This document shows positions 1 through 64,000 of a stretch of 64,000 nt of DNA, piece by piece. A program made the translations under genes and the position numbers. This DNA is from Chiridota heheva (taxonomy: Eukaryota; Echinodermata; Holothuroidea; Apodida; Chiridotidae): NCBI GenBank assembly GCA_020152595.1, contig JAIGNY010000163.1:56001-120000 (forward strand), read 5' to 3'. Every line of letters begins with the position of its first letter. The first letter of the stretch is position 1. The notes beneath the pieces were generated by a model. That model searched no databases. It saw only the letters and a list, made by a program, of their open reading frames with translations, and was not told where the DNA came from.

Positions 1-660
1 TGTATAATTAGTTTTTGCACTTCTATTATATCTATAAAATTTGATCTTGTTTCTGTGTTATATGTAGATAATTTGATTAAGTTTAAAATTAATTATAAAA
101 AACTTGTTTTATGAATTCCACTATATGTAGATATGATTTGTTCTGGTTTGAACTTTATTCATAAATAATTTGTTTTTAAAATTCAAAATTTGTTTTGGTT
201 TGAACATTATTTATGAATAATCGTCTGATTTGGACATATTGAAATAAATTAATTCCATTATATGTATATAATTTGTTATACTTTGAACATTAAATATACA
301 TAAATTGTTTTATTAATTCCATGATAAGTATATAATTTGTCCTAGCTTGAAAAATTTGAATAAATAATTAGTTTTCGTAATTCCATTATATGTACATAAT
401 CCTTTCTAGTTTGAACAAATATATATATATATAAGTGATTTGTTTTTTGTTATTCCATTTTTTAACTAATTCATTATTAAACAAATAGTATATTAATAAA
501 CAATTAATTCATTGTTTAGCAAATAGTTCATTATTTAACAAATAATTCACATATAATCAATTATTTAGAAAAAAAATCATTATTTATAGCATAATTCATT
601 ATATAGCATATAATTCATTATATAGCATAATTAATTATATAGCATGTAATGTTATTGTAT
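1..660. repeat. AT-rich degenerate tandem repeats
   Basis: Positions 1-445 hold about six diverged units of roughly 60-75 bp. Each contains a variant of AATTCCATTATATGTA, then ATAATTTGT and a TTTGAAC segment. From about 460 to 660 the pattern changes to short units built on TTCATTATTTAGCA and TTCATTATATAGCA. No open frame or protein similarity is visible. It looks like old satellite-like or transposon-derived DNA; the unit length is approximate because the copies are badly diverged. Confidence 0.5.
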
Positions 661-1399
661 GTAAATTTTAACTCTCATGAATATACATATTGTCAAATGA
701 ATACACATAATTACACCAACCATGGCAATTTAATCGGCCATCGCTTTCAGCCAACATTATCTACAGTCGTCCAACAGTTCGCCGGGTAAGTGAACAGTAT
801 AAGGAAGTAAGTTATGCTAATTATCTTTCTTTAGCTCTTTATTCTGAAATATTTAAGAAGGAAATAATTATTTGCATTGTTAAGCCTTTTTTAGTGCCCA
901 GAGAGAAAATCAAGCCCCAAATATAATCTTAAATTAAATCGAGAATGTATGGAGACATTCACTGTCTCTCTAAACTCCACAGTGTGTAGTGTTAACCTAT
1001 TCTACGAGATTGCATCTTCAAGCCATTATTTGGGGCTTGTGCTAAGGCGGCCTATACATCAAAGCAATACACGAATGTGGCAATTATATATAGTTTGAAA
1101 TTATTATCTCTCACTTAAAACATTGTCACCATGTAGCATTGTAAATAAAGATGAAGCCTAAACGGCAAAATCGAGCTTGGCGGAGAACCATGAGTTAGAC
1201 CTTCCCAAATTCATTTCTTAATTTATTTCCGTAATATGATGTATAGCATATTGTATACTGGTATAACCCACTTACAGGGGAGGGGGAAGTTACCCCCATG
1301 ACCCACTAAATACTCCACTGGTCATATGACATGAATTCAAAATGAGAGCATGCATATGATGGTGAAGTACAATAGGGTGAGACTGCATGATTTTTAGTA
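661..1399. other. Non-coding stretch, no gene seen
   Basis: No convincing gene. It contains a nested inverted repeat (listed separately at 911-1039) and a GTAAGT donor-like site at 786 after a TTTCAG acceptor-like site ending at 750. The 35-nt interval between them is too short to call an exon on its own. Confidence 0.5.
911..1039. repeat. Nested inverted repeats (potential cruciform)
   Basis: A 13-bp perfect inverted repeat, CAAGCCCCAAATA at 911-923 and its complement at 1027-1039, encloses a smaller hairpin near 952-968 (GAGACA, TTCAC loop, TGTCTC). It may be a small palindromic transposon relic or simply a structured region. No terminal duplication was identified. Confidence 0.5.
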
Positions 1400-1404
1400 A
1401 ATTT

Positions 1405-1490
1405 GGGAATGAAGGAGGGGGAAGGATGGGGGGTAGGGGTGCAAGGGGGTGAAGGGGGGGTAGGGGGTGCAAACGACCCCCCTTTTTTTG
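1405..1490. repeat. G-rich tract followed by C and T runs
   Basis: The plus strand has at least six G-runs of four or more bases separated by short AAGGA, TA and TGCAA spacers, then CCCCCC and TTTTTTT. This meets simple criteria for intramolecular G-quadruplex formation. The open frame on the minus strand here is a proline-rich artefact of the G-runs. Confidence 0.6.
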
Positions 1491-2194
1491 TTCAACAAAA
1501 TTTTAATGCTATGTTTTTAAAGGTGTTCTAATAAATCCCATGTGTTACCAAAGAGGATGGGTTGCCTATCAGAAATATTCCTTCAAGAAGTTAAGAAATA
1601 GGCCTATCCCAAAAATTGACATATTTCTACATGTTATTACATCGACAAATTACGTAGATGCAATGATGGTATGCTGTACTGTACACAGCTCTAGCTCTAC
1701 TGCTCTCTAGGGGCATATGAATCTGCTCGTCACTTTTCCTGCAGACACAGAGTTCTATGTCTTTTTAAATTTAAGTACACACAACACATACATGCTCGTC
1801 ATTTTGATATAGATACTTTAGATGTAAAGATAAGTTCACAAAAGCATGCACGGATACCTCGAAAATATGTAAAATTTGATTAAACTCAAAAATAGTAAAA
1901 CGTTTTTTATTATCGCTTCTATTCCCAATTGACTAAATTCTTGTACCTAGGCTCATAAGCAAGCACAGGTATAGTCTGAGATTCCTCTGACAGTGGACAG
2001 GGCATCCACTTTCAATCAATTTTTGCTCTTTTTGACATTTTGCTTTTGTTTGTTACTTGGCCCTATGTGGATAGCGTCAATTCAAAGCAAAAGCAAATCT
2101 CAAATGACGTATTAATAACACTGAAGGATATTATTTGTATCAACATTATCAAAGCTAGAGGATTCTCTAGCTAGCACAGGTACTGTGCCTTTAA
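1491..2194. other. Non-coding stretch, nothing recognised
   Basis: No repeat with internal copies, RNA gene or credible coding frame was found here on either strand. Confidence 0.4.
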
Positions 2195-2685
2195 AATATG
2201 TCAAATTTCATACACTTTTAGGCCCTTAAAATGACTAACCGCAGAGCTTCCGGCAACTTCGCCCCTGGTCCTCCATGGGGGCTTTGCCTGGGCTCCTCAA
2301 AGTGGGCCCCTCGACCCTCACTCCTCGACTCACAAAGCAAGTCCCCCTACCCGTCCTGAACCCCGCATGATTGAAATATGAAATATATGCTATGTTATAT
2401 AGGTCTAGTTCCTAGCAGCAATTATACTATATTCACAGAAAGCATAGAAATAAGATGTGTGGCACGAAAAACTTCCTGCAATGATGCAATCCTTTGAATG
2501 CCATGGCACCACTCCCACAGACTCAGTCACACATACCCCAGGTGTGTAGGAAAAGCAAGCAAGGATACATACAAACGTGTCAAATTCCATTTACTTTTAG
2601 GTCCTCATAATGACTAAAATCGCAGAGCATCCAGGGGCTTCGCCTCATGGATCCCCTGGACCCCATGCATGCCAATTATTTCGTG
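2195..2685 (+). repeat. Two diverged copies of a ~105-bp repeat
   Basis: Copy 1 is about 2197-2300 and copy 2 about 2575-2680. Both run from TGTCAAATT(T/C)CAT through CTTTTAGG, AATGACTAA and CGCAGAGC to a GGGGCTTCGCC/CTTCGCCCC segment. The direct orientation and ~380-bp spacing suggest a decayed tandem or dispersed repeat. No coding potential. Confidence 0.5.
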
Positions 2686-3638
2686 CTTCGTGTCAATGCT
2701 CATTTAAAGTAGAAAGCCATCATTTTGTGATTGGACTGGGCTTCTTTTATATTCTCTGGTGATGCATATGAAGATGATAAAAGACACACCATTGTATTTC
2801 ATGATGCTGATTCTTTTAATACTGCTGTAGTGTTGTTGAGTGTAATCATATAGTTATTCCAGAGGTTGTAACAAAGTTTGATGTATAAATGGTTTTTGTG
2901 AGTATGAAAATTAAAGTTTGATTGAAACACCAAACTTTGACTCCCAATGAGGAACCTTTTTTCATTAATTAAACACTAGAAAGCAAACTGTCACTGATTT
3001 AACCCACATTCAGTTTTCGTGTACAGTGTTGTGTTAGATATTCCACAAAAATCAAAACTTTGCATGAATTCACCAAAAAAGTTAAAAAATCCTATCAATG
3101 GCCTATTTCTGGTACAGTATTCACAATTTCCAGCATGTAATTTTGTTTGTGCTTAGACCAGTTATTATCATACAGAATAAAACATGTACATGTCAGTGAT
3201 AAACAGTTCTTTTTCAAAATTTTGCTATTATTTTTACTGTTACTTACTATTTTAAGCTTGCAGAAATGGTAGGGCTGGTCAGTGGTGGTGCGAGGATTTT
3301 GATGCCAGGAGTCTTATGAATATACAAATTACCTAATGCCAACAAATACTTAATATTCTAATTTTGTAAAATAATTGTGATATTTTGAAATGTTAAAGCA
3401 ACATTCAGTTTCATATAATTATCTTTAGTAGATAATTTCTGTGGTGTGACTTTACATGGAAACCTCAATGTTTTAAAGGTACCATGTGTAAATTCAAGAA
3501 GAGTTGCCCAACCAGACTTGAAGAAAAAATAATGAAATCCTTTTATACTGTATCATTTTTCTGAATGAAATTTAAATTGGCAGTATATACCCTATAAACT
3601 GCTAAACTTTGTAAGCTGTTGCATGAAGATAATGTTGA
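2686..3638. other. Non-coding stretch, nothing recognised
   Basis: AT-rich DNA with no credible gene. The sequence just upstream of 3639 probably belongs to the 5'-truncated LINE that follows, but in-frame stops prevent a confident extension. Confidence 0.4.
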
Positions 3639-4901
3639 CAAAAACAAAGATACCCATTTGCCTTCTTTAAGTTTGTTTGGAATAAGCCCGATCGAGTAAG
3701 CCAGAACCAGATTATTCAGGAATATTCCTCTGGTGGTCTCAAGATGACTAATGTTCTCCACCATGCTACTGCTCTAAAAGCTTCATATATAAAACGTATT
3801 CTTAAAGCTGATGGTAACATGAATTTGAATTATTTGCGTACTTATGGTTTTGATTATGACAAGTGGTTTAATTCAGGTGAAGTATATATCAAAACTTTTA
3901 TTTTTGGAATGTCAAATAATTTTTGGAGAGATGTCTTCAAATGTTTTTGCAATTCATGGCAAGTAATTAGTTATACAAATAATGACATAGAACTTGTTCT
4001 GAGTCAACCATTATGGCATAATACCAAAATTCAAATTGGTAATGTTCCAGTTTTCTACAGTCATTGGTTTAGTAAAGGTGTTACTATTGTGAACGATCTA
4101 TTGAATGATGATGGCTCTTTTCTTTCATACGAAGATTTTATTCATACTTTTAATATTAATGCAAATTTTTTGGAGTACTACAGTGTCATCAGCTCTTTGA
4201 AACATTCTTGGGGTAATATTATTAAGGCAAACAAGAAACTTTGTTCACCGGTTGACAACCATTATCATGTTATGTTTTTAAAGGGTGATTTAGAATGTAA
4301 AACAATTTATTGTACCCTTATTAAGGATGTTAGGTTTACTAATAAAGCTCGTACTAAGTGGGAGAATGTTCTTAACTCCACTTTTCTTGATGACAAGTGG
4401 AGACTTTTCTGTTCCATCCCTTTTGATTGCAGCAATGATACCAAGATTAGATGGTTTCAGTATAAAATCCTCAATTGTTTCTTTCCAACTAATGTTTTGC
4501 TAAATAAGATTGGGATAATTGATAATCCGCTTTGTTCATTTTGTTCAAGTAACACTGAATCAATTGTTCACTTATTTTATCATTGTAAATTTGTGCAAGC
4601 CTTGTGGATTTATCTCAACAATGCCCTTAAAAATGGTCGTATCAATATTTCACTGTTAGACCCAGAAACTATCTTGCTTGGTAAAAATCACGATAAACTG
4701 CTTAATTTAATTATTATTCTTGTAAAGTATTACATTTTCATAACCAAAACCAATAAGAGGTTTCCAACTATAGTTGCCATGAACTGTTATCTTAAGAACT
4801 ATTTTAACGTACAGAAGTTCATTTATGGAAAGAATATGTCTGACTCTTGGCAAAAATACTGGCTACCTTGGTATAACTTTTTACACTTGTATAACTTTTG
4901 A
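3639..4901 (+). CDS. LINE ORF2 C-terminal part (L1/Tx1-type, 5'-truncated)
   Basis: This is the end of a non-LTR retrotransposon ORF2, whose full protein nicks target DNA and reverse-transcribes its own RNA. Endonuclease and catalytic reverse-transcriptase motifs are missing, so the copy is dead. The frame is open from 3639, just after an in-frame TGA at 3636, to the TGA at 4899-4901. It first encodes FVWNKPDRV and then GGLKMTNVLHHATALKASYI, the conserved linker after the reverse transcriptase in L1/Tx1-type elements. The ATG at 3744 lies inside that block and is not a true start. About 260-280 codons after it comes a zf-RVT-like zinc knuckle, CSFC then HLFYHC (C-x2-C-x8-H-x4-C). The long uninterrupted frame indicates a fairly recent insertion. 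The family type is established by motif; the exact clade is inferred. Confidence 0.82.
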   Translation, partial: QKQRYPFAFFKFVWNKPDRVSQNQIIQEYSSGGLKMTNVLHHATALKASYIKRILKADGNMNLNYLRTYGFDYDKWFNSGEVYIKTFIFGMSNNFWRDVFKCFCNSWQVISYTNNDIELVLSQPLWHNTKIQIGNVPVFYSHWFSKGVTIVNDLLNDDGSFLSYEDFIHTFNINANFLEYYSVISSLKHSWGNIIKANKKLCSPVDNHYHVMFLKGDLECKTIYCTLIKDVRFTNKARTKWENVLNSTFLDDKWRLFCSIPFDCSNDTKIRWFQYKILNCFFPTNVLLNKIGIIDNPLCSFCSSNTESIVHLFYHCKFVQALWIYLNNALKNGRINISLLDPETILLGKNHDKLLNLIIILVKYYIFITKTNKRFPTIVAMNCYLKNYFNVQKFIYGKNMSDSWQKYWLPWYNFLHLYNF

Positions 4902-5016
4902 TGTTAATGTTTTGTGGTATTATGTAAACATTGTTTTGTTTATTCCTTACTTGTCTTTTGTATATACATTGTAACTCGAGTAGAAGAATTCAATAAATTA
5001 AAAAAAAGAAAAAAGA
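4902..5016 (+). mobile_element. 3' UTR and poly(A) tail of the L1/Tx1-type LINE
   Basis: An AATAAA signal at 4992-4997 is followed at once by an A-rich tail (about 5000-5015). This is the expected 3' end of a retrotransposed LINE copy and sets its right boundary. Confidence 0.75.
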
Positions 5017-5096
5017 TACATCTATAATGAGTGGAGAGATTATGCATTGTAGAGAAATGTTTCATGTATGTAGGGTTTATTTTTTATACTGTTTGC

Positions 5097-5516
5097 TACT
5101 TTCAGGCTCCCCTGCTCCTTTCTACCCTACATGCAACACCGATCTCTTGATCAAGCATACCCTCTTAACCAGTCCCATATACCTGAACGCCAGAACACAC
5201 CTCTATCCTTTCTATCTCCATATTCAATCTTTTCAAGAACAATCCTACCTCTAATTTTATCACCTTTCTCCGACTTCATCACCTTTCTCCGCAATAGCAA
5301 TCTATTCCATCTGATCTAAACCTCCCTTTCCTTCCCTTACCTTCCTCATCTTCCTTTTATTTCCTTAACTTCTTTCCATTATTCACCTTCTCTTCCTCCT
5401 TCCCTCTATCCCACCTCTCTGTCCTAATTCAAGCACCTTAGTTTTTAACACCCTCTTGGCACATTTGACTCTGACTGTCGCAGTGCCATTAAACATCAAC
5501 AAACCAAACCAAACCA
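5097..5516 (+). mobile_element. I/Nimb-like LINE, 3'-terminal fragment (copy 1)
   Basis: The frame from about 5097 reads LLSGSPAPFYPTCNTDLL then IKHTLLTSPIYLNARTHL, the C-terminal zinc-knuckle block that follows RNase H in I-type LINEs. It continues into a pyrimidine-rich 3' part. The end, near TGTCGCAGTGCCATTAAAC, then CAAACC repeats at 5497-5512, closely matches the tails at 39.47-39.61 kb and 61.53-61.57 kb. It is strongly 5'-truncated, and one knuckle cysteine is replaced by serine (TSPIY). Clade assignment is inference; the shared tail is seen directly. Confidence 0.65.
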
Positions 5517-6029
5517 TACCATACTGTTTTCATTCATCTAGAAACTGGCTGTGAGGGAAAGGAGTTAAAACAAAAATATCATATAATTCTTTATCATGTC
5601 ATGGGAGAAATGTGAATGTTTGATCATTCATACACCTTTACTTGCAGCATGGTGATGTATACAATATGTACAATACATTTTTCTCATGCATCTTTGTTAT
5701 CTTTTGACACATAATTGTTGATGTTGACAAAATAATATAAATACACAGAGACATTTGAGCAAATGTGTTTGTCTGTACGTGTCTCTTTCTATGGAACAAT
5801 GACAATGACACAATTTATTTCTAGCAAATAATAATACATATGTGTAACAGACAAATTATATACATCTTCAAATTAACAAAATATATATTTTATCTTTATT
5901 TTGTGTCTAATCCGTAACTTATTGCATAGAAAAGGAGAAAACTGAAGTGTAATACTTATAAAATGTTTCCCCCGAAACATTATTTTCAACATGAATCGCA
6001 AAAATCTGAGATAAAACAGAATGTTTGTT
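5517..6029. other. Non-coding spacer between LINE copies
   Basis: AT-rich sequence with no gene or recognisable repeat. Confidence 0.4.
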
Positions 6030-8066
6030 AACCATTTCAACGTATTCAACGCAACCTTGTAAATGGACTTATTCGCAAATCTAAACTAAGTCACTTTTCT
6101 ACTCTTATTACTGACTGGTTCAGATCAAAAACAATTTTTCCGTGTAACAGATAAACTTCTTCACCGGAAACATTCTTTACCAATTCCACAATGTGACTCG
6201 GATGGTAATCTTGCAAACAAATTCTGTACTTTTTTCAGTGATAAAATCAAAGTAATTTGTGATGAATTTGTATCTCATGTATGTATTATGCCATCTGTTG
6301 CATATTTTGACAATTGTGACTCAAAGCTTACTTCCTTTGAACCAACCAAATTCATTGGATTGAGAAATTGATCAAGCAATACCCAAAAAAAAGCTGTAAT
6401 CTTGATCCAATACCAACCAAACTGGTAAAAGACTGCATTGCCTCACTTGTTCCAATAATAGCTCACATTATCAATCAGTCACTCACTTCAGGAATTTTTC
6501 CGGAATCTTTAAAGTCGGCGCTTGTTCATCCTCTATTAAAGAAATCAAGTTTGGATCCGGATGTTTTGAAGAACTATCGAACTGTGTCTAATCTTCCATT
6601 TCTGTCGAAACTCCTTGAATGCATTGTCTTGTGTAGAATTTCACCTTTTCTTCAGCACAACAATCTTCTTGATAATCAGCTTATCGACCAAATCACAATA
6701 TTGAGACTGCATTACTTAAAGTCCAAAATGACATTCTTTCAGCAATGGATAAAGGTAGACTTGTTGCCCTTGTCCTTCTTGATTTATCCGCTGCCTTTGA
6801 CACTGTGGATCATTGCCTGTTAATCAATCATCTTCAAAATATTGATTTTGATGGAACTATATTACAATGGTTCATGTCCTATCTAACTAACAGATCACAA
6901 TGTGTACAAATTAATGATAAAACTTCTTCACCATCTACGCTTGTATATGGTGTGCCGCAGGGGAGTGTACTCGGTCCGATTTTGTTTTCCATTTATACTA
7001 GTTTTATTGGTAAAATTATATGTAAATATGATCTTCATTACCACTTGTATGCCGATGACACACAATTATATATTTCGTTTAATCCCAATCAAGCTGCTGA
7101 AGCAAATATTGCACTACATAAACTTGAATCATGTATCGTTGAAATACGCAAGTGGATGTCCTCCAACTTTTGAAAGTTAAATGATGATAAAACTGAATTA
7201 ATTGTTCTTGGTTCCAAACGTCAGCGTAACAAAATCAACCTCCCTTTTCTTCAAATTGGAAATGCTCAAGTATGTGTAGCCTCTAAAGTTCGTAACCTTG
7301 GCTCCATTTTTGATGCTGATATTTCAATGGCTGACCATATCTCTGAAATTTCTAAATCTTTATCATTTCATTTACGTAGCATAGGACTAATCAGAAAATA
7401 TTTAACAATGCCTGCCACTGAACAACTAGTTCATGCTTTTGTTTCTTCCCGCCTTGATATGGGTAACTCTTTTTTATATGGTCTCCCAGCTAATCAAATC
7501 AAATGTCTCTCCCGCTTACAAAATATTGCTGCCAGGATTGTTACCCTAAGTAAACCAAATGAACACATTACTCCCATTTGAAGGAATTTATACTGGCTAC
7601 CAATTCATCATAGAATTGTTTTTAAAATACTTGTTTTTGTGTATAAGTCTACTCATGCATTGTCTCCCACATATATTTCTGATCTTTTAATCCCATATAA
7701 GTCTCCCCGCCAGTTCATGCGTTCTAATTTCAAACTTCAATTAGCCATTCCACGTACTTCTAGAACATGGGGTAAACGTTCATTTTCTTCTGCTGCCCCC
7801 TTTTTATGGAACAGACTTCCAGACAACATAAAACTTAGTCCTTCCCTCAATTCTTTTAAATCATCATTAAAGACATTCCTCATGTGTTCTGATTTCGTTC
7901 AATTTTAAGCTTATATTTGTTCTTGTATGTATGTTTTTTTTTTGCAGTATTCTTAACTAACATTTCTTTTTTGTTCACATTGTTTTGCATTGATTGTTGT
8001 GTCGCTGCGCCATGAGCATCATTTTTGATGGATACTGGCGCATAACAAGTATTCATTATTATTATT
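6030..8066 (+). pseudogene. L2/CR1-like LINE, 5'-truncated with broken reverse transcriptase
   Basis: A decayed non-LTR element. Pieces in order: linker RNLVNGLIRKSK (from 6050); FRVTDKLLHRKHSLP and FCTFFSDKI (about 6138-6250); fingers/palm (6368-6690); motif A LLDLSAAFDTVDHCLL (about 6775); motif B GVPQGSVLGPILF (about 6950); catalytic YADDTQLYI (about 7050); and the thumb and C-terminal region with FVSSRLDMGNSFLYGLP and, near 7790, APFLWNRLPDNIKL. Damage includes a frameshift near 6690-6745, a stop at 7171-7173 inside the usual NFLKLN motif, and another stop at 7579-7581. The endonuclease domain is absent. The 3' end is the ATTATTATT tail (8056-8066) typical of L2-like elements. The remaining open pieces are not separate genes. 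Confidence 0.85.
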
Positions 8067-10710
8067 TTGAATGTCAAATCCAAAATGTGTCTGAAGTCTT
8101 TCTCTCTGAGGCTGTGAATGTCCAATACACTATACAAAAACAAAAATAACATTTTCAGTTAATTGATCAAACTGAACCTCAACAGGTAATATTACTTCAT
8201 AGTTAGTGATTAAAACTATTCACACTTTAAGAGCCACAAACTATAATTCAACAATGCCCATTAGAAGTAGAATCTTATTAGACAATGACATTTATAAGCT
8301 TTGAAGTAATTATTTGAATTTATTCCCACTATATTGAATGCGAGTATATGAAGGTGTACATCCAAATTAGATGAACCTTAATAACAGCCTATGAACTTCT
8401 ACTACAAGTTTTAAAGTGAGTAAATATGCTGGTTTTGATTTAGCAACCAAATCACTTTTAAAGTGGTTCATCACCATCTTTGTCGTAAGCTTACTTTGGT
8501 TTTGGTAAAATGTAAGATGTTAGAAGCCCTGCAATGAAGGGAATGGGGATGCACAACTATGCAGAAGGAAATTATACTATGACACTAAAACAGAAGAATA
8601 GTGACATGGAAGAAAAATATCATGTTGGACATCCCATTATGACCAACCAGGAAGCATAATGCAACCGCAGGATACAACTGTCTTGTATATTCAGAGGATT
8701 ACTTTGATTTATTAGTGTATAAGAATCTTGATGACTTATGTAGTCAGGAGGATCATGATCTGATCCAGAACTGTACTTGCTGGAAAAATGATTGGTTTAT
8801 ATGAATTTTTTTAATGTTGTAAATGAGGCTCTCATCTGTGATTTAATAATTTCAACCTGGTTAGCTCAGGTGGCAGCCTTGCAGGAACAAATGATAAAGG
8901 TTATGAAAATGATTAGATGTTGAAAATACTGGTAACTGTATGGAATTGTCAAGAAAATGATTGATTAAATGGGGAAGATACTGTTTGGAATTGTACATGT
9001 CAAATTTTATGTCATTTTGATTTGATTTTATCGTAAGAAAATGTGACGATTAAATCACATAATGTGGTACTGTCAACCATGAAGGAAAGACATTTTTCAC
9101 CTTCTCACTAGTCAGCCTACACATTGGATTTGAGATTGACTTCTTTTCATATACTTTCAGCAATTATAAAGCCCATATTTTATCTTTAGCTGATTATTCT
9201 GAATTTTTGTTTATGCAGTAAATCAATAAGAAAAACCATTCCAGAGGTGAATATCACAAAATCTAACACAAAATAAATTTTGTTCAAAATAATGTGTTTT
9301 TTTTCCTCCAAGAGATATACCGGGCAATTATACTGTATATCTAAAATTGCATTTAAATTTTTCTCAACAATGTAATAATCCATGGGCTGTATTGTAATAT
9401 GGAGACTAAAGTAACTATTCCTCTCAATAATGTATCAGAGACTTCAGATCTTCCTTCAGGGTTTGTTTCTGGTAAGCCTGAGCATGTAGGCCTAATTATA
9501 AGACATTGACAGTGATCTCAAGGAATGACACAGCAACAAGAAGCTTGTGTGCTTTGAAGAGCCAGGGGAATGAAATTAATAGGTTTTACAATTATTCATT
9601 CAAAAACCAGCAAATTGGCCTTCACCCTTCAGGGAAAATAACTAAACTTGTCAGGCATTTAGACAAAGGCAAACTGTAATTATCTAGCTACCTTAACCCA
9701 AGGACTTTCCACACAGTTTTTGGCTACGCCTACTAAACTTTACTAATGTAGACACTAACAATATGTGTAAATGCTTTTTGAATTTTAATGTGAGCTTATA
9801 AGCTCGCATGTGTGCGGCGTGACAAACACTAGCATACAAAAAGACAAATGATTTTTGAACAAAAAAATGTATATGGCTTGTCATGCCAGATGAAATCATT
9901 GCTTGCTTGGAAACTGTAAAAGGACTATGGATGGCTAGAGGCAACATGGGCTTAATTTGTTTAAAGTATGATCCTAACTATTTAAACAGCAAATAATTCC
10001 ATCAAAATTGGTTAATAATTGACCAATTTACAGCATTTTTAATTTTTAGCTATTATTGCACAATGATCTGTGACATCAATGGGGGAAGGATCTTTCCTCA
10101 CCTTTTGTACAAACAATTGTTTTTTTATATTCCTCTATTAATTTTGTTTAAAATATAGCATTGGACTTGGGCAATTTATTATTTATTTTTAACTTAATCA
10201 TACCCTAAATCATGTATCTAGAATAGACATTTTAAAATTCACAAGTGAATTTGAAAGACAAATGAAAGAATTACATCAAGATTTTGAGTTGTGTTCCTCT
10301 TACTATATAGCACACATTCCGCACAAATTAAAAAATCTTGAAAATTTGTCGGTCATAACTTGAAAACTAAACAAGCTTCTCACAAATTCTTAAAACTATT
10401 CCACTCAGATTTCCATGCTCTTTCACATCTTAAATTTGCTAGATGTCCATAGTCCTTTAAGCTTAAGCACAGTGCTGTTACTGTTTGATTGCCCCTAACA
10501 TGGAATTTGAAATTGAGATCAGTGATATCTCATAAATAATTGAACAAATTGGTCAGCAAAAAACCCCCCCAAAAATATTGGTAGATGTCTGTAATGATAA
10601 AGTAGGCCATGCCTGAAACACGGGGTATGGTGTTGGTATCTTGATTAAAGAAGTTGAAGGCAAGCTGAGCAACAGTGACATCCCTAACTAAAACTAGTCA
10701 AATGGTGAAG
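8067..10710. other. Long non-coding stretch, nothing recognised
   Basis: AT-rich DNA without a credible exon, RNA gene or internal repeat. Small frames exist on both strands but show no domain or splice context. Confidence 0.4.
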
Positions 10711-10742
10711 TACTATAGTCAGATAAACATCTGACTGTAGTA
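10711..10742. repeat. 14-bp-stem hairpin
   Basis: Arms 10711-10724 (TACTATAGTCAGAT) and 10729-10742 pair over 14 positions, with a single T/C difference that allows a G-U pair, around an AAAC loop. It is too short for a usual microRNA precursor. It is most likely a palindromic relic. Confidence 0.45.
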
Positions 10743-11345
10743 TAAGCTATAGCCATTACATGACTGCAAATACTGTATTGCATGTAGTACATAGCATGTA
10801 GGGCATACAGAGAGAGATGTTATCTCACTAGCGAAATACAGGCCATACGAATCATCAGTGCACATAGGCTAGGTCTGTGTGATGTGGTGTTGCCACTTGC
10901 CGCCTTTGGCTCTCATTTAAGACCTCTCTCAAGCAGGCCCACTAACATCTCTATACATCTGTACATGGAAGAGTGCTAGATTGATATCATAAATTTACTT
11001 TAGTGAACATTAAAATCATTGACACCTTGTACCGTAGATGCATAAGCAGTACCAGCACGCATGTTAATAAGCGAATTACATACTACATGCACCCACAAAA
11101 TCAGGCAAGCTTTGTAAAAATTTGACTTGAAAAATCTTATATTTCCTATCTACTAAAAACTTAATCAACATACAATAATTTGTTTTTGTTAACCAATTAC
11201 TCCATTTTTAATCAAAAGTGAATCCTAAATTAAGGAAAAGTAAGTCTACTCGAACTTCTGACTGAGTAGACTGCTATATATGAATATTCAACACGGATTC
11301 TTTCATATGCTCTCTGTGTACACATGCTATCTAATGAAAACCTAT
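10743..11345. other. Non-coding stretch, nothing recognised
   Basis: No gene or repeat copy detected before the AGCT-palindrome element that begins at 11348. Confidence 0.4.
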
Positions 11346-11347
11346 CT

Positions 11348-11454
11348 TCCCTTACAGAAATGGCGAGCTCGCCGAGAACAATTATTGAACCTCTTTCATG
11401 GCTTGTCAAAATGTTAAAAAGAGCTCACAGCAAGCTCACCATTTCTGTAAGGGA
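11348..11454. mobile_element. Short AGCT-palindrome element with both termini
   Basis: The left end TCCCTTACAGAAAT (11348-11361) and the right end ATTTCTGTAAGGGA (11441-11454) are perfect inverted repeats. Similarity extends inward through TGG(C/T)GAGCT and outward through CTATCTT/AAGATAG. The interior is about 80 bp with no open frame. This is a minimal member of the family seen throughout the window, and it abuts the larger array at 11469. Confidence 0.7.
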
Positions 11455-11468
11455 AGGGAAAGATAGAC

Positions 11469-12373
11469 ACGTCAAATGGCGAGCTCGTCAAAATGGCGAG
11501 CTCGTCCAAATGGCGAGCTCGTCAAAAAACGGGCGAGCTCGTCAAAACGGGCGAGTTCGTCAAATGGCGAGCTAAAACCAAATGGCGAGCTCGTCAAAAG
11601 TGGCGAGCTCCTCGTCCAAAGTTAAAACGGCGAGCTCGTCAAATGGCAAGCTCGTCAAAACGGCGAAGCTCGTCAAAATGGCGAGCTCAAGCTAAAACGG
11701 CGAGCTCGTCAAAACGGGCGAAGCTCGTCAAAACGGGCGAGCTCGTCAAAAACTCGTAAAACGGGCGACTTCGTCAAAATGGCGAAGCTCGTCAAAAAAA
11801 GCGGCGGCTTCGTCAAAATGGCGAGCTCACAAAACGGTCAAAATGGAAACGGCGAGCTCGTCAAAATGGCGAAGCTCGTCAAAAGCTCGTCAAAACGGAA
11901 GCTCGTCAAAATGGCGTCAAAAACGGCGAGCTCGTCAAATGGCGAGCTTCGTCAAAACGGGCGAAGCTCGTCAAAATGGCGAGCTCGTCAAAAACGGCAA
12001 AAGCTTGTCAAAATGGCAAGCTAGTCAGAGTATCCAGGAAAAATGAGCTCGTCATGGAAATATGCACGTCAGGGAAATGCGCCCGCAAATTCGAAAGTAT
12101 AAATATTGTTTCTTCCAAATGGCAGAATGAATTGTATGCTTATTGGCAGGTGACTTTAATTATGGTGAGTCTAATTATTGACAAGCTCGTTTAAGTTTTG
12201 ACGAGCTTGGCACGAGCTTGTTTAAGTTTTGACGAGCTCATCTAAGTATTGACGAGCCCTTGACAAGCTATCTTAGTTTTGACAAGTTCGCCTGAGCTCA
12301 TCTAAGTTCTGACAAGCTCATCGCGAGCTCATTTCTTAATGAAGGGCTCATCGCGAGCTCATTTTCTGTAAGG
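11469..12373. mobile_element. GAGCTC-centred foldback array
   Basis: From 11469 to about 12045 there are some 30 imperfect copies of GAGCTCGTCAAAATGGC in one orientation. After a ~135-bp unique spacer, 12180-12370 carries the complementary motif (TTTTGACGAGCTC and TCTAAGT variants) in the opposite orientation. It ends at ATTTTCTGTAAGG (12361-12373), a variant of the family terminus. The two half-arrays can pair as a long foldback. The frames running through the array (Met-Ala-Ser-Ser-Lys-like repeats) are artefacts. No transposase is present, so it is probably non-autonomous. Confidence 0.7.
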
Positions 12374-12589
12374 TTGCCTCACCTTGCAGTCAGAGTAAGG
12401 AATCTATCTTATTATATATCCAGTATCTGTGGACAGCATGCATGTACAATGTGCACTGTAGCACTGCATGAAGAAGCTGTAAAACACATTAATTTGTACA
12501 TAGTGGCAATAGATAATAAAAAATGCATATTTATAATTAACTTCATTGGTTCTTATAGAAGACAGTCCAACAAAATTTACATATAATGA

Positions 12590-12740
12590 CATATGTCATA
12601 TATTTCATTATTTAGCATATGATTTCATTATATGCCATATTAATGCATATGGCATGTCTTATATGGCATATAATGTCATTATATGGCATATGTTATTATA
12701 TGGCATATAATGTCATATGATACATAATGCTATTATTAGA
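12590..12740. repeat. Short AT-rich tandem repeat (ATGGCATATAATGTCATT type)
   Basis: About seven imperfect units of 18-22 bp built from GGCATATAATGTCATTATAT. The unit resembles the short repeats at 480-650 and is itself partly palindromic. Confidence 0.55.
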
Positions 12741-13570
12741 CCTATAATGTTATTTATTATACAGACCTGCCAGCTAGTACGATTTTGCCGTATTTAATAC
12801 AGGAAAATGTTGAAAATACGATTGTACGTGTTTTGGCACCAGAATAGGTTTTTTTTTTTTTTTTTTTAAATATTTTTTAAATATTTTTATACATATATTT
12901 TTTTACTCATACTTTTTACGCTCGGTTGGCGTTCATGTCCTCTTAAAGATTTTTGCCGACTTAACTGATTCAGATTCAGATTCAGAATAAGATTATAACC
13001 ATTTGCGGCTGCCGCCAAAAAGTGTAGACTACAAGTTAATTATGCATAAGGCAACCTACCTGCAACAGAGTTCCAATCAAGTTTAAGTACTCCAGTTCTA
13101 TCAGACTGTTTAACTAGCAAGATCTATTGGCAAGCAGCAGGGATTCCATCCCATCAACGTTCATTAAAAAATGAAGCACTCCAGAAATGCAAAAAGGCAA
13201 CTGCCACGTACAATAAGAGAAACTGAAAGTACAGTGGTAATTTTTTTTTTAGTTACAGTAAACCTTTGTTTTGTACATTTCGTTTGAAGAGTACAGTTTT
13301 TTTTTATCAAAATCACAAATTTTGTTGTTTCAGAATACAGTTTGGTGATCCTAAAGGTTGGCAGGCCTGATTATATGACATGAATGTTATTAAATGCTAA
13401 ATAATTAATTAAATAATGACTGAAAGAAGTACTTCTACATTATCTCTTAAATAATAGAATAAAAAAGATTATGAAAATGCAAAAACTAATTATACCACAA
13501 AAAATTTAAGTAAAAAGTCTATGTATAGCACCTCATTATTAGCTTCACTATTCAAAGAATAGTACAGCTA
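12741..13570. other. Non-coding stretch with a poly(T) run
   Basis: A run of about 20 T lies at 12848-12867. Otherwise no gene is apparent. Confidence 0.4.
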
Positions 13571-15590
13571 TTGTACTACCTCGCGTTTGCGTCGGCATCG
13601 GCGTCCGCTTAAAGTTTTGGTTAAAGTTTTCATAACTTAAGTTATGAATGGTTTACATTCCTGTGACTTGTCATAGGTGTAAAGGACATGGTACTGATTC
13701 AAATGAGCATGAGTGGAGGGTTGTGTGTGCATACTAATTAGCTTATTTGCATAGCAATAAAAATATTTGTCAGGTTAAAGTTTTGGTTGAAGTTTTTGGT
13801 TAAAGTTTTCATAACTTATGAATGGTGTACATTCATGTGACTTGGCATAGGGGTAGAGGACATGGGTACTGTTCAAATGAGCATGATTGGGGGTTGTGTG
13901 GGTATACTAATTAGCTTATTTGCATAACAATTAATTTTTTTGTCAGGTTAAAGTTTTTGAATAAAGTTTTCCTAACTTAAGTTATGAATGGTGTACATTC
14001 ATGTAATTTGGCATATAGGGTACTGTTTAAATGAGCATCATTAGGGGTTATGTGTGCATACTAATTCAGCTTATTTGCATAACAATGAAAATATTTGTAT
14101 CTGTGATATCTCTAAATTACAGTGGATGTTGGGATTTTGTTTGCACATTGTCTACACTTAATGTTGAGGTGAATTGTGCATGCATATTATTTAGGTTATT
14201 TGCATAAGAATACTCTTACAAAATGTTTAACATTCATGAATGCATAACTTAAGTTATGAATGGTGTACATTCATGTAACTTGGCACAGGGGTAGAGGACA
14301 CATGATGGGGGGTTGTGTGTGCTTACTAATTAGCATAATTGCATAACAATGAAAATATTTGTATCCATGATATGTCTTAGATTAAAGTGGGAGTGGGGAT
14401 TTTGTTTTGTCTACACTGAGGTGAAGTGTGCATATTAATTAGGTTTTTTGCATAGCGATAGACTTTGTACAAAATGTTTAACATTCATGAGCGCATAACT
14501 TAAGTAATGAATAACTTGGCACAGCTATGGTAGACGACATGGGTGCTATTCAAATAAGCATGATTGGAGGGTTGGGTGTGCATACTAATTAGCTTTTTTT
14601 AAATATTTTTTATATTTATGATATGTCATAAAATAAAGTGGGAGTGTGGATTTTGTTTACACAAATGATTATATTTGTGAAGAGCATTGTCTACACTTAT
14701 TGGTGAGGTGTAATTTGCATGTTATTTAGGTTATTTGCATAACAATACACTTGTGTAGAAAATATTTAACCTGAGATAATAATTTGGTACTTGTTACAAT
14801 TGTAGGTGGCATTGGGACTGTTCAGTTAAGCATGATTGTGGTTGTGTGTGCATACTAATTAGCTTATTTGCATAAGGTGAATTAACTTGACCACTGAATT
14901 AATCCTTAAAGATGAATGGAGAGGGTAGTTCGGTAAGTAAATGCCCAAAGAAATAACAAATAATTGCATCATGCCGCAAGGATACATTATTAATATTTTA
15001 ATACCTTATTGACATAGGCAAATCATGGGTGTCTCCCTTCTTTGTGACTCAATGGATGCATTGAAAAGAGGTGTTTCATTTATACAGATTTCTTTCATGT
15101 TTTCTGAGTTACTGGGTGTAGTAGTAACCTGACCTAAAATGTCTGATAACAACTCAAAGATATTTTGAGGTTTGCAGTAAAATGTAAAAATCTAAAGAAA
15201 GGGGAAAAGTAAGTGCATCCTTCAAAAGCTCATGTAATTTGAAATAACTTCCTCTACTAGCCCCATTACCGGCATTTACGTCCTTCAACAAGCCCATTGT
15301 TTACACTAGCTTTAAACAGTCAGCATACTGTCCTTCCAAAAGTTCTTGTTTGAACATAATGCCATTATTTACAAATAATTGATGTAAATAATTTTTGACA
15401 CTTGAGGCTCCCATAATAGAAAGTCTTTCCCCAAAAGATTTGCTATTCATTGTGATTTTGTATTGAATTATATATATATATTTAATAAAATGTTTACATT
15501 TTGCCCCTCCCCCTCCTCCTTGACCCCAATCATGTTTTCCCCAGCAAACACTCTTACAGCCATCAGACTCCAAAAGCTAGTAATTTAAAA
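13571..15590 (+). repeat. Octamer-rich ~2-kb repeat, copy 1
   Basis: Several diverged internal units (about 145 bp, later about 270-300 bp) contain in order AACTTAAGTTATGAATGG, GTACATTCATGT, GGGGTAGAGGACATGGG, AATGAGCATGATT, and CATACTAATTAGCTTATTTG followed by CATAAC. Seven perfect POU-octamer sequences ATTTGCAT occur (for example 13745, 13918, 14073, 14198, 14713, 14733, 14866). The part after 14900 also matches 55.0-55.4 kb, including AAGCCCATT, ACTAGCTTT and TACTGTCCTTCC. It begins after a GCGT(C/T)GGCGTC-like segment. No coding frame. It is either a large non-autonomous transposon or a segmental repeat. Confidence 0.65.
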
Positions 15591-15950
15591 CATCTTTCTT
15601 CTTCAATTTGAAATATGGCCTTGTGTTTGAATAAACATCATTAATTAGCTTTTAATGAAGACGTATCACTTAAAGTCAGTTGGTTTCACCTGTTGTATTG
15701 ATCAGGTCCACCTGTTCTTGTTTTTACATACATCCAACAAAAATAAAAATTTTAATCAATGATTTTGTCACTTCTTATATATGACATTAGTAAGATTTCC
15801 AAAGAATTTGACTTGATTTGTGTCAATTGTTAGCAGGTGTTGACCAGCACCACACAGCCTGCTTTTGGGCACACATACATTCATTATTTTGTTCCTGTAC
15901 ATAAGAACGGGGACCGCAGAGATTGTGGGGGAAGGGGGGGAGTCACTTTT
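15591..15950. other. Non-coding spacer
   Basis: No gene or repeat copy is recognised, apart from a G-rich tract at about 15927-15940. Confidence 0.4.
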
Positions 15951-16520
15951 GCTAGGCAAAAATAAAAATAATAATATGGCCTGAGAGGATTTCATCTTCC
16001 TGGTAGTCCCGGTTGGGGGTAAAATTGGAAAAATATTAACATAAAAAAAACAATTGGGAAAATTTGAAAATTTGTCAAATTTGTCAACAGATTTTCCAAA
16101 AATTGGCAAAATTTACTTGGCTTTAGTCCCCTCCTCCCCTACCTAATTTTGCTAGGCTAGGCAAAAATAAAAACAATGATATGGCCTGAGAGGATTTCAT
16201 CTTTTTGGTATTCTCGGTTGGGGGGTAAAATTAGGAAATTATTAACATAAAATTTAAACAATTGGTAAAAATTTAATTTTTGGTCAAATTTGTCAACAGA
16301 TTTCTGGAAAATTGACAACATTTTCTTCAAAATATAAAAAAAGGGGGGCTTTTGAACCTCCCACTTTATGTTAGGCAAAAATAAAAATGATAATATGGCC
16401 TGAGAGGATTTCAACTTCTTGGTATTCCCGGTTGGGAAGTAAAATTGGGAAATTGAAACAATAGGTAAATATTGTAATCGATCGATCGATCGATCAACAG
16501 ATTTCCCGAAAATTGTCAAA
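15951..16520. repeat. Three tandem units of ~205-213 bp
   Basis: Units start near 15953, 16157 and 16370, each with TAGGCAAAAATAAAAA, then ATATGGCCTGAGAGGATTTC, a GGTTGGG block and ATTTGTCAACAGATTT or a close variant. The third unit carries a short ATCGATCGATCGATCGATC run near 16478. The two minus-strand frames of 113 and 130 codons lie inside these units and have no domain, so I treat them as artefacts. Confidence 0.75.
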
Positions 16521-16721
16521 ATTTCCTTCACAATCGAAAAAATTGCCAACCAATTAACAAAATTTACTTAAAATTTCCAATAATAAAAGAAATTTCCCAA
16601 ATTGACCAATAGTTCTCTGAAATTTGTTTCTCTTGTGAATACATGTATGTTTTGGGTTCTTGCCTCCCCACCCCTATTGAGAAATGAATGTAAAATACCA
16701 AATTACTTTCCTACCTGTAAG

Positions 16722-17175
16722 AGGTGCAGTGGTTCAGTGGTTAGGAGTCGTGCTTGTATGTAAAAGGTATCAGGTTCGATTTCTGCTGCGAGCACTACAT
16801 TGTGTCCTTGAGCAAGGCAGCTTTACTCCATGCTTGGAAAATACAACAAAAGTCATGATCGGCAATCATTTATACAACTTAGATTTGCCATAGTATATTA
16901 TAATATTTTTACTTGCACAGTTTTTCTCGCTCACCAATGGTGAGCAGGCGAGAGTTATTTTCAACCCTGTTTTATTTACTCTACTTGCTTCAGTCCACTC
17001 AGCTGTGAAAAATGAGTACCATTGGAGAGTTAACCTGGGGAGTTAACCTGCATCTGGGGAAGTCATGTACTCTCATCCACTTGCACCATGGAAACCGGGG
17101 ATAACCAACTAATGAGCCTAATGACTCGGGATGGATTTAGCTTAGCTGCCTACCTGCTCATATTTTGAATTTTTT
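16722..17175 (+). mobile_element. tRNA-derived SINE, family A, copy 1 (split by an insertion)
   Basis: The head resembles a tRNA gene: box A-like TGGTTCAGTGG near 16729 and box B GGTTCGATTTC near 16773, the internal promoter of RNA polymerase III. Next comes TGTCCTTGAGCAAGGCAG, a block common in animal SINEs. After the insertion at 16829-16974, the body resumes with CAGTCCACTCAGCTGTGAAA and ends around CATGGAAACCGGGGATAACC and ACTAATGAGCCTAATGACTC. The later body blocks recur at 26.94-27.15 kb (minus) and 27.53-27.70 kb (plus). It encodes no protein and would depend on a LINE for movement. Confidence 0.72.
16829..16974. mobile_element. 146-bp insertion inside the SINE with 7-bp flanking duplication
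   Basis: TTTACTC flanks the segment on both sides (16822-16828 and 16975-16981), and the SINE body is otherwise continuous across it. The insert contains the palindrome GCTCACCAATGGTGAGC (16929-16945). It has no coding capacity. It may be a small MITE; its family is unknown. Confidence 0.5.
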
Positions 17176-17499
17176 TATAGCTAACAGCACATTGTCCATC
17201 AGTGCATGGCAGCCACAGTGGCAGCTACTGTAGCCATGGGGATTCTTTTGCCCCCAAAAAATTGCTGATCATTGTTTTATATTAAATTACATGTACCACA
17301 TTTGACGCTACCCTAATAAACGCCCGCCCAACATTTTTTTACTGATATAGCACAATATATTTGATTAATTTAAAGACTTAAAATCAGTTTTTGTTATATT
17401 ATTTGCTTTGTCTGAGGGTCACAATGTTTTTGTGGTGGTTATTCTGGCAGTCTGGAGCTAGTTGGTTCTGCATAGATTGGCGCTGCTCTGTGGCGACAT
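17176..17499. other. Non-coding stretch upstream of the CR1-like LINE
   Basis: No gene. The right part may already be 5' UTR of the LINE that follows; the boundary cannot be set from the sequence alone. Confidence 0.35.
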
Positions 17500-20395
17500 C
17501 CTGTCAGTAAAACTCAGTTTTTAACCAACATTTTTACAATGGATATTTGTCGTTTTAACATTAATTTTGGTGGTAGATGTTGTTGTGTGCTCAAATTGGT
17601 GACTATTGTGCTTTTTATTGTGTTTTTTGCTCTTTCTTGAGCTTTTTCCAATGATTTTAGTGATGGACTTGTATGGAGACTTACTTACAACACTACTGAA
17701 CTCAAACCGTTACCCCCTATTCAAATGCTTAGGCCATTTGATTACAATAATTACCCCAAGGACATAAAGAAGCGTAAAAGAGGTAAGAAAGGCGGGGTCG
17801 TATAAGACGTTTGAGGCATTTAACTCCTCTACCCACAATTATACTTGGGAACGTTAGATCCCTCCAGAATAAAATGGATGAACTTTCAGTCGCAATGAGA
17901 GTTATACATGAGTTCTGCGACTCTAATGTTATGTGTTTTACAGAGACAATTGGCTTTAATAAATCGATATTCCTGATAGTGCAGTTGAAATTAATAATTT
18001 TACTGTTATTAGAGCTGACGGCGATCATAGTTTAAAAAAATCTAAAGGAGGTGGTGTTTGTCTTTATTTCAATAATACCTGGTGCAATAACTATGTTGTC
18101 AAAGAGAAGTATTGTTGTGAGGACATAGAATTACTGACCGTTGGATTGCGGCCTTTTTATCTTCCCGGGAATTTGGTCTGTTGTTCATTATTTTTGTTTA
18201 TATTTACCCAAAGGCGAACAATAGTAAAGCTATAGATACCTTATCAGACAGGATCCAGAATATTAATGCATCAAATCCTGATGTACAACTTATTATGGGA
18301 GATTTCAATCAATGTGACTTTCGATATCCTAATTTTGTGCAATATATTGACAAGTGGGGAATGCTGTTTTAGACAAATGTTCTGGAAACGTTAAATGTAG
18401 ATTCAAGGTCAAGCTGTGCTCCGATCATAGTACAGTGTGCATACTACCGCTTTACAAACAGATGGTCAAACAAAAGACACCGACAAAAGTTACCTACCAT
18501 GACTGGTTAGAAGCAGTTACGAATAAATTGCGCGGGTGTTTTGAAAGCACCGACTGGAGTGTGTGTCATGATGACGACATCAATAAGAAGGTTACAGCTG
18601 TCAATGAATATATTACATTTTGTGTTGTGTCTATTGTACCCACTACAACACGGAGGGTATTCTCGAACAGCAAACCATGGAGATCAAAAGAATTGAAGAT
18701 GTTGATTAAGCAGAAGCATGAGGCCTACCATAACAAAGATTGCGCAACAGCAAAAGCAAAACAAAGGGCAATTAAGGGGGAAACTAAACACTGTAAATAT
18801 AATTACGGAAAGAAACTTGAAAGTAAATTTTAGTGCAACGATAGTAGAGCAGCGTGGAAAGTTATGTCTAACATCACTGGTCACAAACTAAAAACGTCAA
18901 GTAGTAAAAATGCCACCAAGGACTTTGTTAATGAACCTAAATCAGTTTTACTCTAGATTTGACATGATTGATTTTAATGATGAACAGCTTTCTCTCAGTG
19001 CAATGTTAACTGATATGTGCAATAATATTGACAGGGTTATTTTATCAGTAGATGACATTCAAATGCCTTTTTCCAGGGTTAATGCACATAAAGCCATTGG
19101 GCCAGATTGTGTAAGTAATTAATTAAGTTATGTTCTGCTCAGATATAGCACCAATTTTCACTGAAATATTTCAGGACACAATTGATACTGGTGAGATCCC
19201 TGTTATTTGGAAAACATCTGCAATCTCTCCAGTGCCAAAATCAAATACAGTTACCACCCTAAATAGCTATCGTCCAGTGACACTTACTTCGATCATAATG
19301 AAATGTCTTAAAAAACGTATTCTCAGGTTTTTGCTAAATAAGAATGGTGTTATTTTAGATCTCATGCAATTTGCCCACAGAGACAAAAGAAGTGCTGATG
19401 ATGCAGTCTGAATGATTTTGCATAAGATTCTTGAAAACTTGGAAATACCAAATTTTTTGTTCAAGCTACATTTGTCAACTTCTCAAGTGCTTTTAATTCC
19501 ATCCAGCCGCACTTGCTGATAAACAAGCTGTTAAATATGGGAGTCAATTGTAGGTTATTATCATGGATCTTAAATTATTTAAGAGACAGACTACAGTTTG
19601 TTAAGATGAATGGCTTATGCTCTGATGTTTGGTCCATTAGTACAGGTGTGCCCCAGGGTTGTTGTCTGTCTTCCATCCTCTTTTGCTTGTACACTAATGA
19701 TTGCAGAAGTAAACAAATGTGCTGATGATACCGTGATTATACTGGTCACCTTCAATATGACTGCTCTGTATGAGGATGAAATTGGTGATTTTGTTACTTG
19801 GTGCAATCAAAACTATCTGATATTGAACTGTAAAAAAACCAAGGAGAAGGAAACGGTCATGTGATTATGCTCCAATCAGGGTTAATAATGAGGTTGTTGA
19901 ACAGGTGGACCATTACAAATATCTAGGCACTATCATTGACCATAAACTTAACTTTAAAGACCAGACTGATGCAACTAGAACCAAGGCGTAACAAGGGTTG
20001 TATTTTTTACGTAAACTGAAATACTTCAAAGTTGACAATATTATTCTTAAGCTCTTTAACCAGTCAGTAATACAAAGCATGTTGACTTTCAGTATTATCT
20101 GTATATTCGGGCTGCTTACCAAAGATTTGACTAGTAAATTGGAGAAGATCGTAAGGGCCGCAAGCCATGTTGTTGGTGATGACATATGTCTGAAGTCCGT
20201 TTCGATCTTGACAATAACATGATGCTCAGAAAAATAACTAAAATATTGAATGACAACACACATCCGCTCTTCCCACTACATATTTTCCGCCGTTCACGGA
20301 AAAGACTTTGTATGCCACGGTCCAAGCATAATAGATTCAGGTTTTCATTTGTACCCAACTCTATTTCCCTGTTCAACTTGAAAGCGGTCTGATAG
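17500..20395 (+). pseudogene. CR1-like LINE with endonuclease and reverse transcriptase, degenerate
   Basis: Nearly full-length but broken. It encodes an APE-type endonuclease: PTIILGNVRSLQNKMDEL (about 17828-17885), FTETIG near 17938, KSKGGGVCLYFNNTWCNNY (about 18038), YPKANNSKA, the catalytic MGDFN (about 18296) and SDHST (about 18421). The reverse transcriptase follows: NAHKAIGPDCVS (about 19081), LNSYRPVTLTSI, motif A as FSSAFN-like residues (about 19480), GVPQGCCLSSILFCLYTNDC (about 19648), and the active site as CADDTVII (about 19721) instead of the usual FADD/YADD. YKYLGTIIDHKLNF and the C-terminal block run to about 20390. At least six frame changes or stops separate these pieces, so no active product is expected. 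The 3' part runs into a TG/TA microsatellite. CR1/Rex-type affiliation is by motif resemblance. Confidence 0.83.
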
Positions 20396-20429
20396 TTTGT
20401 GTTTTAAGATTTTAAGTCAAATTTTTATA

Positions 20430-20565
20430 TTTATTGATATATGTATATGTATGTGTATATATGTGTATATGTATGTGTGTATGCATTTATGTTTATATAT
20501 GTATGTGTGTATATATATATGTATGTGTGTATATATGTGTATATGTGTATATATATGTATGTGGG

Positions 20566-20606
<41 letters not shown>
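20430..20606. repeat. TATG/TA microsatellite
   Basis: Alternating TATGTATGTG and TATATA runs end in about 20 TA units (20567-20606). It lies directly downstream of the LINE C-terminal coding part and may have grown from its 3' tail. The tyrosine/isoleucine/valine-rich frames here are artefacts. Confidence 0.85.
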
Positions 20607-20607
<1 letters not shown>

Positions 20608-20732
20608 TACATCTTGACGTTATTGTATTTTACCATTTACTAATAATTACAGAAATTTTTATTTTTCTAATTTACTGGGGTTTTTATATAACTTTTATGT
20701 AACTTGTACCTTACAGAAAAACTAGTATTTAA

Positions 20733-21265
20733 AATTTTTTTTTTTTTTTTGCAGCAAGCTAACACTAGCTTGCAGCAAGCTAACACTAAATTCTTCTGCT
20801 TGCACTACCTCTGTTAATTTGATTGACATCATTTGCTGATGATCAAAAGGGTAGATATGAGTTATTGTATAAGCATTAAGAAAGAGTATGAATATTTCCC
20901 TAACGTGCATTTATTCTTGTATGATATCCCTTACAGCTAACATGAAGTTTCTGCTAGCTAGCGCAAGCTAGCATGTAATTTTGTTAGCTTGCAAGCTAAC
21001 ATAAAAATTTGCTAGCATGTAATTTTGTTAGCAAGCTAAACATCAGCTAACATCATGCTAGCTTGCGCAAGCTAACATCAAATTTTGCTAGCTTGCACAA
21101 GCTAACATCAAATTTTTGCTAGCTTTGCAAGCTAACATCAAATTTTTGCTAGCTTGCGCAAGCTAACATCAAATGTTTTAGGTTGCGCTAGCTAACATCA
21201 AATATTTCTAGCTTGTGCAAGCTAACATCAAAAATTTTGTTAGCTTGTGCAAGCTAACACAATTT
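20733..21265. mobile_element. GCTAGCTTGCGCAAGC palindrome array
   Basis: A poly(T) run leads into two GCAGCAAGCTAACACTA units. TCCCTTACAG at 20927-20936 is a family terminus, and from 20950 to 21262 come about ten units of 31-35 bp made of the palindrome TTAGCTTGCGCAAGCTAA followed by CATCAAATTTTT. The right end (ACAATTTCTTTGAG) is only a weak match to the usual terminus. No coding frame. Confidence 0.65.
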
Positions 21266-21299
21266 CTTTGAGAGTTTATGCAAGTTATTACACAATTGC

Positions 21300-21443
21300 T
21301 TGCAAGCTTGTGTAAGCTAATATTTTGTACATGTTCCTAAACTAAATGTTACAAACTTAACATTAAACTTTTGCTTGTGTAAGCTAATATTTTCTACAAC
21401 ATGTTCCCAAAATAAATGTTACAAACTTAACATTAGACTTTTG
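21300..21443 (+). repeat. Two tandem ~70-bp units
   Basis: GCTTGTGTAAGCTAATATTT, then ATGTTCC, AATAAATGTTACAAACTTAA and CATTA(A/G)ACTTTTG, occur twice in succession (about 21308 and 21373). The unit begins with an AGCT-core motif, so it may be a by-product of the adjacent array. Confidence 0.7.
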
Positions 21444-21744
21444 TGAAAACTTGAGATTTTCAGTACTACAGTATGTCGGAACCTTAAGTGTGACTGAAAT
21501 ACTGTAGTGATGATAGCTAGGGGTAATTTTACTTAATATAAAGTGATCAACTTGAAAGTCTTGAAAAGTAAATTCAAACATACAGTAACTTAATTAATTT
21601 CTGTGTGTGATGAAACATCCCCCTTTCTGCATAAAGATAAATGTAAGAAGACATATTCTTGAGAAGAAAAAAAAAGTCAATGTCAATTTATTTTGCAATT
21701 TTCAAACTTACTTTTCATTGTGATTCTGATTGGTAAATAAGTAC

Positions 21745-21845
21745 ATAATAACCTTGTTGAAGAGAGAAAATAAATAAAAGTTTTTGAAAATTATTACAAA
21801 AATGCATCACTTTTCTTTTACATTTAAGAATGTCCCAAAGACATA
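21745..21845 (+). repeat. ~100-bp segment repeated at 26.49 kb (copy 1)
   Basis: Nearly identical to 26488-26588, from CCTTG(T/A)TGAAGAGAGAAAA through ATGCATCACTTTT to AATGTCCCAAAGACATAGC. In this copy the GAGCTC array begins directly after it; in the other copy a GAGCTC element lies directly before it. Confidence 0.85.
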
Positions 21846-21847
21846 GC

Positions 21848-22197
21848 CATGAGCTCGCCACGAGCTCGTCAACAATAAGACGAGCTCGTCAACAAAAACG
21901 AGCTCGTCAACTAAAAAGAGATCGCGAGCTTGTTAGATGGTTGATGAGCTCGCGACGAGCTCGTCAAAACATAGATGAGCTCGTCAACAACTGGACAAGC
22001 TTGTGACCAGCTCGTTGATAATCTGACGAGCTCGTAAAATATAGACGAGCTTGCCAAAAGCTTGTCAACAACTGGACAAGCTTGTGACGAGCTCGTCAAT
22101 AATCTGACGAACTCATTAAAAAATAGATGAGCTCGCCACAAGCTCGTCAACAATCTGACAAGCTCTTTGCAACCTCTATCAACAATTAGACAAACTT
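21848..22197. mobile_element. GAGCTCGTCAAC array
   Basis: About 15 imperfect units of CGAGCTCGTCAACAA(T/C)(A/T)(A/G)GA with CGCCACGAGCTC and AGCTTGTGACGAGCTCGT variants. It belongs to the same motif class as 11.5-12.4 kb. The outer ends lack a clear TCCCTTACAG terminus. The 106-codon minus-strand frame is a repeat artefact (leucine/valine/aspartate/glutamate/leucine-like). Confidence 0.65.
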
Positions 22198-24130
22198 TCC
22201 ATGTAAGAACACAAATTGAAGCCAGTCTCACATAAGAAATATGTAAGACACAAATTCAAGTGTAACTCCCATGAGAGAAATATTTAGAAATAAACACATT
22301 GTGGGAAATCTGTGGATAATTTTTCATCTTTAATATTTCCTTTCTTATTATTTCTACATTGATTTAGATGAGAAACCAAAGAGATATGACCATAAAATAA
22401 TTATAAATAAAATCAAATATCTGAAAGTTCATCAGTAAAACATATATCATTCAACCAGTTTAATAATAACTTGGTCAGATGTGTACTCAAAAGAAGCATG
22501 ATTGTCACAAATGCAAACTTGAGTGAGGGGTGCATTATACTAATCAATGTTTTAATTGTGCTAAACATTTTTGTTTATTGTGCAATATTCCTCAGTCTCC
22601 TCAAGCTCATTAATTTCTTTATGTTGACCAACACCTCAGTGGTGCTACAGTATCCCTTGATCAAATGACACACTCTTCCATATTCATCCTCTCTCCACAT
22701 GAACAAACTAAATACTGGATGTTATCCTTTCCCAAAAACCAAACATGTTCAATGATACTATCTCCCACAACTCCCCATGTCACCCTTACAACCCCCTGCC
22801 TCTGCCTCATGTTGATTCCTCTCCCTTTCATGACCAAATCCCTTGAAACTCATAAGTTCCAATATGCCATGCATTCAGCCCCATAATGTTGTATGTCTCA
22901 TCCCCAATGTTGCATTTAACTGAACTCAGCATGGCCAAAATCTTCCCTCTTTTAATCCATTCCATTTCTGTATTCACCCATGGAGCTGTAAACCACTTCT
23001 CTGTTACAAATTCACACAGGCTTGTGTACATAACCTTTATGTAATCTCCTTACAAGGAATCTGTGACAGTATTTAGAGATTCCTAATACTCAAGTTTTCT
23101 TACTTTTCTTTACTAAAAAAAAAAATTCTCTTTCCATCTCAATGCTCCATGGCTATACAAGCAACACTGTGTTTAAATGAAAGTTCACTGACATCAGATT
23201 TCTATCATGCGCACAAGTTGGAGGAAGTGTTATCCCTGTTAGCCAATGAAAACACAGGATGTTCTTTATGAAGATCAAACAGTTTGAATTTAAAACCAGA
23301 GAGACGCCATTTTAGGCATTTACTGTTCAAACTAGCAAATGTTATTAGCATGTCTACAGGAGTCAGGGTAGTGATTTCTGCTATAAATGTAAGTTCATTT
23401 TCTTTTCTTTTTCTATACAATCTATTATTTGTATGATAAACATGTTTTTAAAACAAACTTAGGATTTCCTCACTAATCTTAGTTAAATTTTGGAAGTATG
23501 TATGGCCTCTAATCAAACAGTAATTAGGCCAAAGAGCTTAGGCCAAGCTTTGTTGTGTAAATTTCAAAGAGTTATCTGAGATCATTAATGCAGAGAATGT
23601 AGACAAGAAGTTCAACTAAGTTAATTTTGAGATCAGAGAATTTGGAGCATAATGAAAGACTAGTTCAAAAGACCAGAAAAAGGCAATTGTATTTGCAGTC
23701 ATAATTGTAGAGAAAACTAATTTGTTTTAATGGAAGCTGGTATCTATTGCAGAGAAGATTAAGTTCCAGACAGTTAAAAAAGACATTAATATTACATTCA
23801 TGGCCTATTTGATAATGTTCAGTATATATGTTATTACTCAAATGGGGATATTTTTTTTGGGGGGGGGGTGAGGGGTGGGAGGGGCAGTATTATTGGTATT
23901 TGAGAGGGATATCAGTAAGATTGGGATTTAAAGGTTATCATTGAAATTTGAGGGGGCTGTCTATCCTCATGCCAAACCTGGTGCTTTCCCTAGGATGGAA
24001 TGGTAGAGGAATGGGTGAAAGATTAATATATCAGAGCATATTTAATAAGGTTTTCCAATCACTTGGTTGAAGTATTACAGTAGCTTACCATAATATTTCT
24101 ATATTTGATAAATTTGTTATTTTCCAACAG
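22198..24130. other. Long non-coding stretch with a G-rich tract
   Basis: No gene recognised. A T-run followed by G-runs lies at 23849-23886 and could form a G-quadruplex. Small frames near 22471-22886 show no domain. Confidence 0.4.
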
Positions 24131-24336
24131 ACCTTGTTGAATTGTTTTCAGAGTAACAGAAGAAACTCACCAGTTGGCAATTGCCCTGATCCCTTTTTAT
24201 GGCAGACTCAAATAAATGCACCTATTTTGAAGACCAACAGAACTCTCAGGACAAACATAACTGGCTTGACAAGATATAATCTCCAGCAAACCCAATTATT
24301 GTGGATAACAATGCAATTGACCATCAAGGTATGAAG
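24131..24336 (+). other. Exon-like interval between good splice signals (unproven)
   Basis: A TTATTTTCCAACAG acceptor-like site precedes 24131 and an AAG|GTAAGA donor-like site follows 24336. One frame starts at an ATG (24199) with MADSNKCTYFEDQQNSQ but stops at 24277. Another is open from 24131 across the interval but reaches a TGA at 24332. With no homology and no phase-matched partner exon (the acceptor at 25946 is not a clear match), this is only a candidate untranslated or pseudo-exon. Confidence 0.2.
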
Positions 24337-24632
24337 GTAAGAACTATTTTTTGGCACCAATGATATGGCAAAATAAGTGGTGCAAGAAAACTTGACTAAA
24401 TTGGATAAAATATTGCTTATTTCATAGTTTATTTGACAAGCTTTTTTGGAAATTAAAACAATAAATTCAGTGCATGGTTCAGTGCATAAGTCCATACATG
24501 CAAAGAACTTTAAAAGGGACAGATGCTAAAATTGTAAACAACAACATGGCAAAGTGTGTAGTAACTTGTAACTTGCCCATTTTATAATATATTTTTACCT
24601 GGTATAACTATATAAAAGTGTAACAAAATTGT

Positions 24633-25202
24633 ATAGGCCTATATTGGAGATAGGCCTATATTGGAGATAGGCCTATATTGGAGATAGGCCTATATTGGAG
24701 ATAGGCCTATATTGGAGATAGGCCTATATTGGAGATAGGCCTATATTGGAGATAGGCCTATATTGGAGATAGGCCTATATTGGAGATAGGCCTATATTGG
24801 AGATAGGCCTATATTGGAGATAGGCCTATATTGGAGATAGGCCTATATTGGAGATAGGCCTATATTGGAGATAGGCCTATATTGGAGATAGGCCTATATT
24901 GGAGATAGGCCTATATTGGAGATAGGCCTATATTGGAGATAGGCCTATATTGGAGATAGGCCTATATTGGAGATAGGCCTATATTTGGAGAGAGGCCTAT
25001 ATTGGAGATAGGCCTATATTGAGATAGGCCTATATTGGAGATAGGCCTATATTGGAGATAGGCCTATATTGAAGATAGGCCTATATTGGAGATAGGCCTA
25101 TATTGGAGATAGGCCTATATTGGAGATAGGCCTATATTGGAGATAGGCCTATATTGGAGATAGGCCTATATTGGAGATAGGCCTATATTGGAGATAGGCC
25201 TA
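24633..25202. repeat. 17-bp minisatellite, about 33 copies
   Basis: The unit ATAGGCCTATATTGGAG is repeated almost perfectly for 570 bp, with a handful of single-base indels or substitutions between about 24979 and 25072. Each unit contains the palindrome ATAGGCCTAT. The high identity implies recent expansion or ongoing homogenisation. Confidence 0.97.
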
Positions 25203-26412
25203 ACTTCATATTTTTGCTGATGTTTATCAACACTGATCTATCCATTGTAATTAGTAGCTCGTTTTCTTTATCTAATCATCACTTTAATTCAAATTAGGGG
25301 GTGGGGGGGGGGCAAACTCCATAAGAACAAAATCTTTTTATCAAAAGAAATATTCATTTTGATTCATATAATGTGTCAATGTTCAAAGCTTAGCAATTTA
25401 TCTCTTTTAGGCTCTCCCACTTCATGTAATTTCAATTTGTTCACTTGGCAAGTGGAAAAGTGTCAATTTTGTTCCCATTTGCTGGTCATGTATTGCTTAT
25501 CTTTGAGCAAACCTGCAGCGTTTGCTTACCTGGTTTAATCCACCTGGCTGAAGGGGGGAAAATACTGAAGAAATTAGAGAGGTCCTTAGATTGTGACAAT
25601 TTGTGCCAGAGAAGTCATGGGTCCCCAGCTGCAGGATTAATCATAGAAAAGCATTTGCTAAATGGCCTTTTTTGGCAGCAAGGGTCTTACCAGGATTTCT
25701 CTGAGAATGTAACTTGCCTCTTTGACAAGATAAATCTCACTGGTTTCACCCCTTTTGTTTTCAGTAAATTTTCCAGACAATAAAGTAATCCAGATGTAGA
25801 GGTGCTAGACCGGAGCTCTTAGGGACGATGCTCCCTCCGCATACCCCACTGGTGCTACCCCTGCCTAGCAAAGTCATGAACATGATTTCATTTTTGTAGG
25901 AACATAATCTGTTTATTTATATAAATATATTTTTTCATTCTTTCAGAATTTGTGCCGAGAGACAGGAAACAGCAGGAGCACCAATCTATGAAAGTGACGG
26001 ATTGCTTCCCATCAGAATGCTATTTTAGAAATTGACAGATGCTGCGCGAGGAGCAGTATACTTGATATATACAGTATACTTATATCTTGCTTTATATATA
26101 AGCCTTATACATACCTTAGAATATTTTTAATATTTGAAATTTATTTGAAATGTGTTTGTTATCTTCAGAAAATTGTGATATTTGGTATTCACTTTCACCC
26201 TTAAACACATCTTTCATTCCATCACCTTGTTCCAGACAGAACATTGTTATAGATTAGATAAAAGTATGTATCTTAAAGCGTTATACCAGCTTGCTGTCTT
26301 TTTGTTAGGTACAGTTTATTGCCAGGTGAATTTGATTGACCCAAAAAGTACAAGCAAAGGTTGCTGTTAACTGCTTTGTCACAAGAAACTAGCTTTTCAA
26401 GTTAAAAGATGA
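25203..26412. other. Mostly non-coding; one unexplained open frame
   Basis: The plus-strand frame 25427-25783 is open for about 118 codons without an ATG near its start. Its composition is protein-like (KKLERSLDCDNLCQRSHG) but I recognise no domain. A strong acceptor-like TTTTTCATTCTTTCAG ends at 25946, followed by two short open frames. Neither is enough to call a gene. A run of ten G lies near 25303-25312. Confidence 0.3.
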
Positions 26413-26485
26413 GAAACGAGCTCGCCGTGAGCTCGTCAGAGAGGTTCAATACGAGCTCGTGGCGAGCTCGCCATTTCTGTAAGGG
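26413..26485. mobile_element. Minimal GAGCTC element with one clear terminus
   Basis: CGAGCTCGCCGTGAGCTCGTC and CGAGCTCGTGGCGAGCTCGCC flank a ~15-bp centre, forming a near-palindrome. The right end ATTTCTGTAAGGGA (26472-26485) is the family terminus. The left terminus is lost or never present. Confidence 0.6.
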
Positions 26486-26487
26486 AT

Positions 26488-26588
26488 AATACCTTGATGA
26501 AGAGAGAAAAAAGTAAAAGTTTTTGAAAATTATTACAAAAATGCATCACTTTTTTTTACATTTAAGAATGTCCCAAAGACATAGCTTG
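26488..26588 (+). repeat. ~100-bp segment repeated at 21.75 kb (copy 2)
   Basis: Matches 21745-21845 almost throughout. The GAGCTC element ends immediately to its left. Confidence 0.85.
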
Positions 26589-26936
26589 TATGTGGAGTTG
26601 ATATACAAAGGTAAAACAAATTGACATTCCTCAGTTATGTGAAAAAAAGAACAACGAAATAAATCATACGATAAAGATTTATGCAAGAAAAATAAAAAAC
26701 AAACAGAAAGACTCAGCACTTAAATTTCAAGAAATAATATTTAATTCAAAAGTAATTACTGTAATCGGCATCTGAAAAATAATCAGTTATTGTACTAGGC
26801 AACTGATTCATCTGTGGGGCAATTCGGTGATGCATCATGCCACTATGTCCCTAGCTCCTAGAGAATTTGCCTTGTACGAGAATTGAAATTGTAGCTGCTA
26901 ATATACTGTAAGTCACTGCCAGTAATATTTAAAGGC
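26589..26936. other. Non-coding spacer
   Basis: AT-rich, with no gene or repeat copy recognised. Confidence 0.4.
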
Positions 26937-27155
26937 CCATGTGGCACAAGCGGATGAGAGTCAACAACGATGGTTGATCACTCCCCAGCTAAGCTGGAAG
27001 CTTAAAGTGGAACTGTCAAAGGCAGGATGGATAAAGGGCCTTACCTACCGTAAGGACACACCACAGCTGCCTCTGCCTGGAATAAAACCTGGAACCTCTT
27101 GCTTGCAAAATCAACTCCTTTACAGCAGTGCTAAACAATCCTACTTCACGTAGTG
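26937..27155 (-). mobile_element. SINE family A, copy 2 (minus strand, diverged)
   Basis: Read on the minus strand, it has a tRNA-like 3' half with AGGTTCCAGGTTTTATTCC near box B. Then comes TGTGTCCTTACGG, GTAAGGCCCTTTATCC, and near the end ACTCTCATCCGCTTGTGCCA, matching ACTCTCATCCACTTGCACCA in the copy at 17.07 kb. The 70-codon plus-strand frame here is a chance opening. Confidence 0.55.
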
Positions 27156-27526
27156 AAATAAAATTTATAAGCATGACTGAGCCAAAATACACAAAAATGG
27201 TGTATGTAGTAAATCTTTAAGTCTGCAAATAATACACAAAAACTTGTATATTAAACAAGTGCAAACAACTTCTACACAGATTAGATACAGTATGCTGTTA
27301 TTTGAACTTTTGTTGATAATCATATGACTCATTGAGTCATGAGCATCCTTGTTAATAAGGCTTGGACATTGCCTCCACATAATCCTAACATTTTGTCCTG
27401 ATCCTTATATGAATGTGACTTTTTTTTTGTTATTCTTTTGATCAATAAACATGTTTCTTTAATGATTGTTTCCCTTTTATTATTTTTTATTTGTCAATCA
27501 GGTAATAGATGTAGATTTATACCCTA
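27156..27526. other. Non-coding spacer
   Basis: No gene recognised. Confidence 0.4.
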
Positions 27527-27700
27527 TGAGGGGGAGTGTAGTGGCTAGAGTCAGGGTTCAAACGAGACATTCCAGGTTTCATTTTTGGCTGAACATCTGT
27601 ATTCTATTGCATCTGGACATGGCTCTCCTCTGCTTGTTTCACGGAAACCAGGGCTATCAGCTCATTAGTTTTATGGACTACTAAACTACCTACAAGCTAA
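27527..27700 (+). mobile_element. SINE family A, copy 3 (diverged)
   Basis: It starts with GTAGTGGCTAGAG and CAGGGTTCAAACGAGAC, which resemble degraded boxes A and B. It ends with CACGGAAACCAGGGCTATCA, CTCATTAG and ACTAAACTACCTAC, which match the end of copy 1. Confidence 0.45.
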
Positions 27701-28314
27701 ATTTCCAAGCTAGTAGTTGGGAAACTTTGCAAGCTAACAACTAGCTGATGCAAAGTTGCAAAATGTTACCTTGAAGCTAACAATTGCAAGCATGCAATTT
27801 GCAATCTAGCGAATAGCTTATGCAAAATGTTAGCTTGTTAGCTGCTAGCTAGCTAGCTAGAATAGCTTATGCAAAATGTTAGCTTGCGCTAGCTTAGCTT
27901 GCGCAAGCTTGCGCTAAGCTAGCTAGCTTGCGCTAGCTTGCGCTAAGGTAGTATTTGGAACAATTGCAACCTTGCAAGCTTGCAAGCTAACAGTCAGCTG
28001 CAAGCTTGCGGAATGTTAGCTAGCAAGCTATCTGCTAGCTTGCAAGATGTTAGCTAGCAAGCTAGCGCAAGGTTGCAAGATGTTAGCTAGCAAGCTAGCG
28101 CAAGGTTGCAAGATGTTAGCTAGCAAGCTAGCGCAAGGTTGCAAGATGTTAGCTAGCAAGCTAGCGCAAGGTTGCAAGATGTTAGCTAGCAAGCTAGCAC
28201 AAGGTTGCAATTGTTCCAAATACTACCTTGCGGCAAGCTAGCAGCAAGCTAGTTGCAAGCTTGCAAAAGTAGTGTGGTGCAAGCTTATTGTTAGCTAGTC
28301 TTTTCTGTAAGGGA
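27700..28314. mobile_element. GCTAGC/CAAGCTAGC array with a 33-bp core
   Basis: AGCT-core motifs run throughout. Within it, 28040-28205 holds five near-perfect 33-bp units containing GATGTTAGCTAGCAAGCTAG. Because 33 is a multiple of three, both strands are open (sense MLASKLAQGCK, antisense ILQPCASLLAN), an artefact rather than a gene. The right end TTTTCTGTAAGGGA (28301-28314) is the family terminus. No clear left terminus. Confidence 0.7.
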
Positions 28315-28606
28315 TACCAGTAGCTCAAGAATACGCTGAACATCAGAAACAGCTGTCTTAACCAAATTGAATTTAAAGAACATATGTCATTTCTTTTGAT
28401 TGACAAGTCTGCCACAGAGTTATGATTTGTTTCTAACAGTCTACTTGCTTATCATTATGATAGATGCGAGATTATATGATCATACTTTATAAAACCAATC
28501 TGTCAAGATAACCATTAATGACTGTACAGTGTTGGCACTAGTTGGTACAATAAGACCTTGATATTGTACATCATGCATATGCTCTAGAGCCTTAGAGAAA
28601 TTTTGC

Positions 28607-28934
28607 TTAGCTTGCGACAAACTAACAGATAGTTTTGCTAGCTTGTGCAAGCCAAGCATTGTTGGAAAATAGCTTTCTAGATTGCGCAAGCTATAATTAG
28701 CTTTGCAAGCTAGCATAAATTATTTGCTAGCTTTAAGCTTGCAAGCTTTGCCAGCTTGCAGATAGTTTTTGCTAGCTTGTCTAATTTGTTCCAAATTGCA
28801 GCTTGTGCAAGCTTGCAGCACGCTGCAAGCTTGTATCATGCTTGCATGTGCCAGCTTGCAGCAAGCCAGCTAAAAAATGTTAGCTTGTCACAAGCATGCT
28901 GCAAGCTTGCTGCAAGCTAATATTTCTGTTAGGG
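28607..28934. mobile_element. CAAGCTTGC array
   Basis: Mixed TTGCGACAAACTAAC, GCTAGCTTGTGCAAGC and GCAAGCTTGCTGCAAGC motifs end at ATTTCTGTTAGGG (28922-28934), a one-base variant of the family terminus. No coding frame. Confidence 0.6.
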
Positions 28935-29440
28935 TATATATAATACATAAGTATGCTTAAAATCATGCAGATATCCTTACTTTCCTCTATACTATGAGAA
29001 CACATTTTATATACCAGCTACAAGTCTTATTGTTTAGAGATTAATTGGTTTTGTTAACAATTTATCTAATCGATAATTATATTTACCATGCATGAGTGAC
29101 ATTGAAGGTCAATGGTGATTAAGTGTTTTTAACTGAACCGCTGAAAATAGCCAAAAACGCTGGTTGGGGAATAAAGGGCATGTACACAACATGCTATTGG
29201 TTAAAGAAAGTTCAATCACACATTGTGGCCCGAAGGCAAGATTGCTTTTTAAATTTTCAGGTTAAATTCTTACTACATAATATGCAAATTTCTGATGCTC
29301 CAGTGCTGCTCCATGGTTAACAAATCACATCCTTACAAAACTGAGAACAAGAAAAAAAATGTGGCATGGTCGAAACTGTGGATAAGATGAAATCAAGACA
29401 ATAATTACTATTATTTTTTTAAAGAAAAACCAAACTTGAA
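28935..29440. other. Non-coding spacer
   Basis: No gene recognised. Confidence 0.4.
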
Positions 29441-29696
29441 AAAGTCTTGATTTATGCCAGTATTACCCAATATTTGGACTATTATAGTTCATTGTTTCCC
29501 ACAGAGATAATTATATACTGCTGTGTGGACATTAATCAGAACCACCTAAATATCACATTTTGCCATTATTTGAACTTTTGATCTTACTATATTCCAAACA
29601 GAATGACTTCTCAATTTCTGGTTGTATTCTTGTTTTATGCTAAGACTATTTTGAGTGAGTGCATCTTATAGATTCTAATGAAGATATTAAAAAAAA

Positions 29697-30996
<1,300 letters not shown>

Positions 30997-31940
30997 AAAG
31001 TCACTGAATTTGATAGAAATTGTATAAATTATAACATTAGACTTTATTGTTTTTTGAACTCATGCATCATTACTTATATAGTTTGGCTCAACTGTTAAAG
31101 CTTTCAAATTTGTTGAGCCATATTAATTGTTGTTATGCCAGTGATGTACGTGCCTTTTTGAAAGTGACACATATTCCACCCTTGGTAATATGCCAACTTA
31201 TAATGTTGGAGCCTAATTTCCAATGCCAAAACTTTAAAAGTCTCGAACTATATGCCAGTATTAGCTGGTCCAGTCCTAAATTAATTTACATTTTTCTTGT
31301 TTTATTACATATGCTAAGATATTTTGAGTGAGTTCATGATATTGCAGAGCTGAAGATTAAAAAAATGTTTCAATCACAGACATGAAGGTTAATGAATTTG
31401 ATTGAAATTGTGCAATATAACATAAAGTCTTTCTTGCTGTCTTAACTCATGTGCTATTACCTATATAATTTGGCTAAACCTTTCAAATTTGCTGAGCCTT
31501 ATTTGTCTCCTGAATTACTGAGAGTTCCAAAAATCAAAGATTGTCAATATGCCAGGGAGCAGAGCTACAGGTAATATATTAAGCTGTACTGATATTCCAC
31601 CAGATCTCAGCAACAGTACCTAGTTTGCCATTATTTGAACTTTTGATCTAATTCCAAACAAAATGACATCTCAATTTCCTGTCCTAAATTAATTTACATT
31701 ATTCTTGTTTTATTATATACTAGATGTTTTAAGTGCAGCTAGTATATGCAGGTTGCCGATGAAGATACAGTATTTAAAAGAATTCCAATCACAGACACAA
31801 AGAATTTGATTGAAAGTTGTAAATAACAACTATGGTCTTTCTTGCCATCTTAGCTCATGCATCATTACCTACATAATTTGGATAAATTGTAAAACCTTTC
31901 AAATTTGCTGAGCCATATCTCCAGAATTACTGAAGCAATA

Positions 31941-32365
31941 TCAAAGAATAAGCTTACCAGGGATGTGCCATAAAGTGGCACACTGATCCCTGGGTATATT
32001 GATAATGTTCACCTTTCTGACAATCACACAAAAAACTGTACTTTTTAATGTGAGCGCAGCATACAGACTTTTATATATTTGACCAAACAAACATCTGTTT
32101 ATTTTTGTGACAGCAAAATAAATCATTCAAGAAAATTGACGAGCAATCAGCTAAAAGTCAAAATAAAAATGTGAAGGGGACAGGTTTTACTTTGTGACCC
32201 CTAGAATAATTGAGTACATGTCCTGCATGCAATTGGTGTCATGATATTTAAGATTAATTCAACCTGAAATTTGCATCGCTTTTTGTGCCAAATAGTGTTT
32301 ATTGCTTAGCACTTGTGTAGGTTTATAGTTGTACATGAAATTCGTCATAAAACTTTGATTCCTGT
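31941..32365. other. Non-coding spacer
   Basis: No gene or repeat copy recognised. Confidence 0.4.
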
Positions 32366-33075
32366 TTAAGCTTGTCGTTAACTTGTCAAACTTGCATGCT
32401 GTTAGCTCGTATGAGCTCCCTAGCTGTTAGTTCTGTAGCTTATTTCAGCAGGTTGCAGTGAGCTTATGCCTGCTTGTTGTGGGCTTCTAAAGGCCTCAAA
32501 GAAGCTCACTCTTACATAAATATTAGCTTGCAGCAAGCTTGCAGCACACTTGTGACAAGCTAATATTTTTAGCTTGCGCAAACATGCTACAAGCTTGCGC
32601 AAGCATGCTGCAAGCTTGCAGCAAGCATGCTGAAAGATAATATTTGGACATTAGCTTGTGCAAGCCAGCAAAAGTATCTGCAAGCTAGCAAAACTTGTTG
32701 CAAATATATCATGCTAGCTTGCGCAAGCTAACAAATATTTTATGCTGGCTTGCACAAGCTAATGTTAGCTTGCACAAGCTAATGTTAGCTTGCGCAAGCT
32801 AGTATTTGTTCCAAATAATAGCTTTTGTTCCAAATACTAGCTTTTGTTCTAAATACTAGCTTTTGTTCTTGTTCTAAATACTAGCTTTTGTTCCAAATAC
32901 TAGCTTTTGTTCCAAATACTAGCTTTTGTTTTAAATACTAGCTTGCAGCACGCTTGCTGCAAGCTTGCAGCATACTTGCGCAAGCTTGTGGCATTCTTGT
33001 GCAAGCTAAAAATGTTAGCTTGTTGCAAGCGTGCTGCAAGCTAAAATTTGTGCAAAAGCGTTATTGTTTTTGCAA
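32366..33075. mobile_element. CAAGCTTGC/GCTAGCTTGCGCAAGC array
   Basis: AGCT-core palindromes extend across about 700 bp (for example AGCTTGCGCAAGCTAACAAA near 32715). A distinct 19-bp tandem block lies inside. Neither end shows a clean TCCCTTACAG terminus, so this may be a decayed or composite copy. Confidence 0.6.
32800..32944 (+). repeat. 19-bp tandem repeat TAGCTTTTGTTCCAAATAC
   Basis: About seven copies, with T/C variation in TTC(C/T)AAATAC and one short internal duplication (TTGTTCTTGTTC). It probably arose from the TATTTG(T/G)(T/A)(C/A)CAAA segment common in these arrays. Confidence 0.85.
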
Positions 33076-33094
33076 GCTTGTGAAGGTTCCTAGT

Positions 33095-33530
33095 GTAATC
33101 TACAATCTTGGACAAAACTGTTGGAACAACATTGTGAGAACTACATATGTTATGGCAACTCCTGTTTATAGTGTTATGCTTCTTTGATATTTTTCTGAGA
33201 ATTGTAACTCCCTACCCCCTCCATCTTTTAAATGTTAAATTTATTTTGTCTTAAAGTAATTTCCAGAAAAAAACATTAACAAAGGCCAACGTTAAATGGG
33301 GAGGGTTAGTGAGGTAGGGGAGGAGGACACTGGCCAAGTCAAAGAAATTATAAAAATGTTTGATTCTAAAATATTAATTAGAAATGAAAGAACAGAGATT
33401 AAAGAAGCAATGGAAATTTTTTCCAGCATTTATGATTCCTAAATGTGGAATTATTTGAAATAGAAAAGTATGTTCATGAAAAGCATAACACATTTTCACC
33501 AAGTGTTTCAACAAGTTTTGTCCAAGATTA
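33095..33530. repeat. Inverted repeat around ATCTTGGACAAAACT
   Basis: The plus-strand segment at 33099-33183 begins ACAATCTTGGACAAAACTGT and includes GTTATGCTTC. Its reverse complement lies at about 33478-33528 as GCATAACACATTTTCACC through AAGTTTTGTCCAAGAT. The arms are about 50-85 bp with small gaps, around a ~300-bp centre. This resembles a palindromic MITE, but no target duplication was identified. The 122-codon minus frame overlaps it without a known domain. Confidence 0.55.
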
Positions 33531-34690
33531 TACAGTAGCTCACGATTAACTTGAAGTACAGAACCCGATCCCATTTCTGTTAGGGTAATTAGCAGAGGGT
33601 GAAAATACTGGAGTGTACCTTTATCATTGACCATCAGGTGCAAGTTGGTCACTTGAAATAAAGTTTTTCCAAATGACTTCATTTTCCGGTCGAGCATCCC
33701 TTTAACTGTAAATATTATGTGATGGTACTTTAACCCTGTCACTTGACCAACCTGGCCAGGGGTATGCTTAGATGTTGGTGGCTTGGGGTTGGGGAAAGGG
33801 ATCTGGCAACTGTTTATTTTTAAAATTTCTAACTTGTGCTTACAATTTGAACTCTGTTGAAAACTGGATATGTAAGTTGAGTTTGTTTTAGAATTATGAC
33901 TTCATATGAAACTTCGCAAGCTGATGATGAGCTTAAAGAAAGTTAATGTAGATAGAAAATGTAATGTAAGCTCGAAAATAATTGTGTGTGCATGCATGTC
34001 TGTCTTTAATCCGACCTCAAATAACTTTTTCTGTTGCATCAACTGTTTGTTACAGTCGCTTATTTACCCACACAATCAAATCTTCCGATTGGTACCTGTT
34101 AATTGAATTGTCAAGATCAGAACAGTCTTTTAATCTGATCATACAGACGCGCCTGAGGAGCACCATGCATCCTGAACGCAAATGTTGAAATGCGCCTCCA
34201 GAAAGATCCTGACATATGTTGTGGTACTCTCCCCAATACCAAGTTGAAAACATTTTAAAAAGTGTGTCTCAATTAATTGCTAACCTGTAGACATGTATCT
34301 GCCGGACACATTAAATATGTATAATTATGAGTCATTGGAACATATTAGATAAATGTACTATTACTCAAGTTTTATATGAAAGGTATATATTGACAAAGAT
34401 CTGAGGTGTAGCTGTATTTTATGGGTGCCCTAGATTATAATCAAAAATTATCTTACATCGAACTGTACTAAATATCATCACCATTGACATGATGGTAAAT
34501 CTCAACTCAACTACCCAAAACTTTTTATCCCGATGAGTAACTTGTTTTAGAATATACTTGATCAAGTGATGAAGGTGTTTGTGTAATATCCACATCATAC
34601 AGAGTGTCAGATGAAGCTTTTGTGTTAAAATCCACTTAAACAGCCCTTACTTTTTGGACAGTGTTTTTCTAACACATAGTAGTATACTGA
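33531..34690. other. Non-coding stretch, nothing recognised
   Basis: It includes an isolated ATTTCTGTTAGGG at about 33573, similar to the AGCT-element terminus but with no adjacent array. No gene. Confidence 0.35.
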
Positions 34691-34696
34691 TATATT

Positions 34697-34930
34697 TTGG
34701 CTAGAAGGAACAGTGTTATTTTCTACAGAACAGGCCCCGGTTCAATCCTGGGGTGGTATAGACACGCCAGTGCACCACAACTAGTGGACATTACTGATGC
34801 TATATTCAAGGATAGCATTTGCAGCGACCCGTCATTGAATTGGAATTCTAGAAGGGCAAGGGGGACATACAATCCAGTGCAGCCTGGCATGCACTTTCTG
34901 TATTCAGTTTTAGTCCCAGTAAAGTGGTAA
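34697..34930 (+). mobile_element. tRNA-derived SINE, family B, copy 1
   Basis: The tRNA-like head ends at box B GGTTCAATCCT (34739-34749), followed by GACACGCCAGTGCACCACAA. The same head and CATGCCAGTGCACCACAACT occur in reverse orientation at 38.75-38.87 kb. The open frame across it is incidental. Confidence 0.6.
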
Positions 34931-35639
34931 AGTGCTAAATGCCTGCAAAGGTAATAGTCCTAAACTATAAACGATTTTGATTTGCTTTCAATTAAGCTTC
35001 AAAAATGACAAAGAATAATTTCATAACTTTTAAAAGGGAATCTCCTGCATTTGTGTGCCTCCTTACTCTAGTGGCCCCTAGCTGTTACCCCTGTGGTTCT
35101 GCCATGCACCCCTGTAAATATTATACTAGCTGCTATAAACAATATATGCAATCAAGCTGAGAAAATAAAATGAACTTATTTTAAAATTTTAAAGGAAGTT
35201 TGGTAGTCATACATGTACATGTTCATCTAGTATGAGGTGAAACAATTATGCATAATTTTTTATTGTATTGAAAATAAGTTTAATTTTCCCACACATTTGT
35301 GTAAAAATGAGTTTATCACACTAAAAATGCTACCACACACTCACATTCGTAAAAAGTAAAGCTGTGTTTTTTGAGGTATTTCTCAGAATTGTGTAGCTGC
35401 ATATGAGAACCGTTCTTTGGTTGGGTAAAGGTGGGCTATATCTGCCATATACCCCTCCATATAGCCACATCCCTAGGTGCAAATCACGTGGGGTCAAGGG
35501 GGGCGATTTCCTCCTCAGATAAAATACCAGGAGGGCGAAGGTATTGTTTCGCCATCTCAAAAATATGAGAAGGCCCCTATATGAAAATTTGAATGAATGA
35601 ACTGAAAGCATCCATATTCAAACCCAAATTGGGTATTTT
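34931..35639. other. Non-coding stretch, nothing recognised
   Basis: No gene. The 93-codon minus frame at 35330-35611 shows no domain. Confidence 0.35.
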
Positions 35640-35870
35640 TGCTTTAATTTTCTTGATTTTTGTGAAACTTGTATTCAATTTTTGCACAATTTTCTTCATT
35701 TTTGGGAAAATTGCCTCAGTTTCCATGTAATTTTCTTTATTTTCTGCAAATTTGATTCAATTTCCGTGCATTTTAATTTTGGTAAAATTTCTTCAACTAA
35801 CGAGAAATTATCTTCAATTTCCATGAGATTTGCTTCAATTTTCATTCTTTCATTTTCTGGAATAGATTAA
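35640..35870. repeat. Degenerate ~21-bp tandem repeat
   Basis: About ten imperfect units resembling AATTTTCTTCAATTTCCATG, with GGGAAAATTGCCTCAG and CTGCAAATTTGATTC variants. Several are recognisable only by register. No coding meaning. Confidence 0.5.
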
Positions 35871-38679
35871 ATCTTTGCCAGAACAATCGCAAACACATTT
35901 TTTAGGTTTGCATGTTTCATTTTTCATTTTCTTTTAGAGAAGGAGGAGGGAGGGGGGCTACTCACACATTTATGGAAATTTTCCTTCCTTTGTCGTCCAA
36001 AAAAGTTTAGCTTCGCCACTGCTCAAGTTCCCCCCCCCCCCCTCCCTTCCCTCCCATCTTAATTTCAGACATAGATCTGCACCCCTGGCCACATCTTTAC
36101 ACCATTAGTTTAGCAACCATGTTTAAAATATTTTTAAAAAGTGATTGAGCTCACCTGTGACAGGACATTTTGCACTATGGTTTGCTAAAAGTCAATTTTG
36201 ATCAGCCTCACCTTTGCAGAAATATTGCAGCAATATTGCTGCATGTTAAGAATTTATTTTGTATGGAATTTTGCAATTTCATTTAAATGTTAATTATCTT
36301 AAAGACCCCAGTTTCAATTTCCTATTCAATTTTTCCTATTGCATAAATGCAAACATTGTTTCTCCCTCAGTGATTTGGACAATCAACCTCCTTTTTTCAC
36401 GATACGATGTAGGCAACTGTGACGATTAACCTAATTGCCTGGCAATTTATTGGCTTGCAATTCTTGAAACTTGTTAGAAACCTTCAGGGAAAGATGAAGA
36501 ATCTTTAGGTCAGCTTGGAATATCACTGGAGCAAGGCATGGTGTCTTAATTAGCTGAAATTAGACCTAAGTGAGATTGGAACTGCTGGTCAGTTTATTTC
36601 AGATTTCAGCCACTGATTTACAAGAAAGGATATTAAATTTAGGCAATTAGGTAGCTGTAAAAGCAGGCGTGCACACAGAGAATGCTGACGTGTCAGAAAT
36701 GGCTATAATATTCAGAGTGGGTGATATTATTCTTCAGAATTTGTTATAAATATTTATGACTTTGTCAAAGGATAGAATCCAATTGATAAAAATGTTGGTT
36801 CAGTATAAGAAAATAAAAAAATATAATTTGAATTTATTTCGATGTCATTGAGTTAAAGAAAGCATATTGAACCATTTGTTAAAGCTTCTATTTTGTGGAT
36901 GTCAGAGCAGAATTGTTTGATTTGAAGCCAAAAACAAGGCCTATAAAATCCAAGAAGAATTAATTTAAAATTCAATTGTAGTTATTTCAGTCACTGATTT
37001 ATATATTTTATTCATGAGTTTTGTCTATTTCATTGTGTATAGTTTTTACAGCAAAATGGGATGAAATTTCAGCAAAATGGGATGAAATTTCAGACTGAAC
37101 TGTCAGGTTATATAGTTTGAAATGTACGTATGTATGTGTATCTGTCAGCTCTCTGATTAGAATGAAGTTTTTCCTGGGGCACATGAGAAGCATATTTGAG
37201 CCTATTTTAAAGTTTTTCAAAAACTTGTTTGAACGTGCAGAAAATTCCATTTAAAAACAAGCTTTTCTTGCCATGATGATGGTGTGTGAATGAGATTTGA
37301 CATGATTTTGAAGTGTTCCTTTTTCAAATTTGATTTAACAATGGGGGAAATTGTGCATGGGATTAAATTCATCTTTAACCCAAAATTATTGTAATTTCAG
37401 CTTAATTAAACAACATCAATATGAGAGTGATGGATGGGAAAAAATGTTCCACAGGACAAATGCATGTTTCTTTTGCCGATTTATGGACCCTTAAAGTTGA
37501 AACAATACATACCGTAGCTGTAACGGATACACATACCTTTTTTCTGAGATGTGACCCACCCGGCCCACTTTTCACAGATCATGTGTTCACAAAAATATCA
37601 TTTGGAGCTAAATTGCTTTACTTTTTTCATGCTGTTTCCAGTTCCCCAGTTCAAAAAGATTAATTATTTGAAGTGCAATTATAGCTTCATTTGCATTTCT
37701 GCATATGGATTTTTGTGCCCTACACATATAGACAGCTGGATTCTGGTGTTTTTTTCTAAATGAACAATCCTATCTTTCCTAGCTCTCTAATTATTCACAC
37801 ATCCTCTCAAGTTTCTTAACGAAAATGTAAAACTGGATCAGTAAAACATGTATTTTTTAAGGTTTTTGAATATATTTTACTTTTATTGAGTTTTACACAC
37901 AGAGTATTAGAATTTAGGGTGAATTATGCATGTAGGACAATTTTGAATCTGATGAAGATAATTTTGTTTGGCCTTATTTTGTGCTCGAAGATTAGGTAAA
38001 AAAATGTCCATGTTTTTCAGGTTTCCCTGTAAACATGTCAGTTTGTGTTATGCATCTACAGTAACTGTCAATTCAAATTTGTCCGACCTACTGTCCTTGC
38101 TGATATATCAGTAAATCATGATTTTGTAACAAATTTTAAGAATGAATAGTCTAATCCTTCACATTTGTTATTTCTTTAAAGTGAATTCTCCTTTGAAATT
38201 ACTTTGTCAACTGCACATTATAGAGATAAATTTAGGCCTCGATGACTGAGGGGATGATCCTTTGTCAGTTTTAAGGATTTGAGGGATGACCTCTTAGCTA
38301 TACTCAGCTTTCAAATATTATAGTGTAGATGAAATATTAATTCTCAGTCATAAAAAAGAGTGGGGAACATTGTCAGAGAATGCATGCTGTTCATTTGGAG
38401 ATGAATCTGGAAGATCCCAGGAGCTGGAGCTAAAAGGCTTTAGGTCTTGGGCCCCATCTGTGGAGAATTTCCCAGAACATAAAGTATAACATTTAGAATC
38501 TTATTGTAACATTTCAAAGATTTAATCTTGTGTAACCCCTTTTCAAACTCACTAATATCACGGCGACAACAAGTGAACACACAATTACAATGACGGGGTC
38601 GTCGCCTGCGTAATCGGTTATGATAGTAACAATGCTATCATGAAACGCTTAATACGACCCGGACGAGAACACAGGTACG
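35871..38679. other. Long non-coding stretch
   Basis: No gene recognised. It contains a C-rich tract at about 36029-36055 and an exact 22-bp direct duplication AGCAAAATGGGATGAAATTT at about 37051-37094. The 80-codon frames near 37.0-37.7 kb lack domains and splice support. Confidence 0.4.
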
Positions 38680-38708
38680 ACCAGGGAGTTGGAATTCAAC
38701 TCCCTGGT
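38680..38708. repeat. Perfect 12-bp-stem hairpin
   Basis: ACCAGGGAGTTG (38680-38691), a GAATT loop and the exact complement (38697-38708). It lies just beyond the conserved part of the minus-strand SINE B copy and could be its distal end. Confidence 0.6.
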
Positions 38709-38870
38709 ACAACATTTGGACAGACATAATATCGACAACCAAGTCAATGTCCATGGCCTTTGATAACCAGTTGTGGTGCACTGGCATGTCTACCCAACCC
38801 AGGCTTGAACCCAGGGCCTCGTGGTCTGTAGACTTGTATGATAAGCGCTACACCACAGTTAGTAGACAAT
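38709..38870 (-). mobile_element. SINE family B, copy 2 (minus strand)
   Basis: On the minus strand it reads GTGGTGTAGCGCTTATCATA, then box B GGTTCAAGCCT (complement of 38801-38811), then GACATGCCAGTGCACCACAA. A tRNA-like head of about 72 bp is visible, with an RNA polymerase III type internal promoter. This is a better preserved head than in copy 1. Confidence 0.68.
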
Positions 38871-39465
38871 ATCACTTTGTATAATCCATAATTAGACAAC
38901 CAGTCAAAATGTAAGTGAAAATAGGAGCAAAATTAGAATTGCTAAATAAGAAGATTATTTTATTATATTTATATTGGATATACTTGATATTGTATCGCAT
39001 TCTAATTTGTGTGCAGCAAGTATCATTTACAGTAGCCATTTCATGTATTATTGCTTTTTATTGCTCTATTAATCTGATTAATTCAATCAAATGTATAACT
39101 GTCTAACTCTGTGTAAATGAAATTTAATTTGTTTGTGAAAATTATGTTTGTATAATGATATAAAGTATAATTTTAAAATGAAGAGTTGGACCTTTATACT
39201 TTAGAGATATAACGATAAAAATCGTGGAGAGCTTGGGTAGGTCTTAATATGCCATACTCACATGACCTACAGAGATATGTAAATAGTTTCTTTAAAATAT
39301 ATTTATGTCGGAAACTGATCAGAAATTTGTGATTCTACTGAGTACTGTATACCATTGGTAAATACATTTGTTGCTTTAAGCTTTAATGGTCTCTTGTCAT
39401 TGTTCGTGCAATGTACTGTCTAATCTACATTAAGAGTTTGTGTTGATATATATAACAGATATACA
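38871..39465. other. Non-coding spacer
   Basis: No gene recognised. Confidence 0.4.
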
Positions 39466-39615
39466 ATATCTTAACCTCTCCATTTACCTACTCCCTGCTC
39501 ACCTTGTATCTCCTCTTAACATCTTTTCACCTGCAACATTTCTGAATTTCTCCAGCACAATCGACCATTAATTGCTATCATTGTGCTGTTAAACCTCCCA
39601 ATCCAACCAGCCTTT
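39466..39615 (+). mobile_element. I/Nimb-like LINE 3' tail (copy 2)
   Basis: A pyrimidine-rich segment ends in TCGACCATTAATTGCTATCA, TTGTGCTGTTAAACCTCCCA and ATCCAACCAGCC. It aligns with the tails at 5.46-5.51 and 61.53-61.57 kb. Only the non-coding tail remains. Confidence 0.5.
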
Positions 39616-40900
39616 ACAAAAGGGTTTACACCCATTCATAAATTTGTATTTATTCTCAGTCTTTGTTAATTTTTCAATCACGAGTTAAATTTTTTTCATA
39701 TAAAATTAATATAGCAATCTATTTTTGTCATTACCTTTAGAATCGTTTTTTTAGAAATCTCATACATTTTATATTTTCTAAGACCAACTTTAATTGCAAA
39801 AATTTGATTGCAAAATGACAAAATAGATCTTCATTCAGTAAATGTGTATAATAGTTATCATAACTGGTATCGTCTGCTGACGTCATAGATTAGCCGACAC
39901 CACATTTCATAAAACCAATCTTGGATTTCTGTAAATTACCAACCTGCAGGTTTTAAAATGTAATCGTGTGATTGAATTTGTCATATCTCCCGACGTACAT
40001 CTGCAGTTTACATTTTTGAAATATAAATTTTCACAGCAACCAGCTCCCTAATGATTTGGCTAGTGAGTTTTAGCATTGGTTTATGCCACATAGAATGAAT
40101 TATTACAGACTCCTATTTTGTGAAAAGACTATTTTCAGTGTTTCATTTTGACAAACCGATATATTTCTAATCACATAATCCATGCATGTAATTCTGTGTG
40201 AAAATTGCTATGATAATAAGGTTGTTTTTGTATTTTACTTATATTTTTTAACGTACTTAGATGGAACAATATTGATTTTGGCGCATATGACTTTTAACTG
40301 TTAAAGTGCTGTTAAACACAAACAAGCATAATACGTCTGCCAGATTTTATGTCTGTTTTCAAGCTGCATACATATATATATATATATCTACCCATGCAAA
40401 ATGTAATAGTTTTTGTATCATAAATTAACCTATAGTCCTGCCCATGGCTTATAAACAAAAAAAGGAGTCTCCGGCAAATGTGAGTTGAGTAAAGAAAATG
40501 TATTTAAGATATGCGAGTGGTCAAAAAAAGGAATTTTCATATAACCTACGGTTCGAAAGTCGCGGTAGGAGGGGACCTACCTTGTTACATATATGTAATA
40601 AGTATATAGGTTGCAATAATACTGGGAACACCTGTGCCTCAGTACAGGTTGATATTGAGATTGCCGTATGAGGGTTGTTGTAGATTAGGTACAATTCCTA
40701 TGTTTTTAAAACTCACTAGTTGTAGAAAATTGATGATTGAGAAGTAACTTATTTTCTAGATAATTTTACATCAATTGGTCTAATTAATACACTTTTCAAA
40801 AAAAAAAAAAAAAAACTTCCTGAATCTTTACCTATTTAGCACCACGACGGGATAAAGTTCTCCAAGATTCCAAGATATTTTGGTCGCCATTTTCTTAGTC
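39616..40900. other. Non-coding stretch
   Basis: No gene. It contains a short TA run near 40373 and a poly(A) run near 40800-40815. Confidence 0.4.
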
Positions 40901-41009
40901 ACCGCACATTTGTGATAAATTATTCATGTCCGCAAATAAGTTTTAGAATGTTCCACCGCACGTTTGTGATAAATTATTCAATGTCCGCAAATAAGTTTTA
41001 GAATGTTCC
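40901..41009 (+). repeat. 54-bp direct tandem duplication
   Basis: Two adjacent copies start at 40901 and 40955 (ACCGCAC(A/G)TTTGTGATAAA onward to TTTTAGAATGTTCC), differing by one substitution and one inserted A. The duplication is recent. Confidence 0.95.
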
Positions 41010-41322
41010 ACTTAACTGCAAGTTGATATTTTACTGACAACATTTTTATTGTTCATATAATTTTATTAAATAGTTTTGTTTTAAAAAATCTGTGTGCGAA
41101 AACAAGTAAATAAAACATCAAGAAATATTTAGATTATATAATTCTACTTTATAAATATTATCTTAATTTTTTCCACAAATAATTCAAAACATATTACACA
41201 CGCTAATATGTTATAGCCTGATGGCAGTGTTTTGAACTTTGACCGCACTCTGGAGAGCTCAGACGATTTTTACGGAAAGAAAAATAGTCCAAAATACTTC
41301 GATAATAGTAACTAAAATCACC

Positions 41323-41364
41323 TTTAAAACAGTTTTTAAAGACTTTAAAACAGTTTTTAAAGAT
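41323..41364 (+). repeat. 21-bp direct duplication
   Basis: CTTTAAAACAGTTTTTAAAG(A) occurs twice head to tail. Confidence 0.85.
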
Positions 41365-41520
41365 ATGGATGGGCTTCTAAGATCGATTCTAATCGTGGGC
41401 GAAAAAAAAAGAAGGTCAAATGGTTTCGTTTTCATAAAGATCTTATTTATCTCCTATTCTTTTAACACCTCGCTTGAAACAATACAGGAAGGTATAAAAT
41501 CCTACCCTCTTTGTTTTTGT

Positions 41521-41864
41521 CACCAACGGCGGCTCTCATCAACAGCAGCCGCCACCCACGGCGGCCGTCACCCACGGCGGCCGTCACCCACGGCGGCCGT
41601 CACCCACGGCGGCCGTCACCCACGGCGGCAGTCACCCACGGCGGCCGTCACCCACGGCGGCCGTCACCCACGGCGGCCGTCACCCACGGCGGCCGTCACC
41701 CACGGCGGCCGTCACCCACGGCGGCCGTCACCCACGGCGGCCGTCACCCACGGCTGCCGTCACCCACGGCGGCCGTCACCCACGGCGGCCGTCACCCACG
41801 GCGGCAGTCACCCACAGCGGCCGTCACCGATGGGGGCAGTCACCCACGGCTGCTGTCACCGACC
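41521..41864. repeat. GC-rich 16-bp minisatellite, about 19-20 copies
   Basis: The unit CCGTCACCCACGGCGG is repeated with few changes and is by far the most GC-rich sequence in the window. Sixteen is not a multiple of three and no unit contains a stop, so frames stay open and read the same 16-residue cycle (HPRRPSPTAAVTHGGR). That is why a 235-codon frame (41239-41946) and a 135-codon frame both appear. A TATA-like GGTATAAAATCC lies just upstream at about 41490. I do not regard it as a proven gene. Confidence 0.93.
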
Positions 41865-42616
41865 AGGCAAAATAGTGAACAAAAATTGTGCTTACAGGCC
41901 TGCTGCGGGCTTTGTTAATCTGATTGCTGTTACCCTGAACACTTAGCAAACTAAATTTTGTTTGTCCCTTTTGCTAAAAATCCGGAAAAGTGCCATAGAT
42001 GGACCAAATCTTGCTGCAGTCTTCGCGAGCATCTAAATGCCAATTCATTGCAATTGGTAATGCACGATTGCCGATTTGAGGATTGTTTGCCCCCACCTAG
42101 TTGCTATGGTGGGTGTGGCTTATTTCGTGCGATTTATTCAAACTTTTTGGCAACTTGCTAGCTGTCAGGCAGTTGAACTTGGTGCCTGGAGATTGTTGTC
42201 AAAATAGGTATGTATATTACTCCTTTGGTTTTGCTTAAATTTACAATTATTGAAAAGGAATTGATGTTTAATAGCTTTTTCCTGAAGTAGATGAAGAATA
42301 AAACAACATTCTTCAAGGAAAAAGTTGCAATTAAATGTTTTCTTTACTTGCCCGACATTGCAATATTGCTTGTGTGAAGTACATAGGCTAGGCCTAGGCC
42401 TACACTGTATGTTTACACTAATGTTAGGCCTAGCAAGCGATCTCTCCTCTACTAGCCTTTTTATTGACCTGTTTGTCTTGCGTGATCGAGTGACCATTTT
42501 AAACTATTTAGGCGAGAATTGTATGATATTTAATCTTATCATACCATTGTTGAATAATGTATGGCATTTTTGAAGAGTTGAAAATGAAAAGAATGGTAGG
42601 ATAGCCTACTGGAAAT
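41865..42616 (+). promoter_or_regulatory. Possible host promoter / untranslated first exon region
   Basis: Less AT-rich than its surroundings, with a GCCAATTCATTGCAATTGG palindromic CCAAT-like pair (about 42038-42057) and GGGTGTGGC (about 42111). An ATAG|GTATGT donor-like site lies at about 42208. No ATG-initiated frame precedes the donor convincingly. This is inference only; it could serve the plus-strand exons at 49 kb. Confidence 0.2.
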
Positions 42617-42772
42617 TTGCCCACCGTACAAGGAGGATTGAAAATAACATATTACAGGCAGAGAGCGTGACGTTATTCGCTCTATACTACGTATAGGCCG
42701 AAGGCCGAGAGACAAAACTTCTGCACAAAAAAATTGTGATGCTTTTATGGACGGCACACTTGTTCCAGCATG
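42617..42772. repeat. Inverted-pair segment, left copy
   Basis: It contains GCCCACCGTACAAGGAGG, GCGTGACGTTATTCGCTCTA, TACTACGTATAGGCCGAAGG, CCGAGAGACAAAACTT and TTTATGGACGGCACACTTGT. All of these recur in reverse complement at 46.20-46.41 kb. The two copies point toward each other across ~3.4 kb. Confidence 0.8.
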
Positions 42773-44300
42773 GTCAATTATGCGACCGGTGGACAGTGCA
42801 TGGGTAACGAACTGAGTGATAGTGTACCAGCTGGACCGGGCGGAGGAAATGACAGGTTACGAATAGAGAGCCATTTTTTTGAATATTTTTCATTCCACTG
42901 AAAATTGCTGTTTTAACATTTCCGTTTAGATTAAATGGCATTGTGCAGACATGAAAACCAGCCAAGTTTCTTTTTAAGATTTTTTTTTTTTTGAGAACAG
43001 GAACCATTATCATTAAGAACAAAAGTAATAAATTACAGAATTAACGTTGAATCATGCATTTTGTCACTAACTTGAGGCCTACCACTTGTGTTGTTCCAGT
43101 TCTGCGAGATAATTTAAGATTAGATTGGCATAACTTTTAGACGTTGGCATGATTTCACCATAGAATAGGTCTGTTTATACTCAGTATACATGGGTTTTGG
43201 CGTACGTATGAAGAATCTGAATCAATTTTTGCCAAATCTCGAACATACCGCATCGCTGGTCCTAACAAGTTTCGAGGTAGGCTAGGGCTAACGTTAGACG
43301 TACTGGGGATATTTCCACCACGGGCAGCCGGCGTAGGCCTACTAGGCTAGGCCTAGGTTAAATGTCAATTTATACAAAAATGACAACTTTTTGGTCTAAG
43401 TGAAATAATTTAATTAAACAAATTAATTGTTACTTTAGGGTTATTTCAAAATCTCTAAAGAAAATTCTTGAAAGGTATCCCAATTGAGCTATGAAGGGAG
43501 ACTGAGCAGTCATAAACATTGTTCATTTTAGCTTAGGCCTACACTGACTATCAATTTTGTACTGAAGTTAACTAGAGTTAACTAGATTTACCCTACAACT
43601 TGAAACTGCCTAATGCCACCCTGTCCCTGTCTAAAACTTAAGTTATTTGTATGTTTTACCAAGGAATTTAAAATTAACTTGAAAAATAATTAAATAAGAA
43701 AAAGAAACATTAGTATTAAGACCCACTGCAGTTACTATACTTTCATCAGCTTCACTTCACATAGTTTGCTGATTTTGGATATAAGAAACACCACAATTTA
43801 GTTCACTTCATAAATCATTTGCGAAGTATTTACTGAAAGAGAGTGCATACTTCTTAATAAATTTGCTATTAAGAATTAATTACCTTAGCATGGAATGACA
43901 AGTTATTACAATTTAAGTTTTTAATGTCATGGTTATATGCAACTTACTGTCAGGCACCCTGTAAATACAACTCACAGCAATGTTTTCTTTTTCATAGTAG
44001 AAAAATATTATTTATGCATATTTCACTCGTTTAGGTTTTTGTTAAACTATCATTATGATACAGCCAATGACTTTTATTAAGCCTAGCTGTCTTAGCAAAG
44101 TATAAATACATTGCTTAAAAGCTAAAACTGTTCATGGGTTGCCATTAAGCCAACTCTTAGAATAGAAATATTTTTCAGTGTTTTACATTAAACATTAATA
44201 GCTATTTTATAGTGTAAAGCAATACATTATACTTGTGGTTAAGTGTGATGGATGATATTTATTAGACAGCTAAAGATGTGAATTAGATATCTTAAGAAAA
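42773..44300. other. Non-coding stretch between inverted copies
   Basis: AGGCCTA-type motifs are frequent (for example 42388-42402 and 43334-43358). No gene or transposase frame is visible. Confidence 0.4.
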
Positions 44301-44306
44301 CATCCA

Positions 44307-44768
<462 letters not shown>

Positions 44769-46194
44769 ACCATATCTTAGTATGTCAGTATGTGAAAAGG
44801 ATTATACTGGGCATAATTCAATTTGTATTTCTTTACCACATTAGTAGCTTGAAGGCATATGGTTGTGTATAGGCAAAAAAAACTAAAGTATTTAAAATAT
44901 AAACCATCATAATAGCAAAACATTTTATCAAGTTCGTTTAAACATTCTGTTATAAAGACCTACTACAGGCCAGGACGACCTTGACGATTTCTTTAGTAAA
45001 TCCTTTGTTACTTAAATGTCTTTAATAATTCATTGAAGTGGTGCTTAAAATTTTGACCTCTTGAAAATTTGAGTATAATATTTTTGTGCTAAGAACTAAG
45101 AGTACTAACTTAGGACATGCAGTGCAGTGATTATCAAGAGAAGGAAGCATATTTTGCGAAAGAAAGTGGGATAAATAATACTAGGTCGAATATATTTGCT
45201 CCCTGCTCTGATTGAAATGTGAATGGTTTTAATGGTTTTATGATCTAGCGAACAGTCGTAGGATATGAGGGAAAAAAATCATAAAGCAAAATAGAATTCA
45301 TAAAGAAAAAGAAAATGCCTTAGGGCTAGCTGCATTAACTTCGGGGGCCCACTATCCGACTATGCTACTCATACAGTCATAGGCCTAATGTTAGTACTAA
45401 CGTTAGTAGCGTTAGGCATAGGCCTATGGCCTTGTTGCATAAGTTAATTTCCAGGACAGACATATCTAGATAGGCCTACAGCTAAGGTTAAAAACCTTCA
45501 TTCAACCATTTAATCAATGATTATAGAAAAATAACCGACGTTAATGAGGTTTCACTGCTATACTAATGACTGATTTGGAATGGTTTGCCCGAGTGGGTAG
45601 TTAGCTCTAATTCTGTTCACAATTTCAAGGTTAACATTAAAAAGTGCTTTACTAACTCTGGGCGTCTTTGGGTGTATGCGTGTGTGTGTTGGTGGTCTTA
45701 GTTTGGGCTTTTTATGGGGTGACTAACCCTTCTTAGCCCGTAATCTTGTTATGTTATGATTTATGTCAGAGCCATAACACAAACGTCAGTGCCAAAAAAC
45801 AATTTTTGTTTTTTTACACAATCACCAAATTGTATGAATTATTGGTCAGTACTATTTTTTGCACTAATTTCTGATTAAATTGAAGTGTTTCGTTGAAATT
45901 TATTCATTAATTAAGCCAAAATAAAACATTTTAGGTATTTCGTGGTCAATCCAAGTAATTTTCGAGCAGAACTTGTTACATACACATTGTATCTTCCCGC
46001 AATGCGTACGTGTACTATCGAACAAATATGCCTTAAATTGAGTTAAAACATAAAGGGCAATAAATGTAAATGTTTATCCAGAAAAATAATGCAAATTAAA
46101 ATCAACAAGTATACAATTTTAGACTCATATACCAATTTCTTACGAAATCAATCATTCACTTAAATGTGTACCGTTCTTTTCAAAGCTTGTACGA
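44769..46194. other. Non-coding stretch
   Basis: No gene recognised. AGGCCTA motifs lie near 45421 and 45472. Confidence 0.4.
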
Positions 46195-46412
46195 AAAAAG
46201 CATACTGGAACAAGTATGGCGTCCATAAACGCATCACGTTTTCCCCACATTGTATGTATAGGAAGTTTTGTCTCTCGGCCTTCAGCCTATATGTAGTATA
46301 GGGCGAATGACGTCACGCTGAGGTTTTTGAAGCCTTACTCTAAACCTTACCTGTAGGTAAGGTTTAAAGTAAGGTTTCAAAAACCTCCATGTATGTTGGG
46401 CTATATTGTACT
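46195..46412. repeat. Inverted-pair segment, right copy, with CRE and hairpin
   Basis: Reverse complement of the 42.62-42.77 kb segment. It includes a perfect cyclic-AMP response element, TGACGTCA, at 46308-46315 (TGACGTTA in the other copy). It also has a hairpin at 46320-46387 where the other copy has only a short related sequence. It may be a duplicated promoter or the termini of a decayed DNA transposon. Confidence 0.75.
46320..46387 (+). ncRNA. 32-bp-stem hairpin (possible small-RNA precursor)
   Basis: Arms 46320-46351 and 46356-46387 are complementary at 30 of 32 positions, around a four-base TGTA loop. Length and pairing suit a foldback RNA, but the very small loop is unusual for a microRNA and there is no evidence of transcription. 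A palindromic insertion is the simpler explanation. Confidence 0.3.
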
Positions 46413-47079
46413 TTCTATCTGTACAGTTCAGTTGATCACATGACATGAGGTAGCCTAGTCAAAATTAAGACACATAGCTTAGAGTGGTTGATCAACTCTT
46501 GAGGTCGGACATTCGGGAATGTTGTGGTGCATGGTGATGTAACAATGCTTTTTTGACGATCTTAAACTTCATTCAAAGGGGAAAATAAACAGTAAGTTAT
46601 CATTGCAGTCAATGGGAGAAAAACATTTTTTATATTTTTTTTTTTATCAAATACTGGACAGAATTTAGATTTCTACATATATGTTCTGTATTAGATAATA
46701 GTTTCCAACAGTACCATTAATTTTCACTGACTGGCTGAGGTGACAAGTATCTATAAAAAGTATCCCATAGTAATGTTAGATTCCCCTCCAAACTTAGCAA
46801 AACCGCACTGAGCTCGTACACAGGTATGTCAACTCTGACCTCGAGAATAAAAATGTTATTGCCAAGCGAAAATTGTAATAGCTAACGTTAGAGCACATTT
46901 ATTTGATCCTGCCTGTATTGGAAATTAGATGGCCTAAACTTTAAAAGTAAGTAAAATTATTTCCATTTCTTGAATTTCTTGGGGTATTTATTTAGGATTA
47001 ATATTTAAGGGTTATGGAGTTTAAGCAATATGTTTTAATTGGAACATATTTTCTGGAGGTGTTAAGTTATTTGGTGTGT
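46413..47079. other. Non-coding stretch
   Basis: No gene recognised. Confidence 0.4.
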
Positions 47080-47690
47080 GTAAGTATACACAAATTTGTG
47101 TCATGTGTACAGGAGAAACCATACAAGCAATCATGTTGAAACTTGGTGGGAGGGTGAGGTGAACTTATATTCATACACTGCACAAATTGGGTCATGTACC
47201 TTAAAGGACAGCGGTCAAAATAATTGATTGAATTTTTTTAATTTTGTGTTGTGCATTGAGAGAAAACTGTAAAAGTTGTCAAGTTAAAACTTGGTGGGAG
47301 GGTGTAGGGTCATGTGAAGTTGTCCTGCACAAGTTGTGTCATGTACTTTAAAGGTCAAAGGTCTAATGATGGATTGAAAATGGTAAATTTTGTGTTGTGC
47401 GCCCTGGTAAAACTATTAGAGATATTAGGTTGATACTTGGTGGGATGGTGGAAAGTGATAATATGGTTGTGTCCCACACAAAATGGGACATGTCACTTAG
47501 AAGGTCAGAGGTCGTATATTGTTCAATTTTGCATTGCATTTCGTTGGAAAAACATTACCTCCATCAACGAAGTTGTACGGAGGTTATGTTTTCGCCTCTG
47601 TTTGTTTATTATCAAGATATCTCAATAACTGATGATTGGATTTTCATTAAGTTTGCTATGTGGTTTTATTACTTTTCTAGGAAGTAATTG
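47080..47690 (+). repeat. Three ~147-bp tandem units ending in a GGAGGTTATGTTTTCGCC block
   Basis: AACTTGGTGGGAGGGT or a close form recurs near 47140, 47290 and 47433, each followed by (G/T)TCATGTAC or CATGTCACTTA, then a GGTCAAAGGTC-like block. The end reads GAAGTTGTACGGAGGTTATG, TTTTCGCCTCTGTTTGTTTA and CAAGATATCTCAATAACTGA, a pattern I associate with dispersed repeats of marine invertebrates (from memory, unverified). Overlapping frames are not genes. Confidence 0.65.
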
Positions 47691-48975
47691 AAATTTAGGA
47701 CTTAGAGTAACAGGGGAAGGGCAGATATTGAGGGGTAGGGATGTTTTAGGATGAGATCTGTGAAGACTTATATAGTTAAAACTTTTTATTGGATTTCCAA
47801 TGGAATGTCTTAAACAATAAATTCATGCGCTGAAAAGATTTCAAAATAAAAACGAAAATCAGATGAAGTGATTTCAAAAAGTGGTGCGTTTATTTGAGGT
47901 TGAATTTCAAATGTACTTACAGAACCGCAGGCAAAATAAAAATCGCGGGGAAAATAAAAGTTTGCAGAACTGGTATATGAAGTGTATTGACCTCTTAGCT
48001 GTGCTGCTTCAGTTTGGTTTTCTAAACCATGAAAATGTATTTCTTCTGTGCATTTGATAATTTGAAGAAAAAAAATGCAAAAAAACATTGTCTAGAAGTA
48101 TTATGAATGGTACACTTTCATTATGATTAAACCCACCTCTCCCGGCATATTTTGCCGTAAGCCAGAACTGGAGCTTCATTCTGACTAAAATTTTTTGAAA
48201 GTATGCCATCACCTGCCTCTTCGAAATGCCGCAGTTGGGTCGTAACTATGCTGAACTTCACTTTTTTTGAACATTTGATTCTCTTTATTTTCTGATTTGT
48301 TCCCCTTTTTTTTTGCAGGATTAATTTTGCTCAACAAGTAATTTTTCAGTCAGTTCTTGTGTGCATAGCAACTTCAACTATTTTGACTGTATTTTTCAGG
48401 CAATTTTACAGTTTTTTAAAAGTTTTGGCTGAAGCCTAGTTTTAAATCACACTGTGTATTTAAGATTACGATATTCCTACTCAAATTACGTGTGACTTCA
48501 TGATTGTCACCACCAAAAACAACATAGGACGTTTATTAGGGAATATATGGTAAATACACTTTGCATTTATACACCAATTTTGGTTGGTTAAAATGTTAGT
48601 AATTTTTCAAAAATAAACAAAATCAAAACCTGGTGTAAGTTTCACAATGCTGCCAACATACAAGGCTAAAGTGCTTTCTATAATATGAAATATCCCTTAC
48701 TTTACTGTTGGGAAGACAAAGAAAGTAAGCATTTGCATTAGAGTCAACTGTCTATTAAAAATAATCCATTTATTTTTTTCGAAAAATTGGTATATATATA
48801 TATATATATATATATATTGCTCATTTGGATTAACCCTACCTACCCAACAAAATTACTACTTACTATTACTAACATTTTTATTTCATTTTATCTGAAATGA
48901 TAGCTTTAGTATTAAAGTTGGAGAGAAAATTGTGTATTAGCTTTGCATGAACATATTTGAACTTTTTCTCTACAG
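47691..48975. other. Non-coding stretch with a short TA run
   Basis: No gene recognised. A (TA)14 run lies at 48791-48818. Confidence 0.4.
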
Positions 48976-49262
48976 ATAACAGAGGATAACGCTGCCTTGT
49001 TTGAAGGCTGTTTTATGACAATGAACAGAGGAAATAAGACATAGGCAACCTCAACAGGGAAATGGGCAGGTTTCCTCCTGAAGATAATCCTGGTGGTATT
49101 TACCACTTGCAAAGGTGAGCCATTAAATAAAAAGAGAGCTTCTTTTAAAAGAATAATTTCAGTGGTCAAAGCAATGGGCTCATTTTTAGATGGAGTTAAT
49201 GTTGAAGAGGACTTCGACAGAAACAAAATGGTGAAAGATAGCATTCAAGTCGTATTCTACTA
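48976..49262 (+). CDS. Candidate host coding exon (frame and end uncertain)
   Basis: A strong acceptor, TTTTTCTCTACAG, ends at 48975. Two readings compete. In the first, the exon ends at 49114 before a good GTGAGC donor and carries ATG at 49062 (MGRFPPEDNPGGIYHLQ), leaving two bases that join in phase to 49654. In the second, the frame starting at 48976 reads ITEDNAALFEGCFMTMNRG, stops at 49042, and is then open to 49261 (ending in SFLDGVNVEEDFDRNKMV). The low number of stops in several frames suggests past coding constraint. I recognise no domain. The interval may be the first coding exon of the BEN-like model downstream or a pseudo-exon. Confidence 0.3.
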
Positions 49263-49345
49263 AGGAGATATGAAGTTTAGTATAATTTGAACTGAAGTTG
49301 TGAAGTTTTGGTGTCACATCCTCAAATTTCTCAGTCTAAAAATAA

Positions 49346-49416
49346 AGCTTGTCACAAGCTTGCTGCAAGCTTGTTACAAGTTTGCTGCAAACTAGGTTTT
49401 TTTGTATTGTAAGGGT
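49346..49416. mobile_element. Minimal CAAGCTTGC element
   Basis: Four AAGCTTGTCAC/AAGCTTGCTGC-type motifs end near TATTGTAAGGG (49405-49415), a worn family terminus. It lies inside the putative intron between 49115 and 49653. Confidence 0.5.
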
Positions 49417-49653
49417 TATGTTTTCTCTGCAGGAAGATATCTGGGAATTCAGAAAATTTTGAAGGAATCACGGAAGAACAATATTAAATTTCATTTGTGT
49501 ATTTATCCTTGTAATTTTTTTCTGGACATTTGTCCTTGTTAGCACAGAGTTTAATGCTGGTTGTGTTTGTGTGTGCATCTTGGGGTCGGGGAATTTGGAA
49601 GCAACCCATATCTGTAAGAACCATGTATGTAATGAATGATATCTTCATTTCAG

Positions 49654-51383
49654 GAGGAAAACGAGTAGAACATCAGCAATAAAGGCCATCCAAAAATTGA
49701 CAAGCCTGTTGTTTTCATCAGAGGATGTGAAAATCAGCAGTGTCCTGGGCAAACACACAATTAAACAAGAATGTTGAAATGCAAAGACCAGCTCTTGACA
49801 CAAATTAAATTGCTGGAAAGTAAGGGCATGCCTGAAGGTTTCTGAATTATGACTAGAATTGTAGCTGTAGATTATAAATATGAACACTTAACTTGTATAA
49901 CCTTTTACTGTTACAGTACCTCAGTTTTAATTATGTGTGCTTTTATTCATGAAGAACCAATTAATGCACTGATCTCCACAAACTAAAGGGTATACTGCCT
50001 ACAATAATACATCCATAATAGAAATTGTCTTTTTTCCAAATCCTTTCTGTCGATCTTGAATATTCTTAAATACGAAACAGTTGTAAAACCGAAGTCAGGC
50101 TCATAACAAGTTGATGAAAAATAATGAACTGAAGAACATAAGAATTGAGAAGATCAATGTGATTATAAACATTTTCAATTTCCCTTCAGAAACATTCCTT
50201 CAAGAGTTTATTCTAGCATTCACTTATTTGCAATGTCATATTCAAAGGTATTGAGTACAACAGGAATTCAGCAATATCATAATATTTTTTATCCATCAAA
50301 TTAAATGTGCAAGCTGTGAGTTTGTGTGCCACATTACACAGCAGTGTTAAATTAGATCTGATTTTAGTCCAATTTAAATTGAATAGCTGTCATGCTATTG
50401 TCACTTGGTCAAAATTTGATTGGAAATTTTGATATGATGAAATGATTGTTGTAGGGCCAACCACCCAAAATTGGCTGTTATCATGCAAGTTTATTTAAAT
50501 TATTTTAATAAAAAAAGATTTTAATAGAACAAAATGTGAAGAAACTATATAATTCAATATCATTCTGTTTTTGTTTTGTTTTATTTTGTTAGGATATATT
50601 CAAGTTGAAAACTCTTTCTTATCTGTAAATGAGTGGTGTAGTGAGTTGACTATGGAAGGTTAGGCTCCTCACCTTCACATTCTTTTAAACTCTTTTAGTG
50701 TTGAATTATTTTCCCTTGAACTTTCTTAAAAAAAGCTGTTAAATTATATTATTTCCTTGATAAATTCTATTTCACTACTTTACTCACATACCAAATGGCT
50801 TTTACGCCACCAAATCACACAACAAAATATGATAGAATACGTACATAATGCTGAGGAATCTGAGAATGTGGGATTGCAAGTAGTATAATTTCATTAGTTT
50901 CTACTGATGATACAGAACTTTAAACTTAATCTCCTTAACGGAATACTATTTTTCAATTCTTTTTCATTTTGTTTCTTTTGAAGTCCTTGTTCATATCTTA
51001 AGAATTTACTTAATCCCTGTACTAATCCCTCAACAGATGTTCTTTCCCTAATTACTTTGTAAAACTAATGGTATAAACCTATTACAGTAGAAGTAATTTT
51101 TCTTTACCCAATATAAACTTAATTGTCAAAAAATTACCTACTGTATTCATCCTTAAAAGCGAGGATTGGTTACAGCAAGCAATTGGTCCTTAGTTAACTA
51201 GGCCTTAAAAGTTGCTTCCGGGATTTGGAAAAAATTGTAAACAGTTTCCTACCCACCTACCAACGTGAAACAAATAATAAGTATTGCGTCCTTTTTTTCT
51301 TCTTTTTAGGTCTTCGGGTGCAAAAGTACTTGTACAACACAGCGATTACACAGTGCAGAGGCAAGCTGAGGGATCTGCTATAA
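49654..51383 (+). CDS. Candidate three-exon host gene, BEN-domain-like C-terminus
   Basis: Proposed exons: 49654-49819, 50593-50658 and 51310-51383 (stop TAA 51381-51383). Flanking signals are TTCATTTCAG, A|GTAAGG, TTTTGTTAG, G|GTTAGG and CTTCTTTTTAG. Both internal junctions are phase 1 and preserve one frame. Exon 1 reads AIQKLTSLLFSSEDVKISSV then LGKHTIKQE; the leucine-rich L-x2-LF-x2-ED-x3-SS-x2-GK pattern resembles the start of BEN domains, which bind DNA or proteins in chromatin regulators. Exon 2 gives YIQVENSFLSVNEWCSEL and exon 3 YLYNTAITQCRGKLRDLL, the latter like a BEN C-terminal helix. In exon 1 the BEN-like frame meets TGA at 49775 and the frame joining exon 2 opens at 49765, so a one-base frameshift near 49765-49771 must be assumed. 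This could be an assembly error or a pseudogene. An AATAAA overlaps the stop region. The model is inferred. Confidence 0.42.
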
Positions 51384-52257
<874 letters not shown>

Positions 52258-52277
52258 AAGGATGGCAACCAGGCTTC

Positions 52278-52640
52278 TCTTCTCTTAAAGCATTCCAGGC
52301 TTTTCCAGGGTGTTACTGCATTTTTGTATTCTGCACTTTTCCTGTCTTATCTTGGCTCTTCATGAGTTAGGGGAAGCAGGCTTGAAGTTCCTATCTGAGT
52401 TACATTCAATAAAAAAAAACCTGGACTTCTTAGGATCAGGCATACCAGGCTTTTCCAGGCTGTTCTTTCTGTTAAGGGATTCCTGGGTTTTTGTATAATG
52501 GGCTTTTTCTGTCTCATCTTAGCTTTTTATCAGCCAGGAGAACTAGGATTTTTGAGGGGAAAACCCTGGATTTCCCAGGATAAAATCTAAGCTTTCCAGG
52601 CTTTTATTCCATGGAAAACCTAAGTTTTCTAGGTTTAAAT
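52278..52640 (+). repeat. Two diverged ~160-bp tandem units (CCAGGCTTTTCCAGG)
   Basis: CAT(T/A)CCAGGCTTTTCCAGG, TTTTTGTAT, TTT(C/T)CTGTCT and ATCTT(G/A)GCT occur in order at about 52291 and 52440. The second unit decays into shorter CCAGG repeats toward 52640. Confidence 0.65.
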
Positions 52641-52649
52641 TCATTGGGG

Positions 52650-52995
52650 TATGCACACGCTAATTTTATCAAAAGGTTCTATTTGTATTGATTTGCATGC
52701 TGAGTATGGCTTAAGTTAAAACCATATCTCATTAACAGTATATATCGGACTTTGACAAAATGTGGTACATGGTATGTACATATGTCCTACAGTTGTGGTA
52801 GATATGTCATTAATATTAATGAGTTAACAGGGCTTTAAAATTCTTGAAATAAGATAAATGAGCATACTGCTTGTGCAACATACTTCTATGATAATGTTGT
52901 TAATTATTGTGCACATGCTAATGTTGTCAATAGGTTCTGTTTGTATTGATTTGCATGCTAGGTATGGTTTATGAATAAATATGGAACAAATACAA
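52650..52995 (+). repeat. Two ~75-bp units with ATTTGCATGC, spaced ~258 bp
   Basis: GCACA(C/T)GCTAAT, GGTTCT(A/G)TTTGTATTGAT and TTGCATGCT(G/A)(A/G)GTATGG occur at about 52654 and 52911. Each contains a perfect ATTTGCAT octamer (52691-52698 and 52949-52956), like the larger octamer-rich repeats. Confidence 0.7.
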
Positions 52996-53324
52996 TGACA
53001 TGACAGTTGATACAAAACTTGCAAATCAATCAGCTTATGGAAAAAAAGCATTGCAACCACAAAATCTTTTGGTTCTGATTGGACCAAAAAATTATGTATA
53101 AGTATGCATTATCTTTTTATGTATTTTGTGATAACTTTTTTTTATAAGTGTTTTGATACATTAATTTTTAATGGTCATTTATTCATTTTCACATTTTACT
53201 ATTGTCTTTCAATATGATCAGAATTTGAAATATACAGTTGATTTTTGAAAATTTAATTTCTCTGTCTCCATTTTAAAAGTTTCTAGAGAGTGCAATAGTG
53301 TCGTTTCCATGTTCTGTGCTCCAT

Positions 53325-53765
53325 ACTGATGGTCAGCCTCTATTTCAAGCTTATGTCTTCATCCAGTGTCAGCCTCATGTCATGCTCATTTAAATATTTA
53401 GCCAGAATGTCAGCCTGATATCAGGCCCCTGCAGTGTCGGGCTCATGTCATGCTCATTTAAATATTTAGCCTCAGTATTAAGCCCCGACATTGAATGTTG
53501 GGCCCATGTTGTGCTTCAATGTCGGCCTCATACTGTGTTTGTATGTCGGCCTCATGTCATGCTCATTTAAATATTTGGCCTCTGTAATAAGCCCGACATT
53601 GAATGTAGGGTTCATGTTGTGTTCAAAAATCGGCCGCATGTTGTGCTTGAATGTTGGCCTCATGTCAGTTTAATGTCTTGTTCAAAAATCGGCCTCATGT
53701 TGTGTTTGAATGTCGGCCTCATGTCATGCTCCAATGTCATGAATTAAGCCCAGACATTTGAGCAT
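53325..53765 (+). repeat. Degenerate GTCGGCCTCATGT repeat
   Basis: About 15 imperfect units of 20-25 bp (AATGTCGGCCTCATGTCATG, GTTGTGCTTGAATGTTGG). An interspersed CATTTAAATATTT segment occurs three times (53388, 53455, 53563). The 60-codon frames on both strands follow the unit. Confidence 0.8.
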
Positions 53766-53834
53766 TATCTTCGGCCCTGAAACGGATTCTCAATTTTAGG
53801 CTTCATGTATTGCCCGAATCGGCTCTAACAATTT

Positions 53835-55460
53835 CGTGAGGGTTAAGGGGTACTGTTCAAGTGAGCATGATTAGGGGTTGTGTGTGCATACTAATTAGCC
53901 TATTTGCATAACAAAGAAAATATTTGTATCTATGACATCTCTTAAATTAAAGTGGATGTGGAGATTTGTTTGCACAAATGATCATATATGTGAAGAATAT
54001 TGTCTACATTTAATGGTGAGGTGAAGTGTTCATATTAATTAGGTTATTTACATATTAATAGACTTGTACAAAATGTTTAACATGAGCTCATAAGTTAAAG
54101 TTATGAATGGTATACATTCATGTAATTTGGCACAGGGGTAGAGGACATGGGTACTGTTCAAATAAGCATGAATGGGGGTTGTGTGTTCATACTAATTAGC
54201 ATTTTTGCATAACAAAGAAAATGTTTGTATCTGTGACATGTCTCAAATTACAGTGGGAGTGGGGATTTTGTTTACACAAATGATCATATATGTGAAGAGC
54301 ATTGTCTACACTTAATGGTGAGGTGTAATGTGCATATTAATTAAGGTTATTTGCATAACAATAGACTTTCGTACAAGATAATTAACCTGAGATAATAAAT
54401 TGGTTTAGTGGTAGAGGACATTGGTACTAATCAGTTGAGCATGATTAAAGGGAGGGGGTTGTTGTTGTTGTGTATGCGTACTAAATAAACTATTTGCATA
54501 ACAATGAATATTTGTATCTGTGGTATCTCTTGAATTTAAAGTTGTGTGTGGTGATTTTGTTTAAACAAATGATCATACAGTATCTGTGAAGAGCATTGTT
54601 CACACTTAATTAACGGTGAGGTATAGTGTGCATATTAATTAGGTTATTTGCATAAAAATAGACTTTGCTGCAAAATGTTTGACCTGAGATCCAAAATATA
54701 TTTTGCATGGAGTATAGTTGTGGGATGACATTTGGAACAGGTTGGGATGCAGGAATGTCGGACAGTCTGGAATATGCATCATTAGTGGTGAGGGGATTTG
54801 TATTGTTTCCAACGTGTTGTTTGTCATACGTTAAGCAATATTGTTTTGCATAATTTTGCTTTAATTTTATTGTACATTTTACATGTTGCTTGACTTTGCT
54901 TGACACACATATTTCCTTAAATTGGAAGTTGTATAACAATCTAGGATGTAGTTCTGGGAATGTGTAGTGGTTGGGGGAGGGTACAGGTTGGAAAGTGGGC
55001 TTAATGACATTCTTTCATTGACATTGGCAAGTTAAGGCCTCTCCTTTCTTTATTGTTCAATTGATAAAAGTAAAAGAAGTATTATGGTCATATAGACTGC
55101 TAGCTTTTACATGTTTTCTGACTTACTGCATGGGTAAGGTAGCCTTGAGGCTTTTTTTTGTCTTAAAATATCTCTATGAAAACTCAAAGATATTTTGAAG
55201 CTTGTAGTTAAATGTTGTGGAAATTAACAAAGCTAATGAAAATGTAAGTGCATCTTTCCAGATCTTTTAAAGTTCAAGTAATTTGAAATCATATTCCCCT
55301 GCTACCCTATTTCTGAATATACTTCCCTCAATAAGCCCATTCTCTATACTAGCTTTGAATAGTCGAGCCTACTGTCCTTCCGATAGTTCTTATTTTTAAA
55401 TGAAAGTGCCCCTCATTTACTGTCAAAAAAGTGCCCTCACTTTATTTTCTGCCCCCGTTG
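53835..55460 (+). repeat. Octamer-rich repeat, copy 2
   Basis: Same orientation and block order as 13.57-15.59 kb, lacking the leftmost units. It has four perfect ATTTGCAT sites (53902, 54349, 54492, 54646). The right half matches CTCAAAGATATTTTGA, then AATAAGCCCATT, ACTAGCTTTGAATAGTC and TACTGTCCTTCCGATAGTTC. The 109-codon minus frame inside it has no domain. Confidence 0.65.
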
Positions 55461-55830
55461 CTCCCGACTTCCTTCTGTCACCCTTGCATTTGACTCACTT
55501 TCTTTTCCTGTCATTGCCACACTCACCTGAAACTCACTTAATTCCTGCTGAACTGAAAGATACTGAATCTCTCCAAAAAACTGTACTTAATGATTGTGCA
55601 TTTGCCCTAACTCCAACAATTGTGGATCAGATTCAGTGTGTTGCGAACTTTTAGTCATAATTAGAGGAATAAGGTTAACCGTATACTCAGCTCATAATAA
55701 GATGTCTTGCTGTGTGAATATAAAGCTCTTTGATTGTATATAATGGTGGTACTATCATTGAACTTGCTTTATTATCTCCAGTCTTTCACCTTTTTAAAAT
55801 AATTTTCACACACATTTTTTCTCACCCTAG
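55461..55830 (+). other. Open frame of unknown meaning, then spacer
   Basis: A frame open from about 55400 to 55654 ends with AELKDTESLQKTVLNDCAFA and then a short tail. The composition is protein-like, but I recognise no family and see no clear acceptor. It could be a decayed transposon or pseudo-exon. Confidence 0.2.
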
Positions 55831-58308
55831 GCAGCGATTTCAGGAAAAAGAGAAGAAAAGTACTTTAACGTCCAGGGACAGGAAAAAACTTGTGTGAGTA
55901 TTTTTGCTGTTGTCATGGCGATGGTTATTGTTTGCTTTCTTTTGTTTTGTAAATTTGCTTTTCGCTTTTATAAATCTCATTTTTTAATGACAAAAATGGA
56001 TGCTGATTATCAATTCTGTGGACAATTTTTTGCTTCATGTACTACAATGGATGATTGCATTCATTGTCTATGGAGATTCTTAATAGTTGTTTGCTTTTTA
56101 AGCTGTATTGCGTATTCAAAAACTGTTTGAAAACCAAAATGCAGCTTTGAGTATGACATATTTATAAAAGCCGTGAGCCATTTAATTATTCTTTCACAAG
56201 TAGATACGTAGTGAATTCAGAAAGCTTACGCCCTTGATTCCATGGATGTAGCCAGAGAAGGGAGGGGTGGGGGGGGGTTGACCTGGTTGTTTGACCCCAA
56301 CGGCTCCCCAAAAGGTAAAATGGTTTAGAAATTTTGCTAAAAGGTTATTATTATTTTTTTGCATTGACTTTTTTTGACACAATTTTGGAGAGAAAACAAA
56401 TTAGAGAGAAAAATTTATGCAATTAATAATTTTTTCATTTTTCATTTTACCACCCCCCAATCCAAAAGGCTGGTTACATCCCATGACTGTGTATTCCCAG
56501 TGTTATGTTGTCTCTGAATATTGATGCAAATAAAGCACATAGAGCTGTGCATTAAGTATATTAAAATACATTTCAGCACTATGCAAATTAGTGTGTGTTA
56601 CGCTATATTTGATGTGTGTATTATTAGTACATTTTCCAGTAAGTTCAACTGCCCTATCTTCTATAGTGCATAGTTAATTATACTTTTATAGAATGTAGAA
56701 AGTTTCCATTTTTAGACTTGGTGAGAAAATGGGACTCATTTATACATGTCATTTTTGCACTTCAGTCGAAGAATCCATGAAGGGCGTTTTTCATTGATGT
56801 AATATTTTGCAGCTGATAAACAAAATATGATTTCATTTTGCTGGTTGTGTAAAAGCATGCAGCTATTAACTGAAATTTTGGTTAATAGCTCCATGGTAAG
56901 AGTTAAACTAAAAAGAAAGAAAAAGTAAAGGTAAAGTGAAGTGTAAAGTAAGAGTAAAATGAGTCAGAAATATTCCAATACATGCAATTAACTGCAAGCT
57001 GATTCCAGTTCATGCAGCTATAGGTATGGTAAATAAAGGAGTATAATTGTAGAGGAGGTAGAATTTGTATGTTTTGCAGGGTAGGGGTAGATGATAGGAG
57101 AATAGAAAAGGGTAAAACATCCTGACTACAGTAATCAAATTGTATAAAATATTGTGTTAAAAACAATATGAAATTAAGATTCTGTGTTGGGTGTGTCAAA
57201 AATAAGTAGATATAATATTCAAATGTAATTTCAAATATGTTTTAACTGTATTAGATATGGAATTGTGAAAGGTGGGGGAGAGGGCTAGAGGGGAAGCTGT
57301 ACAACGAGGGTTCAGGTGATTAAGTACCTATTCACAATAAACTTTATTATATTAGAGGTGCTTCCTAGTACTATAGGCCTATTCAAAAATATATGGTTCT
57401 TACCCAGAATTTGAAAGGAATAATCAAACAACTTTTATATAAACACTTTTCCGGGAAAGTATGAAATTTTATTGTTTTATATGCTGGCTATATTATTGCT
57501 CAGCTTAATTACTTTCATATGCCAATTGCAACACAAGGTCAGGAAACGTGTTAACCACACCATTACCATGAAAAACAAAAGTATGGTACTTTAATTTTCA
57601 AGGTGGCCGTGCAGGCCTGTTGAAAATTGGTTTAGTTTATTGAAAGTGGGATTTTTAATGGAAACTTTTCATTTGCAGATTTGTTAAATGAGAACAGGTT
57701 GAATAGAGTAATTAGACAAATTTCATTCTGTTCTGTGAAATTGCAAAACCACTGTCCTAATTAAAAAGTAGTAAATATTTTTCCTTACTTCCAATTCGAA
57801 AATGTATTGAAATTCGACCCAGTTTTATTTAATTCAGATGATAATTGCTTTAAATTAAAACACTTCATTACTTTGTGAGGTAGACCACCAAGTTTTGTTT
57901 TGATTTTGTTAGATTTTGTTGATCATTTTAGTTTCTTTATTGTTCAATTTTCAATTTTGACAAGTATTTGCTTTACTTCTCTTGTTTAAATATGGATCTG
58001 TTCTAATTCCCTCCATCTGTACTTTGTATAAATCATTAATGAAAAAAGTTTAAATTAGAAATTGTATGTAAATCTTCAAAACTCTCCATATTAAAAAAAA
58101 GGGGGGAAATGTTTAGAGGGATGTGTAAATGAGGCCTTAAATGTTTTTGGACCTGCAGAAACAATATGCTGAAATGTTTTAGCATAGGAGGGAATACCAA
58201 GAATTGCCATCCAAATCATTAAAAATAGATCATTTCATAACTTTTGAATAATTTTACTTCATGGCTTTGTTACAAATTTGTGCTATAATAATTAGCAGTT
58301 CTTGAAAC

Positions 58309-58339
<31 letters not shown>

Positions 58340-59922
58340 GAAAGACAAGGTCTTCAGCTGTGTGCCTTCTGTAGTTTTCATACACAACAATTTTTGCATT
58401 CATCATCAAACTTTGAACAGTTCTAACTCAAAGAAAACTTGCTATTTTTAAAATTTAAAGATTATATTCAATTATTATTCTCAATAAGTAATTGCACAGT
58501 AGGTGACCATGCATCCACTAGTAGACAAACCAATACCGTGAAGATCACTTCTCAATGTGAAATTCCGCCAATCATTGAGTGGATGCATGTGATGAGATTT
58601 AATTGCAGGATATTAAACCAAAGAGCAAATTTGCCATTAAATTTGTTTGATCAAAGTCAAAGAACAGTATAGCTCCCTCCTAAATTCAAATATTGCTCAA
58701 TGCGTGCTGAATTATCTAGGTTCTCTGTGTATCGTCCAAAATGCTGAATTATCTAGAATTTCTATATCTGGAGAACAAAATTGGCATGGAACAAGACTTG
58801 ATTCATGGTATGAATGCTAAGATGTAATATGATCAATTTTGAATTCATTTAAAAACTGGACACCCCCTTCCTCCCTCCCATTGTTTTGTTGATATTTGTT
58901 GTTATTTGATGCTATCCTGTGCTATATATCCATTTTTTTGTTCAGAGCTGACAGTTCTGGCTTGAAATATGTGTAACAAATCAAGCTTTGTGATTAATTT
59001 TTTCATTAATTGGACTATATTGCATGATCACCTGATTGTATTAGTTTCATTATCAATCCACTAGAATTGTAGAAAATTCAGTTACCCATGCAAAGATTGA
59101 CTGACCTACACAAATCTAGTTTAGGTTTAACACACTGCTTCTCCTCACCTGCCCCACCCTCCTCCCCATTGATAAAAAAGGATAAATAAATGATGATGAT
59201 GATGATGATGGTGATGGTGGTGATGATGATGATGATGTTGCAGCATGCTTGCAGTGCGCTTGCAACAAGCTAACAATTTTTAGCTTGTGCAAATGTGCTG
59301 CAAGCTAGTATTTGGAACAAACTAGTTTGCGAGAGCTAGCAAAAACTATCTGCAAGCTTCCGCAAGCTAACAAATATTTTACGCTTACTTGAGCAAGCTA
59401 ATGCTAGCTTGCTCAAGCCAGTATTTGTTCCAAATACTAGCTTGCAGCATTCTAAAATTTCTGTAAGGGAATAAATCAATCAATCAGTCATCACTCTGCC
59501 AGCCGGTCGGTTGGTCAGTAAGTCAGTCAGTCAGTCAATCAATCAATTTGAATTATAAATGAGTAAAAGAATACCTATAGTGCATGTTAGTGTCATTTCT
59601 CTAGATTTAAAACTCTGTGGGGTTCAGAGAGCCTATTACTGTATGCTACCTTTAACTATTTGCTGGTTTAGCTATACCAAATAATAGACCTTCCCTGAAT
59701 GCTGACCTACAGTGCAGTACTGGGCATACAATAAGGCTCACTGACAAAAGTTTGAAGATCTATGATTTGTTAACACCTAAATATAATTCTTGCCTTGGGT
59801 TTCATTATTTATGTAACAGTAGATACGCCTATAGATTTTTATCAACCAAAATATGATTAACACCTTTTTGTCTCAAATATTTCAGAGATAATTTGCAGTG
59901 GGAATACATGAAGCCCTATTAA
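55831..59922 (+). CDS. Candidate two-exon C-terminus of an unrecognised host gene
   Basis: Exon 1 (55831-55893) lies between a strong acceptor, TTTTTTCTCACCCTAG, and a perfect GTGAGT donor. Read from its second base it gives QRFQEKEKKSTLTSRDRKKL, a basic, charged, helix-like segment, and leaves two bases. Exon 2 starts at 59886 after TCTCAAATATTTCAG; its first base completes the codon, giving valine, then DNLQWEYMKPY and TAA at 59920-59922. The splice signals and matching phase argue for a real 3' end with a ~4-kb intron. No upstream exon is assigned; the two bases left at 49114 would also fit, so a link to that exon is possible. I do not recognise the protein. Both exons are short and chance cannot be excluded. 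Confidence 0.33.
55894..59190. other. Long intron-like or intergenic stretch
   Basis: No further gene recognised. It contains G-rich tracts (56255-56278), a poly(A) run near 58312-58333, and scattered small frames without domains. Confidence 0.4.
59192..59240. repeat. GAT/GGT trinucleotide microsatellite
   Basis: About sixteen GAT or GGT units directly precede the AGCT array. Confidence 0.9.
59241..59470. mobile_element. CAAGCTTGC-type element, right terminus intact
   Basis: CAGCATGCTTGCAGTGCGC, GCTAGTATTTGGAACAAACT and CTTGAGCAAGCTAATGCTAG motifs precede TTTCTGTAAGGGA (59458-59470). The left terminus is replaced by the GAT microsatellite. Confidence 0.65.
59471..59547. repeat. TCAA/AGTC tetranucleotide repeat
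   Basis: Imperfect ATCA and GTCA units, for example AGTCAGTCAGTCAGTCAATC, immediately follow the element at 59241-59470. Confidence 0.8.
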
Positions 59923-60079
59923 AATAACATAAGAGGCTGGCAAAATTTAAAAAGAGTGATATTTAATATATGTCATCAAAAAATAAAATGACCAAACTAA
60001 TTAAGAGTTCATCTGAGGGAAAATTGGAAACTAATCACATAGAGATTTTCAGCAGCTAGGGAATCTTGACTCTATAGAA

Positions 60080-60547
60080 CGGCAATTCCTAATAGGCGGG
60101 TTGCGGGCCAAATCTGGCCCACCAGACAATCCAATCTGGCCCGCGAACAATAGTCATTATATAATGCAATACAGTGCATTGCATGACAGTGCATTGCATG
60201 TAAGATCAATCCAAATGAGATCGGTAAAAATCGCATAATACTCGTTTATTTTGTTTTTTTCCTAGGCAGATCAGCTCACTAAAACATCGGGGCTTATCAA
60301 ATAAAATGTTATATTTAGTTCTGCTATAAATTAGTCTCGCGGCTTGTCAAAGGAAGGTGGATAAGAGAACCGGCAATATCTAGCGTGCATTCTTCTAATC
60401 GTGCACGCTCTCAACTTGTTTGTAATCAGGGGTTGTTTTGATGGGTTTTGTTTGTCACATGATGCTGGTTTTGCCACACTATTGGCCCAAGGCCTGAAGC
60501 TGTTGTGAAATGATGGCCCTTTGCATATTTTAATTTAAGAACCCTTG
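60080..60547. mobile_element. Non-autonomous hAT-like element with 8-bp duplication
   Basis: CTATAGAA flanks the element exactly on both sides (60072-60079 and 60548-60555), the duplication length typical of hAT transposons. The ends, CGGCAATTCCTAAT at the left and the complement CAAGGGTTCTTAAA at the right, are imperfect inverted repeats of the hAT CAG-x-GGTTCTTAA type. Inside, GCGGGCCAAATCTGGCCC and TGGCCCGCG resemble subterminal motifs of such elements. There is no transposase; the minus frame at 60426-60617 has no domain. Confidence 0.7.
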
Positions 60548-60689
60548 CTATAGAAAATAGCTTGACCGTCATTAAATCTCTCACATCATGGTGCTGATTG
60601 GCTTTTGATGATAGCAATTTACTACTATACTAGGATTTTGCCATTTGATTTCAGATCTGCATTTTGGAATGAACACTATATATGAAAAT

Positions 60690-61735
60690 GTTAAGAAATC
60701 AGTTTGCTTTAATACCTCGAAAATTCCTTTTTCAAATACTGTTAGATTTGTAGGTTTATTTCTTGACAAGGTTTTAACCTGGTAGGAACGTATTTATCAT
60801 ATTTCTCAAAAAGTATCTAAAGCTGTAGGTATTCTTAGAAAATTTAAAAAAATCATCTTGCCTTTTCACATGTACATATTAAAGGCAGTATATTGTGCTT
60901 ATCCTCCCATACCTTTCTTACTGTAATATTGCTTGGGGTGGAACTTACATCATGTCACAAGACTAAAAACCCTTTCTGACATCAAACCGCTTATCGCTTT
61001 CCCTTGTTCGTGACCGCTGGCAAACCTCATGGAACTTCCAAATTGATAAGAAACTCCACGTTGTCCAACCCACCATTCCGGTCAAACCCACTATCAGCAA
61101 CCTCTCTCGTATCGACAACGTTCGTATTACCCGTCTTAGAATAGGTTACACCCACCTCACTCACTCCCACCTTCTTATTGGCTCCCCCAACCCCTCTACA
61201 ACAATTGCCATTGCACCCTCACAGTCCATCACGTTCTTCTCGCTTGCCCCCTGTACAACCTTCCCAGAGCTTCCATTGCTCCCCACAACTCAATTGCTTA
61301 GTTCTTTCAGAAAAACCCTATGGATAAAATTATCTCCTTCCTTCATCATGCTTCCTTCTACAACCATATTAATTCTCGTGCACCCCCTCTCTCTACTTTG
61401 TTTTTTTCACGCATGCACCTCCTCTCTTGATCACAGCTTTCTGACATTTTGTTCTTGTATTTTTCTCAATCTCCCCCTGTTTCCTTTTCTTCCTACCTCT
61501 AGAATGATCTGACGTCTCAGGCACAATTTGACCCTCGTTGTCATGGTGCCGTTAAGCCTTCATCAAACAAACAAATCATCTTCTTGTACTACAGGATAAA
61601 GCTTTTCGTCTTATCTCAAATAAAGATTTCATTTCCCACGCCCCACTTCTTTATTTAAATCTTAAATGTTTGAATTTATTTGACTTGCATAGGTATCAGA
61701 TTAGTATTTTTTCATTAATTTAAACAATTATCCTC
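60690..61735 (+). pseudogene. CR1-like LINE fragment interrupted by an I-like LINE
   Basis: The left part (60690-60968) reads NTVRFVGLFLDKVLTW, then YHISQKVSKAVGILRKFKK, an AVYCAYPPIPFL region and IAWGGTYI, the thumb region after the reverse-transcriptase active site. The right part (61577-61735) resumes in the same order with LLVLQDKAFRLISNKDFISH and LYLNLKCLNLFDLHRYQISI. Stops and a frameshift are present and the catalytic domain is missing. The break is filled by the I/Nimb-like fragment, so this copy is the older insertion. Confidence 0.72.
60969..61576 (+). mobile_element. I/Nimb-like LINE 3' fragment nested in the CR1-like LINE (copy 3)
   Basis: It encodes the end of RNase H and the following knuckle: SLSLVRDRWQTSWNFQIDKK, RITRLRIGYTHLTHSHLL, then in a shifted frame NNCHCTLTVHHVLLACPLYN. 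It ends in GTTGTCATGGTGCCGTTAAG and CAAACAAACAAATC. The two frames show a frameshift near 61180. Its knuckle keeps C-x-C, H and C, unlike copy 1. The insertion lies inside the older CR1-like copy in the same orientation. Confidence 0.75.
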
Positions 61736-61862
61736 CTCAAAACTTTAAAAGTATGTTGTCTTACTGCAAAAATACTCATTATATAAAACTTAGATATCTT
61801 CTTTTTTTTTTGGAGGGTGGGGGTGGAGTGGGGGTGGGTGGGGGTGGGTGGGGGTGGGGGGG
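61736..61862. repeat. Spacer ending in a G-rich GGGTGGGGGT tract
   Basis: The tract 61812-61862 has about ten G-runs of three to seven bases and is a strong G-quadruplex candidate. The proline-rich minus frames are artefacts. Confidence 0.7.
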
Positions 61863-62778
61863 TTTCCTGTAACTTTTGCTTTAAACAATTTTTTGTATAA
61901 CTTTTCTTGCAGGGAAACACAATTATAATTTCTTATGAACTTCTCGTGCATTTCCCTTACTAACTTTTCATACCATTCTGAATGTATATAAATTCTGCAT
62001 TTCTCTATGTTTAACTCTATTGTCTCTGTAAATATGTATACATAAATGTAAATTGTAAATAATGAAAAGATGACTAATAAATGGTGATGAAATTGAAAGT
62101 GAGTTGAAAATTGATACTCAAGAGTTAAAATAGAGAAAATATATTGTAACTTCATTTGTTATGAAAGAATTTGCAGATGGATTTTACTGACAGTCTGGTA
62201 CCCTCTGCTGATCGGGGGATGTGTAATTCTTTCTCTCCATGGGAGATGTCCCATTAGGGGCTTGGACCAGGACAAACCTTTTGACAGGTTTTAAAATGTA
62301 AAGATTTTGCCTTAATTTACTCTCTTGTATGCTCACATCCTTACCCCAATGGAAATGTCAGAGTTGTTAATTTGCTAAACAACCTTCAAATATATAAAAA
62401 CTCTTAATCAAGTATATAATCCTTTGGGATACATGCTTACTTCTACAGCTATTCAAATATTCATAGTTATCTTCGAGTCATTCAATTTCCAATTAAAGTT
62501 TTCCGGAAATCAATTCCCTCTGAAAGTGTAAGAAACATTTTATAGACAATAATACCATTTAAAGAAAAAAAGGCTTTGCATTATTAAGAAAGTTTGTTTA
62601 ATCATTTAATATGTTTGCCATCTGTTGTAAAAAGCTTTGTACATGGATTGATTTTTGTTACCTATAGTTTACAAACACAAAGGTACAAGCAGGTTTTTGT
62701 ACTTTTAATTTCAAAATATTGACTTTTCATCTGCAAGTGTAAAAGATCTCAATAAAGACCATGATTTTGTGGTTGGGC
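61863..62778. other. Non-coding stretch
   Basis: No gene recognised. Confidence 0.4.
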
Positions 62779-63222
62779 ATCCCTTACAGAAATATTAGCT
62801 TGCAGCAAGCTTGCAGCAAGCTTGATTTTGTGGTTGCTTGCAGCAAGCTTGGCAATCCATGCTTGCAGCAACAGCTTGCAACAAGTATTAGCTTGCATCA
62901 AGCTTGCAGCAGCTTGCAGCACGCTTGCAGCACGCTTGCAGCACGCTTGCGACAGGCTAATATTTTGAGCTTGCGTGAGCATGCTGCAAGCCTGGTGCAA
63001 GCTAGTATTTGGAACAAATTAGCTTTTGCAAGCTAGCAAAAACTATCTGCAGGCTTGCACAAGCTAGCAAAAATGGTTTGCAATCTTGCACAAGCTAACA
63101 AATATTTCATGCTCGTTTGTGCAAGCTAATGTTAGCTTGCAGCAAGCTTGCAGGATGCTTGCACAAGCTAAAAATTGGAGCTTGTTGCAAGCATGTTGCA
63201 AGCTAAAATTTCTGTAAGGGAT
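62779..63222. mobile_element. Complete AGCT-palindrome element (reference copy)
   Basis: The left end ATCCCTTACAGAAAT and right end ATTTCTGTAAGGGAT are perfect inverted repeats. They continue inward through (A/T)TTAGCTTGCA, so about 25 of the terminal 27 bases match. The 444-bp interior consists of CAAGCTTGC, GCAGCACGCTT and GCTAGCAAAAA motifs, plus the TATTTGGAACAAA segment found in other copies. No open frame of transposase type. The flanks C/G extend the symmetry (CATCCC/GGGATG) and no unambiguous target duplication is visible. Confidence 0.8.
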
Positions 63223-64000
63223 GTTTGTTGCAGCTAGGTTCCAGAGTAGTGTTTGATTTAACTTCCTTTTGGGTGTTTTTCAACTTTATTACACAATTAG
63301 ACGTGATTGTGTATGTAACATTTTCCTTCAATACATTATACCGATTCTGTAAAAGCTGTAAGAAGATAAGAAGTCCTCAGCTTCAAAAATGTTTTGAGTT
63401 TAGCATTTCATGAGTGCCTTCATTTAAGGAATGGCCAATGCTCTGTGCATTTGCAGAAAAACATATTTTGTATTTGTAGTTCAAAATTAATATGAAAATA
63501 GCCCATCATGTAGCTATAGATTCCATGATATTTTTAAATCATAAATATTTTAAAAGGTTACATTTTGTAACATGTTTTACAGTTTTCCGTAAGTTTTGAT
63601 GGTGCTGTGGAAGAGTACAGTTGTCAGGTTAAATTACCTAAGTTAAACGCTTGCTAGTAACTGCACTTTTGTGAAAGGTAGATTTGTAATTTATCTAGAT
63701 TATCATTTCTTGTGCAGTTGAGAGTGACAGCTATAGGCTCACTTGATTTCTGGTGAAGCGTTTTTTTTATCTTTGTGAAGAAAATGAAAAGGTATTTGAA
63801 ATCAACTGGTATGTATTTCTATCATATTCAAGTGAGAAGTCAGATTAACTGATTACCCAACAAGATTTTCAAGCGGTTTTGTATTAAAGGAAAGAAGGAT
63901 AATCTGGAAATACTTCAGGTATATGGACAAGAAGAGAATTTTTATTTATCAGAAAAGTTTAACATATTCCAAAAGCACCTGATGAGTAACAAAGTTTTAA
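63223..64000. other. Non-coding stretch to the window end
   Basis: AT-rich, with no gene or repeat copy recognised. Confidence 0.4.

What the first reader, a model, noticed from the sequence alone, without database searches (positions are those of the whole stretch)
11348..63222. A family of elements with shared TCCCTTACAGAAAT ends and interchangeable AGCT-core palindrome arrays
At least nine loci (11.35, 11.5-12.4, 20.9, 21.85, 26.4, 27.7-28.3, 28.6, 49.35, 59.2, 62.8 kb, plus 32.4 kb without ends) consist of AGCT-centred palindromes. Seven keep at least one terminus TCCCTTACAGAAAT / ATTTCTGTAAGGGA or a one-base variant. The interior motif differs by copy (CGAGCTCG, CAAGCTTG, GCTAGC, TTGCGCAAG) while the terminus is constant. 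That suggests one transposition machinery tolerating, or selecting for, fast-evolving subterminal arrays. I do not recognise the superfamily and no transposase is in the window.
Basis: partly seen in the sequence, partly recalled or inferred. Interest (0 to 1): 0.85.

Follow-up and report, generated by a model that had tools for sequence, protein, structure and literature searches.

The report
Animal CACTA-like transposons with palindrome arrays
The repeats are defective copies of cut-and-paste transposons related to plant CACTA elements, and larger relatives in the same genome carry a transposase gene and a second gene with a domain of a kind known to bind short palindromes, which may explain why the elements keep the same ends but differ in their palindrome arrays.

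Summary
The observation largely holds. The end is CCCTTACAGAAAT (the T before it is flank), about 20-fold over control genome-wide, with 2-bp target duplications in 15 of 23 pairs (re-paired mean 5.1). The missing machinery lies elsewhere in the genome. A long relative on contig C2971 carries a tnp2-type (EnSpm/CACTA) transposase and, divergently, a BEN-domain gene; the window copy is its internal-deletion derivative. C354 has the same two genes with AGCTC arrays; C571 and C2584 have the transposase and the first exons of the second gene. A more distant lineage (C1044/C265) has another end and a CCAAATGG/CCAATTGG array. BEN domains bind short palindromes, so I propose that this protein binds the element's own arrays, as TNPA does in plant Spm, and that arrays change with it. 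Superfamily: well supported. BEN-array binding: inferred. No transposase-bearing copy was found for types A and C.

The parts
20708..28313 (+). 7.6-kb composite: outer non-autonomous element (type D, GCTAGCTTGCGCAAGC arrays) with a type B element nested in it; flanks GT and AT do not match
   Evidence: left and right parts match the transposase-bearing copy C2971 at 81-88%; 40 scored long copies genome-wide, the window's own included, 30 of 40 with the nested end at 708-726 bp
20708..20720 (+). left 13-bp end of the outer element, first base changed (ACCTTACAGAAAA)
   Evidence: the C2971 copy has CCCTTACAGAAAA
20931..21262 (.). left subterminal palindrome array of the outer element
   Evidence: 10 inverted half-site pairs vs 1.7 in shuffles, 0 of 300 reach it
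21851..26485 (+). nested type B element (AGCTC arrays), non-coding interior, left 13-bp end lost
   Evidence: 89-90% identical to the free B copy in L027 (two long blocks); no ORF over 117 aa
21851..22170 (.). left GACGAGCTCGTC array of the nested B element
   Evidence: 6 vs 0.47, 0 of 300 shuffles
26473..26485 (-). right end of the nested B element (ATTTCTGTAAGGG) next to GGCGAGCTCGCC
   Evidence: 89 exact matches to this extended end genome-wide, control 0
27690..28313 (.). right palindrome array and 13-bp end (28301-28313) of the outer element
   Evidence: 22 vs 4.1, 0 of 300 shuffles
27267..27279 (.). deletion junction: left of it matches C2971 1287-1477, right of it C2971 16416-17037; the two matches overlap by 13 bp
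11349..12373 (-). type B element, 1.02 kb, shorter relative of L021/L025, TT on both sides
   Evidence: (by eye)
28589..28934 (.). type A element, diverged ends, no matching flanking duplication
   Evidence: array 11 vs 2.3, 0 of 300
32509..33060 (.). type A array with degenerate left end; right boundary uncertain (array ends near 33060, a possible right end lies at 33573-33585)
49345..49415 (.). right-end fragment of an array element (TTTTTGTATTGTAAGGG)
59240..59469 (.). type A right-end fragment, left end missing
   Evidence: array not enriched for inverted half-sites
62781..63220 (.). complete type A element with AT duplication on both sides

Best explanation
The loci are non-autonomous and decayed copies of EnSpm/CACTA-like cut-and-paste transposons. 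Shown: constant 13-bp inverted ends, a 2-bp target duplication, subterminal arrays, and in the same genome larger relatives with a tnp2-type transposase whose 3' side runs into the same end plus array (types B and D), and a divergent second gene with a BEN domain in two of them. Shown: the outer window element 20708-28313 keeps both flanks of such a relative (C2971) and lacks the 15 kb with both genes; it holds a second family member, and the nested unit is repeated in the genome. Inferred: the transposase acts in trans on the 13-bp ends, and the BEN protein binds the palindromes in the arrays as TNPA binds subterminal repeats in Spm, so that array type follows the specificity of the BEN protein while the ends stay constant.
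For: Ends and duplication: 567 vs 25 control hits; 15 of 23 pairs with a 2-bp duplication; 2000 re-pairings gave a mean of 5.1 and at most 12; no 3-bp match. Transposase: PF02992 over its cut-off at C354, C1044 and C265 and in C2971; D, C(2)C, H(3)H and E motifs in order in C2971 and C1044. End plus array to transposase: of four fetched loci of this transposase group, C2971, C2584 and C354 have a recognisable end plus array on the transposase's 3' side and C571 has the array without the 13-bp end. Deletion derivative. Second gene: BEN exon C354-C2971 40%, E 4e-17 to 7e-17; first exon at C354, C571, C2584, C2971; coiled-coil exon shared by C354, C571, C2584. BEN in Pfam over cut-off in C354 and in C2971 after joining two exons; NAC1 BEN structures E 1.5e-7. 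Of 9 BEN-exon places genome-wide, 4 lie within 12 kb of a listed transposase, all four divergent; 2 of the 7 not already in hand, chance 7e-6 if places were random (the 12-kb limit was set after seeing them). Plant precedent for TNPA-like proteins with unrelated subterminal motifs: PMC2613891, passages. BEN domains binding CCAATTGG and ACATGT palindromes: PMC6317261 and PMC7764960, passages.
Against: The ends begin CCC, not CACTA/CA. No copy was found with two perfect ends, a matching duplication and both genes: the probable C2971 right end has 2 mismatches and its flanks do not match; C354 has a one-mismatch end on one side only; C571 lacks the end. In the C571 fragment PF02992 scores 27.0, under the cut-off of 28.6, and PF06869 scores higher there and in C354. 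No transposase-bearing copy with type A or C arrays was found, and nearly all of the 23 pairs are type A. 8 of 23 pairs lack the duplication; so do the long copies L027, C2971 and the window composite. Several arrays are not enriched for inverted half-sites. The C2971 coiled-coil exon did not match the others. BEN exons were not seen at C571 and C2584. 5 of 9 BEN places have no listed transposase nearby; the Pfam BEN search found two places, neither on a contig of a listed transposase. The match to Insv (4ix7, E 0.086) ranks below two unrelated chains. Nothing shows BEN binding to any array.
Confidence: 0.84

Rival explanations
1. The arrays with CCCTTACAG ends are miniature elements of another superfamily (for instance ISL2EU) that happen to lie beside EnSpm genes.
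For: 2-bp duplications are also reported for ISL2EU (PMC4482050, passages); the ends start with CCC rather than CA; at C2971 hAT-like repeats lie between end and transposase.
Against: ISL2EU duplications are AT in an A|AT|T context; here AC, TG, AA and TA occur too. Three transposases of one group each have end plus array on the same (3') side, and the outer window element matches both flanks of the C2971 two-gene unit, 15 kb apart, across one junction.
Confidence: 0.08
2. The palindromes are not protein sites: they form hairpins or cruciforms used in replication or repair, so the array is a by-product of fold-back amplification.
For: Tandem, fast-changing repeats; an inverted copy of an end with its flank at 11348-11454; tandem amplification of an end plus array at L036.
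Against: Arrays sit next to the ends of transposase-bearing copies with a lineage-specific motif, as TNPA sites do in plant CACTA elements.
Confidence: 0.25
3. Ordinary satellites with fortuitous shared edges.
For: Some loci expand by tandem repetition (L036; C1489).
Against: Dispersed copies with discrete ends and 2-bp duplications and 40 scored copies of the composite's right part at separate places.
Confidence: 0.02
4. The BEN gene is a host gene that lies near these transposons by chance.
For: BEN domains are found in host proteins such as Insv and NAC1; the two BEN places are not near listed transposases, and 5 of 9 places are not either.
Against: Divergent layout at C2971 and C354 with homologous first and BEN exons, first exon at C571 and C2584 too, and BEN exon beside transposases, divergent, at C2676 and C219.
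Confidence: 0.08

Closest known systems
Plant Spm/En and Tgmt* CACTA elements
   Same: tnp2 transposase, about 13-bp inverted ends, subterminal repeat arrays that differ between families, short duplication, deletion derivatives, a second DNA-binding function (PMC2613891, passages)
   Different: Ends CCCTTACAG instead of CACTA; 2-bp duplication where Tgmt* has 3; second protein is a separate divergent BEN-domain gene; many arrays palindromic
CMC/CMCT clade (EnSpm, Mirage, Chapaev, Transib)
   Same: D, C(2)C, H(3-4)H, E order; 2-5 bp duplications (PMC12730594, passages)
   Different: Termini in most of that clade are CA..TG
Insensitive (Insv) and NAC1 BEN-domain proteins
   Same: BEN domain by sequence, best to NAC1; Insv also has a coiled coil and binds CCAATTGG, a motif that occurs in the C1044 array
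   Different: Host regulators, not transposon genes; no binding data for the element protein
ISL2EU (PHIS superfamily)
   Same: 2-bp duplications
   Different: AT only, in A|AT|T context; DDE/HTH/THAP transposase and a YqaJ gene (PMC4482050, passages)

Membership tests
EnSpm/CACTA (CMC clade) | tnp2-type transposase (PF02992) | tested here: met
   C2971 36.7 bits and C354 34.7 bits, cut-off 28.6; C571 fragment 27.0, under it
EnSpm/CACTA (CMC clade) | C(2)C and H(3-4)H between second D and E | tested here: met
   C2971 and C1044 in full; C354, C571, C2584 only in part because single open frames were read
EnSpm/CACTA (CMC clade) | 2-3 bp target duplication | tested here: met
   15 of 23 pairs at 2 bp, nearly all type A; C copy L038 AA; B copy 11349-12373 TT; not matching at L027, C2971 and the window composite
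EnSpm/CACTA (CMC clade) | subterminal repeat arrays | tested here: met
CACTA in the strict sense | termini CACTA or CA..TG | tested here: not met
   termini are CCCTTACAG..CTGTAAGGG; it is filed by transposase, not by the CACTA end
CACTA, TNPA-type accessory protein | element-encoded protein that binds the arrays | not testable with these tools
   BEN gene present; binding not shown
ISL2EU | AT duplication in A|AT|T | tested here: not met
   AC, TG, AA, TA also seen
ISL2EU | YqaJ gene and its own transposase type | not tested
   not searched for

The most novel reading that the evidence does not exclude
This genome, probably an animal's, holds EnSpm elements that carry their own BEN-domain protein as a TNPA analogue; each lineage's BEN protein reads a different palindrome (GCTAGCTTGCGCAAGC, GACGAGCTCGTC, CCAAATGG/CCAATTGG), so subterminal arrays are swapped or rebuilt as BEN specificity changes while the transposase-bound end changes much more slowly. 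The extreme AGCT palindrome arrays are then a fossil record of BEN DNA-recognition codes.
Probability: 0.45. Interest if true: 0.8.

Novelty: new variant of a known kind. Interest (0 to 1): 0.62.

Why it matters
It identifies the transposase behind the palindrome arrays, explains the window copy as a nested deletion derivative, and suggests how subterminal arrays of CACTA elements can change quickly under constant ends. A BEN domain as the array-binding protein would link a family of animal chromatin regulators to transposons and offer natural protein-DNA pairs for reading BEN specificity.

Tried and rejected
Simple satellites (rejected: dispersed, discrete, duplicated target). ISL2EU/PHIS (duplication sequences do not fit). 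The 841-aa transposase of C1044 as owner of the CCCTTACAG end: rejected, its boundary shared with C265 (95% over 3.9 kb) starts CCCAAGAGAAAA with another array. C256 (817 aa, zinc fingers): no match to CCCTTACAGAAA with at most 2 mismatches in the 10 kb fetched, and two 2-mismatch matches to its reverse complement, without an array. CGTGTACAC repeats at C2971 were first taken for that element's array; they belong to separate inverted repeats starting TAGAGCTGTGA. A BEN exon at C2262 lies near a B end but on its outer side, so not counted as linked; C3511 (BEN exon 3.2 kb inside a B end, right orientation) is suggestive and also not counted. The Pfam BEN search of the genome gave two places only, on no contig with a listed transposase. 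Rows dropped: one search used the window and L007-L036; L001-L006 were left out because L009, L010 and L028 cover the same places; pairs needed both ends with at most 1 mismatch and 60-1500 bp between, so long copies were excluded (by eye: L038 AA/AA match; L027 CT/AG, C2971 TA/AG, window composite GT/AT do not). Only the first 100 of 567 places were listed, so the pair sample is not random, and the eleven exact pairs were forced by the pattern to have T before and A after, which favours AT.
Full report
Setting. The species was not identified; animal origin is my inference from genome size and from the BEN gene.

The end. TCCCTTACAGAAAT with up to 2 mismatches occurs 10 times in the window against 0.72 expected and, exactly, 275+292 times in the genome against 14+11 for the reversed control. 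Listing contexts shows that the first T is not part of the element. In 23 distinct pairs with at most one mismatch per end, 15 have the same two bases on either side (AT most often; also AC, TG, AA, TA); 2000 re-pairings gave a mean of 5.1 and at most 12. No pair has a 3-bp match, 4 have a 1-bp and 2 a 4-bp one. At offsets 1 to 4 the 2-bp count falls to 3, 2, 1, 1. The pairs are nearly all type A and were partly selected for T..A flanks, so the AT share is inflated.

Array types that share the end. Type A has TTAGCTTGC/GCAAGCTAA and is 150-837 bp in the clear pairs (215-565 bp). Type B has GGCGAGCTCGCC next to one end; this extended end has 89 exact hits, control 0. Type C has CCCATATATGGG; 50 hits, 13 of them one tandem array, control 0; one 5.58-kb copy (L038 129-5706) is flanked by AA on both sides and holds type A sequence with an end at 4932. 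Type D has GCTAGCTTGCGCAAGCTAACATCAA.

What the window holds. Window 21851-26485 is a type B element 89-90% identical, in two blocks, to a free copy in L027, without its left 13-bp end. It lies inside a type D element, 20708-28313. A search with window 27200-28320 scored 40 of 619 candidates, and these are 40 long copies at 87-97%, the window's own at 100% (a lower bound). 30 of the 40 carry the exact B end at 708-726 bp, so the nested composite spread as a unit. Window 11349-12373 is a shorter B element related by eye to L021 and L025. Complete or fragmentary type A elements are at 28589, 32509, 49345, 59240 and 62781.

The transposase. PF02992 (tnp2, CACTA) gave three places over the cut-off in the genome (C354, C1044, C265) and none in 14 control genomes; tblastn-type searches gave 56 matches with the C1044 protein and 61 with the C2971 protein. 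I fetched seven transposase loci in part. C2971: an 827-aa open frame, minus strand, PF02992 36.7 bits; 3.4 kb beyond its 3' side is CCCTTACAGAAAA followed by a GCTAGCTTGCGCAAGC array. C2584: the same end with a GACGAGCTCGTC array, again on the 3' side. C571: 96-97% identical to C2584 over about 8.4 kb, array present, 13-bp end absent. C354: AGCTC array and TTTCTATAAGGG (one mismatch), again on the 3' side. C1044 and C265 (of C265 only the 3' flank): the two copies start to match at CCCAAGAGAAAA, next to a CCAAATGG/CCAATTGG array. C256: another lineage, no such end plus array in 10 kb. Transposase identity: C2971 to the others of the CCCTTACAG group 54-59%, C354 to C571 and C2584 71%, C571-C2584 95%, C1044 to all of these 31-37%.

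The window element as a deletion derivative. Window 20935-21783 matches C2971 462-1284 (81%), 27081-27279 matches 1287-1477 (88%), and 27267-27922 matches 16416-17037 (88%). So the window copy keeps both sides of the C2971 unit and lacks the 15 kb between 1477 and 16416 that holds both genes. Whether the deletion came before or after the B insertion is not shown. The probable right end of C2971 is at 19468 of the joined contig (two mismatches; about 1.9 kb of other sequence intervenes; flanks do not match).

The second gene. At C2971 and C354 a gene divergent from the transposase has a homologous first exon and a homologous BEN exon; the first exon is also at C571 and C2584. A coiled-coil exon is shared by C354, C571 and C2584; C2971 has an exon with weak coiled-coil-type Pfam matches in the same place that did not match the others. 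BEN exons were not seen at C571 and C2584, whose contigs end nearby. The C354 exon is PF10523 at 25.7 bits (cut-off 23.2); the C2971 exon alone scores 14.2, with the next exon joined 28.9. In the PDB it matches NAC1 BEN (E 1.5e-7); Insv 4ix7 is at E 0.086, below two unrelated chains. The C1044 locus has a similar-looking first exon by eye only. A genome search with the C2971 BEN exon gave 9 places, itself included: C2971, C354, C2676 and C219 lie within 12 kb of a listed transposase, all four divergent; 5 do not. For the 7 places not already in hand the chance of 2 or more is 7e-6 under random placement, with the 12-kb limit set afterwards. A Pfam BEN search found two other places, on no contig with a listed transposase, so BEN genes outside these elements may exist too.

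Mechanism. In plant Spm, TNPA binds subterminal repeats and is needed with the transposase, and unrelated TNPA-like proteins are thought to serve different motifs (PMC2613891, passages). Insv BEN binds CCAATTGG as a dimer and Insv has a coiled coil (PMC6317261, passages); NAC1 BEN selects ACATGT (PMC7764960, passages). CCAATTGG itself occurs in the C1044 array. I infer that the element's BEN protein binds its palindromes. Palindromy: inverted half-sites (arm at least 6, spacer 0-3) exceed all 300 shuffles in 7 of 10 window arrays and in C2971, C2584 and C354; C1044 is weaker (11 of 300), the two type C ends are not enriched (259 and 46 of 300), and one of five control stretches also scored high (1 of 300). 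Perfect palindromes alone give a mixed picture: 12 or more bases long they are in excess in D-right, B-left, 32.5 kb, C2971, C2584 and C354, borderline in D-left, and not in excess at 62781, C1044 or type C.

Novelty. No held paper has BEN domain with transposon and EnSpm; one has BEN domain with DNA transposon and transposase, on lateral transfer in Lepidoptera (listing only); a search of EnSpm, BEN, BEND, CACTA, animal gave two plant papers (listing only). Repbase was not available, so the families themselves may be catalogued there.

Noticed in passing
window 21745-21847 and 26486-26585: About 100 bp to the right of the nested B element are repeated directly to its left, and B's left 13-bp end is missing there: not a simple 2-bp duplication.
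   Followed up: partly
window 11340-11460: An inner exact end at 11441 is an inverted copy of the outer end at 11348, including flanking CTATCTT, as after hairpin or fold-back repair.
   Followed up: partly
window 62755-62850: The flank GATTTTGTGGTTG left of the type A element recurs inside its array.
   Followed up: no
L036 (C319:589232-591525): Right end plus array amplified in tandem, 16 near-copies of the end about 100-230 bp apart, with G-rich spacers.
   Followed up: no
L039 1590-3402 and joined contig 9838-10869: Inverted repeats starting TAGAGCTGTGACCGTTTA with GCGTGTACACGC palindromes, hAT-like by look (recalled), next to the transposase.
   Followed up: partly
L017 6078: A CCCTTACAGAAAT end followed by about 50 bases without any array motif: perhaps a further family.
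   Followed up: no
L025 about 3990-4250: A tRNA-like, SINE-looking insert (by eye) inside a type B element.
   Followed up: no
window 24633-25202: 17-bp tandem repeat (ATAGGCCTATATTGGAG, 33.5 copies, 98%) inside the nested B element; the L027 copy has no matching block there.
   Followed up: no
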